Origin: Rhizobium sp. NXC24
GTDB taxonomy: Bacteria > Pseudomonadota > Alphaproteobacteria > Rhizobiales > Rhizobiaceae
DNA: 64,000 nt
NCBI RefSeq assembly: GCF_002944315.1
Contig: NZ_CP024311.1
Coordinates: 3,076,501-3,140,500, forward strand
Direction of reading: 5' to 3'
This document shows, piece after piece, positions 1 through 64,000 of the stretch (positions are counted from its first letter, which is position 1; each line of letters begins with the position of its first letter). The notes beneath the pieces are model-generated. The model saw only the letters and a program-made list of their open reading frames with translations. It searched no databases and was not told the DNA's origin. The position numbers and the translations under genes were made by a program.

Positions 1-571
1 TCATCAGCGCTATCCGGACATCCGCATCGACCTCGGCGTCGGCGACCGGCTGGTGGATTATCTGGCGGAGAATGTGGACTGTGCCCTGCGTGCAGGCATG
101 CCGAGCGATCAGTCGCTGATTGCCCGGCGCGTCGGAGAGATACATCTCATCACCTGTGCTGCTCCTCGCTACATCGCAAAATTCGGCATGCCCGAACGGC
201 CGGAAGAGCTGGAAAGCAACCACTATGCCGTCAGCTATTTCCGTGCACAGACCGGTCGAACGGTTCCGTTCGAATTCCAACGCGGCAATGAATCGCTGGA
301 GATCAGCCCGCGCTACATCCTCTCGGTCAATGATAGCCGCAGCTACATCAACGCCGCACTGACCGGTCTCGGCATCGCCCAGGCGCCGGCCTTCATGGTT
401 CGTGACGCGCTCGCCAAGGGCGATCTCATCCCCATCCTCCCCGGCTGGACCCACGCCCCTGTGCCGTTGCACATCGTCTATCCTCCGAACCGGCATCTCA
501 GCAACAAGGTGCGCGTGTTCGTCGACTGGCTGGCAAAACTGCTGGTGACGTCGAAGGTTGGAGCGGTTTAA
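1..571 (+). CDS. LysR-family transcriptional regulator, C-terminal part (5' end outside window)
   Basis: The reading frame is open from the first bases of the window, so only the last ~190 residues are present. It is the periplasmic-binding-protein-like effector domain of a LysR regulator: the start reads HQRYPDIRIDLGVGDRLVDY, followed by DCALRAG and IARRVGEI, which are typical of the LTTR effector fold. The tail KVRVFVDWLAKLL is also typical. The DNA-binding helix-turn-helix lies upstream and is not seen. It closely resembles in layout the complete LysR at 43573-44484, which shares phrases such as VDWLxK and DCxLRxG. Target genes cannot be told from this window. Confidence 0.9.
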   Translation, partial: HQRYPDIRIDLGVGDRLVDYLAENVDCALRAGMPSDQSLIARRVGEIHLITCAAPRYIAKFGMPERPEELESNHYAVSYFRAQTGRTVPFEFQRGNESLEISPRYILSVNDSRSYINAALTGLGIAQAPAFMVRDALAKGDLIPILPGWTHAPVPLHIVYPPNRHLSNKVRVFVDWLAKLLVTSKVGAV

Positions 572-573
572 CG

Positions 574-598
574 ACCTTCTCCCCGGCGGGGAGAAGGT
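574..598. terminator. Bidirectional hairpin between convergent genes
   Basis: ACCTTCTCCCC and GGGGAGAAGGT form an 11-bp perfect stem around a 3-nt loop, just after the LysR stop and 14 bases before the end of the convergent decarboxylase-like gene. There is no T-run on either side, so it is a weak terminator candidate. The same CCTTCTCCCC/GGGGAGAAGG stem occurs again at 25625-25652, so it may be a short mobile palindromic repeat. Confidence 0.5.
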
Positions 599-611
599 GA
601 TGCTGGTGCTA

Positions 612-1073
612 TCAGCTCCAGGAGGCTCCTGCCGGATGCCGGACCGTCGCGTTCAGCCGGTTCCAAACATTGTCCACGGCAACCGAGATGATCAAAGCGG
701 ATAGCGCTTTTTCGTCATAATATTTGGCTGCTTCATTCCAGACTTCATCGCTCACCGCGTCCGGCCGGTCGGCAAGCCGGGTCATCGCTTCGCCAAGCGC
801 AAGGGCGGCACGTTCGGCATCGGTGAAATAGGGCATTTCGCGCCAAGCAGAAACGCCGACGATGCGCTCGATCTTTTCGCCTTCCTTCTGCAGCTTACGG
901 AAACCCATGTCGGTGCAGACGCTGCAACCATTGATCTGGCTGACACGCAGATGCACGAGATCCATGGTGTTCTCAGACACGCCGCGATCCTTGATCGAGG
1001 CGCTGACCGCCAAGAGAGCTTGCAGGGTTTCAGGCAGGATGACGGCGGGGTTCTTCATGCGGGCTTGCATCAT
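612..1073 (-). CDS. Carboxymuconolactone decarboxylase / AhpD-like protein
   Basis: This 153-residue protein has the alkylhydroperoxidase-like fold: NGCSVCTDMG carries a CxxC pair (Cys50, Cys53), followed by the helical segment with ALALGEAMTRLAD. Members reduce peroxides through the vicinal cysteines or act as decarboxylases; CxxC favours a redox role. A strong AAGGAGAG lies before two adjacent ATG codons (1073 and 1070), so the start is uncertain by one codon. It is divergent from an ECF41-type sigma factor. Carboxymuconolactone decarboxylase-like genes are standard partners and targets of ECF41 sigma factors, so it is probably controlled by the neighbour. Confidence 0.85.
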   Translation of the reverse strand: MMQARMKNPAVILPETLQALLAVSASIKDRGVSENTMDLVHLRVSQINGCSVCTDMGFRKLQKEGEKIERIVGVSAWREMPYFTDAERAALALGEAMTRLADRPDAVSDEVWNEAAKYYDEKALSALIISVAVDNVWNRLNATVRHPAGASWS

Positions 1074-1146
1074 TCTCTCCTTGAGGTGTTTTCAGGTGAA
1101 CCCAACATGGGCCTGATCTTGACGACACGGCTCCATGTCGATCCTT

Positions 1147-1173
1147 TGTCACGTCGGCTGGGTTTCGTTCGTC
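1147..1173 (+). promoter_or_regulatory. ECF41-type promoter upstream of the sigma-factor gene
   Basis: TGTCAC at 1147-1152 and CGTC at 1170-1173 are separated by 17 bases. This matches the ECF41 consensus as I recall it (TGTCACA, 16 bases, CGTC), with G in place of the last A. The -10 element ends 36 bases before the sigma gene's ATG, in the right orientation, so it would give autoregulation. Confidence 0.6.
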
Positions 1174-1181
1174 ATGGGCAT

Positions 1182-1208
1182 GACGGAGCACACACAAGGA
1201 ATGTGACC
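1182..1208 (-). promoter_or_regulatory. Possible second ECF41-type promoter, facing the decarboxylase-like gene
   Basis: On the minus strand GGTCAC (1208-1203) is followed after 17 bases by CGTC (1185-1182). This is one mismatch from the plus-strand promoter and has identical spacing. It would transcribe leftward into the gene starting at 1073, leaving a leader of about 100 nt. The two promoters face each other with their -10 elements only 8 bases apart. Confidence 0.4.
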
Positions 1209-1209
1209 G

Positions 1210-2094
1210 ATGGACGAAAAAAAGTGGCAGGCAGAAAAATTCGAGGCCAACCGGCCGCATTTGCGTGCGGTCGCCTACCGCATGCTCGGCTCGCGGGCAG
1301 AGGCGGAGGACGCGGTGCAGGAGGCTTGGCTGCGACTCAGCCGTGCAGATATTTCTGACGTCGAAAATCTCAGCGGCTGGCTGACGACGGTGACCGCCCG
1401 CATCTGTCTCGACTGGCTGCGCTCCCGTAAATCCCGGCGTGAAGAGCCGCTGACCATCCGCGTCCCCGAACCGGTCGTCAGCCATGAAGCCGGTACAGGG
1501 AGCGACCCGGAGCAGGACGCGCTGCTCGCCGATTCTGTCGGCCTGGCACTGCTGGTGGTACTGGAAAAGCTGACCCCAGCCGAGCGGCTGGCCTTTGTGC
1601 TGCACGACATGTTCGACATGCCCTTCGACGACATCGCCCCGATCGTTGGTCGCACGACGATCGCAACACGCCAGCTCGCCAGTCGCGCCCGCCGTCGGGT
1701 GCAGGGAGCGCCGGTCGCTGCGGAAGCAGATCTCAGCCGCCAGCGCCATGTGGTCGACGCCTTCCTGACGGCCTCGCGCAGCGGCGACCTGAATGCACTT
1801 CTTGCCGCTCTCGATCCCGACGTCATCTTCCGCGCCGATGCCGTGGCAACGAAAATGGGCTCGCTGGCGGAAATCCGTGGTCGGACGGCGGTGGCCGAAA
1901 CCTTCCGCGGCCGAGCCCAAGGGGCCCTGCCCGCCGTCATCGATGGCGCCGTTGGCGCCGTCGTCGTCCTCGGCGGAAAATTGCGCATCGCGCTTCGTTT
2001 TGCCGTTGACGATGGCGGCCGTATTGTCAGCATCGAGGCGATGGCCGATCCCGAGCAACTGCGTAATCTTGATGTGCTGGTCATCGATCGGTGA
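1210..2094 (+). CDS. ECF41-type RNA polymerase sigma factor with C-terminal SnoaL-like domain
   Basis: This 294-residue sigma factor has region 2 at about residues 10-75 (RMLGSRAEAEDAVQEAWLRL), region 4 at about 110-165 (LTPAERLAFVLHDMF, IAPIVGRTTIATRQLASRAR) and a C-terminal SnoaL-like domain at about 175-290. The linker motif VPEPV (85-89) and C-terminal DDGGRI (267-272) and ADPEQL correspond to the conserved WLPEP, DGGGK/R and NPDKL-type motifs of group ECF41. In this group the fused domain replaces a separate anti-sigma factor and tunes activity. No anti-sigma gene is adjacent. The start ATG is chosen because region 2 begins a normal distance after it and an ECF41-type promoter lies just upstream. 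Confidence 0.9.
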   Translation: MDEKKWQAEKFEANRPHLRAVAYRMLGSRAEAEDAVQEAWLRLSRADISDVENLSGWLTTVTARICLDWLRSRKSRREEPLTIRVPEPVVSHEAGTGSDPEQDALLADSVGLALLVVLEKLTPAERLAFVLHDMFDMPFDDIAPIVGRTTIATRQLASRARRRVQGAPVAAEADLSRQRHVVDAFLTASRSGDLNALLAALDPDVIFRADAVATKMGSLAEIRGRTAVAETFRGRAQGALPAVIDGAVGAVVVLGGKLRIALRFAVDDGGRIVSIEAMADPEQLRNLDVLVIDR

Positions 2095-2099
2095 CGGTG

Positions 2100-2861
2100 T
2101 CAGCGCATCTGCGTCGGGCTCGTCCCCGTCAGCCGGCGGAACATCGCGATGAAAGCGGAGGCGTTGCCGTAACCCAGTTGCGCCGCAATCCGCTGTACCG
2201 GCTGGCCGGCTTCGATCATCGCCAGCGCCGCAACCAGCTTCAGCCGCTGGCGCCACTCGTTGAAGGAAATGCCGAGTTGATCGTGGCAGCGACGGGAAAG
2301 CGTCCGCTCGGTCGTTTTCATCCGATGCGCCCATTCCGCCAGGGAATGGCGGTCGCCAGGATCGGCCTGCAGTGCGCTCAGAACCGGTCCGAGCAACGCG
2401 TCGTCTGATAGCGGCAAATAGCTCTCGCTGCGCGGCGCCAGGCGTATCTGATCGACCAGCACCTCGGCCAGCCGCAGGTCCTCCTCGCTCTTCGGCACGG
2501 TGATGTCACGAGTGGCGAAGTCGGCAAGGATTGCCTTCAGAAGCGGGCTGAGGCCAAGCGTTGCCGGTGCCGCCGGAAGATTGGCGCAGAGCGAGCGCTC
2601 GACATAAACGGTGACATAGCGAACATCGTACTGGTTCCATGCCTCATGCAGCACATCAGGCGGAATCCAGATGGCATAATGCGGCGGCGACAGATAGCGC
2701 ACGCCCTGAATATCGAAATCGACGACGCCGGCGAGCGCATAATTCAGCTCGCCCCAGGTCTGGCGTTTGGCGGGAAAGATCGTGCCGCCCTTGTAATTCT
2801 CCGTCCGGAAGGAGACCGGCTGCGGCGGGTCTCCCTGGATACGTGGTTCGCGCGCACTCAT
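2100..2861 (-). CDS. AraC-family transcriptional regulator
   Basis: The 253-residue protein has an N-terminal cupin-like ligand domain (PPHYAIWIPPDVLHEA around residue 60-72) and two C-terminal helix-turn-helix motifs (SLAEWAHRMKTTERTLSRRC; IAAQLGYGNASAFIAMFRRLTGTSP). It is convergent with the sigma gene (5-base gap) and divergent from the DMT exporter, whose promoter it probably controls. Regulators of this shape often govern an adjacent exporter in response to a small amphipathic molecule, but no ligand can be deduced here. Confidence 0.92.
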   Translation of the reverse strand: MSAREPRIQGDPPQPVSFRTENYKGGTIFPAKRQTWGELNYALAGVVDFDIQGVRYLSPPHYAIWIPPDVLHEAWNQYDVRYVTVYVERSLCANLPAAPATLGLSPLLKAILADFATRDITVPKSEEDLRLAEVLVDQIRLAPRSESYLPLSDDALLGPVLSALQADPGDRHSLAEWAHRMKTTERTLSRRCHDQLGISFNEWRQRLKLVAALAMIEAGQPVQRIAAQLGYGNASAFIAMFRRLTGTSPTQMR

Positions 2862-2984
2862 GTCCGTAATCCGCTACCGATGTCTGAAACTCGCTATATA
2901 CCAGTAATCAGACAGAGCATAAAAGTGGCTTCACCATAATCTCGACCGATCCGGCCAGGCCGACCATCCGACAGGAGGACCGCC

Positions 2985-3956
2985 ATGAGCAGCAGCACGA
3001 CCCCTCCGGCCAATAGCACGACCTCCATCATGACGAGCGCCGCGCTCGCGCCGCTTTGCACCGTCCTCATCTGGTCCGGCAATACCATCGTCACCAAGGC
3101 AGCATCCGGCGTCATCTCGCCCGGCTCGATCTCCTTCTATCGCTGGCTGTTGGCCTTTCTCGTTCTCCTGCCCTTCGTTGGCCGGGCCGCGTGGCAGAAC
3201 CGTACCGTCCTCAAGCAATATTGGCTGAAGCTCGCCACCCTTGGCGCACTCGGGATGGTCATCTATCAGAGCCTTGCCTATGAGGCCGCCAAGACCACCT
3301 CGGCGGTCAACATGGGCGTCATGCTGGCACTGATGCCGCTGCTGTCGACGCTGCTTGCCAGTGCACTCGCCGGCGAAAAGCTGACGGCTGCCAACCTCGC
3401 AGGCGGAGCCATCTCACTGATCGGCTTGATTTATCTGACATCCCAGGGGCATCCGGCGACCCTACTGAGTGGCGGCTTCCATATCGGCGACGGCCTCATG
3501 ATCGTTGCTGTACTGTCAAATTCGCTCTATGGCGTGATGTTGAAACGCTGGGCGATGCCAATTTCCATGTGGCAGCAATTATTCTGGCAGATCGGCTTTT
3601 CGACCATTCTGTTGATTCCGGTTTTCCTGATGGGCGACATCTCGCCGATCAACTCGGCCAATCTGCCGCTGGTCCTCTATGCGGCCATTCCGACATCGCT
3701 GGTCGCACCGCTCTGCTGGATGATCGGCATCCAGAAACTTGGAGCCGCCCGCACCTCACTGCTCATCAATCTCCTGCCGATCATCGTGGCGGTCCTCGCC
3801 TGGGCGATCCTGCACGAGCAGCTATACGCCTATCATGCTATTGGCGGCGCGCTCGCTCTCATCGGCGTCGGACTTGGCCTCCGGCAGGCGAAGATCGCCA
3901 AGGGCGAGACAGAGCCGGGCGCGGATCAGGCTGCTTGGGAGACGGAAGAAGTCTGA
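2985..3956 (+). CDS. EamA/DMT-family membrane transporter
   Basis: This is a 323-residue inner-membrane protein with about ten hydrophobic segments in two EamA repeats, beginning LAPLCTVLIWSGNTIVTKAA and LMIVAVLSNSLYGVMLKRWA, the usual architecture of drug/metabolite exporters. A clear AGGAGG lies upstream (2972-2977) of the ATG. The C-terminal tail after the last helix (QAKIAKGETEP...) is polar and cytoplasmic. It is divergent from an AraC regulator and is followed at 97 bases by a GntR regulator. Export of amino acids or related metabolites is the common role; the substrate is unknown. Confidence 0.9.
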   Translation: MSSSTTPPANSTTSIMTSAALAPLCTVLIWSGNTIVTKAASGVISPGSISFYRWLLAFLVLLPFVGRAAWQNRTVLKQYWLKLATLGALGMVIYQSLAYEAAKTTSAVNMGVMLALMPLLSTLLASALAGEKLTAANLAGGAISLIGLIYLTSQGHPATLLSGGFHIGDGLMIVAVLSNSLYGVMLKRWAMPISMWQQLFWQIGFSTILLIPVFLMGDISPINSANLPLVLYAAIPTSLVAPLCWMIGIQKLGAARTSLLINLLPIIVAVLAWAILHEQLYAYHAIGGALALIGVGLGLRQAKIAKGETEPGADQAAWETEEV

Positions 3957-4053
3957 CGGTCCGGTCGTCGCGTCGAAACTCTTTCCATCCGGCCCGCCTT
4001 CGTTCTACCATGACTGCTACGACTGGAGTCGCCCGAGCAAGAAGGAAACGAGT

Positions 4054-4782
4054 GTGCGCATAGCCTTGGAACCGGTGTCTTCGAGAACGACCATCCAGGA
4101 GGGCGTTTATCAACAGTTGCGCAACGCGCTGATGGCCGGCAATTTCGATCCCGGCCAGACGCTGACCATCGCCTCGCTGGCCGAAACATTCGGCACCAGC
4201 AACATGCCCGTGCGCGAAGCCTTGCGGAGGCTTGCGGCGGAAAATGCGCTGGAGGTCGCGCCGAATGGCTCTGCCCGTATACCAATCGTGACGCTTGCCC
4301 GCCTCGATGATCTCTGCCGCGCCCGCATCGCCGTCGAAGGACTGGCCGCCGAGCTTGGCATTCCCAGGTTGACGACCACCGACATTGAGACATTGGAGCG
4401 CATCGCCGCCGAACAGCACGCCATCGGCCGCAGCAGCAATGTCTACGAACTCATGGCGAGGAACCAGCAGTTCCATTTCACCATCTACCGCGCCTCCGGT
4501 TCGGAGGTGCTGCTGCTACTGATCGAAACCCTGTGGCTGCGTTTCGGCCCCTACATGCGAATGTTGTCGACCTCCGTCGAGCCGCTGATGCGCAGCGGCG
4601 AGATCGATCCCGCAGGTCCGCATTTCCCGATCATCGAAGCGCTAAAGGCCGGCGATTTCGCCCGCGCCCGGGATGGCGTCGTCTCTGATATCCGTCGCAC
4701 CCATGAGATCCTGCGCGATTATTGCCCTGCGACGGAAGATGAACCCCACGCCAAGAGACCGGCCTCAGTGCTGCGGCGGTGA
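4054..4782 (+). CDS. GntR-family (FadR/FCD) transcriptional regulator
   Basis: The 242-residue regulator has an N-terminal winged helix (TIASLAETFGTSNMPVREALRRLAAENAL) and a C-terminal all-helical FCD ligand domain (ARIAVEGLAAELG, NQQFHFTIYRASGSE, HFPIIEALKAGDFARARDGVVSDI). The frame is open far upstream through the transporter gene, but GTG at 4054 is preceded by AAGGAA at a good distance and starts a normal-length protein. An inverted repeat, TGATCAAATGATCA, lies 49 bases after its stop, in front of the PLP-enzyme gene, and is a plausible binding site. FCD members usually sense organic acids or amino-acid-derived metabolites. Confidence 0.9.
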   Translation: MRIALEPVSSRTTIQEGVYQQLRNALMAGNFDPGQTLTIASLAETFGTSNMPVREALRRLAAENALEVAPNGSARIPIVTLARLDDLCRARIAVEGLAAELGIPRLTTTDIETLERIAAEQHAIGRSSNVYELMARNQQFHFTIYRASGSEVLLLLIETLWLRFGPYMRMLSTSVEPLMRSGEIDPAGPHFPIIEALKAGDFARARDGVVSDIRRTHEILRDYCPATEDEPHAKRPASVLRR

Positions 4783-4830
4783 ACCGTCCGATATAGGGCG
4801 AGGAATTTAGTTGAACCCTCAAATATTTTG

Positions 4831-4844
4831 TGATCAAATGATCA
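4831..4844. promoter_or_regulatory. Inverted repeat, probable GntR operator
   Basis: TGATCA-AA-TGATCA is a symmetric 14-bp element in the 101-base gap between the GntR gene and the PLP-enzyme gene, 40 bases before the latter's ATG. The surroundings are AT-rich for this genome. Position and symmetry suit a repressor operator for the downstream enzyme pair. Confidence 0.5.
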
Positions 4845-4883
4845 TAACGACATTTTCAATCCCTTTCTGTGAGCGAGATCCTC

Positions 4884-6164
4884 ATGAGCGCTTCCCCTTC
4901 GCCATCGAAATTTTCCGGCCATAACAGCTTTCCGGTCGATGAAATCCGCGCCATGTTTCCGGCTATTCAGAAGGCCGGCGATTTCGTGTTTCTCGACAAT
5001 GCCGGTGGCTCGCAAGTGCCGCAGACGGTGGTCGATGCGGTGGCCAATCATCTGATCGACTACAATGTCCAGCGCATGGCGAAATACCAGCACAGCCAGG
5101 GCGTTGACCGCAATCTGGATGAGGCGCGCGAGAGCGTTGCCATGTTGATCAACGCCTATCGTCCCGAAGAAATCTCCTTCGGCCAAAATGCCACGTCATT
5201 CATCCGCCTGGTAAGCCTCGGCATCGCCAAGCTGCTCGGCGAGCGCAACGAGATCGTCATTACCGATATGGACCATGACGCCAACATCGCCACCTGGCTG
5301 GCGCTGGAGGCCGATGGCGCCAAAATCGTCTGGTGGCGCATGCGCGAAGACGGCACGCTGCACACCGAAGACCTGAAGCCGCTGCTGAACGACAAGACCC
5401 GCCTCGTCGCCTGCACCGTGACTGCCCACTCCATCGGCACGATCGTCGATGTCGCCACAGTGGGCAAGCTGACGCATGCGGCCGGCGCCGAAGTCTTCCT
5501 CGATTGCGTCCACTATGGCCCGCATGGCCTGATGGACGTGCAAGCCTGGAATTGCGACTATCTCGTCTGCTCGGGCTACAAGAATTTCTCGCCGCACATG
5601 GGCTTCCTCTGGGGCCGCTACGACGCGCTGGTCAAGCTGCCGACCTTCAAGGAAGATTTCATACCGGACGTGCCGCCCTACAAAATCGAGGTCGGCACCT
5701 TCACCTATGAAAACGTCGCCGGCATGAATGCCGCCGTCAAATATCTCGAAGCCCTCGGCCTCCGCTTCCTGCCGGCGGGCCAACACACCCGCCGCGAGGC
5801 GCTCGCCGCTGCCATGGGTGCCATCCGCGAATACGAGCTGATGCTTTCGCGCGAGATGATCGCCGTTCTGAAGCGTCACGGCGCCGTCATCTATGGTATT
5901 TCCGACGACGCCCGCCTCGAACAGCGCGTGCCGACCATCTGCTTCAACATGCCGGGGATCACGCCGCAGGAATTCGCTGCGGACATGGGCGAAGCGGGTA
6001 TCGGGCTGCGCGACGGCCATATGTTTGCCCCGCGCCTGATGAAACGCCTCGGCCTCTCCATGGAAACCGGTGCCATCCGCGTATCTCTCGTGCATTACAA
6101 TAAGGTCGAGGAAATCGCCCGGTTCGAGAAAGTGCTTACAGAGGTCATGGCGCGGTACAAATAG
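4884..6164 (+). CDS. Class V aminotransferase / cysteine-desulfurase-like PLP enzyme
   Basis: This is a fold-type I PLP enzyme of the cysteine desulfurase-like (VC1184) subfamily: [11 protein letters not shown] near the N-terminus, [11 protein letters not shown] phosphate-binding region, [12 protein letters not shown], and the lysine region [17 protein letters not shown], where the Lys forms the internal aldimine. Subfamily members look like desulfurases but their substrates are mostly undefined, so desulfurase activity should not be assumed. ATG 4884 is preferred; a GTG five codons upstream is also in frame. It sits with a HpcH/HpaI aldolase (67-base gap) behind a GntR regulator, suggesting turnover of an amino-acid-like compound. 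Confidence 0.85.
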
Positions 6165-6231
6165 TCGCTTCGCAGAGATTTGATTTGAGGCTATCCCTCT
6201 TCGCAGAGATCGTTGGAGAGGCAGAAAAACC

Positions 6232-7002
6232 ATGGGCAATTTCCGCAAGAACTGCATCGAGAAAAACCTGCTCATCGGCACCTTCGCCGCCATTCCGCAT
6301 CCCGTCGCCATCGAGGTTACGGCAGCGGCCGGCGTCGATTTCCTCTGCATCGATTGGGAACATTCGCAGATCGGCCGCGAGCGCATCGAGGACCTGATCC
6401 GCGCCGCCGATGTCCATCGTGTTCCCGCCATGGTCCGCGTGCCCGGCCATACGCCGGAGTCTATCGCCTCGGCGCTGGATGCAGGCGCGGCGGGCGTTCT
6501 CGTGCCGCGCGTGTCAACGGCGGCGCAGGCAAAAGCTGCCGTGCTGGCGACCCGGTATCCGCCGATCGGCGAACGCGGCGTTGGTCCCGGTCGGGCGGCC
6601 GCTTACGGCTATCGCATTCCGGATTATCTCGCCAAGGCCAATGCCGAACTCGTGCTTGCCGTTCAGGTGGAGACGGCGGAAGGGCTCGCCAATATTGCGG
6701 AGATCGCCGCCGTCGATGGCGTCGACGTCATCTTCATCGGCCCCGGCGACCTCTCCGTCTCGATCGATGCCATGGGTCCTGCAGGGAAAGACAAGCTCAA
6801 CGCCGCGATCGAAACCATCACGAAAACCGCGCTCGCCGCCGACCGCACGGTCGGCATCTTCCGACCGTCTCCAGACGATATCGGCGCCTGGCTTTCCGCC
6901 GGCATTAGCTTCTTCCTACTCGCCAGCGACACCATGTTTCTGGGCGCTGGCATTGCTGATGGGGTTGCCCAGGCACGTCAACAGGGCGCGGCCAAATCAT
7001 AG
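6232..7002 (+). CDS. HpcH/HpaI-family class II aldolase
   Basis: The 256-residue protein is a TIM-barrel aldolase of the 2-keto-3-deoxy-sugar/HpaI family. It has the metal-binding glutamate in AVQVETAEGLAN, aspartate in FIGPGDLS, the substrate arginine region GERGVGPGRAAAYG, and the opening GTFAAIPHPVAIEVTAAAG. These enzymes reversibly cleave 4-hydroxy-2-oxo acids to pyruvate and an aldehyde. GGAGAGGCAG upstream of the ATG is a strong ribosome site. It is probably co-transcribed with the PLP enzyme; together they could convert an amino acid to a keto acid and then cleave it. Confidence 0.88.
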   Translation: MGNFRKNCIEKNLLIGTFAAIPHPVAIEVTAAAGVDFLCIDWEHSQIGRERIEDLIRAADVHRVPAMVRVPGHTPESIASALDAGAAGVLVPRVSTAAQAKAAVLATRYPPIGERGVGPGRAAAYGYRIPDYLAKANAELVLAVQVETAEGLANIAEIAAVDGVDVIFIGPGDLSVSIDAMGPAGKDKLNAAIETITKTALAADRTVGIFRPSPDDIGAWLSAGISFFLLASDTMFLGAGIADGVAQARQQGAAKS

Positions 7003-7016
7003 AAGTGCCAAGGGCT

Positions 7017-7820
7017 CTAGAGACCGGCTGCTCGTGAAAAATTATCGCGGAAAGCAGCAAGGTCGGGCGCGCTGACATCCGAAACCGCCCAGAAGACCAG
7101 CCCGCCGCCGGACCATTCGGTGAGGTTATAGCCATCATGCATCGTCGCGCTCTGCGCGACCTTTGCGCCCGGCCAGACGAAGAGATTGATGACATGGCCG
7201 TGGCGGCGGTAGACGAGCGCCGCTACGACCCGGCCATTGATATAATCCACCCGGCCGCCGATCAGCGGAAAACCGTCCGCGGCAAGATCGACCACCGGCG
7301 GCGAGAAATCGATCTTGCCGTTGAACCACGGCTTGACCGTATGCTGGTCGGATGTCTGCACGTCGACCAAATGGTTGGCGAGCATCGAACGCACATGACT
7401 GGCGAGCAATTCATTTTGGATAGGCGCATTCACCTGCGGATTGCCAAGCACAAGCATGAGGGTGGCGGCTAGGGCAGCCAGCGACGGTATGAAGCTCCAT
7501 TGTCCAAACAACTGCAGGCCGCGCCACCACACATTTTCGCGGCGTGTCCCCGGAGCCTGCACCTGGCGCCGGGATTCCTCAAGAGAAATGGCCGTCATAA
7601 TACGTGCGCGAACCTCATCGGGCGCTTTCCATTTGACACCATCCCGGCCGACGACCCGCTTCATGTCTTTGAGCCCTTCCAAGGCGGCGGTGCATTGCGG
7701 GCATGTCGCAAGATGCTGTTCGAATTGTATCGTGTGAACCGCATCGAGTTCATCATCCACGTAGCAATGAAGGATCGATTCCCATTCGGGGCAGCTTTCC
7801 GGGGTTTTCTCGCTCATCAT
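7017..7820 (-). CDS. Anti-sigma factor with zinc-finger domain
   Basis: The 267-residue membrane protein has an N-terminal zf-HC2 anti-sigma domain (CYVDDELDAVHTIQFEQHLATCPQC: the H-x3-C-x2-C zinc motif), one transmembrane helix (FIPSLAALAATLMLVLG, about residues 115-131) and an extracytoplasmic sensor region of ~135 residues. ATG 7820 overlaps the sigma stop as ATGA, so it is translationally coupled; a longer in-frame start exists at 7850 inside the sigma gene. It should hold the co-encoded ECF sigma factor inactive at the membrane. The periplasmic half (HGHVINLFVWPG, YNLTEWSGGGLVFWAVSD) is the usual conserved C-terminus of this group; its signal is unknown. Confidence 0.9.
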   Translation of the reverse strand: MMSEKTPESCPEWESILHCYVDDELDAVHTIQFEQHLATCPQCTAALEGLKDMKRVVGRDGVKWKAPDEVRARIMTAISLEESRRQVQAPGTRRENVWWRGLQLFGQWSFIPSLAALAATLMLVLGNPQVNAPIQNELLASHVRSMLANHLVDVQTSDQHTVKPWFNGKIDFSPPVVDLAADGFPLIGGRVDYINGRVVAALVYRRHGHVINLFVWPGAKVAQSATMHDGYNLTEWSGGGLVFWAVSDVSAPDLAAFRDNFSRAAGL

Positions 7821-8590
7821 GCGGCCCCGCCTTTCTCGCCCAATTGCCATGCCTCGCAGAATTCACGCCTCGCCCTGGCAAGCCGCGACATCACGGTTCC
7901 AATCGGCACGTCGGTTATATCGGCGATCTGGCGATAAGACAGATTTTCCAGCTCCCGAAGCACCAGCACTTCCCGCGACAGGTCTGCAAGAGAGTTGATG
8001 ACTTGCCGGACCCGCTGCGACTCCGACTTGCGGATCAAGGCGGCCTCGGGCGAGTCCTCCTCAGAGGCAACGTCGTGGGCACCGCCGTGTGGCAGATCTT
8101 CGTCCCCCACATCGTTTGCCGCCATCGGCGTCTCGAAACGCGCCTGGCGCCGGCCTTCGCTCAGCCAGACGTAGTAACAGTTCCGGACGATGGCAAACAT
8201 CCAGGCCCGAGGCTCGCCGCCCCGGTAGCTCTCGAAATTGCGATAGGCACGCAGGAACGCTTCCTGCACGATGTCCTGCGCCGCATCGGCATCCCGGCTG
8301 AGAAAGCGTGCGAAATTATAGGCGGCATCCAGATGCGGAACGATCGTATTCTGAAACCGTAACATCAGATCGCGCGATGCCGGCGAAAGGCTCCCGACAT
8401 TCTCGCGGTGCATCGATTGCAGCATCGGACCAACCGCATCGATGGCGACGGCTGGGCGCAATTTCGCGAATGACACCAGGGATTGGCCGACAAAGGCGGC
8501 AACGGCACGCATCCGGGTCAATACAGAAACGAAACCCGACGGGGGCCGGTCGCCGAATGCGAAGAAGGCAAAATGGATATCCGTCGTCAT
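7817..8590 (-). CDS. ECF RNA polymerase sigma factor
   Basis: It has sigma region 2 (FARFLSRDADAAQDIVQEAF, YRGGEPRAWMFAIVRN) and region 4 (LADLSREVLVLRELENLSY, ITDVPIGTVMSRLARARR) of ECF type, followed by an overlapping zinc-finger anti-sigma gene. The first ~60 residues are not typical of ECF proteins. AGGGAT lies before ATG 8590, but later starts at 8512, 8425 or 8413 would give a more normal length, so the N-terminus is uncertain. The divergent MBL-TPR-DoxX operon is a likely target by position. I could not recognise a shared promoter sequence in the intervening region. Confidence 0.88.
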   Translation of the reverse strand: MTTDIHFAFFAFGDRPPSGFVSVLTRMRAVAAFVGQSLVSFAKLRPAVAIDAVGPMLQSMHRENVGSLSPASRDLMLRFQNTIVPHLDAAYNFARFLSRDADAAQDIVQEAFLRAYRNFESYRGGEPRAWMFAIVRNCYYVWLSEGRRQARFETPMAANDVGDEDLPHGGAHDVASEEDSPEAALIRKSESQRVRQVINSLADLSREVLVLRELENLSYRQIADITDVPIGTVMSRLARARREFCEAWQLGEKGGAA

Positions 8591-8926
8591 GATCCCTGCA
8601 TTGCTCCAGCGTCGGTTTCGGTCGGGCTAGTCCCTGATGCGAATATTGCTCTTCACTCTCCAGATCGTTTCGGGCGGCATTTTATTCTCGCCGCTCGCAA
8701 ATATTTTTCGTCGGCGACAATGCCCTGCAGCAGCCTGCCCCACTCTGCACCCGCCTATTCCGCCGCACCAGCAGAATTAGATAAATCATATCAAAACCTT
8801 ATCAGAAAGATGCCATTAGCCGAGAATAATCCGCCAAGACCGGCGATCTCCTTCGACAGCGGAGGCATTGATTGACCCTTGTCCTCCGCTTCGCGTGGCG
8901 ATGCCACTCAAAGAGGAGACAAGACA
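8591..8926. other. Divergent intergenic region, sigma gene to metallo-hydrolase operon
   Basis: This 336-base stretch separates the ECF sigma/anti-sigma pair from the Tat-exported hydrolase operon. It has an AT-rich centre (about 8670-8830), where promoters in both directions probably lie. A reading frame continues upstream of the hydrolase ATG to 8879 but has no ribosome site there. I see no convincing ECF -35/-10 pair, hairpin or small gene. Confidence 0.5.
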
Positions 8927-9904
8927 ATGTTCAACATGACGCGCCGCACTGTTTTGAGCTCGGCCGCGGCAGCAGCCGCTTTCGGCCTGTCGGCGAAGCT
9001 GGAATTCATCCCGTCGCTGGCCAAGGCCGCAACACCGCTTGAACCGGAGGTCGGTTTCTATCGCTACAAGGTCGGGGATGTCGAAGTCACCGCCATTTAT
9101 GACGGCATATGGCGCAAGCCTCATGATCCCGCCTTCATCAAGAACGCCTCGGTCGAGGATACCAAGCAAGCACTGGCCGCCGCCGGCCAAACGACAGAAT
9201 TCATGCCTATCCCACTCACAGTCGTCGTCCTGAAGATCGGCGACCGGCTGGTCATGATGGATGCGGGCTCCGGCGTCGGCCAATGGCAGGCCAATGCGAC
9301 CCATCTGCCCGCCAACATGGCCGCGGCCGGTATCGACTACAAGAACATCGATACGGTGATCATCTCGCATTTCCATCCCGATCATGTCTGGGGCCTGATG
9401 GAAAAAGGCACGAATGAACCGGTTTTCGCCCACGCCGAACTCGTTACCAATGCCGACGAATTCAATTGGTGGACTGCGCCCGACCGTGTCGACAAGCTAG
9501 CCCCGGGCCGCAAGGACGCCGGAAAACGCATCGGCGCCGTCTTTCCGAAATGGAACAACTGGAAATTGGTCGGCGATGGCGCAGAAGTGGCTCCCGGCGT
9601 CCACCTCGTCGCCGCACCCGGCCATACGCCCGGCCATTCCACCTTCCTTGTCGCCTCGGGCAAGGAACAGCTACTCGTCTCCGCCGACGTCATGTACGTG
9701 CCGGCGCTGCTCGCTCCCCACCCGGAATGGGAGGGTAGCTACGATCAGGACGGGCCGGCAGCCGTCGTCACGCGCCGCAAGCTGGTCGATCGCGTCATCG
9801 CCGACAATATCAAGATCTGCGGCTCGCATTTCCCCTTCCCGGGCTCCGGCACCTTCGTGAAGGACGGCAACGCCTACGGCTTTACCCCGACAACACAGGC
9901 CTGA
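8927..9904 (+). CDS. Tat-exported MBL-fold metallo-hydrolase
   Basis: The 325-residue protein begins MFNMTRRTVLSSAAAAAAFG, a twin-arginine signal with an alanine-rich core and cleavage near LAKA-A, so it is folded before export to the periplasm. The metallo-beta-lactamase motif H148-F-H-P-D-H153 and later PGHTPGHS and SADVMY give the two-metal site. Overall layout resembles the methyl-parathion-hydrolase-like/lactonase branch. GAGGAG stands 9 bases before ATG 8927; a longer frame from 8879 lacks a ribosome site. It heads an apparent operon with a TPR protein and DoxX, divergent from an ECF sigma factor. The substrate is unknown. Confidence 0.88.
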   Translation: MFNMTRRTVLSSAAAAAAFGLSAKLEFIPSLAKAATPLEPEVGFYRYKVGDVEVTAIYDGIWRKPHDPAFIKNASVEDTKQALAAAGQTTEFMPIPLTVVVLKIGDRLVMMDAGSGVGQWQANATHLPANMAAAGIDYKNIDTVIISHFHPDHVWGLMEKGTNEPVFAHAELVTNADEFNWWTAPDRVDKLAPGRKDAGKRIGAVFPKWNNWKLVGDGAEVAPGVHLVAAPGHTPGHSTFLVASGKEQLLVSADVMYVPALLAPHPEWEGSYDQDGPAAVVTRRKLVDRVIADNIKICGSHFPFPGSGTFVKDGNAYGFTPTTQA

Positions 9905-9923
9905 ACACTCAAGGAGATCTATC

Positions 9924-10385
9924 ATGTTCAAATACGCAATTTTTGGCGCTGCCAGCCTTTGCGCCGCCACCATCCTTCCCGCGGCCATCGCGCTTCCGGC
10001 TTTCGCCGTCGACAACATGGAAACCACGGATGCACCTGACCTGACCTCCGTTCGCGCCAAGATCGACGCGAAGGACTATACCGGCGCATTGGCCGAACTC
10101 CGCGGCTTGGCCGAGGATCATCAGCAGGCGGACGTCTACAATCTTCTGGGCTTCACGCTCAGAAAGACCGGCGATTTCCAGACGTCGCTGACCTACTACA
10201 CTAAGGCGCTGGAACTGCAGCCCAATCACAAGGGCGCCCGCGAATATCTCGGCGAACTCTATGTCGAGACCGGCAATATGGACAAAGCAAAAGAACAACT
10301 GGCGACGCTGAAGCAGCTTTGCCCAAGCGGCTGCGAAGAGCTCGAGGACCTGCAAAAGGCGATCGACACCAAGACTGTCAACTAA
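9924..10385 (+). CDS. Secreted tetratricopeptide-repeat protein
   Basis: The 153-residue protein has a Sec signal peptide (MFKYAIFGAASLCAATILPA..., cleavage near AFA-V) and two or three TPR units (KIDAKDYTGALAELRGLAED; DVYNLLGFTLRKTGDFQTSLTYYTKALEL; GAREYLGELYVETGNMDKAKEQLATL), ending with a Cys pair (LCPSGC). It is a likely periplasmic scaffold. It lies 19 bases after the Tat hydrolase with AAGGAG before the ATG, so the two are co-transcribed. Confidence 0.85.
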   Translation: MFKYAIFGAASLCAATILPAAIALPAFAVDNMETTDAPDLTSVRAKIDAKDYTGALAELRGLAEDHQQADVYNLLGFTLRKTGDFQTSLTYYTKALELQPNHKGAREYLGELYVETGNMDKAKEQLATLKQLCPSGCEELEDLQKAIDTKTVN

Positions 10386-10400
10386 CCCCGAGAAAACAGT

Positions 10401-10430
10401 GCCTGCGAAGCCGAACGATGCCTCGCAGGC
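10401..10430 (+). other. Intercistronic hairpin between TPR and DoxX genes
   Basis: GCCTGCGA (10401-10408) pairs perfectly with TCGCAGGC (10423-10430) around a 14-nt loop. No T-run follows, so it is more likely an RNA-stability or partial-attenuation element than a full terminator. It ends 18 bases before the DoxX ATG, close to its ribosome site (GGAGG). Confidence 0.45.
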
Positions 10431-10448
10431 CTATTTGGAGGTGATGAG

Positions 10449-10925
10449 ATGGACCATTTGGAAAATGCAAATGTCATACATCCAATGGACATGACGCTGC
10501 TGGCCGGACGGCTGTTGATGGCCTGGATATTCCTACATGAGGGCATGGCGTTGGCGCTCAATTTCGACGCCGCTGTCATCGCCATGGCGAAGCTTGGTGT
10601 TTTCGAGCTGCTGGTGGTTGCCGTAATCGCGTTGCAGCTTGGCGCGGGCCTTTCGATCGCGCTCGGCTTGCTGACTCGCCTCGGCGCCTTGTCGCTCGGG
10701 CTGTTCTGCCTGTCGACAGCGCTGATGTTCCATACGGATTTCGCCAACCACAACGAAATCCTGCATTTCGAAAAGGACCTAGCCATCGCCGGCGGCATGT
10801 TCGTTCTGGTCACGACGGGTGCCGGCACACTCTCCGCGGATCGCTTCCTCGAGCGCCGCATCATGGCTTCGGATGACAAGTCCCGCAAACCGCTGCGCCG
10901 CGCGGTCGAGAGAGGCATTCTTTGA
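10449..10925 (+). CDS. DoxX-family membrane protein
   Basis: The 158-residue protein has four hydrophobic segments (LLAGRLLMAWIFLHEGM, LGVFELLVVAVIALQLGAGL, LGALSLGLFCLSTALMF, LAIAGGMFVLVTTGAG) in the DoxX arrangement. Its HTDFANHNEILHFEKDLAIAGGM stretch is the family signature. Members are small inner-membrane proteins often linked with thiol or oxidative stress and exported redox proteins; the biochemical role is poorly defined. TTTGGAGGTG upstream supports the ATG start. It is the third gene of the MBL-TPR-DoxX operon. Confidence 0.85.
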   Translation: MDHLENANVIHPMDMTLLAGRLLMAWIFLHEGMALALNFDAAVIAMAKLGVFELLVVAVIALQLGAGLSIALGLLTRLGALSLGLFCLSTALMFHTDFANHNEILHFEKDLAIAGGMFVLVTTGAGTLSADRFLERRIMASDDKSRKPLRRAVERGIL

Positions 10926-10959
10926 ATGCCTCAGAAATATCCATCGACGTGAAATCCTT

Positions 10960-10992
10960 GTCGAAAACAGCCTGTCACGAGCTGTTTTCGAC
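10960..10992 (+). terminator. Long perfect inverted repeat after DoxX, probable terminator
   Basis: GTCGAAAACAGC (10960-10971) and GCTGTTTTCGAC (10981-10992) make a perfect 12-bp stem with a 9-nt loop. A run of six T begins 12 bases later (11004-11009), further than in a textbook intrinsic terminator. It separates the DoxX operon from the operator and aminotransferase gene downstream. Confidence 0.55.
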
Positions 10993-11005
10993 ATTCTGAC
11001 AGATT

Positions 11006-11019
11006 TTTTAAGCTTAAAA
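11006..11019. promoter_or_regulatory. Palindromic operator candidate, site 1 (TTTTAAGCTTAAAA)
   Basis: This is a perfect 14-bp palindrome about 117 bases before the aminotransferase start, in an otherwise GC-rich region. Near-identical copies stand at 23872-23885, 31060-31073 and 31190-31203, with a weaker one at 16341-16354, all in intergenic DNA of the same catabolic island. A winged-helix dimer of the MarR type would bind a site of this size and symmetry. Confidence 0.55.
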
Positions 11020-11135
11020 CTTTTTCCTTGAAATACGTCTCGTTTTGGATAACCATCCCACGATGAAGGGCAAATCCGAGCGCCGTCATTCGCGACGGAA
11101 CGACCCGTTGACATCAGGATTTCAGGAAAAGTTCT

Positions 11136-12344
11136 TTGTCTCCTCCGCCATCGCACAGCTTGTCCGAAACCGCACGCAACCGAAACGCCTTCGAAGGCAT
11201 TCGCGCCCAGATCCGTGATCTGCGAACCGACAATATCGCCGTGCTTGCCAAGCGCGCTCGCGAGCTCGGCGGTGTTATTCCGCTATGGTTCGGCGAAGGC
11301 GACATGGTGACACCAGCCTTCATCCGCGACGCAGCCAAGAAGGCGCTGGACGAGGGCCAGACCTTCTACGTGCCGAACATGCGCGGCCTTCCGGCCCTGA
11401 ACGAAGCCCTCTGCGACTATCAGACCCAATGGCATGGCCGCCCCATCCCGATCGAGCGCACCACCGTCGCGCCCGGCGGCATGCAGGCGCTCTACATGGC
11501 CCTGGAGCTGCTGGTCGATGTCGGCACCAATGTCGTCTATGTCGCGCCGCAATGGCCGAATATCCACAATGCCATCCATCTAATCGGCGGTGAGCCACGC
11601 CCGGTGTCGCTCGATTTCGACACAGATTGGCGGCTCGACATCGACAAGCTCTTCGCGCGCTGCGATGCCCGCACCCGCGCCATCTTTCTGTCGACGCCTG
11701 CCAATCCAACCGGATGGACGGCAACACGCGAGGAGATGCAGGCGCTGCTCGATTTCAGCCGCCGTACCGGCATCTGGATCATCTCCGATGAAGTCTATGC
11801 CCGCCTCTATTTCCACGGAGAGATCGCACCGTCGATCCTTCAGGTGGCCGACGATGGCGACCGGGTGATCGCCGTCAACAGTTTCTCCAAGGCCTGGGCG
11901 ATGACCGGCTGGCGCATCGGCTGGCTTACACACCCCTCGGCCATTGCCGATCAGCTCGGCGCCATGACGCAATACGTAAACAGCGGCACCTCGGCGATGG
12001 TCCAGGCGGGCGGCGTCGCGGCGATCCGCGAGGGCGAGCCGCTGATCGCCGAAATCCGCGCCAGGATCAAAGCCGGCCTCGATCTCGCCTATGAAAAGCT
12101 GCCGCAGATACCTGGCATCATCCTGCCGGAAAAGCCGCGCGGCGGCATGTATGCTTTCTTCGCGCTTGAAGGCGAAGCCGATGCGACGGCAGTCTGCGAG
12201 CGCATTCTCGAAACAGCGCGCGTTGGCCTCGCGCCCGGCTATCACTTCGGGGAATCCGCGCGCGCATTCCTGCGCATGTGCACATTCCGGGACACCGAAC
12301 AGATGCGTGTCGCACTCGATCGCATGGTCGACGCGATGAAATGA
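11136..12344 (+). CDS. Class I/II pyridoxal-phosphate aminotransferase
   Basis: The 402-residue enzyme is a fold-type I aspartate/aromatic-type aminotransferase: NPTGWTATREEM (the NPxG motif), ISDEVYARLYF (Asp and Tyr contacting PLP), NSFSKAWAMTGWRIGW with the catalytic Lys in SFSKAW, and the C-terminal substrate arginine region near RAFLRMCTF. It starts with TTG preceded by AGGAAAA; no better start is in frame. An amino-acid-type ABC binding protein and permease follow. The operator in front and the indolepyruvate oxidoreductase in the same island make tryptophan (giving indolepyruvate) an attractive substrate, but this is inferred from context. Confidence 0.85.
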   Translation: MSPPPSHSLSETARNRNAFEGIRAQIRDLRTDNIAVLAKRARELGGVIPLWFGEGDMVTPAFIRDAAKKALDEGQTFYVPNMRGLPALNEALCDYQTQWHGRPIPIERTTVAPGGMQALYMALELLVDVGTNVVYVAPQWPNIHNAIHLIGGEPRPVSLDFDTDWRLDIDKLFARCDARTRAIFLSTPANPTGWTATREEMQALLDFSRRTGIWIISDEVYARLYFHGEIAPSILQVADDGDRVIAVNSFSKAWAMTGWRIGWLTHPSAIADQLGAMTQYVNSGTSAMVQAGGVAAIREGEPLIAEIRARIKAGLDLAYEKLPQIPGIILPEKPRGGMYAFFALEGEADATAVCERILETARVGLAPGYHFGESARAFLRMCTFRDTEQMRVALDRMVDAMK

Positions 12345-12423
12345 CGGCCCCGCCCATAGCGGCGGACCGGCAATACCCGCGGGCAGATGGCGCCGGCGGT
12401 CATAACCAGAGGGAGACAATCAA

Positions 12424-13221
12424 ATGAATTTTACCCGTCGTAATCTACTGGTCCTTGCGACCGTCGTCGGCATGGCCGGCGGCAGCCACTTCGCCTATGC
12501 CGCCGACGTGCTGAATGTCGGCTCCTATCCGAACAATCCGCCATTTGAATACAAGACCGACAGCGGTACCTTCGAAGGCTTCGAGGTCGATATCGTCAAC
12601 GAGGCTGCCAAGCGCGCCGGCATGACGACCAACATAGCCGACTATGGCTTCCAGGCCCTGTTTGCCGCCACCAGCTCCAAGCGCATCGATGTGGCGATCT
12701 CCTCGATCACCATCACGCCGGAGCGTCTGAAATCGCAGTCCTTCACCCAGCCCTATTACGATTCCGACATGGGTATCGCCACCAAGGACGGTAGCGCGAT
12801 CAAAGGGCTCGCCGATCTCAAGAGCAAGACCATCGGCGTCCTTTCCGGCTCGACCGGCGAGAAGTGGGTCAACGACAACAAGGCCGCCAACGGTTTTGCC
12901 GACGTCAAGGGTTACAACGCCCAGCAAGATATGTTCCTCGATCTCGGCGCCGGCCGCATCGATGCCGTCGTCAGCGACATTCCCGGCATGCAATATCTCT
13001 TCGTCAAGACCAAGGGCTTTGCCATCAAGGATCGCATCAAGACCGGCGAACAATACGGCCTGATGATGGCCAAGGATTCGCCGCTCGTCGCCAAGATCAA
13101 CGACGCCATCACTGCGATGAAGAAGGACGGTACGCTCGAAAAGATCCACGAAAAGTGGTTTGGCAGCAAGGCGCCCGCCGGCTCCTCCACCGTCACCGAA
13201 ATGCCTATCCCCAAGGCGTGA
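12424..13221 (+). CDS. ABC transporter substrate-binding protein, polar amino-acid family
   Basis: The 265-residue family 3 solute-binding protein has a cleavable signal peptide (RRNLLVLATVVGMAGGSHFAYA-A) and the family signatures GFEVDIVNEAAKRAG and LTPERLKS-type (ITPERLKSQSFTQPYY). It should bind an amino acid or related compound in the periplasm and pass it to the permease just downstream. GAGGGAGA lies before the ATG. It follows the aminotransferase by 79 bases, so uptake and transamination of the same amino acid is a reasonable model. Confidence 0.9.
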   Translation: MNFTRRNLLVLATVVGMAGGSHFAYAADVLNVGSYPNNPPFEYKTDSGTFEGFEVDIVNEAAKRAGMTTNIADYGFQALFAATSSKRIDVAISSITITPERLKSQSFTQPYYDSDMGIATKDGSAIKGLADLKSKTIGVLSGSTGEKWVNDNKAANGFADVKGYNAQQDMFLDLGAGRIDAVVSDIPGMQYLFVKTKGFAIKDRIKTGEQYGLMMAKDSPLVAKINDAITAMKKDGTLEKIHEKWFGSKAPAGSSTVTEMPIPKA

Positions 13222-13315
13222 TCAAAAGATCATTTTCGTTGAAATCTCTACGCCGGCCCTCTCGGCCGGCGTAATTGTGCTAGACCTTCATTCTGTTCGC
13301 CTGATGGGAGTGCCA

Positions 13316-13990
13316 ATGTCGCTCGTCGATACTTTCTTCAATTCCGACGTCATGATTTCGGCCTTCCCCCAATTGCTGCGCGGTCTCTGGATGACGCTGG
13401 CGCTCGGCGTGGTCAGCATCCTCATCGGCGTTTCCGGCGGGCTCGTCGTCAGCCTGATCCGCCTTTATGCGCCGAAGCCCTTCCGGCTGCTGACGGTCGC
13501 CTATATCGACATCATGCGCGCCATGCCGATGCTCGTGGTGCTGATCCTGATCTACTACGCCCTGCCCTTTGTCGGCATCAGCTTCTCGGCCTGGTGGTCT
13601 GCGATCCTGGGCTTCTCGATCGTGCTGGCCGCCTATTCCGCGGAAGTCTTCCGGTCCGGCATTGAGAGCGTACCGCGCGGTCAGTTCGAAGCCGCCGCCG
13701 CTCTCGGCATTCCCTTCCTGGTAACGCTCTATAAGGTCGTGCTGCCGCAGGCGATCCGCATCGTCATTCCGCCGACCACGAGCAATTGCGTCTCGATGTT
13801 CAAGGATACGTCGCTCGCTTCGACCGTGGCTTTGCCGGAACTCTTGAAGGAGGGACAGAATGCGCAGGGCTTCTATGCTAACCCCTCGCCGCTGATCATG
13901 GCCGCGCTGATCTATATCATCCTGCTCTGGCCGATGGTGCGGCTTGTGAGTGTGCTCGAAAAGAGATTCAAGAGCGAGAAGGCGCGGTAG
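13316..13990 (+). CDS. ABC transporter permease, polar amino-acid (HisM/GltK) family
   Basis: This is a multi-span permease with the inner-membrane-component signature EAAAALGIPFLVTLYKVVLPQAIRIVIPP (EAA loop contacting the ATPase) and the N-terminal GLWMTLALGVVSI helix. ATG 13316 has GGGAG five bases before it; a second in-frame ATG is at 13304, and the frame is open further upstream without support. The gene lies 94 bases after the binding protein. No ATP-binding subunit is encoded next to it, which is unusual; it must borrow one or use a gene elsewhere. Confidence 0.88.
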   Translation: MSLVDTFFNSDVMISAFPQLLRGLWMTLALGVVSILIGVSGGLVVSLIRLYAPKPFRLLTVAYIDIMRAMPMLVVLILIYYALPFVGISFSAWWSAILGFSIVLAAYSAEVFRSGIESVPRGQFEAAAALGIPFLVTLYKVVLPQAIRIVIPPTTSNCVSMFKDTSLASTVALPELLKEGQNAQGFYANPSPLIMAALIYIILLWPMVRLVSVLEKRFKSEKAR

Positions 13991-14090
13991 AGCAATTCCA
14001 GGAAAAGTGCGTAGCGGTTTTCCGTCCGGAATTGCGAAAGAACAAAGAGATAGAGCGGTTCTGCAATTCCGTGAAAAGCTGAACCGGTAG
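13989..14090. repeat. Rhizobial-type intergenic palindromic repeat
   Basis: Nested inverted repeats, GCAATTCC...GGAATTGC (13992-13999/14028-14035) enclosing GGAAAA...TTTTCC, are followed by AAAGAGATAGAGCGGTTC and a later GAACCG. This wording matches a repeat I know to be abundant between genes in rhizobia. It separates the permease from the convergent MarR gene and may also end transcription from either side. Confidence 0.6.
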
Positions 14091-14103
14091 GCGGTAATAG
14101 CCA

Positions 14104-14619
14104 TCAATCGAAGGCAGCACCGGAAAGGTGATTGTTAACGGACGCCTTCACTCCGCCAATATCCTTCCAGACTTCGGCGATTATGGCGGGATCGACATCG
14201 GCCATCATGTCCCGCAACCAGCCCTCATGGGCGGCGGCCATGGCGGTGAACAGCTCCTCGCCCTTCTTCGTCAGCCTGGCGACCGTCACGCGCCGGTCAC
14301 CGTCGGGCGTCGCACGCAGAACCAGGCCATCCGTTTCCAGCCGCTCGACCAATCCCGTCACATTGCCGTTGGTGACCATCGTACGCTTGGAAAGTTCGCC
14401 AAGCCGCAGGCCCTCGCGCTCACGATAGAGCTGGGCCATCAGGTCGAATTGCGGCAAGGTCGCGCCGAACTCGTTGCGAAGGCGGCGGCGGATTTCCTGC
14501 GATATCAGCTTTGTGGTCGACAGCATGCGCAGCCAGAGCCGCAGCTCCTGCTTTTTGCCCTCTTGTGTCCCCTGGACGATGATTTCCAGATCGACGGTTT
14601 CACTTTCGGACTCAGCCAT
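14104..14619 (-). CDS. MarR-family transcriptional regulator
   Basis: The 171-residue protein has a winged helix-turn-helix (LRLGELSKRTMVTNGNVTGLVERLETDGL) and wing (ATPDGDRRVTVARLTKKGEE) flanked by dimerisation helices. It lies in the same direction as, and 98 bases downstream of, the FAD-oxidoreductase gene, but has its own candidate promoter. MarR proteins commonly repress aromatic-compound catabolism and release DNA on binding an aromatic acid or its CoA thioester. It is one of two MarR genes in the island and a candidate for binding either shared operator motif. Confidence 0.92.
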   Translation of the reverse strand: MAESESETVDLEIIVQGTQEGKKQELRLWLRMLSTTKLISQEIRRRLRNEFGATLPQFDLMAQLYREREGLRLGELSKRTMVTNGNVTGLVERLETDGLVLRATPDGDRRVTVARLTKKGEELFTAMAAAHEGWLRDMMADVDPAIIAEVWKDIGGVKASVNNHLSGAAFD

Positions 14620-14661
14620 GATGTCAGCTCAAATCACCGCGTTGCAATTTCATACACGAAC

Positions 14662-14690
14662 GGTCTACGGAGCAATATTTCAAATGTCAA
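14662..14690 (-). promoter_or_regulatory. Candidate sigma-70 promoter for the MarR gene
   Basis: On the minus strand TTGACA (14690-14685) is followed after 17 bases by TAGACC (14667-14662). The -35 is perfect and the -10 weak. It stands about 43 bases before the MarR ATG at 14619. Confidence 0.35.
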
Positions 14691-14717
14691 AGGTTTACGC
14701 GTCAAGCTCGAAGACAG

Positions 14718-16286
14718 TCATTTCGCCAGCATTTTCCCCAGCATGAAGCCGGAGCCGGCGCCCGTACCCGCGCCCGGCCAGGTAGACGCGCCGCACATAT
14801 AGAGCGAGCCGACAGGCGTCTTATAGCGCGAATAGCCGGCGACCGGGCGAAACAGGAAATTCTGGTCGAGGTGGTGGCTGCCGGAAAGATTATCGCCGCC
14901 GATCAGATTGGGATTTTCACGTTCGAGATCGAGGGGCGAAAACACCGACCGGCCCAATATCTTCGTCCGCAAACCCGGCGCATAGCGCTCGATGATGTCG
15001 AGCACACGCTCGGCATAGGCGTCTTTCACCTCGTCCCAACTTCCTCCATTGATCTCACCAGCCGCATCGCGACTGAACTCCGCCGGCAGAACACGAACCT
15101 GTATCCAGAGCACATGCTGTCCATCCGGCGCACGCGACGGGTCGATCGCCGTCGGCTGGCCCACCACCAATGCCGGCTCGACCGGCAAAAGCCCGCCCAT
15201 TGCCTCGGCATAGACACGCGACATCATCTCCAGATCCGGCGCAATGTGGATATAGGCGAATGTCTTGAGCTCCTTGCCGGCCGTCCAATCCGGCAGACCA
15301 GAGAGCGCCAGATGGATCATCATCGTACCGGGTCCGGCGCGGAAGCGGGCAAGCCTGCGGTCGAACTCCTGGCGCGAAGCATCCTGATCGAGAAGCTTTC
15401 CGAACAGGATCTGCGGATGGACATTGGCGATGACAGCGCGCTTGGCTTCATAACGGCGCCCATCGGCAAGCACGACACCAGTCGCCTTGCCGCCGCTGGT
15501 GACGATCTTGTCGACGCGCGTGCCTAACATCAGCTCGCCACCTTTGGCCTTGAGCACGCCGACCATCGCCTTCACGATCGTATCTGCACCCCCTTTGCCG
15601 ATCACCATGCCGAATGCCTGGTTGGCCATCGATTCAAGATAGGGAAAAAGCGCGCCGCCGGCGACATCGGGAGCGAAATCGAGATGCAGCCCCCAGGCGG
15701 CCATCATCGTCTTGAGCTTGGCATTCTGGAATCGCGCATCGAGAAAATCGCGTGGCGAGGCAAACAGCATCCGCGCGGTGTCATAGAGCCAGCCGGCCCC
15801 CTTTGCCCGCCACGCCTTCCAGACGACTCCTGCCGCAGCCACCGACGGCATCGGTGCACCGAGCAGGCCGAAAATATGGGGCGCATCCGAACCAAATTCC
15901 GACAGCATGGCCCGCCAGGCAGCAGCATCCTGCGGCGAAATATCGGCGATCGCACCCGTGGTCTTTTCCAGATCGGTGCTGACACCGAGATAGGTGCCGT
16001 CGCGGAAGACGCTGGCAAAACAATCGACCGCCGGCACAAAGCCGAGGCCCTCGGCGATCAATTCGTTCTTGTACTGCGCGAAAAAGGCGGAGCCGGCGAA
16101 CATCGAGAGATTCATGGCGCAAAGGTCATGCCGAAAGCCCGGCAGCGTCACCTCGCGGGTTTTCACGGCACCGCCCGGCTCGGCATTGCCCTCGATGACG
16201 GCAACCTTCCAGCCTTTCGCCGCCAGATGCACCGCCGCCGCCAAGCCATTATGACCGGCGCCTACAATGATCGCATCATAGCTCAT
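14718..16286 (-). CDS. FAD-dependent oxidoreductase, phytoene-desaturase-like family (copy 1)
   Basis: The 522-residue protein begins MSYDAIIVGAGHNGLAAAVHLAA, a Rossmann FAD-binding motif (GAGxxG), with EGNAEPGGAVKTRE following. The C-terminal flavin motif is LYMCGASTWPGAGTGAGSGF. It belongs to the crtI/amine-oxidase superfamily (NAD(P)/FAD-dependent oxidoreductases). ATG 16286 is chosen because GAGGG stands before it and the Rossmann motif starts at residue 4; a longer frame to 16334 lacks this. It is paralogous to the protein at 17547-19136, and the two flank an isatin-hydrolase-like gene. That context suggests oxidation of an indolic intermediate rather than carotenoid desaturation; no crt genes are present. 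Confidence 0.85.
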   Translation of the reverse strand: MSYDAIIVGAGHNGLAAAVHLAAKGWKVAVIEGNAEPGGAVKTREVTLPGFRHDLCAMNLSMFAGSAFFAQYKNELIAEGLGFVPAVDCFASVFRDGTYLGVSTDLEKTTGAIADISPQDAAAWRAMLSEFGSDAPHIFGLLGAPMPSVAAAGVVWKAWRAKGAGWLYDTARMLFASPRDFLDARFQNAKLKTMMAAWGLHLDFAPDVAGGALFPYLESMANQAFGMVIGKGGADTIVKAMVGVLKAKGGELMLGTRVDKIVTSGGKATGVVLADGRRYEAKRAVIANVHPQILFGKLLDQDASRQEFDRRLARFRAGPGTMMIHLALSGLPDWTAGKELKTFAYIHIAPDLEMMSRVYAEAMGGLLPVEPALVVGQPTAIDPSRAPDGQHVLWIQVRVLPAEFSRDAAGEINGGSWDEVKDAYAERVLDIIERYAPGLRTKILGRSVFSPLDLERENPNLIGGDNLSGSHHLDQNFLFRPVAGYSRYKTPVGSLYMCGASTWPGAGTGAGSGFMLGKMLAK

Positions 16287-16689
16287 TGATTTGATCCCTC
16301 TTATGTCGTGATTATTATTGGCATATGCATACATTTTGAGCTTTAAGCTTCAAGTACCGGCGACGGAAAATTGCCGTGAACAACCACAACCAAATGTCGT
16401 TTCCGCAGGAAAATAGCGCATAAATAGCCTTTATTTTCCGGCGATTGCGTGCGTTGCAGGTGACGGCCCACCTGTGCCGTTTTTGGTCCTTGAACCACCG
16501 GCGGAATGCTTGCAATATCATATATTGTAACATAGGCTCGCCATCATCCAGCCGCCGCTGGACGGGCCCTTTGCGATGTGAGGAACGCGGCCGCGCTCTC
16601 GGCGGCAACGGCTTTCGAGCTTGGTCCTGAACCGAAGGCTCCAGCAGGGTTTTCGGAACAAGACCATACCAAACCACGGGGAACCCAAC
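16287..16689. other. Divergent control region between FAD oxidoreductase and isatin-hydrolase-like gene
   Basis: This is a 403-base region with an AT-rich half nearest the FAD gene. It holds the shared element described at 16324-16354 and a further inverted repeat, CAATAT-CAT-ATATTG, at about 16511-16525. The last 130 bases before the hydrolase are GC-rich and show no clear promoter. A 120-codon frame on the minus strand has no coding character and is taken as chance. Confidence 0.5.
16324..16354. promoter_or_regulatory. Shared element (TATGCATA...TGAGCTT) plus weak palindromic site
   Basis: Bases 16324-16345 match 19 of 22 positions of 23770-23791 in the same orientation: both begin TATGCATA and contain TGAGCTT. 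Overlapping the end is CTTTAAGCTTCAAG (16341-16354), matching 11 of 14 positions of the TTTTAAGCTTAAAA palindrome. It stands 38 bases upstream of the FAD-oxidoreductase ATG, as expected for an operator or -35 region. Confidence 0.45.
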
Positions 16690-17472
16690 ATGACCACCAA
16701 TACTCTTGCCAGCTTAGCCACGGCCCTTGTTTCGGGCTCTATCAAGGTCGTCGATCTGACCGCGCCGCTCGGCCCCGAAACCCCGGTGCTTTACCTGCCG
16801 CCGCAGTTCGGCAAGAACACGCCGTCGGTCAAAGTACACAAGATTTCCGAATATAATCAGGACGGTCCGTTCTGGGCCTGGAACTGGCTGGAACTCGGCG
16901 AACACACCGGCACGCATTTCGACGCGCCCTGCCACTGGATCACCGGCAAGGACAATCCGAACAATACGACCGACACCATCCCGCCGCAGAACTTCGTCGC
17001 TCCAGTCAACGTCATCGACCGTTCGAAGGAAGCCGCGGCCAATCCGGACTATCTGCTGACGGTCGACAGCATCAAGGAATGGGAAGCCGAGCATGGCGCT
17101 ATCGAAGCCGGCACCTGGGTGGTCCTGCGCACCGATTGGTACAAGCGCAACGGCTCAACCGAAGCCTTTCTCAATGCCGATGAAAACGGCCCGCATTCGC
17201 CGGGCCCGACCGCCGAGGCGATCGAATATCTACTGACGAAGGGCATCATCGGCTGGGGTTCGGAAACGATAGGCACCGACGCCGGCTCCGCGGGCGGCAT
17301 GAACCCGCCTTTCCCGGCCCATAACCTGATGCACAAGAACAATCGCTACGGCCTCGCCAGCCTCTCCAACCTCGATCAGCTTCCGCCCAAGGGCGCCGTG
17401 CTGATCGCCGCACCGCTGAAATTCGTCAAGGGCACGGGCTCTCCGGTGCGCGCGCTGGCCTTGATAGCCTGA
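16690..17472 (+). CDS. Cyclase-family metal-dependent hydrolase, isatin-hydrolase-like
   Basis: The 260-residue protein has the cyclase/kynurenine-formamidase-fold metal motif HTGTHFDAPCHW (HxGTHxDxPxH) and the C-terminal stretch LSNLDQLPPKGAVLIAAPLKF. The length (about 260 rather than the ~210 of KynB) and the neighbours favour isatin hydrolase, which opens isatin to isatinate in indole-3-acetate and isatin breakdown, over kynurenine formamidase. There is no kynureninase or tryptophan dioxygenase nearby. The start is set at ATG 16690, close to GGGGAA; an upstream in-frame extension to 16621 is not supported. It leads an operon with the second FAD oxidoreductase and a MarR gene. Confidence 0.75.
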   Translation: MTTNTLASLATALVSGSIKVVDLTAPLGPETPVLYLPPQFGKNTPSVKVHKISEYNQDGPFWAWNWLELGEHTGTHFDAPCHWITGKDNPNNTTDTIPPQNFVAPVNVIDRSKEAAANPDYLLTVDSIKEWEAEHGAIEAGTWVVLRTDWYKRNGSTEAFLNADENGPHSPGPTAEAIEYLLTKGIIGWGSETIGTDAGSAGGMNPPFPAHNLMHKNNRYGLASLSNLDQLPPKGAVLIAAPLKFVKGTGSPVRALALIA

Positions 17473-17546
17473 TGGACTGGGAGGGTCGAAGCGTGGGGAT
17501 GCTTTGACCCTCTTCTTCGAAACTCCTCTTTGCCTGGGGCGGCGGC

Positions 17547-19136
17547 ATGAGCGACCATGACTACATTATCGTCGGCAGCGGCATCAACGCGCTGGTCGCG
17601 GCCGCCATACTCGGCAAGAAGGGACGCAAGGTGCTCGTCCTCGAGCGCAACGATCGCATCGGCGGTTGCCTGCGCAGCGAGGAAATCACCGAACCGGGCT
17701 TCATCCATGATGTCATGGCAACGACGATGGTGCTGTTCCTGACGTCGCCGGCCTATGGCGCCATCGGAAAGGATCTGGAGGCCCGCGGCCTCGAATTCGC
17801 CCACGCCGATCTGCCCACCGGCGTGCTGAGGCCGGATGGTTCGCACGTCATCTTCTCGAAGGACCGACGCCGCAACATCGCCACCTTCGACGAGCTGTCG
17901 CTCGGCGATGGCCAGACTTTCTTGCGCGAGATGGATGCGCTTGCCGCCGACGCTCCCTTCCTGTTTGCGCTGCTCGGTGGAGCACTTTGGTCAGGCTCCA
18001 CGTTAAGGACTGTCGTAAAACAAGGCTGGGGCCGCGGTTTGCGCAAACTCGCCGCCTGGTTCGGCAACGCCCTGATGCCGGCCCGCAGCTATCTGGAAAC
18101 CACCTATCGCTCGGAAGATATTCATGCGCTCTGGGCGCCCTGGGTGCTGCATTGCGGCCTCGGGCCGGAAAGCGCCTATTCGGCCGAGATGCTGAAGGTC
18201 ATCGGCTTTGCCATAGAGCTCGCGGGCACTCCCGTCGTCAAAGGCGGCGCGGACGCGCTGCTGACGGCCTTCGAACGGCTGATCACGGACAATGGTGGCG
18301 AGATCCGTACCGGCGCCGATGTCGAAAGTGTCACCCCCGGTCCTGGCGGACGCGCCGGCGGCGTCAAGCTTGCCAGTGGCGAAACCCTGAACGCCAATGC
18401 CGGCGTCATCTGCTCCGTGACACCAAACCAGCTCTACGAGCGGCTGATAAAGGACTGGCCGTCGCCCCTCCCTCCGGACGTCAAAACCAGCGTTGCCCGC
18501 TATCGTTACGGCAAAGGCAATATGCAGATACACTACGCCCTATCCGAACCGCCACGCTGGAAGGCTGATGACGAACTTGGCAAGGTCGCTCTTCTTCATT
18601 TGACACCCGGCCTCGACGGCGTTTCGCGCGCCGCCAACGAATGCGAACGCGGGCTGCTGCCGGCTGAACCAACCGTCTGCATCGGCCAGCCGGTTTCCTT
18701 TGATCCCAGCCGTGCGCCGGAGGGTAAATCGATCCTCTGGCTGCAGCTTCCCGAAGCGCCGCGGCACATCAAGGGCGATGCGGCTGGCGAGATCGCCATA
18801 CCGCCGGACGGCCGCTGGACAGAGGAAGTACGAGAGCGCTATGCCGACCGCATCGAGTCCTTGCTCGAAAGCCATATCGAAAAATTCTCCGGCATAAAGC
18901 TCGCGCGGCGCAGCTATTCGCCCGCCGATCTCGAAGCCATGAACATGAATCTCGTTGGCGGCGACCCCTATGGCGGCTACTGCGGCATCGACCAGTTTTT
19001 CCTCTGGCGCCCCTTCAAGTCGTCTGTTAACCACCGCACGCACGTAGCAGGTTTATACCACATTGGTGCTTCGACGCATCCCGGCCCGGGTCTTGGCGGC
19101 GGCTCCGGTTTCCTGCTCGCGTCATCATTAAAATAG
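17547..19136 (+). CDS. FAD-dependent oxidoreductase, phytoene-desaturase-like family (copy 2)
   Basis: The 529-residue protein has an N-terminal Rossmann motif (DYIIVGSGINALVAAAILG), ERNDRIGGCLRSEE, and the C-terminal flavin motif LYHIGASTHPGPGLGGGSGF. It aligns along its length with the protein at 14718-16286 (for example GQPVSFDPSRAPEGKSILWLQ against GQPTAIDPSRAPDGQHVLWIQ), so the two arose by duplication and may form a heteromer or act on successive intermediates. It stands 74 bases after the isatin-hydrolase-like gene and 27 before a MarR gene, so it is probably in one operon with them. Confidence 0.85.
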   Translation: MSDHDYIIVGSGINALVAAAILGKKGRKVLVLERNDRIGGCLRSEEITEPGFIHDVMATTMVLFLTSPAYGAIGKDLEARGLEFAHADLPTGVLRPDGSHVIFSKDRRRNIATFDELSLGDGQTFLREMDALAADAPFLFALLGGALWSGSTLRTVVKQGWGRGLRKLAAWFGNALMPARSYLETTYRSEDIHALWAPWVLHCGLGPESAYSAEMLKVIGFAIELAGTPVVKGGADALLTAFERLITDNGGEIRTGADVESVTPGPGGRAGGVKLASGETLNANAGVICSVTPNQLYERLIKDWPSPLPPDVKTSVARYRYGKGNMQIHYALSEPPRWKADDELGKVALLHLTPGLDGVSRAANECERGLLPAEPTVCIGQPVSFDPSRAPEGKSILWLQLPEAPRHIKGDAAGEIAIPPDGRWTEEVRERYADRIESLLESHIEKFSGIKLARRSYSPADLEAMNMNLVGGDPYGGYCGIDQFFLWRPFKSSVNHRTHVAGLYHIGASTHPGPGLGGGSGFLLASSLK

Positions 19137-19163
19137 CAGGATTCCACAGGGAGATATCGTCTA

Positions 19164-19670
19164 ATGGAGGAGCGGTTTTCAGGCACCGTTTTGCGGCGTA
19201 GCCGAGAGAATACCGAGAAGCGTCCGACCATGGGCGAAATAGGGCTCAATCATTTCGCCCCCTATCTGATGAACCGGCTGATGGCCCGCTGGAACATCAA
19301 CATGTCGGAAGAGCTGCGCGAATACGACATGACGACCGCAAAAATGCGGGCGCTCGCCGTTCTCAGCGTCTCTTCCTCGGTCACCATCAACGAACTCTCC
19401 GTCTTTGCCGTCACCGAACAATCGACAATGAGCCGCACGCTGGACTCCCTGGAGCAACAGGGTTTCATTCGCCGCCAGCCCCGCACCGAGGACATGCGCA
19501 TCCGTGACGTCTCCATCACCGAAGAAGGCCGCACCGCCTTCGAAAAGGTGTGGCCGACCATGTATGACCTGTTTCTGCAGATGTTCGATGGCGTGGAGGA
19601 AACGGAATACCGGGCGTTCATCTCGACGCTGCATAAGGTGCTGCACAATATCCGCAAGCATGAGATTTGA
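19164..19670 (+). CDS. MarR-family transcriptional regulator
   Basis: The 168-residue protein has the MarR winged helix (VTINELSVFAVTEQSTMSRTLDSLEQQGFIRRQ) and the wing with the conserved Asp-Arg-like turn (RTEDMRIRDVSITEEG). The first ~22 residues are not conserved in type; an internal ATG at 19230 would also give a complete domain. As the last gene of the isatin-hydrolase/FAD operon it is the best candidate for the repressor of the island, whose 14-bp palindromes fit a MarR dimer. This pairing is inferred from position only. Confidence 0.9.
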   Translation: MEERFSGTVLRRSRENTEKRPTMGEIGLNHFAPYLMNRLMARWNINMSEELREYDMTTAKMRALAVLSVSSSVTINELSVFAVTEQSTMSRTLDSLEQQGFIRRQPRTEDMRIRDVSITEEGRTAFEKVWPTMYDLFLQMFDGVEETEYRAFISTLHKVLHNIRKHEI

Positions 19671-19696
19671 GGCAAGGCAGGGGTGACGCCTGTGGC

Positions 19697-19853
19697 CGCC
19701 CCGTCCTTCGAGGCATCTTTCCGCTACACGTTAAGATGCACCTCAGGATGAGGCGGAGCGAAATTCGCAATTGGCGCGAAGGCTAGCCCTCATGGTGAGG
19801 TGCGGAGGACCGAAGGCTCGGAGCCTCGACACGAGGGCGGGTGGCTGAAACAC
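19697..19853. repeat. Rhizobial-type intergenic repeat
   Basis: The gap between the MarR gene and the convergent indolepyruvate oxidoreductase contains phrases such as CCGTCCTTCGAGGC, CACCTCAGGATGAGG, CCTCATGGTGAGG and GACACGAGGGCGGGTGG. These are partly self-complementary and typical of dispersed repeats between genes in Rhizobiales. It probably serves or replaces a terminator between the two operons. The exact family could not be checked. Confidence 0.5.
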
Positions 19854-19858
19854 ACCTA

Positions 19859-21418
19859 TCACAGCGTCGCCACCGTCTTCAGCGCACCGTCCAACGCAAT
19901 CCCCTTCTCGTCCATCAGCGCCGCCTGTCTCAGCCGACGCATCCACGCAGCTCCGTCGTCACGATCGCGCAGCATCGATAGCGCCGACATCACGCGATCG
20001 AATTTCGACAGACCGCGCGCATGCGTGTCCGAATAGCCCTTTACCAGACGGCGATTGTTCAGCACTTCGACCGCGAGATCATAGTTGGTGCCGAGGAGAT
20101 TGGTGGCAACGGAAAGCCAGGCCTCCCGATGCTCGACTTCGCGCGCATGCCGAAGCGTACCTCGACGCGTGCGGCGCAGCGCTGAAACGACATAAAGTCC
20201 GAGGAACCAAAACAGCGTGCCCGTCTGCACACGGCGGCCCTTGTTGACGATGCGATCGAGACGACCGAAAAGCTTGGGCCGGCTCTCGATCCAGAGGCCG
20301 AGACGTTTCGGCAGGGTGCCGCAGACCTCTTCCATGCGCGGATGCATATATTCGGTCATATAGACGATCTGGTCGTCCTTGGCGCCCACTTCCTTGCGCA
20401 CGCGATCGAAGCGCGAAGCGCGCACCTTCAAATCGGCGACGCGGATGACATCGTCATAGGCCATGGCGACCGCGGTGTATTTCGCCGCCTGCACCGTGAA
20501 AGCGAAACCCTTCGCCTCACCGCCGGCTTTACGATCGAACGCGTAGAGCGCTGCGACCCGGGTCAGATATTCATCGGCATAGGCCGGGTCCTGATAGTCT
20601 GTGAGTTTCTTGATGCCGGCAAACAACAGCGGCCAGGCTTCCTCCGGAAACTCGGAACGGATGCGATGCACCAGACCGTCGAGCGCCGGGTGACCGGCCG
20701 TTTCCGGCAAGGCATCGAAATGCTTTGTTGGCGTCGCGGAAACAGCATCGCGCGGCTTGTCCTTGGCGCGATCGAAAGCGGCGTTGAAGGCCTTCAGGCT
20801 GGGTTCGATACCTTTGCCCCCGGCGCGGATCATCGCCTCGAAAGCCTGCTTGGCGAAAGGCAATGCTCCGGAAGCTGCGAGTGCACCGAACATCGAGGCG
20901 GAAATCACGCTGCCGTTCTTAACCGCCAGCGTCTCCATATCGAAGGCGATAGTGCGCTTGGCAGCAAAATCCGTGGCGTCGACTACCACTTCCGGATTGC
21001 CGATGCCATCGCCCGGCTTTTCCTTTTCGCCGACGGCGAAGGAACGATGCGTCGAGGCGATCAGCACGGTCTTGTCGGGCGTGACGAGACCCCGCAGCAC
21101 GGACCGGCCGGCTTCCATCAGCTCGGCAGCCATAACGACATCGACATCGCCCGGCGTCGGCATCAGCGAAAAGATCGGCGCGTGACCATCGCGGGCCGGC
21201 AACATCTCGATATAGTAGATCGTCGCGCCCGTGCGCTGCGCCACGCCGGGAACGGAGGTGGTCTGCGCCATCCAGCCTTCGGCTTCGGCAAGCCCGACGA
21301 TCCAGTCGGCCAAGACCCCGCCGCCCTGCCCGCCCATGGCAAGGACGGCCAGCGACAGCGGCTTGTCGGTCGACAGACGTTGGGTGCCTATGTCGGTCAT
21401 GCTGACATGCTCGTTCAT
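19859..21418 (-). CDS. Indolepyruvate oxidoreductase, beta/gamma-domain subunit (IorB-like) with long C-terminal extension
   Basis: The 519-residue protein starts with the pyruvate:ferredoxin-oxidoreductase gamma-type domain (LAVLAMGGQGGGVLADWIVGLAE, VPGVAQRTGATIYYIEM) over about residues 20-220. It then carries a ~300-residue extension with SGALPF, basic helices and RAAKYTAVAMAYDDVIRVADLK-like sequence, the DUF6537-type tail found in aerobic two-gene systems. With the partner upstream it would oxidatively decarboxylate indolepyruvate or other aryl-pyruvates to the arylacetyl-CoA. GAGGGAT before ATG 21418 overlaps the partner's stop, so translation is coupled. Confidence 0.85.
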   Translation of the reverse strand: MNEHVSMTDIGTQRLSTDKPLSLAVLAMGGQGGGVLADWIVGLAEAEGWMAQTTSVPGVAQRTGATIYYIEMLPARDGHAPIFSLMPTPGDVDVVMAAELMEAGRSVLRGLVTPDKTVLIASTHRSFAVGEKEKPGDGIGNPEVVVDATDFAAKRTIAFDMETLAVKNGSVISASMFGALAASGALPFAKQAFEAMIRAGGKGIEPSLKAFNAAFDRAKDKPRDAVSATPTKHFDALPETAGHPALDGLVHRIRSEFPEEAWPLLFAGIKKLTDYQDPAYADEYLTRVAALYAFDRKAGGEAKGFAFTVQAAKYTAVAMAYDDVIRVADLKVRASRFDRVRKEVGAKDDQIVYMTEYMHPRMEEVCGTLPKRLGLWIESRPKLFGRLDRIVNKGRRVQTGTLFWFLGLYVVSALRRTRRGTLRHAREVEHREAWLSVATNLLGTNYDLAVEVLNNRRLVKGYSDTHARGLSKFDRVMSALSMLRDRDDGAAWMRRLRQAALMDEKGIALDGALKTVATL

Positions 21419-21427
21419 ATCGATCCC

Positions 21428-23581
21428 TCAATCCGCAAAGACGATGCGGCCGGCCTGGCGGCGGGCCTGCAGCCAGCCGATGACGGCGGCACGCATGCGG
21501 GCGAGGAAGCGATCCCAGCCGGTTGGATTATGGATGATATCGGCGCGGTAGAAGGAGGGACAGAGCACCGCCGCCTCCGCCACTTCGCCGCAATTGCCAC
21601 AGCCGACGCAATTATTGTCGACTGCCGCCACCGGATCGTCCTTCAGTGGATCGTCGGTATGCTTGACCGACAGTGACGGACAGCCGGAAAGACGGATGCA
21701 AGCGTGATCGCCCGTGCACACATCCTCATCGACGCCAAAGCGCTCCTTGACCATACGCTTGCCGTCCTTCACCGCCTTGGCGAATTGCGGCTTTACGCGC
21801 CGCTGCTTATTCAGCATGCATTCCGACGAGGCGACGATGATCTTCGGTCCTGGCTCCTTCGACGTCAGCGCCTCGCGCAACGTGTCGCGCATCTTGCCGA
21901 CGTCATAGGTCCGGTCGATTTGGCGGACCCAGGTGGCGCCGATGCCCTTGACGGCGTTGACGATCGAATTGTTGGTCTTGCGGCGCGGGTTCAGCGCGCG
22001 CGAAGATGGAATGTCCTGGCCACCGGTCGCCGCCGAATAATAGTTGTCAACGACGAGGATGACGCCATCCTGTTTGTTGAAAACGGCATTGCCGACCGAC
22101 GTCGCCAGGCCGTTATGCCAGAAACCGCCGTCGCCCATCACGGAAATGGCGCGCTTATCGGCGGCGACATTGAAGGCGGAGGCGGCCGCCGGGCCGAGGC
22201 CGTAACCCATTGTGGTGCTGCCGATATTGAACGGCGGCAGGATCGAGAACAGGTGGCAACCGATATCGCCGGAGATGTGATGTTGGCCGAGTTCGTTCTC
22301 GACCAGCTTCATCGCCGCGAAAATCGGCCGCTCGGGACAGCCGATGCAGAAACCCGGCGGGCGCGGCGGCACGACTTCGGTTAGCGCCTTGACCTTCGGG
22401 TCGTTGAGAACAGGCGTCGGGTCCGGCAATGGCGGCTGGTTGCCGAGCAAGATGCGCTGATGCGTTTCCAGGAAATTCTTGATGCCTTTCACCAGCACAG
22501 GCGGGGTATATTCACCGCCCATCGGCAACACATCCTTTCCAGAGACCTTGGTCTGAATGTCGCGACGGCGCAGGATGGTGTTGAGCGATTGCTCGATATA
22601 TTCCGGCGCGCCCTCCTCGACCATCAACACGGCCTTCTTGTTCGCGCAGAATTCGGCCATCTGATCGTCAACCAGCGGATAGGCGACATTGAGGACATAA
22701 AGCGGCACCGAGGAGTTGCCGTAGACATCAGCGAGGCCGAGCTGCTGCAGCGCGCGCATGACACCATTATACATGCCGCCAAGCAGGATGATGCCGACTT
22801 CGCCTTCGGACGGGCCGAAATACTCGTTGAGCTGGCGCTTCTTGATGAAGTCGACAGCCGCCGGCCAGCGCTTCTCCAGCTTCTCCTTCTCATGCAGGAA
22901 GGAAGCCGGTGGCAGCACGATGCGGTTGACATCACGCACGGGATTTTCCAGCGCCTGCTTGAGCGTATAGTTCGGCCGCTTGTTGTCCTTGGCTTCAAAC
23001 TGGCCGTGAACATGGCAGCTACGGATGCCGACCTGCAGCATGACCGGCGTGTTGGAGGCTTCCGACAATTCGAAGCCCTCTTCGACCGCCTGTACGATCG
23101 ACGGCAGGTTCGGGCGTGGATTGAGCAGCCACATCTGCGACTTCATGGCGTAGGCATGGCTGCGCTCCTGCATGATCGAGGAGCCTTCGCCATAGTCTTC
23201 GCCGATGATGATCAGCGCGCCGCCGGTGACACCGCCGGATGAGAGGTTGGAGAGCGCATCGGAGGCTACGTTGGTGCCCGCCGTCGATTTCCAGGTAACG
23301 GCGCCGCGCACCGGATACATGACCGAAGCCGACAGCATAGCGGCGGCAGCAGCTTCCGAAGCGGACGTCTCGAAATGGACACCCAGGTCCTCCATCACGT
23401 CCTTGGCATCCGCCAGCACATCCATGAGATGGGAAATCGGTGATCCCTGGTAGCCACCAACATAGGAAACACCGGATTGCAACAGCGCCTTGGTGATCGC
23501 GAGAATGCCTTCGCCGCGGAAAATATCGCCTTCTCCGAGCTTCAGATCCTCGACTTCGCGCACAAACGACCGTTCGGCCAT
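21428..23581 (-). CDS. Indolepyruvate oxidoreductase, thiamine-diphosphate subunit (IorA-like) with C-terminal ferredoxin domain
   Basis: The 717-residue protein has the pyrimidine-binding domain first (GEGILAITKALLQSGVSYVGGYQGSP), then CIGCPERP at about residue 412, the thiamine-diphosphate motif GDGGFWHNG with NYYSAATGGQ near 480-505, and a C-terminal iron-sulfur segment with CTGDHACIRLSGC and CVGCGNCGE. This is the IorA layout. Electrons should leave through the [4Fe-4S] centres. It is the first gene of a two-gene operon transcribed away from the shared control region. Substrates of the family include indolepyruvate and phenylpyruvate; indolepyruvate fits the isatin and anthranilate genes around it. 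Confidence 0.88.
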   Translation of the reverse strand: MAERSFVREVEDLKLGEGDIFRGEGILAITKALLQSGVSYVGGYQGSPISHLMDVLADAKDVMEDLGVHFETSASEAAAAAMLSASVMYPVRGAVTWKSTAGTNVASDALSNLSSGGVTGGALIIIGEDYGEGSSIMQERSHAYAMKSQMWLLNPRPNLPSIVQAVEEGFELSEASNTPVMLQVGIRSCHVHGQFEAKDNKRPNYTLKQALENPVRDVNRIVLPPASFLHEKEKLEKRWPAAVDFIKKRQLNEYFGPSEGEVGIILLGGMYNGVMRALQQLGLADVYGNSSVPLYVLNVAYPLVDDQMAEFCANKKAVLMVEEGAPEYIEQSLNTILRRRDIQTKVSGKDVLPMGGEYTPPVLVKGIKNFLETHQRILLGNQPPLPDPTPVLNDPKVKALTEVVPPRPPGFCIGCPERPIFAAMKLVENELGQHHISGDIGCHLFSILPPFNIGSTTMGYGLGPAAASAFNVAADKRAISVMGDGGFWHNGLATSVGNAVFNKQDGVILVVDNYYSAATGGQDIPSSRALNPRRKTNNSIVNAVKGIGATWVRQIDRTYDVGKMRDTLREALTSKEPGPKIIVASSECMLNKQRRVKPQFAKAVKDGKRMVKERFGVDEDVCTGDHACIRLSGCPSLSVKHTDDPLKDDPVAAVDNNCVGCGNCGEVAEAAVLCPSFYRADIIHNPTGWDRFLARMRAAVIGWLQARRQAGRIVFAD

Positions 23582-23769
23582 CGAAGCTACCCCTTTGCCC
23601 TATCGGGCTTGCTCTTAAATCATTTGCAAAATCATATTTTGAACGCCGTCTGGCTGTCAATGAACAAATGGGAAACCCCAAAACCCGCCTAATTGCCAGA
23701 GCCATACATAGGGTTGAGGTTCGGAAAAATACTATTTTGAGTCATAAATGACGAACGTACATATATGTG

Positions 23770-23791
23770 TATGCATAAATTATGAGCTTCA
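23770..23791. promoter_or_regulatory. Shared element, second copy (TATGCATA...TGAGCTT)
   Basis: It matches 19 of 22 positions of 16324-16345, in the same strand orientation, with both copies upstream of minus-strand oxidoreductase genes of the island. Here it is 189 bases from the IorA ATG and immediately follows the palindrome ACATATATGT. It may bind a second regulator distinct from the one recognising the 14-bp palindrome. Confidence 0.4.
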
Positions 23792-23871
23792 CCGCCTAAA
23801 TCATCGCTCAAAAAGCTAAGCCGGAATCTGCGGAATGCCCAGAGAAAGCGCTTGCCGGTTCGGGAGGCTTA

Positions 23872-23885
23872 TTTTAAGATTAAAA
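23872..23885. promoter_or_regulatory. Palindromic operator candidate, site 2
   Basis: TTTTAAGATTAAAA has perfect six-base arms and differs from site 1 only in one central base. It stands 75 bases before the ATG of the peptide-type binding protein, so it most likely controls the five-gene ABC operon. Confidence 0.5.
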
Positions 23886-23959
23886 CATTCCGAAAATAAA
23901 TCGCCAGCGGCAGGCGGGCGTCACGCTTTTCTGCCGCTTAACAGGGGAACGGAGTGACC

Positions 23960-25495
23960 ATGACAACGCTTACTCGGCGCGAGGCATTGAGCCTCGGCGC
24001 GGCCGCTTTTATTGCTGGAATTCTCGCGGGCAGGACGAGCGTGGAAGCCGCCGAAGCCGGCACGCTGACCATTGCCTTCAACGTCAATTTGCCCTCTTTC
24101 GACCCGACCACCGGTCCATCGGCGGTCAACCCCACAATCCAGGCGATCTATCGCTCGGTCTTCGACCAATATATCGGCCAGGGCCCGGATCTGAAATTCC
24201 AGCCGGGCTTGCTCACCGCCTGGGGCTGGAACGACGACAAGACCAAGGTCTGGATGGATGTTCGCGAAGGCGTCACCTGGCACGACGGCTCTAAATTCAC
24301 GCCCGACGACATCGTCTGGTCGCTGGAGCGCGCCGCCAAACAGGAAACCGGCAATCCGATCCAGTTCATCTGGTCGACGGCCAACAATTACAAGGTGGAG
24401 GGCAATCGCATCACCGGCGATGTCGTCCGTTTCGAGCCGACCTATTTCAAATGGATGGCCTTCCTGACTGGCTATGTCCTGCCCAAGGACTACTACAGCA
24501 AAGTTGGCGCGGAAGGCTTCGAAAAGAAGCCTGTCGGCACCGGCCCCTACATGGTCGACGCCTATGAAGGCAATTCCTACCTGCGGCTGAAGGCAAACCC
24601 GAACTATTTCGGCGGCAAGCCGGCCTTCGATACCGTCATCTTTAAATTCGTGCCCGATACGACTAGCCGGGTCGCCGAGATCGAGTCCGGCTCCTCCGAC
24701 GTGACGCTCGAAATCCCCTATGAGGATTTCGATCGCCTGAAAAAGAAATCCGGCCTTGCCGGCGTCGCCACGCCGATCTCCGATATCGGCATGATCTTCA
24801 TCAGCAATGTCGATCCGATGTTGGACAAAAATGTCCGCCTTGCCGCCAACATGGCGATCGACAAGGAAGCGATCATCAAACGACTACTGCGCGGCTACGG
24901 CAAGCCGCTCTCGACGCTGGAAGCGCCGGAATATGACGCCTACGATCCTTCCATCAAAATCCCCTATGACCCTGCGCAGGCCAAGAAACTCTTGGCAGCC
25001 AGCGGCTATTCGCCGGAAAAGCCCGTCAAATTTGGCATCAAGACCACCCGTGGCTTCAAGCCGAAGGATTACGAGATGATCCAGGCGATCGTCGGCATGT
25101 GGCGCAAGGTCGGCATCGAAGCCGACATCGAAGTCTACGAAATCGCCAAGCACTACGAGCTACGTGCCGCCCACAAGCTCGGCCCGGCCGCCTTCTATAA
25201 TTGGGGCAATGCCATCGGCGATCCCACGACCTCGACCGGTTTCGCCATGTTCGGTCCCTCGCCGCACTCGGCCTGGAAGACCAAGGATGTCGACGACATG
25301 CTGGGGCCGCTCTGGGTGGAAAAGGATGAGGCCAAACGCATCGCCGGCTGGAAGGCCGCGATCAAATACATCGCCGAACAGGGCTATGTGATCCCGCTGC
25401 TGCAATATGTCCAGCCGATCGTCTACAAGTCGAGCCTGAAGGTGACGCCGAATGTTTCCGGCGCCTTGCAGCCGACGCTGGTATCAAAGGCTTGA
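23960..25495 (+). CDS. ABC transporter substrate-binding protein, peptide/opine (family 5)
   Basis: The 511-residue protein has a Tat-like signal (TRREALSLGAAAFIAGILAG, cleavage near VEA-A) and the family 5 solute-binding fold: FDPTTGPSAVNPTIQAIY, LLTAWGWNDDKTKVWMDVREGVTWHDGSKFTPDDIVWSLER, GTGPYMVDAYEGN. The ATG is set by GGAG five bases upstream. It is the first gene of a five-gene Dpp/Opp-type importer. Family 5 proteins bind peptides, opines, nickel chelates and other bulky solutes; here an indolic or aromatic amino-acid conjugate is conceivable from context only. Confidence 0.9.
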   Translation: MTTLTRREALSLGAAAFIAGILAGRTSVEAAEAGTLTIAFNVNLPSFDPTTGPSAVNPTIQAIYRSVFDQYIGQGPDLKFQPGLLTAWGWNDDKTKVWMDVREGVTWHDGSKFTPDDIVWSLERAAKQETGNPIQFIWSTANNYKVEGNRITGDVVRFEPTYFKWMAFLTGYVLPKDYYSKVGAEGFEKKPVGTGPYMVDAYEGNSYLRLKANPNYFGGKPAFDTVIFKFVPDTTSRVAEIESGSSDVTLEIPYEDFDRLKKKSGLAGVATPISDIGMIFISNVDPMLDKNVRLAANMAIDKEAIIKRLLRGYGKPLSTLEAPEYDAYDPSIKIPYDPAQAKKLLAASGYSPEKPVKFGIKTTRGFKPKDYEMIQAIVGMWRKVGIEADIEVYEIAKHYELRAAHKLGPAAFYNWGNAIGDPTTSTGFAMFGPSPHSAWKTKDVDDMLGPLWVEKDEAKRIAGWKAAIKYIAEQGYVIPLLQYVQPIVYKSSLKVTPNVSGALQPTLVSKA

Positions 25496-25520
25496 TGTTT
25501 GGCTCCGCTTTTGCGGCGCT

Positions 25521-25680
25521 GCCCCTCACCCTAGCCCTCTCCCCGTTATGACTGGGAGAGGGAACGACCCCCGGTTCCCTCGCGTGAACACGTCGTTAGG
25601 GCTAGGCTGCGGGTGCCTCCTTCCCCTTCTCCCCGTCAGAACGGGGAGAAGGTGCCCGACAGGGCGGATGAGGGGCTTGG
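25521..25680. repeat. Intergenic mosaic palindromic repeat
   Basis: The stretch contains CCCTCTCCC/GGGAGAGGG (25535-25543/25554-25562) and CCTTCTCCCCGT/ACGGGGAGAAGG (25625-25636/25641-25652), and CCCTAGCC answered by GGCTAGG-like sequence. This wording is characteristic of dispersed rhizobial mosaic elements (RIME-like). It lies inside an operon, between the binding protein and the first permease, so the RNA could fold here and lower expression of downstream genes relative to the binding protein. Confidence 0.6.
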
Positions 25681-25723
25681 GGCTCTCATCACCACCAGCG
25701 GATGCCATCGGAATCCTGAACAC

Positions 25724-26731
25724 ATGATAGCAGTCTCCATTCTCAATCGCCTGCTCATGGCCGCAGCTACGCTATTTGGCGTGGCGTTGATCGTCTTCGT
25801 ACTGCTGCGCGTCGTTCCGGGCGATCCGATTGCGATGATGATATCGCCGGGGGCAAGTCCCGCCGATATCGCCGCCCTGCGTGCCCATTACGGCCTCGAC
25901 GCCAGCCTACCGGTGCAATTCGGCATCTGGCTGAAATCGGTTCTGACGGGCGATTTCGGCACCTCGATCTCCTTGAAGCGTGACGTTCTCTCCTTGCTCG
26001 GCGAACGCCTGCCGGCGACGCTGGAACTTGCTTTTGCAGCCCTCATCCTTGCTGTTCTCTTGGGCGGCGCCGTGGCGATAACAGGCACACTTGTCCGGCG
26101 CACGCCGCTGGAACCCGTCATCGACAGCCTCAACGGGCTCTTTCTCGCCGTGCCGGATTTCGTCTGGGCACTCGCCCTCGTGCTGGTCCTCGGCGTCCTC
26201 TTTCCGCTTTTCCCGCTCTCCGGCCGCATCGATCCGAGTATCGATGCGCAATTCGCGACACCTTTCTATCTCATCGAAAGCCTGGTGACTTTCCGCTTCC
26301 AGATATCAGCCGATATCGCGTCCCATATGGTCATGCCGGTGCTGGCGCTCGGCCTGCCGCTCGCCGCCATTATCGCCCGCGTGCTGAAGGCAACGCTCTC
26401 GGAGGCAATGGTGCAGGACTATATCCTGCTCGCCAAACTCAAAGGCATGTCGAACCTGCGCCTGGTGCTGCAAGAAGCGCTCCGCAACGCTGTTGGCCCG
26501 ACGATCGCACTCACCGGCGTGCAATTCACCTTCCTGATCGGCGGCACCGTCATCGTCGAGCGCATCTTCGCCTATCCCGGCATCGGCAATATGGCGATCG
26601 ACGCCGTCATCAATCGCGACCTGCCGCTGATCCAAGGTCTTGTGCTGGTCTTCGGCGCCCTCTTCATTCTCATCAATCTGGCCGTCGACCTGTTGGTGGC
26701 TGCGTTCAATCCGAGGCTCGCCCATGGCTGA
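25724..26731 (+). CDS. ABC transporter permease, DppB/OppB type
   Basis: The 335-residue permease has an N-terminal helix ILNRLLMAAATLFGVALIVFVLLRVVPGDP (the RxxPGDP motif of DppB proteins), about six membrane spans, and the EAA-type loop LAKLKGMSNLRLVLQEALRNAVGP. ATG 25724 is used because this conserved start follows directly; the frame stays open through the repeat upstream without homology. It overlaps the next permease by 8 bases. Confidence 0.9.
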   Translation: MIAVSILNRLLMAAATLFGVALIVFVLLRVVPGDPIAMMISPGASPADIAALRAHYGLDASLPVQFGIWLKSVLTGDFGTSISLKRDVLSLLGERLPATLELAFAALILAVLLGGAVAITGTLVRRTPLEPVIDSLNGLFLAVPDFVWALALVLVLGVLFPLFPLSGRIDPSIDAQFATPFYLIESLVTFRFQISADIASHMVMPVLALGLPLAAIIARVLKATLSEAMVQDYILLAKLKGMSNLRLVLQEALRNAVGPTIALTGVQFTFLIGGTVIVERIFAYPGIGNMAIDAVINRDLPLIQGLVLVFGALFILINLAVDLLVAAFNPRLAHG

Positions 26732-27614
26732 TGTCGCCGCGACTGCCTCCCCCAAACCGTCGCGCACCGCCATGCGGCTGCGCGCGCTGCTGTCGGAACC
26801 GAAGGTGATCTTCGGCGGCGGCTTCATCCTGATCCTGATCATCCTTGCGATCTTCGCGCCCTATATCGCGCCGAAAGACCCGCTGGAGCAGGATCTGATG
26901 TCCGGCACCCTGCCGCCCGTTTGGCTCAATGGCTCCGATCCGGGCTTTCTCCTTGGCACGGACGATCTCGGCCGCGACGTGCTGTCTCGTGCCATCTTCG
27001 GTTCGCGCGTCGCCCTTACCGTCGCTTTCGTTGCGGCGGGCTTGGCAGCCCTAATCGGCACGCTGCTCGGCCTCGTCGCCGGCTGGTATGGCGGCTGGAT
27101 CGACAAGGTGATTTCCCGCCTCGTCGATATCTGGATGGCCTTTCCGCCGGTGTTGCTATCGATCCTCTTGGTCGCGGTCTTCGGCTCCGGCGTGCATTCG
27201 GTCATCGCTGCCATCGTCATCATCGACTGGACGCGCTTCTGCCGCGTCATACGCTCAGAAACCCAGGCTCAGGCACAGATGGACTATGTCACCGCCGCTC
27301 GCACGATCGGCTTCTCGCGCGCAAAAATCCTGTTCAGCGAAATCCTGCCGAATGTCGCGCCGGTGCTGATCGCCCTCGTCAGCCTGGAGATGGGCATCGC
27401 CGTCATCGTCGAGGCCATCCTTTCCTTCGTCGGCCTGTCGGTTTCGTCAGACACGCCTACCTGGGGTGGCATGATCGCCCAAGGGAGGCAGATCATCTAT
27501 GACGGCTGGTGGGTGCTCGTCGTGCCGCTCATTGCCCTCTTTGCCACGGTGCTGGCCTTCAACCAGCTCGGCGACGGCCTGCGCCGCGCCCTTGATCCGG
27601 TCATGCGCCGATGA
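26724..27614 (+). CDS. ABC transporter permease, DppC/OppC type
   Basis: The 296-residue inner-membrane protein has the DppC hallmarks: LLGTDDLGRDVLSRAIFGSRVALTVAF after the first helix and the EAA loop TAARTIGFSRAKILFSEILPNVAPVLI. The start ATG overlaps the preceding stop, indicating coupled translation. It pairs with the upstream DppB-type permease to form the channel. Confidence 0.92.
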   Translation: MADVAATASPKPSRTAMRLRALLSEPKVIFGGGFILILIILAIFAPYIAPKDPLEQDLMSGTLPPVWLNGSDPGFLLGTDDLGRDVLSRAIFGSRVALTVAFVAAGLAALIGTLLGLVAGWYGGWIDKVISRLVDIWMAFPPVLLSILLVAVFGSGVHSVIAAIVIIDWTRFCRVIRSETQAQAQMDYVTAARTIGFSRAKILFSEILPNVAPVLIALVSLEMGIAVIVEAILSFVGLSVSSDTPTWGGMIAQGRQIIYDGWWVLVVPLIALFATVLAFNQLGDGLRRALDPVMRR

Positions 27615-28483
27615 CCGAACCGCTCCTCTCCATCACCGGCTTGAACGCCATCTCCGACCGCGACGGCGGCGCACCGATCCTGCGCAATGTCTCGCTGACA
27701 TTGGAGCGCGGCGAAGTCCGCGGCCTCGTCGGCGAAAGCGGTGCCGGCAAATCCACGATCGCCAAGGCCCTGCTCGGCATCCTGCCGCGCACCGTGCGCG
27801 TTACCCATGGCTCCATTCTGTTCGAAAGCCGCGATCTGCTGAAGCTGCCAGCGAGGGACCTTCGCGACATCATGGGCAACGAGATTTCCCTGATCCCGCA
27901 GGACCCGCAAACCGCCCTCAATCCCGGCCGCCGCATCGAGGCACAACTGACCGACGGCTTGCGGCTGAAGCGCGGCCTGTCTTCGCGCGATGCCAGGCTG
28001 AAGGCTCTAAAGTTGCTGGAGGAGGTGCATATCCGCGATCCCGAACGCGTGTTGCGCGCCTATCCGCACGAACTTTCCGGCGGCATGCGCCAGCGCATAT
28101 TGATCGCCGCCGCCTTCGCGCTGGAGCCGAAATTGGTGGTCGCCGACGAGCCGACTACGGCCCTCGATGTCACGGTGCAGAAACAGATCCTGCGGCTGAT
28201 CCGTGGCCTGCAGGAGGCACACGGCACCGCCGTCATCTTCGTCACCCATGATCTCGGTGTCGTCGCACAGATCTGCGATACTGTCACCTTGCTCTATGCC
28301 GGCAAGGTCATCGAGGAAGGCCGCACCGCCGATGTGCTCGGCAATCCGCAACACGTCTATACGAAATCCCTCATCGCCGCCGGCCCGCGCTATGATCGGC
28401 CCGATGCCGGGCTGACGCCGGTGCCGCAAGCGGTCTTCGAACAATTGCGCCGTGAGATCGGCATTCGGGAGGGCGGAAGATGA
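27611..28483 (+). CDS. ABC transporter ATP-binding protein, DppD/OppD type
   Basis: The 290-residue ATPase shows Walker A GESGAGKST, Q-loop ISLIPQDPQTALNP, signature LSGGMRQR, Walker B LVVADEPTTALDV and switch His in FVTHDLG. The start overlaps the previous stop as ATGA. The protein is shorter at the C-terminus than classical OppD. Confidence 0.92.
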   Translation: MTEPLLSITGLNAISDRDGGAPILRNVSLTLERGEVRGLVGESGAGKSTIAKALLGILPRTVRVTHGSILFESRDLLKLPARDLRDIMGNEISLIPQDPQTALNPGRRIEAQLTDGLRLKRGLSSRDARLKALKLLEEVHIRDPERVLRAYPHELSGGMRQRILIAAAFALEPKLVVADEPTTALDVTVQKQILRLIRGLQEAHGTAVIFVTHDLGVVAQICDTVTLLYAGKVIEEGRTADVLGNPQHVYTKSLIAAGPRYDRPDAGLTPVPQAVFEQLRREIGIREGGR

Positions 28484-29328
28484 GTCAATCCGACATCCTC
28501 CTTTCCGCAAAAGGCCTCGACGTCATCTACGGCGCCAAACGCCATCTGTTCGGCCCGGGTGACAGCGGCAACAAGGTGCTGCACAGCGTCGATATCGATA
28601 TCCGCCGCGGCGAGACCGTCGGTATCGTCGGCGAAAGCGGTTCCGGCAAGACGACGCTCGGTCGGGCGCTGCTGCGGCTGGTCGACCCCTCCGCCGGCAG
28701 GATCCATTTCGACGGCAAGGACATCACCCATATGCCGGATGCCGAGATGCGGCCGCTGCGCCGGCGCATGCAGATGATCTTCCAGGACCCGATGGCGTCG
28801 CTCAATCCGCGCCATACGATCCGCCGTATCCTGGTTGAACCGCTGCTGCTGCATGGACTGGCAACCGACCGGCAGGCCGCCGAACGCCGCGTCGCGGCGA
28901 TCCTCGACCGGGTGACGCTGCCGCATGCCTGTCTCGACCGCAATCCGCATGAACTTTCCGGGGGCCAGCGTCAGCGCATCGGGATCGCCCGCGCCGCCCT
29001 GCTCGAGCCGGATTTCGTGCTTGCCGACGAAATCGTCTCAGGCCTCGATGTCTCGACGCAGGCGCAGGTGCTGAATTTGCTGAAGGAGCTTTCCCGCGAC
29101 CTCGGCCTGTCCATGGCCTTTATCAGCCACGACCTCTCCGTCATTCGCGCTGTTTGCGATCGCGTCTATGTGATGCGCCGCGGCCGCGTCGTAGAGGAAG
29201 GAGATTGCGAACGTGTCTTTGCGGCGCCAGCCTCTGGCTACACCCGCATGCTGCTCGACGCCATACCATTGCCGGAGATCGACCCGACCTGGCTCGGCCG
29301 CGCAACCGCGCAGGAGGATGCGGCGTAA
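28480..29328 (+). CDS. ABC transporter ATP-binding protein, DppF/OppF type
   Basis: The 282-residue ATPase has Walker A GESGSGKTT, Q-loop MIFQDPMASLNP, signature LSGGQRQR, Walker B FVLADEIVSGLDV (Glu present) and the switch His in FISHDLS. ATGA overlap couples it to the DppD-type gene. It ends 5 bases before the convergent CoA ligase gene. It completes the importer operon 23960-29328. Confidence 0.92.
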   Translation: MSQSDILLSAKGLDVIYGAKRHLFGPGDSGNKVLHSVDIDIRRGETVGIVGESGSGKTTLGRALLRLVDPSAGRIHFDGKDITHMPDAEMRPLRRRMQMIFQDPMASLNPRHTIRRILVEPLLLHGLATDRQAAERRVAAILDRVTLPHACLDRNPHELSGGQRQRIGIARAALLEPDFVLADEIVSGLDVSTQAQVLNLLKELSRDLGLSMAFISHDLSVIRAVCDRVYVMRRGRVVEEGDCERVFAAPASGYTRMLLDAIPLPEIDPTWLGRATAQEDAA

Positions 29329-29333
29329 GCCAG

Positions 29334-30944
29334 CTATTTAAGTCGGAAGCGCTGGATCTTGCCCGATTCCGTTTTCGGTAAAGCGTCCACGAAGACGATC
29401 GACCGTGGATATTTGTAGGGCGCGATCACTGCTTTGACGTGATTCTGCAGCGTCTTCACCAGCAAATCCGAGCCGGCGATGCCGGGCATCAATACCACAT
29501 GTGCCTGAACGATATGGCCACGATCTTCGTCCGGCTTACCGATGACGGCGCATTCCAGCACGTCGGCATGCGATAGAAGTGCCGCCTCCACTTCCGGCCC
29601 GGCGATATTATAGCCGGCGGAAAGAATAATATCGTCGGAGCGTGCGGCGAAATGGAAATAGCCGTCTTCATCCTCGATGAAGCTGTCGCCGGTCAGGTTC
29701 CAGCCATCCCTGACATAATTGGCCTGCCGGTCGTCGGCGAGATAGCGGCACCCGATCGGGCCGCGAACCGCGAGCTTGCCGATCGTGCCGCGCGGAACTT
29801 CGTTCATGTCATCATCGACGACGCGCGTCTCATAGCCGGCAAGCGGCTTGCCGGTGCAGTTGGGCTTGGCGTCGTCGACCCGGTTGGAAATGAAAATATG
29901 CAGCAACTCGGTCGAGCCGATACCGTCGAGGATCGGCTTTCCGGTCTTTCGCGTCCATTCTTCGAAGATCGGCCCCGGCAGCGTCTCGCCGGCGGAAACC
30001 GCAATGCGGAGGGAGGAAAGGTCCGCCCCGTCCTCCATCGCCGTCAGCATGGCGCGATAGGCGGTCGGCGCGGTAAAGCTGATCGTCGCGCCATATTCCT
30101 GAATAATCTCGATCATATTCTTCGGCGAGGCGTTTTCGAGAAGCGCCGTCGACGCTCCGAACCGCAACGGGAACACGACGAGACCCCCAAGCCCGAAGGT
30201 AAAGGCGATCGGCGGCGAGCCGATGAAAACATCCTCTGGCGTGACCTGCAGGACTTCTTTGGCATAGGCATCGGCGATGATAAGGATGTCCCGATGGAAA
30301 TGCATGGTGGCCTTGGGAACGCCCGTCGACCCCGAGGTGAAACCGAGCAGTGCGACATCGTCCCGCCCTGTCCTTGCCGCCTCGAAACGCACCGGTTTGT
30401 TGAGCGCGATACGGTCAAGCTCGGCATCGTGATTGGCGGTGCCGTCGAAGCCGACGACCTGCTTCAGAAACCGGCTATCCTTCGCCGCCGCAACGAGTTC
30501 TTCCAGCAACCTCGTGTCGCAGAGAGCGAAGAAGATTTCCGCCTTATCGATGATCTTCGAGAGTTCGCCTGCTCTCAGCATCGGCATGGTGTTGACCGCG
30601 ACAGCGCCGACCTTAGTCACCGCCAGCCAGCAGGCAATCATCGCCGGATTGTTGCCCGAGCGGATCAGAACGCGATTGCCGGGCTTGATACCGAAATTCT
30701 CGACGAGCGCATGAGCGATGCGATTGGTCCAGTCCGCCAGTTCCTTGTAGGTACGCCGGCGGCCGTTGCCGATCAGCGCGACGTGATCGCCGAAGCCGCG
30801 CTCGACCATGCGGTCGCTGAGCTCGACACCCGCATTCAACCAGTCGGGATAGTCGAAACCATCCAGCAACAGCTCCGGCCATTCCCCCGCCGGCGGCAGG
30901 TTGTCCCGCGTGAATGTATCGGCATGACCGGTCGGTCCAAGCAT
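29334..30944 (-). CDS. abmG: 2-aminobenzoate-CoA ligase (benzoate-CoA ligase family)
   Basis: The 536-residue acyl-adenylate-forming enzyme has the AMP-binding motif GFTSGSTGVPKATMHFHRD, GSTELLHIFIS, and the C-terminal YNIAGPEVEAALLSH and lysine region PKTESGKIQRFRL. The layout is that of benzoate/2-aminobenzoate-CoA ligases. Activation of anthranilate to its CoA thioester is inferred from the divergent monooxygenase/reductase gene, whose family acts on 2-aminobenzoyl-CoA. ATG 30944 follows GGGAG at a good distance; in-frame ATG 30959 has its ribosome site too close, and the frame extends to 31055 without homology. Confidence 0.82.
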   Translation of the reverse strand: MLGPTGHADTFTRDNLPPAGEWPELLLDGFDYPDWLNAGVELSDRMVERGFGDHVALIGNGRRRTYKELADWTNRIAHALVENFGIKPGNRVLIRSGNNPAMIACWLAVTKVGAVAVNTMPMLRAGELSKIIDKAEIFFALCDTRLLEELVAAAKDSRFLKQVVGFDGTANHDAELDRIALNKPVRFEAARTGRDDVALLGFTSGSTGVPKATMHFHRDILIIADAYAKEVLQVTPEDVFIGSPPIAFTFGLGGLVVFPLRFGASTALLENASPKNMIEIIQEYGATISFTAPTAYRAMLTAMEDGADLSSLRIAVSAGETLPGPIFEEWTRKTGKPILDGIGSTELLHIFISNRVDDAKPNCTGKPLAGYETRVVDDDMNEVPRGTIGKLAVRGPIGCRYLADDRQANYVRDGWNLTGDSFIEDEDGYFHFAARSDDIILSAGYNIAGPEVEAALLSHADVLECAVIGKPDEDRGHIVQAHVVLMPGIAGSDLLVKTLQNHVKAVIAPYKYPRSIVFVDALPKTESGKIQRFRLK

Positions 30945-31059
30945 GGTTCGCTCCCGCATTCCTCTCGACCCAATTGCCACCCAACACCCAATCTCCCGGC
31001 AGCGCGTGCGGCATTGTCGAAAATGATTGCACCGAAGACACAAATGTTCAAGCAAGAAA

Positions 31060-31073
31060 TTTTAAGCCTAAAA
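31060..31073. promoter_or_regulatory. Palindromic operator candidate, site 3
   Basis: TTTTAAGCCTAAAA matches 13 of 14 positions of site 1 and is followed by TAATTTC, a flank similar to that of site 4. It lies 116 bases upstream of the ligase ATG, on that gene's side of the divergent region. Confidence 0.5.
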
Positions 31074-31189
31074 TAATTTCTAATGAGCATTGATTCCAAA
31101 GCATATTTCGATCTTATTGCACCGTCGGGATCGGATTTCGTGCGGGAAATCCCGCAAGACAACTCTTGACGAATGATGGCGACAAGATA

Positions 31190-31203
31190 TTTTAAACTTA
31201 AAT
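31190..31203. promoter_or_regulatory. Palindromic operator candidate, site 4
   Basis: TTTTAAACTTAAAT matches 12 of 14 positions of site 1 and is followed by AATTC. It stands 43 bases before the monooxygenase/reductase ATG, where a repressor would cover the promoter. Sites 3 and 4 are 130 bases apart centre to centre within the 301-base region that separates the ligase and oxygenase genes; nothing else was recognised in that region. Confidence 0.5.
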
Positions 31204-31245
31204 AATTCGAGTGACCCGACTTCGGCGTCACAGGAGGGATAAGCG

Positions 31246-33564
31246 ATGCAAATCGTCTGTATCGGCGGCGGACCCGCGGGGCTCTATTTCGGGCTTCTGA
31301 TGAAGAAGCTGCATCCCGAACATTCGATCAAGGTCGTCGAGCGCAACCGTCCTTACGACACCTTTGGCTGGGGCGTCGTCTTCTCCGATGCCACCATGGT
31401 GTCGATGCGCGAATGGGATCCGGAAAGCGCCACCGAAATCGAGGACGCCTTCAATCATTGGGACGATATCGAGGTCTGGTTCAAGGGCACGCGCCAGCGC
31501 ACCTCCGGCCACGGCTTCGTCGGCATCGGCCGCAAGAAGCTGTTGAATATCCTGCAGAAACGCTGCGAAGCGCTGGGCGTCGAGCTGATCTTCGAAACGG
31601 AGGTCACCTCCGACCTCGATTTCCCCGACGCCGATCTGATCATTGGTTCGGACGGCCTGAACTCGAAGATCCGCAACCACTATCCCGACGTTTTCCAGCC
31701 GGACATGATCACCCGTCCGAACCGCTATATCTGGCTCGGCACCAACAAGCTCTTCGACGCCTTCACCTTCGATTTCCGCAAGAGCGAGCATGGCTGGTTC
31801 CAGGCGCATATCTACAAATTCGACGACAAGACCTCGACCTTCATCGTCGAAACCACCGAGGAAGCCTATCTCGCCCACGGTCTCGACAAGATGGAGCAGG
31901 ACGGCTCGATCGCCTTCTGCGAAAATCTGTTTTCCGAAGTGCTCGACGGCGCGTCGCTGATGACCAATGCCCGCCATATCCGCGGCTCGGCCTGGCTGAA
32001 CTTCAGCCGGCTGATCTGCGGCAAGTGGAGTCATTTCAACGGCAATTCGCATGTCGTGCTAATGGGCGACGCCGCCCACACCGCCCATTTCGCCATCGGC
32101 TCCGGCACCAAACTTGCGATTGACGACGCCATCGAGCTGACCCGGCAATTCCAGATTCACGGGCACAGCAGGGACAAGATACCGGCTGTTCTCGAAACCT
32201 ATGAGGAGATCCGCCACGTCGACGTCGCCCGCATCCAGAATGCGGCGCGCAACGCGATGGAATGGTTCGAAGTGGTCGGACGGCGCTATGCCGACACGCT
32301 CGAACCCGAGCAGTTCATGTATTCGATGCTGACCCGCTCCCAGCGCATCAGCCACGAGAATCTGCGACTGCGGGATAAGAGCTGGCTGGAGGGCTACGAG
32401 CGTTGGTTCGCCAGGAAATCGGGCCTTGCCGTCGGCAACGACCGCTGCCTGCCACCGATGTTCACGCCCTATCAGCTACGCGACGTGACGCTCATCAACC
32501 GTATCGTCGTCTCGCCGATGGCGATGTATTCGGCGGAAAACGGCGTCATGAACGATTTTCACATCATCCATCTCGGTTCGCGGGCGCTCGGCGGCGCCGG
32601 CCTCGTTTTTGCGGAAATGACCTGCGTCACGCCGGATGCCCGCATCACCCCCGGCTGCCTTGGCCTCTGGAACGAAGAACAGGCGGCACAATGGAAGCGG
32701 CTTGTCGATTTCGTGCATTCAAACAGCGCCGCCAAAATCGGCATCCAGCTCGGCCATGCCGGCCGTAAAGGCGCAACGAAAGTGGCTTGGGAAGGGATCG
32801 ATCAGCCGGTCGCCGAAGGCGAATGGCCGCTGATCTCAGCCTCCGCTGTCCCCTACCTCAAGAACAGTCAGACACCGAAGGCCATGGACCGTGCCGACAT
32901 GGATCGCGTCAAGGCCGATTTCGTCCGCGCGACGGAGCTAGCGATCACCACCGGCGCTGACTGGCTGGAGCTGCACTGCGCCCACGGCTATCTCCTGTCG
33001 AGCTTCCTGTCGCCGCTCACCAATCTGCGGGAAGATGAATATGGCGGCAGCCATGAAAACCGCGCCCGTTACCCCCTCGAAATCTTCCGGGCCATGCGTG
33101 CAATTTGGCCGGAGGACAAGCCCATGTCCGTCCGTCTTTCCTGCCATGACTGGACCGATGGCGGCAACACGCCGGAAGATGCGGCAATTTTTGCGGCCAT
33201 GTTCAAGAATGCCGGTGCCGACCTGATCGATTGCTCATCCGGTCAGGTGTCGAAGGAGGAAAAGCCGGTCTATGGCCGCCTGTTCCAGACGCCGTTCTCC
33301 GACAAGATCCGCAATGAAATCGGCATTCCGACCATTGCCGTCGGCGCGATCTCGGAGGCCGACCACGCAAATTCGATCATCGCGGCCGGCCGCGCCGATC
33401 TCTGCGCCGTCGCCCGTGCGCATCTGGCCGATCCCGCCTGGTCGCTGCACGAAGCCGCCAAGATCGGCCTGACCTCGATCCCCTGGCCGAAGCAATATCT
33501 CTCCGGCAAGACGCAATACGAAACCAATCTTGCCCGCGCGGCCGCCACCGCGCCGGCGAAGTGA
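31246..33564 (+). CDS. abmA: 2-aminobenzoyl-CoA monooxygenase/reductase (FAD monooxygenase-old yellow enzyme fusion)
   Basis: The 772-residue protein joins two flavoenzymes. Residues 1-~395 form a class A flavin monooxygenase: [15 protein letters not shown] at the start and GDAAH (274-278). Residues ~403-770 form an old-yellow-enzyme-type reductase: [30 protein letters not shown] (503-509), [16 protein letters not shown]. This fusion is the architecture of 2-aminobenzoyl-CoA monooxygenase/reductase, which hydroxylates and then dearomatises the ring with NADH and O2; databases also call it salicylyl-CoA 5-hydroxylase. GGAGGGA lies before the ATG. It is divergent from the CoA ligase and heads the downstream beta-oxidation operon. 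Confidence 0.88.
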
Positions 33565-33571
33565 GGCACGC

Positions 33572-34360
33572 ATGACGACGTCTGGCAAACTCGCGAACCG
33601 TCACGCCCTCGTCACCGGCGCCGGGAGCGGCATCGGCGCGGCGATCGCGCGGGCGCTCGCGGCGGAGGGCGCACGCGTGACGCTTGCTGGGCGAAGAAAG
33701 GAACCGCTGGAGGTCGTCGCCGCCGAGATCGGCGCGAATGCCATCGTCGTCGACGGTTTCGACGTCACCAGCGTCGAAGCGATCGCGAGTGGGCTGAACA
33801 TTGCGCGCGAAAAATTCGGTCCTGTCGATATTCTCGTCAACAATGCCGGCGAAGCACCGACTGCGCCTTTCGAAAAAACCAGCCTGGATATGTGGAACCA
33901 CGTCCTGACGGTCGATCTCACCGGCGTTTTCCTGGTGACGCAGGCCGCCCTACCGGACCTCAAAGCGCATGGCGCCGGCGCGCGCATCATCAACATTGCC
34001 TCGACGGCGGGCCTGACCGGCTACGGCTACGTATCCGCCTATGTTGCCGCCAAGCACGGCGTCGTCGGCCTGACGCGGTCACTGGCGCTGGAGCTTGCAA
34101 AGACTGGCATCACCGTCAATGCCGTCTGCCCCGGTTTCACCGATACACCGATCATCGAACGCTCGATCGCCACCATCGCCGCCAAGACGGGACGCACGGC
34201 GGAACAGGCGCTTACGGAATTCACCAAATCCAATCCGCAGGGACGGCTCGTCAAACCCGAGGAGGTTGCGGACACCGTTCTATGGCTGGCATCGCCGGCG
34301 GCGGCATCGATCAATGGACAGGCAATCGCGGTTGCCGGTGGGGAGGTTTTAGCGGGATGA
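33572..34360 (+). CDS. SDR-family 3-hydroxyacyl-CoA dehydrogenase-like oxidoreductase
   Basis: The 262-residue short-chain dehydrogenase has the nucleotide motif [19 protein letters not shown], the serine of [13 protein letters not shown], and catalytic YVAAK. Only 7 bases separate it from the monooxygenase/reductase stop, so ATG 33572 is preferred over an in-frame start inside that gene. In the 2-aminobenzoate pathway an SDR oxidises a hydroxyacyl-CoA intermediate; this gene is well placed for that step. Confidence 0.88.
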
Positions 34361-35208
34361 GCGATCGGGACATGACGATGCAGGGCCATCTCAAGCCCTT
34401 CAAAGATTACAAGCCGCAACATTTCCTCTGGGAGGTCAGCGATGACGGCCGCGTCGCTACGATCCGGCTGAACCGGCCGGAACGTAAAAACCCGCTGACC
34501 TTCGACAGCTATGCCGAGCTGCGCGATCTCTTCCGTGATCTCACCTATGCATCGGATATACGCGCCGTGGTGTTGACCGGAGCGGGCGGCAATTTCTCTT
34601 CCGGCGGCGATGTCTTCGAGATCATCGAGCCGCTGACCCGCATGGCGATGCCCGAGCTTCTCGCCTTCACCCGCATGACCGGCGATCTGGTGAAGGCCAT
34701 GCGCAAGTGCCCTCAGCCGATCATTTCCGCCGTCGACGGTATCTGCGCCGGTGCCGGTGCCATCCTCGCCATGGCCTCCGACTTGCGCTTGGCGACGTTC
34801 GAAGCCAAGACGGCTTTCCTCTTCACCCGCGTCGGCCTCGCCGGCGCCGATATGGGCGCATGCGGCATCCTTCCCCGCATCATCGGCCAAGGCCGTGCCG
34901 CCGAACTGCTGTTCACCGGCCGCTCGATGACATCGGCTGAGGGCCATGCCTGGGGTTTTTACAACAGCCTGCATGTGAGCGCCGATCTGGAGCAGGAAGC
35001 CGTCAAGCGCGCCCGCTCGCTGGCCGATGGGCCATGGTTCGCCCATGGCATGACCAAGACCATGCTGAACCAGGAATGGGCAATGGGTATCGACGAGATG
35101 ATCGAATCCGAGGCGCAAGCCCAAGCGGTTTGCATGGCAACTCAGGATTTCCGCCGCGCCTTCGAGGCCTTCGCCGCCAAGCGCAAGCCTGAATTCCAGG
35201 GGAATTGA
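34357..35208 (+). CDS. Enoyl-CoA hydratase/isomerase family protein
   Basis: The 283-residue crotonase-fold protein has the CoA/oxyanion motifs [15 protein letters not shown] and [21 protein letters not shown]. Its start overlaps the SDR stop as ATGA, preceded by GGAGG; the frame remains open upstream within the SDR gene but that is a shadow. The N-terminal extension ([27 protein letters not shown]) is longer than in canonical enoyl-CoA hydratases and recalls the family members found in aromatic-CoA clusters. It may hydrate or hydrolytically open the dearomatised ring. Confidence 0.88.
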
Positions 35209-35212
35209 GGCG

Positions 35213-36394
35213 ATGTCCGCGATATCAAGCCTCTCCGGTCCGAACCGGGATCATCTGGATTGGCCGTTCTTCGATGAACGCCACGGTGAATTCGCGGCTG
35301 AAGTGGACGCTTTCGCCAAATCTCCGGTTATGGCCGCCATCGACCACAGGGATGTCGACGGCGCTTGCCGCAAGCTGGTCAAGGCGCTTGGCAGTGCCGG
35401 CCTCCTCGCGGCAGCAACCGGCACCTCAGATAGTGATCCGCTGATCGATTGCCGCCTCGTCTGCCTCGCCCGCGAAACGCTCGCATGGCACGATGGTCTT
35501 GCCGATTTCGCCTTCGCCATGCAGGGCCTCGGCACCAGCGCAATCGGCCTTTCCGGCTCACCGGAACTGCGTGCCGCCGTGCTCCCGAAAGTTCGCGCCG
35601 GCGACTGGCTTTCCGCCTTCGCATTGTCGGAAAAGGATGCCGGCTCGGATGTTGCGGCGATGAGCTGTGCGGCCCGCGTCGATGGCGATCACTATGTCCT
35701 CGACGGTGAAAAGACCTGGATCTCCAATGGTGGCATCGCCGACGTCTACACCGTGTTTGCCCGCACCGGCGAGGCGCCGGGCACGCGCGGCATTTCCGCC
35801 TTCGTTATCTTCGCTGACGATCCGGGCTTCTCGATCGCCGAACGCATCGAAGTGATCGCGCCGCATCCGCTGGCGACGATCCGGTTCGAGAATTGCCGCA
35901 TTCCCGCCTCGCGGCGTCTCGGCGCGCCGGGCGAAGGCTTCAAGATTGCCATGCGCACGCTCGATATCTTTCGCGCCTCCGTTGCCGCCGCCAGCCTTGG
36001 CTTTGCGCGGCGGGCGCTGGATGAATCGCTGGCGCATGTCCGCACGCGACCGATGTTCGGCGCGACGCTCGGCGACCTTCAGTTGACGCAAGCAGCCCTC
36101 GGCGATATGGCGACCGGCATCGACGCGGCGGCCTTGCTCACCTATCGGGCGGCCTGGCGTCGCGACGTGCAGCATCTGCCGACGACGCGCGAGGCGGCCA
36201 TGGCCAAGATGGCGGCCACGGAAACCGCGCAAGCCGTCATCGACCGCGCCGTCCAGCTTTTCGGCGGACGCGGCGTCAAGGCAGGAGAAATAACGGAAAA
36301 ACTCTATCGGGAGATACGCGCACTTCGTATTTACGAAGGTGCGACGGAGGTTCAGAAACTGATCGTTGCGCGCGAACTTCTGAAGACAAATTGA
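35213..36394 (+). CDS. Acyl-CoA dehydrogenase family protein
   Basis: The 393-residue flavoprotein has the signatures [44 protein letters not shown], a C-terminal [34 protein letters not shown]. The catalytic Glu corresponds to that in RIYEGATE. It is one of two acyl-CoA dehydrogenases in tandem; this one is nearer general aromatic-cluster members. It starts 4 bases after the hydratase stop and overlaps the next gene's region, so it is co-transcribed. Confidence 0.9.
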
Positions 36395-36408
36395 TGGAGA
36401 TTGAGAGC

Positions 36409-37590
36409 ATGAGCCGCGAGATTTTCGACTGGGCCGACCCGTTCCGGCTGACGGAGCAGTTGAGCGACGATGAACGCATGGTGCTTGATACCGCACATTC
36501 CTACGCGCAGGAGAAACTGGCGCCCCGCGTCCTCGAAGCCTTCCGCCATGAGAAGACCGACCCGTCGATCTTCCGTGAAATGGGCGAACTCGGCCTGCTC
36601 GGTCCGACGATCGCGCCGGAGCACGGCGGCGCCGGCCTTGGCTATGTCGCCTATGGCCTGATCGCCCGTGAGGTCGAGCGCGTCGACAGCGGCTACCGCT
36701 CGATGATGAGCGTGCAATCCTCGCTCGTCATGGTGCCGATCAATGCCTTCGGTTCAGAAGAACAGAAGCAGAAGTATCTGCCGAAGCTCGCCACCGGCGA
36801 ATGGATCGGCTGCTTCGGCCTCACGGAACCTAACCACGGCTCCGATCCCGGCTCGATGGTGACCCGCGCCAAAAAGGTCGATGGCGGCTATAGCCTGACC
36901 GGTGCCAAGACCTGGATTTCTAATGCACCGATCGCCGACGTCTTCGTCGTCTGGGCCAAGACTGAAGACGGCGTTATCAGAGGCTTCATCCTGGAAAAGA
37001 GCTGGAAGGGCCTGTCAGCCCCCGCAATCCACGGCAAGGTGGGCCTGCGCGCCTCCATCACCGGCGAAGTCGTCATGGACAACGTCTTCGTGCCGGAAGA
37101 AAACCTGCTGCCGAACGTTTCCGGCCTCAAAGGCCCCTTCACCTGCCTGAACTCGGCCCGCTTCGGCATTGCGTGGGGCGCTCTCGGCGCGGCCGAGGAT
37201 TGCTACGCCAAGGCGCGGCAATATGTGCTCGACCGCAAACAGTTCGGCCGGCCGCTCGCTGCCAACCAGCTCATCCAGAAGAAGCTTGCCGACATGGTGA
37301 CCGAGATCACCCTCGGCCTGCAGGGTTGCCTGAGGCTCGGCCGCTTGAAGGAAGACGGCCATCCGCCGGTGGAGCTAACCTCGATCCTGAAGCGCAATAG
37401 CTGTGGCAAGGCGCTCGAGATCGCCCGCGCCGCCCGCGACATGCTCGGCGGCAACGGCATTTCCGACGAGTTCGGTATCGCCCGCCATCTCGTCAACCTC
37501 GAAGTCGTCAACACCTACGAAGGCACGCACGACATCCACGCCCTCATCCTCGGCCGTGCCATCACCGGCATCGCCGCTTTTTCGAACTGA
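36409..37590 (+). CDS. Glutaryl-CoA dehydrogenase-like acyl-CoA dehydrogenase
   Basis: The 393-residue enzyme has the glutaryl-CoA dehydrogenase layout: [77 protein letters not shown] and [21 protein letters not shown], with the catalytic Glu in TYEGTHD. That family oxidises and decarboxylates glutaryl-CoA to crotonyl-CoA. A C7 ring-cleavage product shortened by beta-oxidation would yield glutaryl-CoA, so it plausibly finishes the pathway. ATG 36409 gives the conserved start [11 protein letters not shown] 36394, overlapping the previous stop, is the alternative. Confidence 0.85.
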
Positions 37591-37598
37591 GGCCGGCC

Positions 37599-38030
37599 TT
37601 GGCATTCAAAACCACCAGACCCCTGCGCTTCGGAGACTGCGATCCCTCGGGGATCGCCTATTTCCCGTCGTATCTGAACATCCTCGTCGGGGTGCTGGAG
37701 GATTTTTTCGGCTCGTTGGGTTTTCCCTGGAAGGCGCTGGTCAACGACCGCCGCATCGGCGTGCCGACCGTACGGCTCGACTTGACCTTCGTGCGCCCTG
37801 GCTTTCAGGGCGATGAGCTTGATTTCATGGTGGCGGTGCGCGGCATCGGTCGTTCCTCGCTCGATCTGGAACATCAGGTTTCGGCGAATGGTCAAGTCCT
37901 ATGGACCGCCCGCCATCGTGTCGTTTCCACCTCCCTCGACACTCATCAATCGCTTGCGTGGCCGGACGATATCCGCGCTGCGCTGACCTCTCATCTGGAG
38001 ATGACCGATGCACACCATCCTGCAACCTGA
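37599..38030 (+). CDS. Acyl-CoA thioesterase, 4-hydroxybenzoyl-CoA thioesterase-like
   Basis: The 143-residue hot-dog-fold protein has the motif FGDCDPSGIAYFPSYLNIL, containing the catalytic Asp (D-P-S/A-G-I) of the YbgC/4-hydroxybenzoyl-CoA thioesterase family. It starts at TTG 8 bases after the preceding stop. In CoA-dependent aromatic pathways such enzymes release CoA from dead-end thioesters. Its end overlaps the RidA-like gene by 23 bases. Confidence 0.82.
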   Translation: MAFKTTRPLRFGDCDPSGIAYFPSYLNILVGVLEDFFGSLGFPWKALVNDRRIGVPTVRLDLTFVRPGFQGDELDFMVAVRGIGRSSLDLEHQVSANGQVLWTARHRVVSTSLDTHQSLAWPDDIRAALTSHLEMTDAHHPAT

Positions 38031-38403
38031 AGGCTGGGCCAAGCCGATCGGCTATGCCAATGGCATGGCGGCGACCGGTCGCATGGTGTTCGTCGGCGGA
38101 CAGGTCGGCTGGAACGCCGCTTGCGAATTCGAGAGCGACGATTTCGTCGAGCAGGTGCGCCAGACGCTGAAGAATGTCGTCGCCATTCTCGCCGAGGGCG
38201 GCGCCAAGCCGCAGCACATCACCTCGATGACCTGGTATTTCACGGACAAGAGCGAATATCTCGCCAATCTCAAGGGCATCGGCCAGGTCTATCGCGAGAT
38301 CATCGGCCGGCATTTTCCGGCCATGGCCGCCGTGCAGGTCGTCGCCCTCGTAGAGGACCGCGCCAAGATCGAGATCCAGGCGACCGCCGTTATTCCGGAA
38401 TAG
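38008..38403 (+). CDS. RidA-family (YjgF/YER057c) enamine/imine deaminase-like protein
   Basis: The 131-residue protein matches the RidA/UK114 fold: GRMVFVGGQVGWNA, EQVRQTLKNVVAILAEGGAKPQHITSMTWYFTDKSEY, FPAMAAVQVVALVEDRAKIEIQATAVIP. RidA proteins hydrolyse reactive enamines and imines. This copy lacks the canonical Arg of RPxxT (here FPAMAAV), so the archetypal activity may be altered. In this operon an enamine/imine arises when 2-aminobenzoyl-CoA is dearomatised, so release of ammonia from it is a sensible role. GGAGATG lies before its ATG, inside the thioesterase gene. Confidence 0.85.
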   Translation: MHTILQPEGWAKPIGYANGMAATGRMVFVGGQVGWNAACEFESDDFVEQVRQTLKNVVAILAEGGAKPQHITSMTWYFTDKSEYLANLKGIGQVYREIIGRHFPAMAAVQVVALVEDRAKIEIQATAVIPE

Positions 38404-38415
38404 GGTGGGCTCACC

Positions 38416-40383
38416 ATGTCGGCATCGCGCTTTTCGGATACTGTTTCGGCGACGCTGACCGATGACGTTCTCGTCGTCACCATCGACAATCCGCCCGTCA
38501 ACGCGCTCTCGGCCGATGTCCGCGCCGGTTTGATGGCGGCACTCGATCATGCCGAAAAGGATAGTGCAGTCGTTGCCGTCATATTGACGGGGACCGGAAA
38601 CACCTTCATCGGCGGCGCCGACATCAAGGAGTTCGGCAAGCCGCCGATCGAGCCGCTGCTGCCGCTGGTTATCGCCCGCGTCGAAAAGTTTGCCAAACCC
38701 GTTGTCGCCGCCATCAACGGTGCAGCCTTGGGGGGCGGCCTGGAAGTGGCGCTTGCCTGCCATGAGCGTATTGCCAGCCCTTCCGCGAAAATCGGCCTGC
38801 CGGAAGTCAAGCTCGGCATCGTTCCCGGTGCCGGCGGTACGCAACGCCTGCCACGCCTGATCGGCACCGTCGCAGCCATCGAACTGATCGCCAACGGCCG
38901 CATTGTCTTGGCCAATGAAGCGGACAAGCTCGGTATCATCGATAGCCTGATCGAAAACTCGCTGATCGACTCAGCTATTGTCAGCGCCAGAAGCGCAGCC
39001 GATGTCCCTTTGAGACGTACCGGTACATTGCCCGTCCCGCCAGGCTCTCAGGAAGCCATCGACAAAGCGGCCGCGGAAGCGCTTCGCAAGGCGCGTGGTC
39101 AGCGAGCGCCCGCCGAAGCCGTCCGTCTTATTCGCATAGCCGCGACGACATCGCTGGCGGAAGGGCTCGCCGAGGAACGCCGCACGTTCGTCACCCTTCG
39201 CGATAGCGATGAGGCAGCGGCGCTACGCCACGTCTTCTTTGCGGAACGCGCCGCCGGCAAGGTCGACGGCCTGGAAAAGGTCTCGCCGCGCAAAATCAAA
39301 ACCGTAGGTATCGTCGGTACCGGCCTGATGGGGTCCGGCATTGCGGTGGCCGCGCTGAACGCCGGCTATGGCGTCATCGGTATCGAGCAAACCCGCGAAG
39401 CTGCAGACAAGGGCCGTGAGCGCATAGCCGGCATCCTCGACAAGGCCGTGCAATCAGGCCGCCTCGATACCGCAGGCCGGGACGATCGCCTGAGCCGGCT
39501 GACGGTCGCCGCCGATGCGGCAGAACTCGCGCAAGCCGATCTGGTCATCGAGGCCGTCTTCGATGATCTGACCGTCAAGACCGAGCTTTTCCAACGCCTC
39601 GACGGTATCCTTCGCACCGACGCCATCCTTGCAACCAACACAAGCTATCTCGACCCTGATGCCATTGCCACCGCAACCGCCCATCCCGAGCGGGTCGTCG
39701 GCCTGCACTTCTTCTCGCCCGCCAACATCATGCGGCTGCTGGAGGTCGTGAACTGCAAAAGGACTGCGCCGGATGTGCTCGCCAGCGCGCTGGCCTTCGC
39801 CAAGCGGCTTGGCAAACTTCCCATCGTCTGCGGCGTCACCGAAGGCTTCATCGGCAATCGCATTTTTTCCGCCTATCGCCGAGAGGCCGAATTCATGGTC
39901 GAAGACGGCGCGCTGCCGCATGAAATCGATGCGGCGCTGGAGGTCTATGGCTTCCCCATGGGCCTCTTTGCCGTCTACGATATGGCCGGCCTCGAAATCG
40001 CCTGGGCGCGGCGCAAACGCCAGGCGGCAACGCGCGATCCCGCCGCCCGCTATGTCGTCATCGCCGATCGCCTCTGCGAAGCCGGTCGCTTCGGCCAAAA
40101 GGTTGGGCGCGGCTGGTACAGCTATCCGGATGGCAAGCGCACGGTGGACGCCGAAGTCACGGCGCTGATCAAAGCCGCCCGCGCGGAAAAGGACATAACA
40201 CCAAAGAGCTTTACCGCAGATGAGATCGTCACCCGGCTGTTGAAGGCCATGGCGGATGAAGGCGATGCACTCCTGGCCGAGGGGATCGCCGCCCGCGCCA
40301 GCGATATCGATCTGGTGATGATCAACGGCTACGGCTTTCCGCCTCACAAGGGCGGCCCGATGTTCGCGGCTGGGCGTCGCTGA
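38416..40383 (+). CDS. Bifunctional enoyl-CoA hydratase/3-hydroxyacyl-CoA dehydrogenase (FadB-like), C-terminus short
   Basis: The 655-residue protein has a crotonase domain at ~1-190 (NGAALGGGLEVALACHERI, GAGGTQRLPRLIG), a linker, an NAD-binding 3-hydroxyacyl-CoA dehydrogenase domain from ~295 (VGIVGTGLMGSGIAVAALNAGYG), and C-terminal helical domains (HFFSPANIMRLLEVV, FIGNRIFSAYRREAEFM, GFPMGLFAVYDMAGLEI). It ends at GFPPHKGGPMFAAGRR, where homologues usually continue for about 35-40 residues. It may be a natural truncation or a frameshift near 40365. It lies 12 bases after RidA, last in the operon. Confidence 0.87.
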   Translation: MSASRFSDTVSATLTDDVLVVTIDNPPVNALSADVRAGLMAALDHAEKDSAVVAVILTGTGNTFIGGADIKEFGKPPIEPLLPLVIARVEKFAKPVVAAINGAALGGGLEVALACHERIASPSAKIGLPEVKLGIVPGAGGTQRLPRLIGTVAAIELIANGRIVLANEADKLGIIDSLIENSLIDSAIVSARSAADVPLRRTGTLPVPPGSQEAIDKAAAEALRKARGQRAPAEAVRLIRIAATTSLAEGLAEERRTFVTLRDSDEAAALRHVFFAERAAGKVDGLEKVSPRKIKTVGIVGTGLMGSGIAVAALNAGYGVIGIEQTREAADKGRERIAGILDKAVQSGRLDTAGRDDRLSRLTVAADAAELAQADLVIEAVFDDLTVKTELFQRLDGILRTDAILATNTSYLDPDAIATATAHPERVVGLHFFSPANIMRLLEVVNCKRTAPDVLASALAFAKRLGKLPIVCGVTEGFIGNRIFSAYRREAEFMVEDGALPHEIDAALEVYGFPMGLFAVYDMAGLEIAWARRKRQAATRDPAARYVVIADRLCEAGRFGQKVGRGWYSYPDGKRTVDAEVTALIKAARAEKDITPKSFTADEIVTRLLKAMADEGDALLAEGIAARASDIDLVMINGYGFPPHKGGPMFAAGRR

Positions 40384-40389
40384 AAATCA

Positions 40390-41601
40390 TCAAGCCGCCG
40401 ATGAGAGCAGCGTGAACAGCTCCTGCGGCCGGTTGACGCCGCGTAGCGCATAGCGGCCGACGGAGACAAGATCGTTGCTCTGGCTGGATGACAGCGCCTC
40501 AACGAAATTCGACGACATCAGGATGTTGCGGTCGGCCGAACGGCACATGGAGGCGATGCGGCTGACCTCGTTGACGGCGGGGCCGATGACGGTGAAATCC
40601 AGCCGGTCCATGCTGCCGATATTGCCGTAGAAGACATCGCCGATATGCAGGCCGAGATAGACGTCGGTTACCGGCCTGCCCTCAATCTGCCGCTGGGCAT
40701 TGAGATCACGCAGCCGCTGGCGCAGCAGCGATTCCGCCATCAGCGCCGCAGCGCAGGCATCGCCTGAATCGCGCGCCTTGAAGATCGCCAGCGTGCCATC
40801 GCCGATCAGTTTCAGCACGTTGCCGCCCGCTTCGTGGATCGAGGAAATCACGGCGTCAGCATACGCGTTCAGCATCGGAATAATTTCGTCGGGCTCGGCC
40901 GTGTCCGAAATGCGGGTATAGTTCGCGAGGTCGGAGAACCATAGCGCCGCCGAGATGCGCTCGGCCTTACCGCGTGTGATCTTGCCTTCGAGGACATGCC
41001 GAGCGGCATCTTCGCCCAGATAGACCTCGGCGATGGTGCGGGCAATGCGTCCCATGGCGGTGCATTTGATCGCCAAGGCCAGCGCGGGTGTAAGCTTGCG
41101 CAGAACGCGCAGGTCCTCGTCAGGGAAACCCACTCCGGCGGTGGTGGCGAAATGAGAATAGAAACAATCCATCTCGCCGATGGTGCCCCCTTCCTCGAAC
41201 CGGTGCACCAGAGCGAGGTAGTCGGTATGACCATCGGTCTTCAGCGTATCGAGTCCGAAGAAATCGATCGGGTCGCCGAAGCCGATGCGGCGACGCACCT
41301 CGTCCCCGCCTGTCGTCAGCAAATGATAGAAGGAGGAACGCTGCCAGTTCTCGGCGGCGATCCCCTGATGCGACGGGCCATATTCGAACTCGCGTTCGAC
41401 CACCTGGTTGCCGTCCCAGCGGAAGGCGCGGCCTTCATAGACCGGGTGCAGCGTATCCATCAGCGCCATGGCTCGGTCGACATTGAGGCCACGCTCGCGG
41501 CATCCCTCGCAGAAACCTGCCAGGATGTCGGCTTCCCCCATGCCCTTAAGGCCGCTCTGCATGAGCCAGGAGGCGATTTCGCCAATGTCCTTATCGTTCA
41601 T
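40390..41601 (-). CDS. Class III adenylate/guanylate cyclase
   Basis: The 403-residue protein has a C-terminal class III cyclase catalytic domain from ~220 (WFSDLANYTRISDTAEPDEIIPMLNAYADAV, GGNVLKLIGDGTLAIF, YLGLHIGDVFYGNIGSMDRLDFTVIGPAVNEVSRI). The metal-binding Asp and the K/D region typical of adenylate cyclases are present. The N-terminal ~200 residues are soluble, with no membrane helix or named sensor domain recognised; this arrangement is common among the many cyclases of rhizobia. It converges on the beta-oxidation operon with a 6-base gap. Its role is presumably cAMP signalling in response to an unknown cue. Confidence 0.9.
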   Translation of the reverse strand: MNDKDIGEIASWLMQSGLKGMGEADILAGFCEGCRERGLNVDRAMALMDTLHPVYEGRAFRWDGNQVVEREFEYGPSHQGIAAENWQRSSFYHLLTTGGDEVRRRIGFGDPIDFFGLDTLKTDGHTDYLALVHRFEEGGTIGEMDCFYSHFATTAGVGFPDEDLRVLRKLTPALALAIKCTAMGRIARTIAEVYLGEDAARHVLEGKITRGKAERISAALWFSDLANYTRISDTAEPDEIIPMLNAYADAVISSIHEAGGNVLKLIGDGTLAIFKARDSGDACAAALMAESLLRQRLRDLNAQRQIEGRPVTDVYLGLHIGDVFYGNIGSMDRLDFTVIGPAVNEVSRIASMCRSADRNILMSSNFVEALSSSQSNDLVSVGRYALRGVNRPQELFTLLSSAA

Positions 41602-41760
41602 GGATATCTCCCGACCCAGAATAGATTCGGTTTAATACGAAATAGGCAGCCTTGGAACGCCGCACAACGCAAATAGGCCAATAGAAAACAAACGATCGCC
41701 GCTCCTGTGGCACAGAGGCGGCGATTCGACTCATTGAGATGGTGTAGCAGGACGACCGAT

Positions 41761-42663
41761 TCAATCTTTCACATGCGGCTTCAACAGATCTTCCAATCCG
41801 ATGTGGCGGAAGAGTTCGGCGCGGACGCGGTCGGCGACGCCGTTGACGATTTCCGCGCCGTCTTCAGAGGGATCGATATGGGTGCGGAACGGACGCGTCC
41901 CGAAGGGCATGTTGACGACATCGACGATGGCGGTGGCGACCGAGGCGGCATCCGCATCGGCGGGCTCCAGCGAAGCCAGACCCCTCAGCGCGCGGTCCGG
42001 AACGCCGGCATAGGGACCATTGTCGTATTCGGCTGCGCGAGCCTTGTCGGCGGGGGCGCCGGAATGGGCAAAGTGATTGGTGCCCTTGGTAAAGGCGCCG
42101 GGTACGATGATGGCGGTCTCGATGCCCCAGCGGGTCAGTTCGGAGGCGTAGGAGACGGCAAGCGAATCCATGGCGGCCTTGGCGGCGAAATAGGGCGAAA
42201 GATACGGCGGAGTGCCGCCGCGGGCGCTGGACGATGATACCCAAACCACCAGGCCCTTGCCCTGCTTGCGCAGATGGGGAAGTGCCGCACGATTGACGCG
42301 CTGAGTGCTCAGGACATTGATGTCGTAGAGCTGGGCGAACTGTTCCGGCGTGAAGGCTTCCGCTGGACCGAAGGACATATGGCCGGCATTGTGAATGATG
42401 ACGTCGATACGGCCTTCTTGCTCAATAACCCTAGCGATACCAGCTTCGACGGAGGCATCCGAGGCGACGTCGAGTTCGACCGCCTTGAGGTCCATGCCAT
42501 TCTCCTTGGCGAAGGCGGCGACCTCGGCCACTCGCGGCGAATTGCGCCCTTCTGTTTCGCGCATACTGGCATAGACGGTGTGGCCAGCCTTGGCGAGGGC
42601 ACGGGCAGTGAGCGCGCCGAAGCCGCTCGATGCACCGGTGATGACGATAACTTGCTTGCTCAT
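41761..42663 (-). CDS. SDR-family oxidoreductase
   Basis: The 300-residue short-chain dehydrogenase has TGASSGFGALTARALA, NAGHMSFGPAEAF, the Ser of WVSSSSARG and the YFAAK catalytic pair. ATG 42663 has AAAGGA before it and starts the conserved fold at residue 5; an upstream in-frame extension is not supported. It is preceded 44 bases upstream by a second SDR gene; both are divergent from a LysR regulator that probably controls them. The substrate is unknown. Confidence 0.88.
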   Translation of the reverse strand: MSKQVIVITGASSGFGALTARALAKAGHTVYASMRETEGRNSPRVAEVAAFAKENGMDLKAVELDVASDASVEAGIARVIEQEGRIDVIIHNAGHMSFGPAEAFTPEQFAQLYDINVLSTQRVNRAALPHLRKQGKGLVVWVSSSSARGGTPPYLSPYFAAKAAMDSLAVSYASELTRWGIETAIIVPGAFTKGTNHFAHSGAPADKARAAEYDNGPYAGVPDRALRGLASLEPADADAASVATAIVDVVNMPFGTRPFRTHIDPSEDGAEIVNGVADRVRAELFRHIGLEDLLKPHVKD

Positions 42664-42707
42664 GATCCTGTTCCTTTCGAGGTGGCTATGCTGCGACTGG
42701 GGGAGGC

Positions 42708-43448
42708 TCAGATCATGCCGCCGTTGGCGCGCAACGTCTGGCCGTTGATCCATGCGCCATCGGGACCGGCGAGGAAGGAGACGGCAGCGGCGATGTCTTC
42801 CGGCGTGCCCAACCGTTCCAGCGGGTTCATCTTGGCCATGCGGTCGATCAGTTCATCGCTCTTGCCGTTGAGGAAGAGGTCGGTAGCTGTCGGGCCAGGG
42901 GCGACGGCGTTGACGGTGATCGAGCGGCCGCGCATTTCCTTGGACATGATGCCGGTCAGCGTTTCGACGGCGGCTTTGGTGGCGGCGTAGACGCCGTAAG
43001 TCTCAAGCTTGAGCCCGACGATGCTGGTGGAAAGATTGATGATGCGGCCGCCGTCGCGCAGACGCTTGCCGGCTTCCCGCAGCGTGTTGAACGTGCCCTT
43101 CAGATTGATGGCGATATGCCGGTCGAAATGGCCATCGTCGGCATCGGCGATCTTGGCGAGCTGCATGATGCCGGCGTTGTTGACGAGGACGTCGACACCA
43201 CCAAAAGCGGCTTCGGCGGCATCGAACATGCGACGCACGGCTTCGGCATCGGAAACATCGGCCTTGACGGTCAGCGCCTTACCGCCCTTCTCCTCGATTT
43301 TGCGGGCCAGCTCCTCGGCGGCGGCTTCGCTGCCGGAGTAGTTGATGACGACGGTGAAGCCGTCCTTTGCGAGGCGTTCCGCAATCGCGGCGCCGATGCC
43401 GCGTGACGCGCCGGTAACGATCGCTACCTTGTTGGAATTATTGGTCAT
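42708..43448 (-). CDS. SDR-family oxidoreductase, 3-ketoacyl-ACP reductase-like
   Basis: The 246-residue classical SDR has TGASRGIGAAIAERLA, NNAGIM, INLSTSIVGLKLETYGVYAATKAAVE (Ser, Tyr, Lys) and the C-terminal FLAGPDGAWINGQTLRANGGMI. ATG 43448 has AAGGAT at a suitable distance; ATG 43457 lies too close to that site. It is first in a two-SDR operon divergent from the LysR gene. Confidence 0.9.
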   Translation of the reverse strand: MTNNSNKVAIVTGASRGIGAAIAERLAKDGFTVVINYSGSEAAAEELARKIEEKGGKALTVKADVSDAEAVRRMFDAAEAAFGGVDVLVNNAGIMQLAKIADADDGHFDRHIAINLKGTFNTLREAGKRLRDGGRIINLSTSIVGLKLETYGVYAATKAAVETLTGIMSKEMRGRSITVNAVAPGPTATDLFLNGKSDELIDRMAKMNPLERLGTPEDIAAAVSFLAGPDGAWINGQTLRANGGMI

Positions 43449-43521
43449 TGTCTTCATCCTTTGCTGTGAGTGCGCCGCAGCGCGTTTCGATGAGAGGAAG
43501 ATGCCTCTTTTCAGTCGACGG

Positions 43522-43536
43522 ATAATCAGCCATTAT
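43522..43536. promoter_or_regulatory. Candidate LysR-binding inverted repeat
   Basis: ATAAT-CAGCC-ATTAT is a 15-bp interrupted palindrome in the 124-base region between the LysR gene and the SDR operon, 36 bases before the LysR ATG. Such a site between divergent genes is where LysR regulators usually bind. It does not fit the T-N11-A form exactly. Confidence 0.4.
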
Positions 43537-43572
43537 TCGGCATCACTATCCGAAATTGCCGAACAAAGAAAA

Positions 43573-44484
43573 ATGGACAGATTCGATGCCATGCGGGTGT
43601 TTTCCCGCGTCGTAGAGCGGCGCAGCTTCACTCTGGCGGCCGAAGACACCGGTCTGCCGCGCTCCACCGTTACGGATGCCGTCAAACAACTGGAGGCGCG
43701 GCTCGGCGTTCGCCTGCTGCAGCGAACGACACGGCATGTCAGCCCGACACTGGATGGCGAGGCCTATTATCAACGCTGTCTGCGCATTCTATCCGACATT
43801 GAAGATGCCGAGGGTGCCTTTGCGGGCGCCAAGCCGAAGGGCCTCCTGCGCGTCGATGTGCACGGCACGCTGGCTCGGCATTTCGTATTGCCGAACCTGC
43901 CGTCTTTCCTTGCGACCTATCCGGAAATCGAGCTCTATATGACCGAGGGCGACCGCTTCGTTGACCTCGTTCGCGAAGGCATCGATTGCGTGCTGCGCGT
44001 CGGCACGCCACAGGACAGCGACATGATCGCCCGCCGCGTCGCCCTGCTGGAGGAAATCACCCTGGCCGCGCCTGCCTATATCGAGCGCTTCGGCATGCCT
44101 CTGCATCCAGAAGCTCTCGACGGCCACCGCATGGTCGGCTTCCGCTCCTCGGCGACGGGTGGATTGCTGCCGCTGGAATTCATCGTCGACGGGGCGGTGC
44201 GCGGCATTACCCTGCCCGCGACGGTCTCGGTCAATGCCGCCGAAAGTTATTTTTCAGCGGCCAAGCTCGGCCTGGGCCTGATCCAGGTGCCGCGCTATCA
44301 CGCCGAACATGCCTTGAAATCCGGCGAGCTGGTTCATGTCCTCAAGGACTTTCCACTCACGAAGACACCCGTCTCCATGCTCTATCCCCGCAGCCGCCAA
44401 CTCTCCCCACGCGTACGCGTCTTCATCGACTGGCTCGTCAAGGTTTTTGCCAGACAGAGCGACACGGAAAGCGGGGTCGGATGA
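43573..44484 (+). CDS. LysR-family transcriptional regulator
   Basis: The 303-residue LysR protein has an N-terminal helix-turn-helix (MRVFSRVVERRSFTLAAEDTGLPRSTVTDAVKQLEARLGVRLLQRTTRHV) and an effector domain of periplasmic-binding type. The ATG is chosen because the HTH starts at once and GAACAAAGAA precedes it; an open frame upstream through the intergenic region has no homology. It is divergent from two SDR genes, its likely targets. Confidence 0.93.
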   Translation: MDRFDAMRVFSRVVERRSFTLAAEDTGLPRSTVTDAVKQLEARLGVRLLQRTTRHVSPTLDGEAYYQRCLRILSDIEDAEGAFAGAKPKGLLRVDVHGTLARHFVLPNLPSFLATYPEIELYMTEGDRFVDLVREGIDCVLRVGTPQDSDMIARRVALLEEITLAAPAYIERFGMPLHPEALDGHRMVGFRSSATGGLLPLEFIVDGAVRGITLPATVSVNAAESYFSAAKLGLGLIQVPRYHAEHALKSGELVHVLKDFPLTKTPVSMLYPRSRQLSPRVRVFIDWLVKVFARQSDTESGVG

Positions 44485-44616
44485 ATATTCCCTCGAACCG
44501 ATCAAATAAATGAAATCGGCTCTTTGAATGCGCCGACAGGGCTCCTACGTCGAAAGGGATATTCTCGCCGGCGCCAGGCCGCCAGGAACCAGTGATGTTC
44601 GAGAGGGATGGACCCC

Positions 44617-45954
44617 ATGACTGAACAGAAGCAACTGAAGCTTGGGGCCTTCATGCGCCCCGTCAGCCTGCATACGGGCGCATGGCGCTATCCCGGCTCC
44701 TATCCGGATGCGAATTTCAATTTCAAGCACATCAAGAGTTTTGCGCAGGCGCTGGAACAGGCAAAATTCGATGCCTTCTTCATGGCCGATCACCTCGCCG
44801 TGCTGAACATGCCCGTCGAGGCGTTGAAGCGCAGCCATACCGTGACCTCCTTCGAGCCCTTCACGCTGCTGTCGGCGCTTGCCGCCGTCACCGAAAAGAT
44901 CGGCCTTGTCGCCACGGCCTCCACCACCTTCGACCAGCCCTATCACATCGCCCGCCGTTTCGCCTCTCTCGACCATATCAGCGGCGGTCGCGCCGGCTGG
45001 AATATCGTCACCACATCCAATCCGGACGCGGCGCTGAATTTCGGCCTTGAAGAGCACATGGAGCATGGCGAGCGCTATCACCGCGCCCGCGAATTCTACG
45101 ATGTCGTCACCGGCCTCTGGGACAGCTTCGCCGACGACGCTTTCCTCCGTGATGCCGAAAGCGGCATCTTCTTCGACCCGCAAAAGATGCATGTGCTTGC
45201 CCACAAGGGCGAGGAGCTGAGCGTCCGCGGGCCGCTCAACATTGCCCGCCCGCCGCAGGGCTGGCCGGTGATCGTCCAGGCCGGACAATCGGATGCCGGC
45301 CGCCAGCTTGCCGCCGAAACGGCGGAAGCGGTTTTCGCCGCTCCTCGCAATCTCGCCGACGGCAAGGCGATCTTCGCCGACATCAAGGGCCGGATGCGGC
45401 GCATCGGCCGCAACCCGGATCACCTGAAAATCCTTCCTGCCGCCTTCATCGTCGTCGGCGATACCGTCGAGGAGGCGAAGGCCAAGCGTGCCAAGCTCGA
45501 CAGCCTCGTCCATTACGAAAGCGCCATCGCCTCGCTGTCGATCGCTCTGGGCCACGACGCCTCTGGTTTCGACCCTGACGGCCCGCTGCCAAAAATCTCG
45601 GAAACCAATGCCAGCAAGAGTGGCCGCGAGCGCGTCATTGCATTGGCGGAGGAGGAGAAGCTGACCGTGCGCCAGCTTGCCCAGCGCCTTGGCGGCTATG
45701 CCGGCCTCGCCTTCATCGGCACGCCGCAGGCGATCGCCGACGAGATGGAACAATGGCTGCACGAGGAAGGCTCCGACGGCTTCAATGTCGTCTTCCCCTT
45801 CCTGCCGCAGGGCCTGCAGGACGTAACCACGCGTGTCGTTCCGGAACTGCAGCGCCGCGGTATCTTCCGTCGCGAATACGAGGGCACGACATTGCGTGAT
45901 CATCTCGGCTTGCCGCGCCCGCAGAACCGGTTCTTCTCCAAAGCGGCGCAGTGA
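44617..45954 (+). CDS. LLM-class flavin monooxygenase, nitrilotriacetate monooxygenase component A family
   Basis: The 445-residue flavin-dependent TIM-barrel monooxygenase has the NtaA/SnaA/DszA signatures: GAFMRPVSLHTGAWRYPG, FDAFFMADHLAVL, ARRFASLDHISGGRAGWNIVTTSNPDAALNFG, and GWPVIVQAGQSDAGRQLAAE. These enzymes use reduced FMN from a separate reductase, which is not encoded nearby. ATG 44617 is 10 bases after GAGAGG; ATG 44608 lies too close to it. A carboxymuconolactone decarboxylase-like gene follows at 13 bases, probably co-transcribed. Confidence 0.88.
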   Translation: MTEQKQLKLGAFMRPVSLHTGAWRYPGSYPDANFNFKHIKSFAQALEQAKFDAFFMADHLAVLNMPVEALKRSHTVTSFEPFTLLSALAAVTEKIGLVATASTTFDQPYHIARRFASLDHISGGRAGWNIVTTSNPDAALNFGLEEHMEHGERYHRAREFYDVVTGLWDSFADDAFLRDAESGIFFDPQKMHVLAHKGEELSVRGPLNIARPPQGWPVIVQAGQSDAGRQLAAETAEAVFAAPRNLADGKAIFADIKGRMRRIGRNPDHLKILPAAFIVVGDTVEEAKAKRAKLDSLVHYESAIASLSIALGHDASGFDPDGPLPKISETNASKSGRERVIALAEEEKLTVRQLAQRLGGYAGLAFIGTPQAIADEMEQWLHEEGSDGFNVVFPFLPQGLQDVTTRVVPELQRRGIFRREYEGTTLRDHLGLPRPQNRFFSKAAQ

Positions 45955-45967
45955 AAGACAACAGCCG

Positions 45968-46510
45968 ATGAGCCATATCACACCAATCGATTACGATACC
46001 GCCTCCGACGCCGTCCGCGCCGAACATGACCGCGAAGTGCAACTGCGCGGCCGCATGACCAATATGAAGCGGACGCTGCTGCATTCGCCGGTGGCACACC
46101 GCATCTATGCCGAATGGTTCACGCTGCGCGAAGAGCTCCGCCCGGCGCTGGACGACCGCGCGGTCTGGCTTTTCTGCCATGCGATTTCGCTGGAAAGCCG
46201 CTCGATCATCCCGGTCGGCTTTTTCCGCCGTGCGCTGATCAATGCCGGCCTGGCGCCGGAAACCATCGTACCCACCGAAGACGAGGCATTATTGATCGAT
46301 TTCGGCAAGGCCATCGTCAGGGATTCCAACGCCGTGCCGGAAGAATTATGGGACCGGCTGAAGGCGCGTTATGACGAACCCACGCTCGCAAACCTCGTCG
46401 CTTTCGCCGGCATCATGATCGCCACCGCGATCTACAACAATGTGGTGAAGGTGGATATCGATCCGGAGCTTGGGCCGTATTTGGAGGGATTTGAGCTACC
46501 CTCGAAGTAA
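45968..46510 (+). CDS. Carboxymuconolactone decarboxylase / peroxidase-fold protein
   Basis: The 180-residue protein has the alpha-helical AhpD-like fold by pattern (AHRIYAEWFTLREELRPALDDRAVWLFCHAISLESRS, LIDFGKAIVRDSNAVPEELWDRLKARYDEPTLANLVAFAGIMIATAIYNNV) but has no CxxC pair, so it is unlikely to be a peroxidase of the usual type. ATG 45968 follows the monooxygenase stop closely; the upstream open frame is a shadow. It is probably an accessory enzyme for the monooxygenase substrate. Confidence 0.75.
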   Translation: MSHITPIDYDTASDAVRAEHDREVQLRGRMTNMKRTLLHSPVAHRIYAEWFTLREELRPALDDRAVWLFCHAISLESRSIIPVGFFRRALINAGLAPETIVPTEDEALLIDFGKAIVRDSNAVPEELWDRLKARYDEPTLANLVAFAGIMIATAIYNNVVKVDIDPELGPYLEGFELPSK

Positions 46511-46532
46511 CGAAAAGCCATTCAATCCAATC

Positions 46533-46961
46533 TCACCCCGAAATCACCGTCTCGAACTTGGGATTCCCCCGGATCGTATTGCTGACCGTGCAGATCTCGT
46601 CCTCGGCGGCATGCGCGATGGCGTTACGAATCTCGTCGCCGAAATCGCCCTTGATGGTGAAGGCGATGTTGAATTTTTCGACGCGCGTCAGCCCTTCCGT
46701 CGCCTTTTCGCCAGTCACGACGGCGGTGACCTCCGTCAGCTTGTCGAGCACGCCGAGGCTGCTCGCAGCCATACGGGCGCTGAGCACGAGGCAGGCGGAC
46801 AAAGAGGAATAAAGCAGGTCGAGCGGATTGAAGCCCGGCTGCGACGGCGAGGTGACGATATCGATCTCACCGCCTGTCACCGTCGTCACATGCGGAAGGC
46901 CGGTGCGGCCGACCGTCGCCGTCGCGCCGGTCTGTCTCGTCTTCACCTTCAGTTCGGCCAT
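46533..46961 (-). CDS. OsmC-family protein
   Basis: The 142-residue protein is of OsmC/Ohr fold: FNPLDLLYSSLSACLVLSAR with the first Cys and DEICTVSNTIRGNPKF with the second, the usual pair for peroxide reduction in this family. GAGGGA stands before ATG 46961; a 23-residue in-frame extension upstream is not supported. It converges on the CMD-like gene. Its role in organic hydroperoxide detoxification is inferred from family. Confidence 0.88.
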   Translation of the reverse strand: MAELKVKTRQTGATATVGRTGLPHVTTVTGGEIDIVTSPSQPGFNPLDLLYSSLSACLVLSARMAASSLGVLDKLTEVTAVVTGEKATEGLTRVEKFNIAFTIKGDFGDEIRNAIAHAAEDEICTVSNTIRGNPKFETVISG

Positions 46962-47114
46962 CTTGAAAATCCCTCGGATATAATCGTTGAAACTGCTCCC
47001 CAAAACATAGGGATTCCCCTCACAGGACACAATTGGCGTTCCCTGCCCTTGCGCGTTCGCGTCAGTTGAGTCACCAAATGGTTACTAGCCCATCGCAGAC
47101 AGGCAGATTTCGAC

Positions 47115-48380
47115 ATGACCGTTTCCGATCCCCGCGCCTTCCTCACCTCCCTCTTCGATGCCGCCGTCCGCGCCGCCGATCCCTTGACCGGCATCCGCGC
47201 CCATCTACCGGCAAAACCGAAAGGGCGGACGATCGTCATCGGTGCCGGCAAGGGCTCGGCGCAGATGGCAGCCGCCCTGGAGCAATGCTGGGACGGACCG
47301 CTGGAAGGGCTGGTGGTGACGCGTTATGGCTTCGCCACCCCATGCCGCCACATCGAAATCATCGAAGCCGCTCATCCCGTGCCTGACGAGGCCGGCCTCG
47401 TCGCCTCCGGTCGACTGTTGAAACTGGTTGAGGGATTGACCGAGGATGACCTGGTGATTGCGCTGATCTCCGGCGGCGGTTCGGCGCTGCTGCCCTCTCC
47501 GGCGGGCGCCCTTACCCTTGCCGACGAGATCGCCGTCAACAAGGCACTGCTCGCCTCCGGCGCGCCGATTTCGGCGATGAACGTCATCCGCAAGCATCTA
47601 TCGACCATCAAGGGCGGCCGCCTCGCGGCATCGGCCTATCCGGCAAAGGTCGTCTCGCTGGTGGTCTCAGACATTCCGGGCGACGATCCGGCCCTCGTCG
47701 CCTCCGGTCCGACCGTTCCCGGCGCCGGCACGCGCGCCGAAGCGCTCGACCTCATCCGCCTCTACCGCATCGAGCTGCCCGCCGCCGTTCTGGCACATAT
47801 CGAAAAGCCGGAAGCTGATGCACCGCGGCCAGATGACCCGCGCTTTGCAGCCAACGAGGTGCATGTCATCGCCTCGGCCGGTGTCTCGCTGGAAGCCGCG
47901 GCCAAAGCGGCGCGCGAGGCCGGCATCGAGGCAGCGATCCTGTCCGATGCGATCGAAGGTGAAGCGCGGGAGGCAGCGCATGTACATGCCGCCGTCGCCC
48001 GCGAGATCCTGCATCGCAACCGGCCTTTCACCAAGCCGATCGTGTTGCTGTCGGGTGGTGAGACGACGGTAACGCTGACCGGCAAGGGCAAGGGCGGCCG
48101 AAACTCTGAATTTCTGCTATCGCTCGCGATCGACATCGACAGTCACGCCGGCATCCACGCCATGGCGGCCGATACCGATGGCATCGACGGCAGCGAGGAC
48201 AATGCCGGCGCCTTTGCTGATGCAAGCACGGTGGCGCGGCTGCGCAAGGCTGGGCTGGTACCCGCCGAAATGCTGAGAAACAACGACGCCTGGTCGGCGT
48301 TCAACGCGATCGGTGACCTCTTCGTACCCGGACCGACGGGAACGAATGTCAATGATTTCCGAGCCATCCTGATCGCTTGA
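47115..48380 (+). CDS. Glycerate 2-kinase (GckA/TtuD/MOFRL family)
   Basis: The 421-residue protein matches type II glycerate kinases: VIGAGKGSAQMAAALEQ, ALISGGGSALLPSPAGALTLADEI, MNVIRKHLSTIKGGRLA, VSDIPGDDPALVASGPTVP, and a C-terminal MOFRL domain (FTKPIVLLSGGETTVTLTGKGKGGRNSEFLLS). It phosphorylates glycerate with ATP, as in tartronate or hydroxypyruvate catabolism. It stands alone here, with no hydroxypyruvate reductase beside it. Confidence 0.9.
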   Translation: MTVSDPRAFLTSLFDAAVRAADPLTGIRAHLPAKPKGRTIVIGAGKGSAQMAAALEQCWDGPLEGLVVTRYGFATPCRHIEIIEAAHPVPDEAGLVASGRLLKLVEGLTEDDLVIALISGGGSALLPSPAGALTLADEIAVNKALLASGAPISAMNVIRKHLSTIKGGRLAASAYPAKVVSLVVSDIPGDDPALVASGPTVPGAGTRAEALDLIRLYRIELPAAVLAHIEKPEADAPRPDDPRFAANEVHVIASAGVSLEAAAKAAREAGIEAAILSDAIEGEAREAAHVHAAVAREILHRNRPFTKPIVLLSGGETTVTLTGKGKGGRNSEFLLSLAIDIDSHAGIHAMAADTDGIDGSEDNAGAFADASTVARLRKAGLVPAEMLRNNDAWSAFNAIGDLFVPGPTGTNVNDFRAILIA

Positions 48381-48399
48381 TCGAAAGGACCGGACGATA

Positions 48400-48582
48400 T
48401 CAGTGATTGGTGGGGCAATCCTCGCAGCGCCAGTAGGCCGGCGCTGTCGATGTCCACCGAAAGAAATGGCGATGACAATGGACGCATTCGATTTCGACGA
48501 CATGCGTTTTTTGGGCAATGACGAACGGCTTAGGTTTGCTGTTGCGCTCGTTCTTCCATTGCTCAAGCTTCGTGACGGCCAT
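48400..48582 (-). CDS. Small zinc-ribbon-like protein
   Basis: This 60-residue protein has two Cys-x2-Cys pairs 17 residues apart (CVHC...CEDC) with a His-rich spacer start, a likely zinc ribbon. GGGGGAAA precedes two adjacent ATG codons (48585 and 48582), a strong ribosome site, and a third ATG lies at 48600. No function is assigned. It converges on the glycerate kinase gene with a 19-base gap. Confidence 0.55.
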   Translation of the reverse strand: MAVTKLEQWKNERNSKPKPFVIAQKTHVVEIECVHCHRHFFRWTSTAPAYWRCEDCPTNH

Positions 48583-48585
48583 CAT

Positions 48586-48920
48586 TTTCCCCCAACTCAT
48601 TACTTTCCGCCTCGATTATGACTTACCTAAAGTAGACTGCCCTTATGAAAGAATTATTGCGAGCGTGAGAAGGCACTTATCCCGCACATTTTCAAAGCGC
48701 TAATACGAAAGATCGAACAAACAGCTTCACTCTAATCCTTTCGGATTAGCCCGGATCGACTGAAGCACGAGTTGCTCGTCCCGATACGGATTGCCTTCTT
48801 TCGCCCGGTTCGGATTTCGGAGCCGCGACCCAGTCGGGATTCGGCAGCAGAAATTATCTCTGCGGCACTAGACGCAGCGAAAGGCTCTCTTACCTAAAAT
48901 ATGATTTTGGAGGGACCATC
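48586..48920. other. Intergenic region upstream of gamma-glutamyltransferase
   Basis: This is a 335-base divergent region. It contains one small perfect hairpin, CTAATCC-TTTC-GGATTAG (48732-48749), and an AT-rich stretch near 48590-48730. No gene, repeat family or strong promoter was recognised. Confidence 0.4.
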
Positions 48921-50666
48921 ATGTACCATTTCCGCCAGCGGATAATATCCGCGGCCACTATCTTTGCCTTCGGGCTCTTTTCCATTACTACCGTTCAAGC
49001 CGCAGCACCGCAGCCGGTCGAAGCCGAGCATGGGATGGTGGTGACTGCCCAGCATCTCGCGACCGATGTCGGCGTCAACGTACTGAAGAGCGGCGGCAAC
49101 GCCGTGGATGCTGCAGTTGCGGTCGGCTATGCCTTGGCTGTGGTCTATCCGGTCGCAGGCAATATCGGCGGCGGTGGCTTCATGACCATCCGGCTGAAGG
49201 ACGGCAAGACAGCCTTCCTCGATTTCCGCGAGCGCGCGCCACTCGCCGCGACCAAGACCATGTATCTCGATGACAAAGGCAATGTCGTCAAAGGCGCAAG
49301 CACGGACGGCTATCTCGCCGTCGGCGTGCCGGGTTCCGTCATGGGCTTCGAGACCGCGCGTGAGAAATATGGCACGAAATCCCGCCAGGAACTGATGGCG
49401 CCCGCAATCCGGTATGCCAAGGAAGGTTTTACCCTGAACCAGGCCGATGCCGCGGAGCTCAACCACGGCAAGAAATGGCTGGCGCGCGATCCGGCCACCG
49501 CCGCAATCTTCGTCAAAGGGGACGGCAAACCCTTCGCCACCGGCGATACATTGATCCAGCCGGAGCTTGGCGCGGCCCTCTCCAGCATTTCGGAACAAGG
49601 TCCTGATGGCTTCTATAAGGGCTCGACCGCCGATGCGATCGTCAAGGCCAGCCACGATAAGGGTGGCATCCTGGCCAAGGAGGATTTCGAGCAATACAAG
49701 GTCCGCGAACTCGACCCGGTGAAATGCAATTACCGGGGCTATGAGATCATCTCCTCACCACCGCCCTCTTCCGGCGGCGTGATCATCTGCGAGATCCTCA
49801 ACGTGCTGGAAGGCTATCCGCTTTCCTTTACCGGCTACGCTTCGGCTGACACCGTGCATCTCATGGTCGAGGCCATGCGCCATGCCTACGTCGATCGCAA
49901 TTCCGCGCTCGGCGATCCCGATTTCGTCGACAATCCCGTCAGCAAGCTGCTGGATAAGGACTACGCAAAGAAGATCCGCGACAGCATCGATCCCTATCGC
50001 GCCGGCGTCTCCAAGGATCTGATGCCGAAGGGCCTCGGCGAGAGCCATGAGACGACGCATTATTCGATCATCGACAATGACGGCAATGCGGTTGCCGTCA
50101 CCTATACGCTGAACGGCTCCTTCGGGGCCGGCGTGGTCGCACCCGGCACCGGCATCCTGCTCAACAACGAGATGGACGACTTCACCGCCAAGCCGGGTGT
50201 ACCGAACCTCTACGGTCTGGTTCAAGGCGAGGCCAACGCCGTCCAGCCGAAGAAGACACCGCTTTCCTCCATGAGCCCGACGATTGTCGCCAAGGACGGC
50301 AAGCCCTTCATGGTGATCGGCAGCCCCGGCGGCGCGCGCATCATCACCATTACGCTCGAAGCGATCGTCAACGTCATCGATTTCGGCATGGATATTCAGC
50401 AGGCGATCGACGCACCGCGGATACATCATCAGTGGCTGCCGGATAAGGTCTATACCGAGCCCTACACGCTGTCTCCCGACACGATCAAACTGCTGACCGG
50501 CATGGGCTATAATGTCCAGGTCGGCGGCGATTGGCCGGTCTGGGGTCAGGCCGCCGGCATCCTCGTCGGCGGCAAGAGCCTCGGTCAAATCGCCGAGGGA
50601 GGCGGCGCGCGCTATAACGGCGCAATGGATAGCCGCGCCGGCTCGGGCTTGGCTGAAGGGTACTGA
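48921..50666 (+). CDS. ggt: Gamma-glutamyltransferase
   Basis: The 581-residue precursor has a signal peptide (IISAATIFAFGLFSITTVQAAA) and the N-terminal subunit motif GGNAVDAAVAVGYALAVVYP with GNIGGGGFM. The autoprocessing threonine lies in ESHETTHYSIID, where cleavage creates the small subunit, followed by NGSFGAGVV and PLSSMSPTIV. It transfers or hydrolyses gamma-glutamyl groups of glutathione in the periplasm. TTTGGAGGGACC before the ATG is a strong ribosome site. It stands alone, 3 bases from the end of a convergent gene. Confidence 0.95.
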   Translation: MYHFRQRIISAATIFAFGLFSITTVQAAAPQPVEAEHGMVVTAQHLATDVGVNVLKSGGNAVDAAVAVGYALAVVYPVAGNIGGGGFMTIRLKDGKTAFLDFRERAPLAATKTMYLDDKGNVVKGASTDGYLAVGVPGSVMGFETAREKYGTKSRQELMAPAIRYAKEGFTLNQADAAELNHGKKWLARDPATAAIFVKGDGKPFATGDTLIQPELGAALSSISEQGPDGFYKGSTADAIVKASHDKGGILAKEDFEQYKVRELDPVKCNYRGYEIISSPPPSSGGVIICEILNVLEGYPLSFTGYASADTVHLMVEAMRHAYVDRNSALGDPDFVDNPVSKLLDKDYAKKIRDSIDPYRAGVSKDLMPKGLGESHETTHYSIIDNDGNAVAVTYTLNGSFGAGVVAPGTGILLNNEMDDFTAKPGVPNLYGLVQGEANAVQPKKTPLSSMSPTIVAKDGKPFMVIGSPGGARIITITLEAIVNVIDFGMDIQQAIDAPRIHHQWLPDKVYTEPYTLSPDTIKLLTGMGYNVQVGGDWPVWGQAAGILVGGKSLGQIAEGGGARYNGAMDSRAGSGLAEGY

Positions 50667-50669
50667 TCT

Positions 50670-51539
50670 TCAGGCGATCTTGGCGAGTTCGGCCAGGACA
50701 GTTTCAAAGGGCCTCGGCGCAACCACATGTTCGTTGACGCCTGCTGGCTCGAAATCGATCCAGCCGGAGTTGAAGTTTTCGATCATCTCGATGCGCGGCT
50801 CCGGCCAGGCAGCCCCCTGTGCCCTGAAACGCTCTTCCCACTCGGCGCGCGGGACAGGCTTGGCAACGACCGGACGACCGATGGCCTGGCCGATCAGGGT
50901 TGCGATTTCGATCTGGCTATAGCGCTTCGGCCCTTCGATCTCGATCACCCGGCGGTCGGTCCAGTTCTCGGCCATCGTCCTGGCGGCGATGGCGCCGATA
51001 TCGGCGGTGGCGATCATCGGATAGGGCTTGTCGAGCGGTGCCAGATAGCTCGGCATTTCACCGGTCGCGCGCGCCGGCGCTATATCCCACAATGAATTCT
51101 CCATGAACCAGGTCGGCCGCAGAGTGGCAACCGGCATGGTCAGTGGCGCCAGCGCCTCTTCCAGCATGTGAACCTGAGTGATGAGCCCGAGGCCGGAGGT
51201 ACGCTGGCCACCGATCGACGACAACATCACGACCTTGCCCGGCTGCGCGCGCTGGATGGCGGCCGCCTGCGCCGCCGCATCCCTGCGGGCGCTCGGGAAG
51301 CCCGGATCGGGCGCGAAATTCGGCGAGGCCATGACGAAGACGCCTTCGGTACCGTCGAAAGCTCGCGCCAGCGCATCGGCATCATCGAAGGTGGCGACGG
51401 CGACTTCAGCGCCGAGCTTTTCCCATTCCGCGCCCTTCGCCCGATCGCGAAGGACGGCCCGGACCCTATGCCCAGCGCTAATGAGCGCGCGTGCGGTCGT
51501 ACCACCGACCTTGCCAGTGACGGCAGTGATTGCAAACAT
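50670..51539 (-). CDS. NmrA-like NAD(P)-binding protein
   Basis: The 289-residue atypical SDR has a Rossmann start (AITAVTGKVGGTTARALISAGHRVRAVLRD), the NmrA/QOR2-like VVMLSSIGGQRTSG and LRPTWFMENSLWDI. It lacks a classical YxxxK. Members sense redox state or reduce quinones. AAGGAGAAG stands before ATG 51539. The upstream regulator, if any, is not in the window. Confidence 0.88.
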   Translation of the reverse strand: MFAITAVTGKVGGTTARALISAGHRVRAVLRDRAKGAEWEKLGAEVAVATFDDADALARAFDGTEGVFVMASPNFAPDPGFPSARRDAAAQAAAIQRAQPGKVVMLSSIGGQRTSGLGLITQVHMLEEALAPLTMPVATLRPTWFMENSLWDIAPARATGEMPSYLAPLDKPYPMIATADIGAIAARTMAENWTDRRVIEIEGPKRYSQIEIATLIGQAIGRPVVAKPVPRAEWEERFRAQGAAWPEPRIEMIENFNSGWIDFEPAGVNEHVVAPRPFETVLAELAKIA

Positions 51540-52025
51540 GATCTTCTCCTTGAAGATGTTGTTAGGTTTTGGAAGTCAGGCGGGCCGGTACGCCGTCAAA
51601 AATCGCCCGCATCACGCGGCGCGGCGACGAATGCAACACTTCCTGAGAATGTTCATGGCAGGCCCCGCTTTGGCTTCGTAAACATCATGCAATAGGATAG
51701 CTCATGACTTAAGTGCCGTTATGTCAGCTTATTCATGACGTAGAATCAACAATCGAGACACACCATCTTACGCGGGAAAACAGACTGTGATCGATGCAAC
51801 CGCCGCTGCCGCCATCACCTGTTCATCTGGCATTCATCGGCTGTGACATTCCTGCCCGGCTGCGACGTTTTTTCCATTTCGATCAATAAGATTTGCAAAT
51901 TCGGATATAGTCATCCCGCGTGAGCGGGAGTATACCGGGCCCCGTTCCAATCGGCCTTTGCGCCGTCACCAGACTTGCGGTTCTGTCTTTGGACCCCACC
52001 GCGCCATCGAGAGCGATCCCCGACA
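51540..52025. other. Intergenic region between NmrA-like and MFS genes
   Basis: This 486-base divergent region has an AT-rich middle (51650-51790 and 51870-51920) and a short hairpin, CCCGC-GTGA-GCGGG, at about 51917-51930. The motif TCATGAC occurs twice with a ~30-base spacing (near 51702 and 51732), possibly a repeated regulator half-site for the NmrA-like gene. No coding region was recognised. Confidence 0.4.
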
Positions 52026-53480
52026 ATGTCGGACCAGATTTTCCAGGCCGCCCCAACCCGGCGGGCCGTACCTAATTTTCGTGTAATCGCGCTTATCGTA
52101 GCAAGCGCCATGTTCATGGAGCAGCTTGACGCGACCGTGCTCGCCACAGCGCTGCCGACCATGGCGAGAGACTTCGGCGTCAGCGCGCCAGCGATGAGTA
52201 TTTCGCTCACGTCCTATCTGCTCAGCCTCGCGATCTTCATTCCCGCCAGCGGCGCCATTGCAGACCGCTTCGGATCGCGCACCGTCTTCCGATCCGCCAT
52301 CGCGGTTTTCGTTGTCGGCTCGCTTCTGTGCGCGCAGGCGCCGAACCTGTTCTTCCTCGTGATCGCGCGATTGCTGCAGGGTCTCGGCGGCGCGATGATG
52401 CTCCCGGTCGGACGTCTCGTATTGATGCGCAGCGTCGCTCGCAAGGACATGGTCAACGCCATGTCCTGGCTGCTAATCCCGGCGCTTGTCGGTCCAATTC
52501 TCGGCCCGCCCGTCGGCGGCATGTTCGTGACCTATCTCGACTGGCGCTGGATCTTCTACATCAACGTGCCGATCGGCGTTATCGGCTTTATCCTGGTGTC
52601 GATGTTCATCGAAGAGGTAAAAGGGCCGCGCAATGGCCGCTTCGACCTTTCCGGCTTCATCCTGTCAGGCATCTCGCTTGGCTCGCTGCTCTTCGGTTTC
52701 GAAATGTCGAGCCGCGAAGGCGAAGGCTTTCTGGCCGTCTTCCTGATCTCGATTGGCCTACTGTTCGGCATCGCCTATCTGCGACATGCCCGCAAGCATC
52801 CGTCGCCGATCATGGATTTCTCGCTGATGAAGGTGCCGACTTTCCGCACCTCGGTCATCGCCGGCTCGCTGACGCGCATCAGCCAGGGCGCCCATCCCTT
52901 CCTTATCCCGCTGATGCTGCAGCTCGGCTTCGGTCTTTCGGCCGCTACAGCCGGCCAGATCGCCATTGCGACCGCGCTCGGCTCCATGGCCATGAAGCCT
53001 TTTCAGGTCCGCATCCTGCGCACGCTCGGCTTCCGCACCGCCCTTATCGTCTTCGGTCTGATTGGCACGCTCGGCTATGGAATGTGCGCCATTTTCCAGC
53101 CGAATTGGCCGTTGCCTGTCATCTTCGTGATCCTGTTCTTCTGCGGCTTCTTCATGTCGTTCCAGTTCACGGCCTACAACACGATCGCTTATGACGAGAT
53201 CGAACGTGACCGGATGAGCATCGCGACCAGCTTTTATTCGACCTTCCAGCAGTTGATGCTCTCGCTCGGCATCTGCGTCGCCGCTCTTGCCCTGCATGGC
53301 TCGATGCAGTTCGGCGGCCATGCGAAGGCCGAGATGATCGACTTCTCCGTCGCCTTCATCGTCGTCACGGCCATTGCGCTGCTCGCGGTGATCTGGAACG
53401 CCAGCTTTTCGCGCACCGCCGGCACGGAGATCAGTGGCCACCGCAAGAAATCGCCCGAGGATTCACTCGGGGGACACTGA
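52026..53480 (+). CDS. MFS transporter, DHA2 (14-TM multidrug efflux) family
   Basis: The 484-residue inner-membrane protein has the DHA2 start FMEQLDATVLATALPTMARDFGV, motif A GAIADRFGSRTVFRSA, and motif C LIPALVGPILGPPVGG, with about 14 hydrophobic segments. It should export drugs or toxic compounds with proton antiport. ATG 52026 starts the typical cytoplasmic leader; a longer frame upstream is unlikely. No MFP or TolC-like partner is adjacent. Confidence 0.92.
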   Translation: MSDQIFQAAPTRRAVPNFRVIALIVASAMFMEQLDATVLATALPTMARDFGVSAPAMSISLTSYLLSLAIFIPASGAIADRFGSRTVFRSAIAVFVVGSLLCAQAPNLFFLVIARLLQGLGGAMMLPVGRLVLMRSVARKDMVNAMSWLLIPALVGPILGPPVGGMFVTYLDWRWIFYINVPIGVIGFILVSMFIEEVKGPRNGRFDLSGFILSGISLGSLLFGFEMSSREGEGFLAVFLISIGLLFGIAYLRHARKHPSPIMDFSLMKVPTFRTSVIAGSLTRISQGAHPFLIPLMLQLGFGLSAATAGQIAIATALGSMAMKPFQVRILRTLGFRTALIVFGLIGTLGYGMCAIFQPNWPLPVIFVILFFCGFFMSFQFTAYNTIAYDEIERDRMSIATSFYSTFQQLMLSLGICVAALALHGSMQFGGHAKAEMIDFSVAFIVVTAIALLAVIWNASFSRTAGTEISGHRKKSPEDSLGGH

Positions 53481-53491
53481 TTCCCCGAGTG
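53464..53491 (+). terminator. Hairpin overlapping the MFS stop codon
   Basis: CACTCGGGG (53464-53472) pairs with CCCCGAGTG (53483-53491) around a 10-nt loop that contains the end of the stop codon. No T-run follows. It is a weak terminator or mRNA 3'-protecting structure. Confidence 0.4.
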
Positions 53492-53518
53492 TCGAAAAGC
53501 TCGCCAGGAACAAGATAC

Positions 53519-53543
53519 AAAAAAGGCCGGGCTAACCCGACCT
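53519..53543 (-). terminator. Rho-independent terminator of the cold-shock gene
   Basis: On the minus strand AGGTCGGG and CCCGGCCT form an 8-bp stem (one G-T pair) with a TTAG loop, followed directly by TTTTTT. It lies 63 bases after the cold-shock protein stop. The A-rich flank means it is much weaker for the opposite strand. Confidence 0.8.
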
Positions 53544-53606
53544 CTTCCTTCATCGCCTCAACGATCTTTGCCAGTACATCCATGGTCAAAGACCGAAAGC
53601 AATGCC

Positions 53607-53816
53607 TTACAGGGATTCGAGCTGGTCAGCCGACATCTTGCCCGAGCGCTTGTCCTTGACAAGCTCGTAGGAAATCTTCTGGCCGTCACGAAGAGTGCTC
53701 ATTCCAGCGCGTTCAACCGCGGAAATATGCACGAAGACGTCCGTCGCGCCGTCATCAGGCTGAATGAAACCAAAACCCTTGGTAGCATTGAACCACTTTA
53801 CAGTACCTGTGCTCAT
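53607..53816 (-). CDS. Cold-shock protein (CspA family)
   Basis: The 69-residue protein is a single cold-shock domain: [20 protein letters not shown] (RNP1 KGFGFI), [13 protein letters not shown] (RNP2 VFVHI). It is a single-stranded nucleic-acid chaperone of standard length. AAAGGTCATTG precedes the ATG. The long AT-rich region upstream probably holds a structured 5' leader as in other csp genes. Several such paralogues are usual in rhizobia, so no specific symbol is given. Confidence 0.95.
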
Positions 53817-54322
53817 AACAATGACCTTTCAATCACTCATGTAGAGATCGCATCCAGACAACCGTCTGGTGCAGTAGACCGATTTTGAGAGGGAAGTTCG
53901 TCAATGTCGCGCAGAGTGCGTCGAGGCAAAGTTCGTTCACCAATATCGATGCACAGCTTATAGCTGAGGGCTGGATACCCCACAAGGCGAAATATCAGAA
54001 ATATCGAAAATGACTAGATATTTCGCATAAATCGACTCGCGTGACATAAAACTATCGTTTATCGAGGATCAAATTCGAATAGTCTTTTTGTAGCTATTTC
54101 CGAGTTTTTTGCGTCGTCCTATATAAGATTCATCGGCACTTTTCTTTTTACGTCCCCCCGGCTTCATTGCGGCAATTCCGCCTTATTTCCGGGGAGCGCT
54201 GGAATTCCCAGCAATACGAATGCCACCCGATACAGGATGGATCTCCCTCCTTGTGGGCGCGGATGCTTACCCGCTCAAACCCACAGGAAACGCCAACGCC
54301 GACACAAACCCTGGAGGCCAAG
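53817..54322. other. Long AT-rich intergenic region (cold-shock leader and promoters)
   Basis: This 506-base divergent region has a first part next to the csp gene with a perfect hairpin, CCAGAC-AACC-GTCTGG (about 53857-53872), probably in the csp 5' leader. Around 53985-54130 it is very AT-rich, with AAATATC repeated three times near 53990-54027. Promoters for both the csp gene and the small basic protein are expected here but cannot be fixed. A frame running into the region upstream of 54323 has no coding character. Confidence 0.5.
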
Positions 54323-54550
54323 ATGGCGCCGCCCAATAAAGACAATCTTTTCGGGTCCAAGAGAGAGGCAGCGCTGGTCAAGTCCAGCCAGCTCGACTCC
54401 ACCGTCAAGGAAATCATCGCCAGCGAACAGATGACCCGCGAACGCAAAACGGCACGCCTGAGGGAACTGCGCCTCGAGAAAGAGGCGCTTCAGCCGCCAC
54501 CGGAGCCGAAGACAAAGGCCAAACGAAAGACGGCCAAGGCAGCCAAATAG
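54323..54550 (+). CDS. Small basic hypothetical protein
   Basis: This is a 75-residue protein with GGAGG five bases before ATG 54323. The middle is a charged helix (SQLDSTVKEIIASEQMTRERKTARLRELRLEKEAL) and the end is a lysine/proline tail (PPPEPKTKAKRKTAKAAK) resembling nucleic-acid-binding tails. I do not recognise the family. It resembles small conserved proteins seen in rhizobia. It is preceded by the long AT-rich region and followed 143 bases later by the fusion enzyme gene. Confidence 0.65.
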   Translation: MAPPNKDNLFGSKREAALVKSSQLDSTVKEIIASEQMTRERKTARLRELRLEKEALQPPPEPKTKAKRKTAKAAK

Positions 54551-54693
54551 GCAAAACTTGATCCGTGCCTGGCACGGTTCAGAGGCGGACGTTGCGCTTT
54601 TGGTGAACACAGCCTCCACGGACTGCGCATTGAACTGGCGGAGGCTTCCGCCCTAAATAGCGACCAATTGCACAATCCATCTGGAGCATCGTC

Positions 54694-56247
54694 ATGGTCG
54701 CCGGCATTCACCACATCACGCTCATCACTCGCAAGGTGCAGGCGAATGTCGATTTCTACGCCGGCTTTCTCGGCCTACGGCTGGTCAAACGCACCGGCGG
54801 CTTCGAAGACGCCACGCAGTTGCACCTCATCTATGGCGACGCGATCGGATCGCCGGGCTCGCTGGTGACCTTCCTTGTCTGGGAGGACGGCTCTCCGGGA
54901 CGTCCCGGCGTCGGACAAGTCGGCGAAATCTCGCTGGCCATCGATCCCATGAGCATCGGTTTCTGGCTGACGCGCGCCTTGAGCGCAGGGCTGAAACCCG
55001 AAGGCCCTTCCGAGGAATTCGGCGAACCGGTTCTACGGCTGAAAGACCCGGATGGCGTTGTCATCAAACTTGTCGGCGTAGGTGAATTACAATCGGCCGC
55101 ACCTTGGGCAAGCGACAAAATCCCGCCAGAACATGCCATCCGGCGCATTCGCGGCGCGACGCTATTCAGCGAGACGCCCGAGGAGACGCAAAAGCTTCTC
55201 TTGGAGCATTTCGGCTACCGGCTGCAAGCGGTCGATGGGGCGATCAGCCGCCTCATTTCCGAACCCGGTGATATCATCGACATCCGCGATGCCCGTGGTT
55301 TCTGGGCAAGTGCGCCGGGAACCGGCACGGTCGACCACGTGGCGTTTCGTGCCTCCGACGATGCCGAACTGCAAGCGGTGCGTACGGCGCTGCAGGCGAT
55401 CAATTCCTGGCCGACAGCGATGCATGATCGCAAATATTTCCGCTCGCTCTATGTCCGGGAACCCGGCCGCATCCTGTTCGAACTCGCAACCGATGCGCCG
55501 GGCATGCTGATCGACGAAGACGAGGCAACACTCGGCACGCGCCTGTTCGCCCCCGATGACAAACCGGAACGGCTGGCGGAGCTGAGCGTGATCCTGCCGC
55601 AATTCTCAATGCCCGGCGAGCCGCGCGTCATCTATCGCGATCTGCCGTTCGTGCATCGCTTCTTCACGCCGGAGGAGCCGGACGGTACCGTCTTCATCTT
55701 GCTGCATGGCTCGGGCGCCAGCGAAACGTCACTGATGCCGATTGCCCATAAGATCGACCCGCGGGCAACGTTGCTCGGCGTGCGTGGCCGCGCGCTCGAG
55801 GAAGGCTCGCCGCGCTGGTTCCGCCGCATCACGCCCTTCTCCTTCGATCAGGCCGACATCGCCAGCGAAGCCGAAGCCTTCGCCGCCTTCATCGATGGCG
55901 CGATCCGCGCCTACGACCTCGATCCCGAGCGTATCGTCTATATCGGCTATTCGAACGGCGCGAACCTCATCAATGCCATGCTGTCGCTGCAGCCGCATCT
56001 CATCCGCCGCGCTGTGCTGCTACGCTCCATGGCCGCGCTGACCGATCCGCCGCCGGCGGACATGTCGAACGCCGATGTACTGATCATCGCTGGCGAGAAG
56101 GACGACTATGGACACCACGCGCAACCGCTCGCCGAACGGCTTAATGCCGGCGGCGCGACGATGAACCAGCAAACGATCCCCTACGGCCACGAATTGACAG
56201 ACGCGGATGTGCCGATCATCCAGGCATGGTTGAAGCGCTCGAACTGA
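54694..56247 (+). CDS. Fusion of glyoxalase/ring-cleaving dioxygenase (MhqO-like) and alpha/beta hydrolase (MhqD-like)
   Basis: The 517-residue protein has two vicinal-oxygen-chelate modules at ~1-310 (GIHHITLITRKVQANVDFYAGFLGLRLVK; IRGATLFSETPEETQKLLLEHFGY; DHVAFRASDDAELQAV; YFRSLYVREPGRILFELATD). A carboxylesterase/phospholipase domain follows at ~315-517, with HGSGASETSLM and the nucleophile elbow IGYSNGANLINAM (Ser) plus a late His in PYGHELTDAD. In Firmicutes the corresponding MhqO and MhqD are separate quinone/methylhydroquinone-resistance proteins. The fusion suggests sequential ring cleavage and hydrolysis of a quinone or catechol adduct. No MarR regulator is adjacent. Confidence 0.85.
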   Translation: MVAGIHHITLITRKVQANVDFYAGFLGLRLVKRTGGFEDATQLHLIYGDAIGSPGSLVTFLVWEDGSPGRPGVGQVGEISLAIDPMSIGFWLTRALSAGLKPEGPSEEFGEPVLRLKDPDGVVIKLVGVGELQSAAPWASDKIPPEHAIRRIRGATLFSETPEETQKLLLEHFGYRLQAVDGAISRLISEPGDIIDIRDARGFWASAPGTGTVDHVAFRASDDAELQAVRTALQAINSWPTAMHDRKYFRSLYVREPGRILFELATDAPGMLIDEDEATLGTRLFAPDDKPERLAELSVILPQFSMPGEPRVIYRDLPFVHRFFTPEEPDGTVFILLHGSGASETSLMPIAHKIDPRATLLGVRGRALEEGSPRWFRRITPFSFDQADIASEAEAFAAFIDGAIRAYDLDPERIVYIGYSNGANLINAMLSLQPHLIRRAVLLRSMAALTDPPPADMSNADVLIIAGEKDDYGHHAQPLAERLNAGGATMNQQTIPYGHELTDADVPIIQAWLKRSN

Positions 56248-56286
56248 GCGCTTCAACTCTTGTAATTGGAACCTTCAGGTGACGGA

Positions 56287-57564
56287 TCACCCCTTGAACG
56301 TATAGGCGGCGATCGACTCAGGCTTCATCTCGATCGAGAAGCCAGGCAGACTTGGCGGCATGTAGGCGGCGTCGCGGATCACGCAAGGGTCGATGAAATG
56401 TTCATGCAGGTGGTCGACATATTCGATCACGCGACCATCCTTGGTGCCGGAGACGGCGACGTAGTCGATCATCGACAGGTGCTGCACATATTCGCAGAGG
56501 CCGACGCCGCCGGCATGCGGCCAGACAGGCAGGCCGTATTTCGCGGCAACGAGAAGCACGGACAGGACTTCGTTCAGCCCGCCCATGCGGCAAGAATCGA
56601 TCTGCACGATGTCGATGGCGCCTTCGGCGATGAACTGCTTGAACATGATGCGGTTCTGGCACATCTCGCCGGTCGCGACCTTTACCGGCCCGATCGCCTG
56701 GCGGATCTTGCGATGGCCGGCAACATCATCGGGGCTGGTCGGCTCCTCGATGAAGAAGGGCTTCGCAAAGGCGAGCTTTTGCACCCAATCAATCGCCTGG
56801 CCCACTTCCCAGACCTGGTTGGCATCGATCATCAAATAGCGATCGGGACCGATCACTTCGCGGGCGATGGTGAGACGCCGGATATCGTCCGCAAGATCGC
56901 GGCCGACCTTCATCTTCACATGATTGAAACCGGCATCGATTGCCTCCTGGCAAAGACGGCGCAGCTTGGCGTCATCATAGCCGAGCCAGCCGGCCGAGGT
57001 CGTGTAGCAGGCATAACCTTCACGCTCCAGGGTGGCGATACGCTCCGCCTTGCCGGCCTCGGCCTTCTTCAGGATAGCGACGGCTTCGTCGCGGGTTAAA
57101 ACGTCGGTCAGGTAGCGGTAATCGACGATATCGGCAATGTGCTCCGCATCCATCTCCGCCACCAGCCGCCAGACCGGCTTGCCAGCCTCCTTGGCGAGCA
57201 GGTCCCAGACAGCGTTTACGACGGCGCCGGTGGCCAGATGCATCGCGCCCTTCTCCGGGCCGATCCAGCGAAGCTGGCTGTCGCTGGTCAGATGCCGCCA
57301 GTATTTGCCGGGATTTTCCAACACGCCGGCAAGCTCCGTGCCGACGACCAGATGGCGCATCGCCTCGATCGCCATGCAGCAGATGTCGTTGCCGCGACCG
57401 ATGGTAAAGGTAAGGCCGTGACCTTCGAGGCCCGGCTTGTCGGTATCGAGGATCACGTAGGCAGCCGAATAATCCGGATCGGGATTCATCGCATCGGAGC
57501 CGTCGAGGCTCTGCGAAGTCGGAAAGCGCAGATCGAATACGCGGAGGTTGGTGATGCGCGTCAT
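56287..57564 (-). CDS. L-fuconate dehydratase (enolase superfamily)
   Basis: The 425-residue enzyme begins ITNLRVFDLRFPTSQSLDGSDAMNP and carries the mandelate-racemase-subgroup active site: HVKMKVGRD (Lys-x-Lys base), MIDANQVWE, FIEEPTSPDD and ATGEMC as metal-ligand regions, and HAGGVGLCEYVQHL with the His. The match to L-fuconate dehydratase is strong in length and wording; it converts L-fuconate to 2-keto-3-deoxy-L-fuconate. AAGGAG stands before ATG 57564. It lies 42 bases downstream of a CoA transferase gene in the same direction, an unexpected partner. No other fucose genes are in the window. Confidence 0.9.
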   Translation of the reverse strand: MTRITNLRVFDLRFPTSQSLDGSDAMNPDPDYSAAYVILDTDKPGLEGHGLTFTIGRGNDICCMAIEAMRHLVVGTELAGVLENPGKYWRHLTSDSQLRWIGPEKGAMHLATGAVVNAVWDLLAKEAGKPVWRLVAEMDAEHIADIVDYRYLTDVLTRDEAVAILKKAEAGKAERIATLEREGYACYTTSAGWLGYDDAKLRRLCQEAIDAGFNHVKMKVGRDLADDIRRLTIAREVIGPDRYLMIDANQVWEVGQAIDWVQKLAFAKPFFIEEPTSPDDVAGHRKIRQAIGPVKVATGEMCQNRIMFKQFIAEGAIDIVQIDSCRMGGLNEVLSVLLVAAKYGLPVWPHAGGVGLCEYVQHLSMIDYVAVSGTKDGRVIEYVDHLHEHFIDPCVIRDAAYMPPSLPGFSIEMKPESIAAYTFKG

Positions 57565-57606
57565 GGGAAAACTCCTTCTAATTCCGTCGGGCGATCTCTC
57601 CGACAC

Positions 57607-58767
57607 TCACCCGAGGCCGAACTCTTCCCAGATCGCCGCATTATGCTCGCCGACATGCGGGGCTGCACGTTCGAATTTTGGCCGCTGCCCGTCAATACGA
57701 ACCGGCGAGCGCGTGGTGCGTACAGAAACGCCGTCGTCGCGGGCAACCGTCTGCAGCATGTCCAGCACGCCAAATCCCTCGCTCTGCAACAGTTCCGGCC
57801 AGTTCAGCACCTTGGCACACCAAATGTCTGCCGGTTCCAGAATGGCCAGCCATTCATCCACGGTGCGGGTGGCTATGCGCGCCGAGATCAGCGCTTTTAT
57901 ATCGTCGCGCGCCGTAAACCAGCTTTTCGGATCGTCGCGGTAGGGCGCGAGCTCCTCCATGCCGAGCAGGTCGGCGAGCTTCGAAATCGGCGTCATAGCG
58001 ATGGCGAGATAGCCGTCGGTGGCGGGATAAACGCCATATGGCGCGGAAAGATAGGCATGCGCACTGCGGAACCCGGAGCGCTGGGGCAGCTTGTTGCCGC
58101 TGTTCATGTGGACAGTCAGCACCTCCACCTGCAGATCGACCAGTGCCTCCAGCAGGCTCGTCTCCACCAGCCCGCCCTCGCCGGTGACGCCGCGGCGCAC
58201 CAGCGCCGCCAGAATACCCTGGGCGGCGGCCGCACCCGCCAGCATATCGCCGATCGCCAAGCCGAACGGCACCGGCCCCTGCCCCTCATCGCCATTCAGC
58301 CACATGACACCAGAGCGCGATTGCGCCAGCAAATCCTGCCCCGGACGCGACACCCAAGGACCTTCGCCGCCATAGCCGCTGATCGAGCAATAGACGAGCC
58401 GCGGATTGATCTTCTGCGCAGCCTCATAGTCCAGCCCAAGCCGCTCGATGACCCCCGGCCGAAAATTCTGTACCAGGACGTCGGCCTTGGAGATCAGCTT
58501 GCGCAGCGCCTGTATGTCGCGCTCGTTTTTCAAGTCGATCGCCAGGCTTTCCTTCGAACGGTTGATCGCGTGGAAAATGGTCGAATCGCCGCTCTCACTA
58601 TCGCTCAGATAAAGCCGCCGCGAGAGATCGCCCCCCTCCGGCCGCTCGATCTTGATGACCCGGGCGCCGAGATCCATCAGTCTCAGGGTGCAATAGGGGC
58701 CGGACAGGAACTGGCTCATATCCACGACCACCAGGCCGGCCAGCGGCAATTCCTTCTCCACCACCAT
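57607..58767 (-). CDS. CaiB/BaiF-family CoA transferase
   Basis: The 386-residue class III CoA transferase begins LPLAGLVVVDMSQFLSGPYCTLRLMDLGARVIKIERPEGGDLSR and contains INRSKESLAIDLKNE and the catalytic-Asp region RPGQDLLAQSRSGVMW. It moves CoA between carboxylic acids such as oxalate, carnitine or itaconate analogues. ATG 58767 starts the conserved domain at once; the frame is open to 58983 without homology. A strong interrupted palindrome lies about 100 bases upstream. Its operon partner is the L-fuconate dehydratase. Confidence 0.88.
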   Translation of the reverse strand: MVVEKELPLAGLVVVDMSQFLSGPYCTLRLMDLGARVIKIERPEGGDLSRRLYLSDSESGDSTIFHAINRSKESLAIDLKNERDIQALRKLISKADVLVQNFRPGVIERLGLDYEAAQKINPRLVYCSISGYGGEGPWVSRPGQDLLAQSRSGVMWLNGDEGQGPVPFGLAIGDMLAGAAAAQGILAALVRRGVTGEGGLVETSLLEALVDLQVEVLTVHMNSGNKLPQRSGFRSAHAYLSAPYGVYPATDGYLAIAMTPISKLADLLGMEELAPYRDDPKSWFTARDDIKALISARIATRTVDEWLAILEPADIWCAKVLNWPELLQSEGFGVLDMLQTVARDDGVSVRTTRSPVRIDGQRPKFERAAPHVGEHNAAIWEEFGLG

Positions 58768-58869
58768 GACTATTTCCGCTTCCCTCGCATCAATCCGGCA
58801 GGTCGCCAACCTCCGCTTCGACAGAGATTTCCCCCGCCGAATCCCCTGCGTCCCGCACCGCATTTTTCT

Positions 58870-58892
58870 TATGTGAATAGTATTTTCACATA
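58870..58892. promoter_or_regulatory. Operator candidate TATGTGAA-N7-TTCACATA
   Basis: This is a perfect 8-bp inverted repeat with a 7-bp AT-rich spacer in the 242-base region between the CoA transferase and the divergent AhpD-like gene. It resembles operators of FadR/FCD-type GntR or similar repressors. It is about 103 bases before the CoA transferase ATG and 118 before the AhpD-like ATG, so it could serve either or both. Confidence 0.55.
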
Positions 58893-59009
58893 TGGATGAT
58901 TTTTGCAAATGAAAAGAGTTGCCGCGATCACGCGATCCTTCAGCGAAGCCCACGCGAAAATGCGCTATAGCGTTCGCATCCATGCGGATTGTTGGAAGGA
59001 GATTTGGGA

Positions 59010-59423
59010 ATGACGACAGTCAAATTGCTCGACGATGCGGAAGCCGAGGCGATCCCGGCGGTGAAGGCCGTTTTCGATGACATCCGCGCCGTCAGAAAAT
59101 CCGATTTCGTCAATAATTTCTGGCGTGGCCTCGCCAATGATCCGGCATTATTGAAGCGTACCTGGGAGGGGCTTAAGGCGGTGATGATGGCGGACGGCGC
59201 ACTCGATCCGCTGGTTCGCGAGATGATCTATATCGCCGTGTCCACCGCCAACGGCTGCACCTACTGCGTTCATTCCCATACCGCCGCCGCCAGGGCAAAG
59301 GGCATGACAGACGCACAGCATGGCGAATTGCTGGCCGTCATCGGCCTTGCCGGACAGACGAACCATCTGGTGACGGCAATGCAGATCCCCGTCGATCCGG
59401 AATTTGACGTCAGCCGCCGCTGA
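59010..59423 (+). CDS. AhpD-like carboxymuconolactone decarboxylase family protein
   Basis: The 137-residue protein has the peroxidase-type motif NGCTYCVHSHTAAARAKGM (CxxC followed by HxH region), characteristic of AhpD-related alkylhydroperoxidases. AAGGAGATTTGGG before ATG 59010 fixes the start. It probably reduces organic peroxides with a dithiol donor. It is divergent from the CoA transferase operon and ends close to the shared terminator. Confidence 0.88.
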   Translation: MTTVKLLDDAEAEAIPAVKAVFDDIRAVRKSDFVNNFWRGLANDPALLKRTWEGLKAVMMADGALDPLVREMIYIAVSTANGCTYCVHSHTAAARAKGMTDAQHGELLAVIGLAGQTNHLVTAMQIPVDPEFDVSRR

Positions 59424-59431
59424 TATCGCAT

Positions 59432-59463
59432 AAAAGAACCCGCTGGCGCGAACCAGCGGGTTC
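59432..59463 (-). terminator. Intrinsic terminator of the stress-promoter gene (shared with AhpD-like gene)
   Basis: GAACCCGCTGG (59436-59446) and CCAGCGGGTTC (59453-59463) form an 11-bp perfect stem with a 6-nt loop. On the minus strand TTTTA follows directly, so it ends the gene at 59487-59879. It lies 12 bases after the plus-strand AhpD-like stop and could act both ways. Confidence 0.75.
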
Positions 59464-59486
59464 CCCAATAAATCATGCGCCGTTTC

Positions 59487-59879
59487 TTACCGGTCTGACT
59501 GTTCCGCCGCCTGAGTCTCGGCAGCAACAACGGCGGCGACATCGACACCATTGTTGACGACCAGAAGACGCTTGCGAACGAGAACGCCCATGACCCGGGC
59601 AGCGGTCGAAAAGGTCATTGTATCGAGAGGACCTTCGCCCTCCCAGGGCTTGGTCAACCGTTCGGTGACGGCCGAAACGATGTTGTTGGGCACGATATCG
59701 GTGCATTCACGCATGGCTTCGAAAACGACGCTCACGGGAACGACCTTCCCTTCGAACATCACGATCGGTTCAGTGACTTCTGTGTCCCATTCCTCGAAAG
59801 CATAGAGCGCTTCCCTGAAGAGCTGCTGCAAAGTAATGGGGGCATGACCCTCATGAAGGGGCGGCAAGGCATTGCTCAT
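59487..59879 (-). CDS. Hypothetical protein behind a general-stress-type promoter
   Basis: This 130-residue acidic protein has no recognised domain. Phrases such as LREALYAFEEWDTEVTEPIVMFEGKVVPVSVVFEAMRECTDIVPNNIVSAV and FSTAARVMGVLVRKRLLVV suggest a helical soluble protein; there is no signal peptide or membrane span. AAAGGAGACAGAC precedes the ATG. A GGAAC-N16-CGTT promoter lies about 150 bases upstream in the same direction, which predicts control by the EcfG/RpoE2 general stress sigma factor. It has its own intrinsic terminator, so it is a single-gene transcript. Confidence 0.8.
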   Translation of the reverse strand: MSNALPPLHEGHAPITLQQLFREALYAFEEWDTEVTEPIVMFEGKVVPVSVVFEAMRECTDIVPNNIVSAVTERLTKPWEGEGPLDTMTFSTAARVMGVLVRKRLLVVNNGVDVAAVVAAETQAAEQSDR

Positions 59880-60029
59880 GTCTGTCTCCTTTCAAGTGGA
59901 AGTCCGGCGCATAATTTGAAAAACTATCCGGTCTCTCGCGGAGAGGCCTACGCGCTGCTTCTGAATCTGGCGCGCCCCGAACGCATTTGATCGGACGAGC
60001 GGCGCGGCAAACCATTTTCCGACCGGCGC

Positions 60030-60054
60030 AACGCGGGATAACACGAAATGTTCC
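60030..60054 (-). promoter_or_regulatory. EcfG/RpoE2-type general stress promoter
   Basis: On the minus strand GGAAC (60054-60050), 16 bases, then CGTT (60033-60030) is an exact match to the alphaproteobacterial EcfG consensus. It points to the gene starting at 59879, leaving a leader of about 145 nt. The rest of the 343-base region 59880-60222 contains no gene that I can support. Confidence 0.65.
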
Positions 60055-60180
60055 CACCGGTCATTTAACTTGATAGAGTCTATAGATTAATCTCGACTTG
60101 AAAAGCCTCTTTCGAAAGTTTCTGTGATTCCCTATATTTTTGAAGGGTTTCGCCATAGGCTGGCAGAATACTTCACCTTT

Positions 60181-60205
60181 GGAAGAGGCTCGACTCGCCT
60201 CTTCC
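60181..60205 (+). other. Stem-loop in the cupin leader
   Basis: GGAAGAGGC (60181-60189) and GCCTCTTCC (60197-60205) form a perfect 9-bp stem with a 7-nt loop, ending 17 bases before the cupin ATG and 7 before its ribosome site (AAAGGACAG). It could influence translation or end upstream transcription. Confidence 0.45.
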
Positions 60206-60222
60206 GTAGCGAAAGGACAGCC

Positions 60223-60714
60223 ATGAGCAACGATCATGGACACGATCACGGCCACCACCACGAACCTGTCGATTGGCGCGAACATGGTGTCAAGATCATC
60301 CCCGGAAATGCGCTCGATCCGAATACGGCGCAGACGCCGGGCATGAACCGGGCCACCGCTATCAATCATGCCCGCGCGGGCGCCGAGAAGATCTGGGCCG
60401 GAACGGTGACGATCCACGCCAACGCCAAGACCGGCGCCCATCATCACGGCGATCTCGAAAGCATCATCTATGTCGTCAAGGGCAAGGCGCGGATGCGTTG
60501 GGGCGAAAACCTGGAATTCGTCGCCGAAGCCGGCCCCGGCGACTTCATCTACGTGCCGCCCTTCGTGCCGCATCAGGAGATCAACGCCAGCCGCGACGAA
60601 ACGCTGGAATGCGTGCTTGTCCGCTCCGGACAGGAGCCCGTCGTCGTCAATCTCGATATCGAACCGGTGGAAAAGCCGGAAGAAGTGCTCTGGAAAGATC
60701 CAATCCACCGCTGA
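60223..60714 (+). CDS. Cupin-domain protein with histidine-rich N-terminus
   Basis: The 163-residue protein opens with HGHDHGHHHE (residues 5-14), a metal-binding tag, followed by one cupin barrel: motif 1 TGAHHHGDLESIIYVVKGKARMRWGE and motif 2 PGDFIYVPPFVPHQEIN. The His/Glu residues for a mononuclear metal site are present. ATG 60223 is supported by AAAGGACAG; the upstream frame is not. The metal, substrate and function are unknown; a dioxygenase, isomerase or metal-sensing role is possible. Confidence 0.85.
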   Translation: MSNDHGHDHGHHHEPVDWREHGVKIIPGNALDPNTAQTPGMNRATAINHARAGAEKIWAGTVTIHANAKTGAHHHGDLESIIYVVKGKARMRWGENLEFVAEAGPGDFIYVPPFVPHQEINASRDETLECVLVRSGQEPVVVNLDIEPVEKPEEVLWKDPIHR

Positions 60715-60927
60715 TTTGCACAATTTCGATGCAGTTGGAATCGTCGTGGCACAAAAATCGACTATCTCTATAGAAAATTAGTTCTAGATCTGCGGTGCGC
60801 CAAAAAGAGTTTTTCAGAAGTGCGGCGCACAACAAATGATCCTGCTTCGCGTGACCCACAACCGTCTGAGATGATCCATACGGTCAACGAGACAATGGCG
60901 TCTCAATCACATGGAACAGGATTTCCC
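60715..60927 (+). other. Leader region of the methionine transporter operon
   Basis: This 213-base region has GTGCGCC (60795-60801) pairing with GGCGCAC (60824-60830), enclosing AAAAA-GAG-TTTTT, so a nested fold is possible. I looked for a SAM riboswitch signature and did not find a convincing one. An in-frame extension of MetQ into this region (to 60820) has no signal-peptide character. Confidence 0.4.
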
Positions 60928-61773
60928 ATGACGAAAAAGTCTTCTGAAGGTCTCGCTGCCTTGCGCTTCTCGCGCCGGACCGGCCTTGCGGCTCTCATTG
61001 CCTCCGCTGTCGCCGTTTTCGGCCTGACGGCAGCCGCCCCCTCCTTTGCCGCCGACAAGACGATCAAGGTCGGCATCATGAGCGGCGAAGATGAAGATGT
61101 CTGGCGCGTGGTCACTGCGGAAGCCGCCAAGAAGGGCCTGAAGATCGAAACCGTGGCCTTCAACGACTATACCCAGCCAAACGAAGCGCTGGAGCGCGGC
61201 GAGGTCGATGCCAATGCCTTCCAGCACAAGCCTTATCTCGACAACCAGATCAAGCAACACGGCTATCATATCGTCCGCGTCGGCTATACCGGCGTCTGGC
61301 CCATCGGCCTCTACACCAAGAAATACAAGGCGGTTGCCGACCTGCCGAAGGGCGCGGTCATCGGCGTGCCGAACGATCCGTCCAACGAGGGCCGCGCTTT
61401 GCGCGTGCTGCAGAATGAGGGCGTCATCAAGCTCAAGGACGGCACCGGCATTCTCGCCACCACCGCCGACATCGTCGAGAACCCGAAAAATGTCGAAATC
61501 AAGGAGCTCGACGCCGGCATCGTCGGTCGCTCGATCGACGATCTCGACGCCGCCGTCGTCAACACCGACTGGGCGCTGAAGAGCGGGCTTTCGCCGAAGG
61601 ACCGCATTGCACAAGAGCCGATCGACGGCAATCCCTATCGCAACTTCATCGCCGTCAAGCAGGGTAGCGAAAGCGAGGCCTGGGTGAAGACGCTGGTCGC
61701 CTCCTATCAGAACGATACGGTCAAGACCGAGTTCGACAAGGTCTACAAAGGCACCGGCCTCAGCGCCTACTAA
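60928..61773 (+). CDS. metQ: Methionine ABC transporter substrate-binding protein (MetQ/NlpA family)
   Basis: The 281-residue protein is of the MetQ/NlpA family: IKVGIMSGEDEDVWRVVTAEAAKKGL, NDYTQPNEALERGEVDANAFQHKPYLDNQ, and GVWPIGLYTKKYKAVADLPKGAVIGVPNDPSNEGRAL. The signal peptide runs to AAPSFA-AD; there is no lipobox Cys, so it is a soluble periplasmic form. ATG 60928 follows AGGA; longer in-frame starts precede the signal. It leads the MetQ-MetN-MetI importer. Confidence 0.92.
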   Translation: MTKKSSEGLAALRFSRRTGLAALIASAVAVFGLTAAAPSFAADKTIKVGIMSGEDEDVWRVVTAEAAKKGLKIETVAFNDYTQPNEALERGEVDANAFQHKPYLDNQIKQHGYHIVRVGYTGVWPIGLYTKKYKAVADLPKGAVIGVPNDPSNEGRALRVLQNEGVIKLKDGTGILATTADIVENPKNVEIKELDAGIVGRSIDDLDAAVVNTDWALKSGLSPKDRIAQEPIDGNPYRNFIAVKQGSESEAWVKTLVASYQNDTVKTEFDKVYKGTGLSAY

Positions 61774-61803
61774 CACCAATTCGGCGCCGGGGGCAGCGCT
61801 GAG

Positions 61804-61847
61804 CACCAAGGCGGCTGGGGCATTTTTTGCTCGGGCCGCCTTCGGTG
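61804..61847 (+). other. Intercistronic hairpin between metQ and metN
   Basis: CACCAAGGCGGC (61804-61815) pairs with GCCGCCTTCGGTG (61835-61847) with one bulged C, around a 19-nt loop rich in T. Such a structure would raise the metQ message relative to metN-metI by protecting its 3' end or by partial termination. Confidence 0.5.
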
Positions 61848-61894
61848 TTCCAGGATATCAATGCCCGACGACGCAAAGCCGAAAGAAGATTGAT

Positions 61895-62980
61895 ATGAAT
61901 TCCTTCGTTTCCGCCACTGCCATCAAAGGACATGCCCCGCCCGGCACGTCGCAGGGCGATGAGATCGTCCGCCTCGTTGATGTCAGGCGCCGGTTTGGCA
62001 CGAACCCTGCGCTCGACGGTATTTCGCTCACGGCCCGCCGTGGCGAGATCGTCGGCATCATCGGCCGCAGCGGTGCCGGCAAGTCAACGCTGATCCGCTG
62101 CCTGAACGGGCTGGAACGTGCCGACAGCGGCGAAATCCATATCGAAGGACGCAATATCGTCGGCCTGTCGGAAAACGAACTGCAGCCGCTGCGCCGCCGC
62201 ATCGGCATGATTTTCCAGCATTTCAATCTGCTTTCGGCAAAGACCGTCGAAGACAATGTCGCCCTTCCACTGAAGATCGAAGGTATCGCCAAGGCGGAGC
62301 GGCTGGCGCGTGCCCGCGAGTTGCTCGAACTCGTCGGTCTTGCCGACAAGGCGAAGGCCTATCCCTCGGCTCTCTCTGGCGGGCAGAAGCAGCGCGTCGG
62401 CATCGCCCGGGCACTGGCCGCCCGCCCCGCCCTTCTCCTTTCCGACGAAGCGACCTCCGCCCTCGATCCCGAGACGACACGCTCGATCCTGACGCTGCTG
62501 AAGGATATCAACCGCAAGCTTGGCCTGACGATCCTGCTCATCACCCACGAGATGGAAGTGGTGCGCGCGATTGCCGATCGTGTGGCCGTCATCGATGCGG
62601 GCCGCATCGTTGAGAAAGGCCCGGTCTGGCAGATTTTCGCCAATCCGCAGACTGAGATCACCGCAAGCCTGCTCAGCACCATCCGCCCGCAGCTTCCGGA
62701 ACATATCGCCGAGCGACTGTCGCAGGCACCGGGCACCGAGGCGATTTTAAGCGTCGATCTCGCCGGCCCGGCCGCGCAGGGCGCGCTCTTCGCCGAGCTT
62801 TCGGCAGCGCTGCCGCATTCCTTCCGCCTGGTGCATGGCGGCATCGACCATATTCAGAACCAGCCCGTCGCCCGCTTCTTCATCGCCGTGCCGACCCGCG
62901 ACGCAACGCTGCCGGCGCAGGTGACTGATTTTCTGACGGCTCGGTCCGCCCGGGTGGAGGTTTTAGGCTATGACAACTGA
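61895..62980 (+). CDS. metN: Methionine ABC transporter ATP-binding protein
   Basis: The 361-residue ATPase has Walker A GRSGAGKST, Q-loop MIFQHFNLLSAKTVEDNVALPL, signature LSGGQKQR, Walker B ALLLSDEATSALDPET and switch His in LITHEME. The C-terminal ~80 residues form the NIL regulatory domain (LVHGGIDHIQNQPVARFFIAV), where methionine binds to inhibit transport. This is the complete MetN layout. It overlaps metI by 11 bases. Confidence 0.95.
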   Translation: MNSFVSATAIKGHAPPGTSQGDEIVRLVDVRRRFGTNPALDGISLTARRGEIVGIIGRSGAGKSTLIRCLNGLERADSGEIHIEGRNIVGLSENELQPLRRRIGMIFQHFNLLSAKTVEDNVALPLKIEGIAKAERLARARELLELVGLADKAKAYPSALSGGQKQRVGIARALAARPALLLSDEATSALDPETTRSILTLLKDINRKLGLTILLITHEMEVVRAIADRVAVIDAGRIVEKGPVWQIFANPQTEITASLLSTIRPQLPEHIAERLSQAPGTEAILSVDLAGPAAQGALFAELSAALPHSFRLVHGGIDHIQNQPVARFFIAVPTRDATLPAQVTDFLTARSARVEVLGYDN

Positions 62981-63626
62981 CATCATCCTCGGCCTGCTCT
63001 GGCGCTCCTTCTGGGAAACGATCTGGATGACCGGAGCATCCGGCCTGATCTCGCTCGTCATCGGCCTGCCGCTCGGCCTCGCGCTGGTCGTCACGGGCCA
63101 TGACGGCATCGCCGAACAGCTCACCGTCAACCGCATCCTCGCGGCGTTGGTCAACGGCTTCCGCGCCGTGCCTTTCATCATCCTGTTGATCGCATTGATC
63201 CCTCTGACGCGGCTGCTCGTCGGCACCGCGCTTGGCACGACTGCGGCAATCGTGCCGCTTACCATCGCGGCGATACCCTATTACGCCCGCATCGCCGAAG
63301 TTTCGCTGCGCGAGGTCGATCGCGGCCTGATCGATGCCGTACGCGCCATGGGTGGCAACCGCTGGACCATCATCCGGGAAGTGCTGGTGCCGGAAGCACT
63401 GCCCGGGATTGTCGCAGGCTTTACGGTGACGCTGGTCACCCTAATCGGCGCCTCGGCCATGGCCGGCACCATCGGCGGCGGCGGCCTCGGCGACCTCGCG
63501 ATCCGCTACGGCTACCAGCGCTTTGAGACCGGCGTAATGATCGCCGTCGTCATCGTGCTGATCATCCTCGTCTGCGGCATGCAATGGCTCGGCGACCGCC
63601 TGATCGCAAAGCTCGATCATCGTTGA
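62970..63626 (+). CDS. metI: Methionine ABC transporter permease
   Basis: The 218-residue permease has five hydrophobic spans and the MetI loop EVSLREVDRGLIDAVRAMGGNRWTIIREVLVPEALPGI, with GASAMAGTIGGGGLGDLAIRYGYQRFE near the C-terminus, a family signature. Its start lies inside the metN end, so translation is coupled. Confidence 0.95.
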   Translation: MTTDIILGLLWRSFWETIWMTGASGLISLVIGLPLGLALVVTGHDGIAEQLTVNRILAALVNGFRAVPFIILLIALIPLTRLLVGTALGTTAAIVPLTIAAIPYYARIAEVSLREVDRGLIDAVRAMGGNRWTIIREVLVPEALPGIVAGFTVTLVTLIGASAMAGTIGGGGLGDLAIRYGYQRFETGVMIAVVIVLIILVCGMQWLGDRLIAKLDHR

Positions 63627-63781
63627 TACTCATCGGTCAAATCCGATGACGGAATGCGGCTGCCGGATGGTTCGACGGCAGCCGCCCATCAGCTTGGATG
63701 AACAACTTCTCCTGCAACGTCGCCGGCTCATAGGCGTCGGCGCAAATTCACCCGCTGCCGTCTGCATGGCAACCTGCAACT

Positions 63782-64000
63782 TCAGTTTCGAGTGACCGGC
63801 TTCGAGCGCATCCGTGACACCGTTTCGCGCTCCGCCCGCTTGCAGCGCATCGGCGGCAGGCCCCGGTCCATCAGGTCCATATCTTCCAGCACCATGTCGC
63901 CCATTTTCTTGAAGGCGCTGTCGAGGGCACCGGCGCGATGCGCCGAGCGGATGAAGCCTTTGAGGCCGCGCACCGGATGATCCTTGCCAAGCGGCTCCTC
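63782..64000 (-). CDS. C-terminal fragment of an unidentified protein (continues beyond window)
   Basis: The minus-strand frame is open from the window edge to a TGA at 63784-63782, giving the last 72 residues of a protein (EEPLGKDHPVRGLKGFIRS..., ending SKPVTRN). It is rich in Met and basic residues, with GDMVLEDMDLMDRGLPP. No family is recognised. GTG 63973 could be a start, but the frame continues beyond it and the codon usage is similar, so a longer gene is more likely. Confidence 0.5.
   Translation of the reverse strand, partial: EEPLGKDHPVRGLKGFIRSAHRAGALDSAFKKMGDMVLEDMDLMDRGLPPMRCKRAERETVSRMRSKPVTRN

What the first reader, a model, noticed from the sequence alone, without database searches (positions are those of the whole stretch)
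11006..40383. Candidate catabolic island from tryptophan/indolics through isatin and 2-aminobenzoyl-CoA
Within 29 kb lie an aminotransferase, indolepyruvate oxidoreductase, an isatin-hydrolase-like enzyme flanked by two FAD oxidoreductases, 2-aminobenzoate-CoA ligase, 2-aminobenzoyl-CoA monooxygenase/reductase and a full beta-oxidation set, with two importers and two MarR regulators. Isatin hydrolase and anthranilate are known steps of rhizobial indole-3-acetate breakdown, and CoA activation with the monooxygenase/reductase is the known aerobic hybrid route for anthranilate. I know of no described pathway that joins indolepyruvate oxidoreductase, paired FAD enzymes and isatin hydrolase to that route in one locus. 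The known iac and iad genes for indole-3-acetate are not evident here, so the upper steps could be new.
Basis: partly seen in the sequence, partly recalled or inferred. Interest (0 to 1): 0.78.

Follow-up and report, generated by a model that had tools for sequence, protein, structure and literature searches.

The report
Isatin breakdown locus in Rhizobium
This Rhizobium gene cluster most likely breaks down oxidised indoles through isatin, and comparison across genomes suggests testable new roles for its 'indolepyruvate oxidoreductase' and its paired flavin enzymes.

Summary
The genes are real and at the stated places. The hydrolase is a close relative of crystallised isatin hydrolase B (418 bits). 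The main novelty claim is partly wrong: published iad auxin loci already join indolepyruvate oxidoreductase (IadAB), MarRs and an isatin route. What differs is the upper part: the own genome shows no IadD-like Rieske oxygenase; two CrtO-like flavoenzymes flank the hydrolase instead. Of 67 named isatin-hydrolase loci of at least 20 kb, 64 keep IorA but only 12 the aminotransferase, so a tryptophan start is unlikely. Hydrolase, MarR and IorAB form a compact cassette in Sulfitobacter and Paracoccus plasmids; IorAB precedes the 2-aminobenzoyl-CoA monooxygenase in Caballeronia; Rhizobium sp. BK251 keeps the locus without the CoA ligase. Best reading: isatin is hydrolysed to isatinate, and IorAB turns that directly into 2-aminobenzoyl-CoA. 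The flavoenzymes probably oxidise dioxindole-type compounds to isatin; in relatives they sit beside indole-monooxygenase-type genes. Against: ligase loss is not significantly enriched, and flavoenzyme relatives occur without the hydrolase. No activity was tested. New variant of a known kind.

The parts
11136..12344 (+). PLP aminotransferase (PRK06108 family); peripheral, lineage-specific
   Evidence: 444.6 bits, over cut-off 422; in 12 of 67 loci
12424..13990 (+). amino-acid-type ABC binding protein (12424-13221) and permease (13160-13990), no ATPase found beside them; peripheral
   Evidence: binding protein in 22, permease in 21 of 67 loci
14104..14619 (-). MarR regulator 1
   Evidence: in 29 of 67 loci
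14718..16334 (-). FAD1, CrtO/CrtI-like FAD oxidoreductase; proposed dioxindole-type dehydrogenase (role inferred)
   Evidence: AlphaFold2 model pLDDT 86.4, best fold match 4rep carotene desaturase; in 54 of 67 loci
16621..17472 (+). isatin hydrolase, type B (isatin to isatinate)
   Evidence: 4j0n, 418 bits over residues 27-282; GEHTGTHFDAPxHW metal/active-site motif kept
17547..19136 (+). FAD2, paralogue of FAD1 (37% identity)
   Evidence: model pLDDT 86.7, best fold match 4rep; in 57 of 67 loci
19164..19670 (+). MarR regulator 2; nearest solved structures 3cjn and 7kym
   Evidence: 7kym is among the codes deposited by the iad/iac MarR paper; in 62 of 67 loci
19859..21418 (-). IorB: 2-oxoacid oxidoreductase gamma-type domain plus DUF6537
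   Evidence: NF006179, 711 bits, cut-off 348; in 63 of 67 loci
21428..23581 (-). IorA: TPP subunit with C-terminal cysteine motifs; proposed isatinate:acceptor oxidoreductase making 2-aminobenzoyl-CoA
   Evidence: tree of its homologues; in 64 of 67 loci
23954..29328 (+). Opp-type ABC importer: SBP_bac_5 binding protein, two permeases, two ATPases
   Evidence: binding protein in 49 of 67 loci
29334..31055 (-). benzoate/anthranilate-CoA ligase family; many homologues align from about residue 33, so the true start is probably near 30950
   Evidence: (best PDB match 4wv3 anthranilate-CoA ligase, 288 bits)
31246..33564 (+). 2-aminobenzoyl-CoA monooxygenase/reductase (NCBIfam name: salicylyl-CoA 5-hydroxylase/oxidoreductase)
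   Evidence: found in 47 of 47 locus-bearing genomes searched, in one of them only in pieces
33530..34360 (+). SDR dehydrogenase
34372..35208 (+). enoyl-CoA hydratase family (PRK08258); open frame extends from 33892
   Evidence: match starts at residue 162 of the long frame
35213..37590 (+). two acyl-CoA dehydrogenases (35213-36394, 36391-37590)
37599..38403 (+). 4HBT_2 thioesterase (37599-38030) and RidA-type imine/enamine deaminase (38008-38403)
38416..40383 (+). FadB/FadJ-like hydratase/3-hydroxyacyl-CoA dehydrogenase

Best explanation
A modular locus for oxidised indoles that funnels into isatin. (1) The Opp-type importer brings in the substrate (inferred). (2) FAD1 and FAD2, CrtO-like flavin dehydrogenases, oxidise a dioxindole- or oxindole-type compound to isatin (inferred). 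In relatives, indole-monooxygenase-type, luciferase-type or, once, Rieske oxygenase genes stand beside them; the Rieske and indole-monooxygenase types were not found in this genome, and the luciferase type was sought only in the window. (3) Isatin hydrolase opens isatin to isatinate (2-aminophenylglyoxylate); homology to an enzyme with measured activity. (4) IorAB, a TPP- and iron-sulphur-dependent 2-oxoacid oxidoreductase annotated as indolepyruvate oxidoreductase, oxidatively decarboxylates isatinate with CoA to 2-aminobenzoyl-CoA, as phenylglyoxylate dehydrogenase makes benzoyl-CoA (inferred; the comparison is recalled). The CoA ligase would then salvage free anthranilate from outside or from leakage. 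(5) The monooxygenase/reductase, RidA and beta-oxidation enzymes degrade 2-aminobenzoyl-CoA (known type of pathway). MarR2 is the likely local regulator (inferred).
For: Hydrolase: 418 bits to 4j0n against 27 bits or less to kynurenine formamidases. IorA follows the hydrolase, not the aminotransferase: 64 against 12 of 67 loci; all 9 genomes with a true isatin hydrolase in a 289-genome class sample, the own one included, have IorA. Compact hydrolase-MarR-IorA-IorB cassettes without FAD1/FAD2-type genes in the stretches shown in Sulfitobacter indolifex and Paracoccus; IorA-IorB-thioesterase-monooxygenase/reductase with hydrolase a few genes on in Caballeronia. The hydrolase-linked IorA (69 of 69 rows) lie on one side of one branch with SH-aLRT 100, with 6 unlinked; 20 unlinked lie on the other side. 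Monooxygenase/reductase in 47 of 47 locus-bearing genomes searched, ligase not found at 1e-60 in 6 of 47; in BK251 the order is the window's but for the ligase. FAD role: SDR, StyA/indole-type monooxygenase and flavin reductase beside the core in several loci, whole set in Alloyangia, and SDR-monooxygenase-flavin reductase-transporter-FAD-hydrolase in Azospirillum; IifB makes 3-hydroxyindolin-2-one (review passages), one oxidation short of isatin.
Against: No enzyme or growth data. In Variovorax the region iadC-K2, without iadAB, sufficed for anthranilate from indole-3-acetate (preprint passages), so isatinate can reach anthranilate without IorAB. Ligase loss is not significantly enriched: 6 of 47 against 2 of 45 (Fisher p 0.27), and R. 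tubonense's contig ends beside the gene. In 5 of the 9 class genomes with the hydrolase (47-53% identity, the other type) IorA is on another contig, and one of the 9, G247, lacks the monooxygenase/reductase. IorA occurs in 34 class genomes without a true isatin hydrolase, one of them at 29% identity only, so the family has other substrates. FAD1-like genes occur without a neighbouring hydrolase in Cedecea, Halocatena, Agrobacterium leguminum, S. indolifex and M. loti NZP2037. Six of 67 loci with IorA lack both FADs. NCBIfam names the monooxygenase for salicylyl-CoA.
Confidence: 0.58

Rival explanations
1. Classical route: isatin hydrolase makes isatinate, isatinate is decarboxylated to free anthranilate, and the ligase activates it. 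IorAB works on indolepyruvate or another aryl-2-oxoacid and is only a neighbour.
For: Anthranilate is a detected product of iad loci in print and arises without iadAB. The ligase is present in 40 of 47 locus-bearing genomes at 54% identity or more. IorA relatives occur without the hydrolase.
Against: Ligase not found in 6 of 47 genomes that keep hydrolase and monooxygenase. No aminotransferase in 55 of 67 loci. IorA is the steadiest neighbour of the hydrolase, 64 of 67.
Confidence: 0.27
2. Tryptophan pathway: aminotransferase to indolepyruvate, IorAB to indoleacetyl-CoA, FAD enzymes onward to isatin.
For: The aminotransferase and an amino-acid importer lie beside the locus in the R. leucaenae/tropici group. 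IorAB annotation.
Against: Aminotransferase in 12 of 67 loci against IorA in 64. No Rieske (IadD-like) or StyA-type oxygenase to attack the indole ring in the own genome. No enzyme is seen that would remove the acetyl-CoA side chain; among the session's loci the thiolase of L150 had relatives of 32% or more only in L164, L166 and a fragment in L021, none in the window.
Confidence: 0.08
3. The FAD enzymes act on a different imported N-heterocycle and the isatin cassette is a second, merely co-located function.
For: FAD pair plus Opp importer lie 65 kb from the hydrolase cassette in S. indolifex. FAD1-like gene plus Opp importer stand beside molybdoenzymes in M. loti NZP2037.
Against: In the 289-genome class sample FAD1 at 1e-80 occurs in 3 genomes, exactly those with the FAD-type hydrolase locus. 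Both FADs and IorA in 53 of 67 loci.
Confidence: 0.2

Closest known systems
iad locus for indole-3-acetate (Variovorax, Achromobacter, Bradyrhizobium)
   Same: IorAB homologues (IadAB), MarR regulators, isatin and isatinic acid as intermediates; a kynurenine-formamidase-annotated hydrolase, IadI
   Different: no IadD-like Rieske protein in the genome and no IadG-like thiolase in the window; two CrtO-like FAD enzymes and an Opp importer instead; own lower pathway to 2-aminobenzoyl-CoA in the same locus
iif/ind indole clusters (Acinetobacter, Cupriavidus)
   Same: relatives of this locus carry an indole-monooxygenase-type gene, flavin reductase and SDR
   Different: [quoted passage not shown] here the route would pass through isatin and hydrolysis; the monooxygenase was not found in the window's genome
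Isatin hydrolase B of Labrenzia aggregata (4j0n)
   Same: sequence over the whole domain, active-site motif
   Different: that work concerns the enzyme; the paper on the related type A has no occurrence of 'operon' or 'ferredoxin'
Aerobic 2-aminobenzoyl-CoA pathway (Azoarcus type, recalled; Cupriavidus)
   Same: ligase, monooxygenase/reductase, beta-oxidation enzymes
   Different: coupled to isatin hydrolase and IorAB; ligase not found in some relatives
Phenylglyoxylate dehydrogenase (recalled)
   Same: proposed reaction: arylglyoxylate plus CoA to aroyl-CoA, CO2 and reduced acceptor
   Different: subunit make-up (recalled); no sequence comparison was made here

Membership tests
isatin hydrolase | higher similarity to solved isatin hydrolases than to kynurenine formamidases | tested here: met
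   418 bits to 4j0n, 298-311 to three further isatin hydrolase sequences, 27 or less to kynurenine formamidases
isatin hydrolase | metal and catalytic residues (His69, His73, Asp75, His79, Asp193, His207 in LaIHA) | tested here: met
   H69, H73, D75, H79, D194, H208 invariant in 5 aligned sequences, trimmed numbering; residues from the paper's passages. The partial ligand Gln219 of LaIHA is Ala here and in 4j0n (alignments)
isatin hydrolase | Mn2+-dependent hydrolysis of isatin | not testable with these tools
   needs an assay
iad locus | IorA/IorB homologues (exclusive markers in the published survey) | tested here: met
   not aligned to the Variovorax proteins themselves
iad locus | IadDE Rieske oxygenase | tested here: not met
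   own genome: no match at 1e-30 to the Rieske protein of L150, itself 466 bits to PDB 7yls; of the three own Rieske proteins two were compared with PDB and are nearest to a demethylase-type group, 4qup/3vca/3n0q. That 7yls is IadD is recalled; the paper text does not give the code
iad locus | IadF CoA ligase and IadG thiolase for side-chain removal | tested here: not met
   tblastn with the thiolase of L150 gives no hit of 32% identity or more in the window; the genome was not searched for it, nor for an IadF
2-oxoacid:ferredoxin oxidoreductase (indolepyruvate type) | TPP domain, gamma-type domain, iron-sulphur cysteines | tested here: met
   PF02775, PF01558, C-terminal cysteines at 622-674; no PDB chain matched IorA by sequence
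2-oxoacid:ferredoxin oxidoreductase (indolepyruvate type) | indolepyruvate as the substrate | not testable with these tools
   score 290.8 against a cut-off of 650.9 for the IOR alpha equivalog, so the name is not assured
aerobic 2-aminobenzoyl-CoA pathway | fused flavin monooxygenase plus Old-Yellow-Enzyme reductase | tested here: met
   PF01494 plus PF00724, NF006101 over cut-off
aerobic 2-aminobenzoyl-CoA pathway | substrate 2-aminobenzoyl-CoA rather than salicylyl-CoA | tested here: inconclusive
   NCBIfam name is salicylyl-CoA; RidA in the operon and an anthranilate-CoA ligase as best PDB match of the ligase favour the amino compound
CrtO beta-carotene ketolase | curated cut-off of NF045689 | tested here: not met
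   226.3 and 150.8 bits against a cut-off of 1000
iif/ind indole cluster | two-component indole monooxygenase | tested here: not met
   none in the own genome at 1e-15 with the L183 protein; a relative of that protein is present in 15 of 48 genomes of that call

The most novel reading that the evidence does not exclude
The enzyme called indolepyruvate oxidoreductase in iad-type and related loci is in truth an isatinate:acceptor oxidoreductase that forms 2-aminobenzoyl-CoA directly. Isatin would then be a true, conserved catabolic hub that bypasses free anthranilate and is fed by exchangeable oxygenase modules, with a new pair of carotenoid-desaturase-like flavoenzymes making isatin from dioxindole.
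Probability: 0.45. Interest if true: 0.68.

Novelty: new variant of a known kind. Interest (0 to 1): 0.56.

Why it matters
A 2018 review lists as open whether isatin takes part in indole degradation at all, notes that no gene of the iif cluster makes or uses it, and says the isatin hydrolase gene deserves functional study (PMC6221969, passages). The loci here supply a complete candidate gene set, including a plasmid-borne one with an indole-monooxygenase-type gene, so the question becomes directly testable. If IorAB uses isatinate, a marker gene of auxin-degrading operons gains a reaction, and other 'indolepyruvate oxidoreductase' annotations in Alphaproteobacteria need a second look. For plant-associated rhizobia it points to use of oxidised indoles.

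Tried and rejected
Tryptophan start by the aminotransferase: rejected as a core step, 12 of 67 loci. Rieske entry step in this strain: rejected. Kynurenine formamidase identity of the hydrolase: rejected. An alternative upper pathway in the gap between MarR2 and IorB of L028, L030, L040: the two inserted genes, annotated in L030 and in the same clusters in the others, are a VirJ-domain protein and a lysylphosphatidylglycerol-synthase-type protein, unrelated. IorA against PDB by sequence: no match. Fold comparison of the FAD enzymes: carotene desaturase first (4rep, TM 0.73 and 0.77), then phytoene desaturase, an archaeal oxidoreductase, nicotine and amine oxidases; it gives no substrate. Ligase loss as a statistical argument: not significant; kept only as single cases. 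The IorA and monooxygenase/reductase association over 289 genomes is strong (32 of 43 against 21 of 246) but confounded by general aromatic catabolism and kinship; the 43 include G256, a 29% match.

Rows dropped or changed: one search gave 14 genomes; 5 with matches of 34-40% identity were not counted as isatin hydrolase. 48 of the 80 loci, chosen by me for spread, were given, of which 47 could be searched (L101 not held); G395 holds the monooxygenase only in pieces and a 35% ligase match. One search scored only the top candidates of a first look per genome. In the tree (quick method) the window's own IorA was lost as a duplicate row, and L024, from the nearest named species, stands in for it; L109 and L110 were relabelled by me as linked from their longer stretches; loci were held for only part of the class genomes with IorA; and 4 of the 20 rows labelled unlinked (L128, L130, L131, L133) come from genomes with a 47-53% hydrolase on another contig. 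The Fisher tables were made from handle lists that I copied by hand.

Full report
WHAT IS THERE. The window lies at G000:C1:3076501-3140500 of a 7.3 Mb genome; the nearest named relatives by the hydrolase are Rhizobium leucaenae USDA 9039 (98%) and Rhizobium sp. SEMIA4064 (96%) (records of the own genome may be left out there). The hydrolase matches isatin hydrolase B, 4j0n, with 418 bits and kynurenine formamidases with 27 bits or less, and keeps the metal and catalytic residues. The two flanking oxidoreductases are paralogues (37% identity) in the CrtO/CrtI superfamily (FAD1 also 16); AlphaFold2 models (pLDDT 86.4 and 86.7) match gamma-carotene desaturase 4rep best.

WHAT IS KNOWN. Published iad loci for indole-3-acetate carry IorAB homologues as exclusive markers, a second MarR, and run through isatin and isatinic acid to anthranilate (PMC9613470, passages). 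A 2025 preprint (PMC12633357, passages) assigns steps to IadCDE, F, G, H, I and J; its text has no occurrence of 'iadA', and the region iadC-K2 sufficed for anthranilate. So the link between indolepyruvate oxidoreductase and the isatin route is in print, against the finding; a reaction for IadAB is not, in what I read. I made nine paper searches; eight bear on novelty. No listing or passage that I saw joins isatinate with 2-aminobenzoyl-CoA formation, or FAD pairs with isatin hydrolase, for 'isatinate' with '2-aminobenzoyl-CoA', gave no paper. Most listed papers I saw as listings only, and the library holds open-licence papers only.

WHAT COMPARISON SHOWS. Of 67 loci with at least 20 kb, IorA is near in 64, IorB 63, MarR2 62, FAD2 57, FAD1 54, the Opp-type binding protein 49, MarR1 29, the amino-acid binding protein 22, the aminotransferase 12; both FADs with IorA in 53; IorA without either FAD in 6; none of the three in 3. 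In 289 genomes drawn from the class, true isatin hydrolase (47% identity or more) occurs in 9 including the own one, and all 9 have IorA. In 4 of the 9 the two are neighbours; in the other 5, with hydrolases of 47-53%, they are on different contigs, and one of these, G247, lacks the monooxygenase/reductase. FAD1 at 1e-80 occurs in 3 of 289, exactly the FAD-type loci. In the IorA tree, 95 rows with the window's own row absent as a duplicate, one branch with SH-aLRT 100 separates 75 rows, 69 of them hydrolase-linked, from 20 unlinked rows; 4 of the 20 are from genomes with a hydrolase elsewhere. Named replicons show hydrolase-MarR-IorA-IorB as a compact cassette in Sulfitobacter indolifex and Paracoccus, and IorA-IorB-thioesterase-monooxygenase/reductase with MarR and hydrolase a few genes on, and no ligase in the stretch shown, in Caballeronia.

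WHY IORAB IS PROBABLY AN ISATINATE ENZYME. The hydrolase product, isatinate, is an aryl-2-oxoacid, and this enzyme family turns 2-oxoacids into acyl-CoAs (established knowledge, recalled). The next enzyme of the locus needs 2-aminobenzoyl-CoA. The monooxygenase/reductase is found in 47 of 47 locus-bearing genomes searched (in G395 only in pieces), while the ligase is found at 54% identity or more in 40, at 35% in G395, and not at 1e-60 in 6: R. tubonense, AFS022961, an Agrobacterium MAG, Rhizobium sp. BK251, Rhizobium sp. FKL33 and Devosia equisanguinis. In BK251 the order IorA, Opp importer, monooxygenase/reductase, SDR, hydratase, two dehydrogenases, thioesterase, RidA, FadB matches the window with no ligase between importer and monooxygenase. 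Limits: R. tubonense's contig ends about 350 bases upstream of the monooxygenase gene, just where the ligase would lie; all six are drafts or MAGs by their titles; and the enrichment is not significant (6 of 47 against 2 of 45, p 0.27; 7 or 5 of 47 give p 0.16 or 0.44).

WHY THE FAD PAIR PROBABLY MAKES ISATIN. In eight fetched stretches (L089, L091, L101, L103, L152, L183, L186, L187; L183 supplied the query) a StyA-type monooxygenase of 61% identity or more stands near the core or the monooxygenase/reductase, with a related SDR in all eight and a related flavin reductase in seven. Plasmid annotation calls such relatives styrene/indole monooxygenase, and the L183 protein scores 220 bits against a StyA cut-off of 550, so it is a relative and not StyA. 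13 of 48 genomes hold it at 62% or more, two more at 31-35%, the own genome not. Alloyangia pacifica carries monooxygenase, flavin reductase, SDR, monooxygenase/reductase, hydrolase, both FADs, IorAB, importer and an AMP-binding protein in about 27 kb. Azospirillum thermophilum has SDR, monooxygenase, flavin reductase, a transporter, one FAD enzyme (36% to FAD1) and the hydrolase (56%), without IorAB in the stretch. In iif clusters such an SDR yields 3-hydroxyindolin-2-one; isatin lies one dehydrogenation away. Other loci carry a luciferase-type monooxygenase (L087, L088, L096, L098, L102; L103, L186, L187 and, in part, L101 have it as well as the StyA type) or an IadD-like Rieske protein (L082), and L150 has a Rieske protein, thiolase and AMP ligase before hydrolase-IorA-IorB and the lower genes, without FADs. 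L096 and L150 have no FADs. Eight of the 47 locus-bearing genomes hold an IadD-like protein of 46-48% somewhere. The oxygenases therefore look exchangeable and the isatin core constant. Against this: FAD1-like genes also occur away from hydrolases.

WHAT REMAINS OPEN. The window's genome shows neither the Rieske nor the StyA-type oxygenase, so the strain may import already oxidised indoles, or use an enzyme not recognised. The luciferase type of L187 has no match of 32% or more in the window and was not sought in the genome; an NtaA/DmoA-type FMN monooxygenase of that wider fold lies at 44608-45954, but nothing ties it to the locus. The substrate of the Opp-type importer is unknown. Why two FAD paralogues are needed is unknown; four loci keep only FAD2 and one only FAD1. 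The curated name of the monooxygenase is for salicylyl-CoA; RidA and the ligase's best match favour the amino compound, without proof.

VERDICT. Observation confirmed; interpretation partly supported. The locus is best filed as a new variant of isatin-route catabolism: a lower part shared with iad-type loci, a different upper part, and a proposed reassignment of IorAB. It fails membership of the iad locus on the oxygenase; it works like the lower half of one.

Noticed in passing
21156-21249, - strand: ARAGORN calls a tRNA-Ser (anticodon act) inside the IorB reading frame on the same strand; probably a false positive.
   Followed up: partly
L147 and L149 (G238, G334): IorA relatives of 68-69% identity stand beside an Opp-type importer and, in L147, hydantoinase A/B genes without isatin hydrolase; perhaps another lactam-opening route into the same enzyme.
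   Followed up: no
L028, L030, L040: A VirJ-domain gene and a lysylphosphatidylglycerol-synthase-type gene (annotated in L030) are inserted between MarR2 and IorB.
   Followed up: no
L164, L166: Isatin hydrolases of 46-54% identity follow a thiolase-like gene; in L164 a ChsH2-type OB-fold/SDR fusion lies between and an AMP ligase follows, suggesting retro-aldol side-chain removal by analogy with steroid ChsH2/Ltp2 (analogy recalled).
   Followed up: partly
L184, L187, L198, L209: A fumarylacetoacetate-hydrolase-family gene, in L187, L198 and L209 with a cupin, stands downstream of the monooxygenase/reductase, a possible second lower pathway.
   Followed up: no
L206 (Mesorhizobium loti NZP2037 pML2037): A FAD1-like gene with an Opp importer stands beside two xanthine-dehydrogenase-type molybdoenzymes, perhaps for another N-heterocycle.
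   Followed up: no
L157 (G220): IorAB (61% IorA) lies near tryptophan 2,3-dioxygenase, kynureninase and 2-aminobenzoyl-CoA pathway genes without isatin hydrolase.
   Followed up: no
44608-45954: NtaA/DmoA-family FMN-dependent monooxygenase with a LysR regulator upstream; function unknown.
   Followed up: no
8879-9904: Metallo-beta-lactamase-fold protein nearest AidB-type lactonase, below the curated cut-off (152.9 of 360 bits).
   Followed up: no
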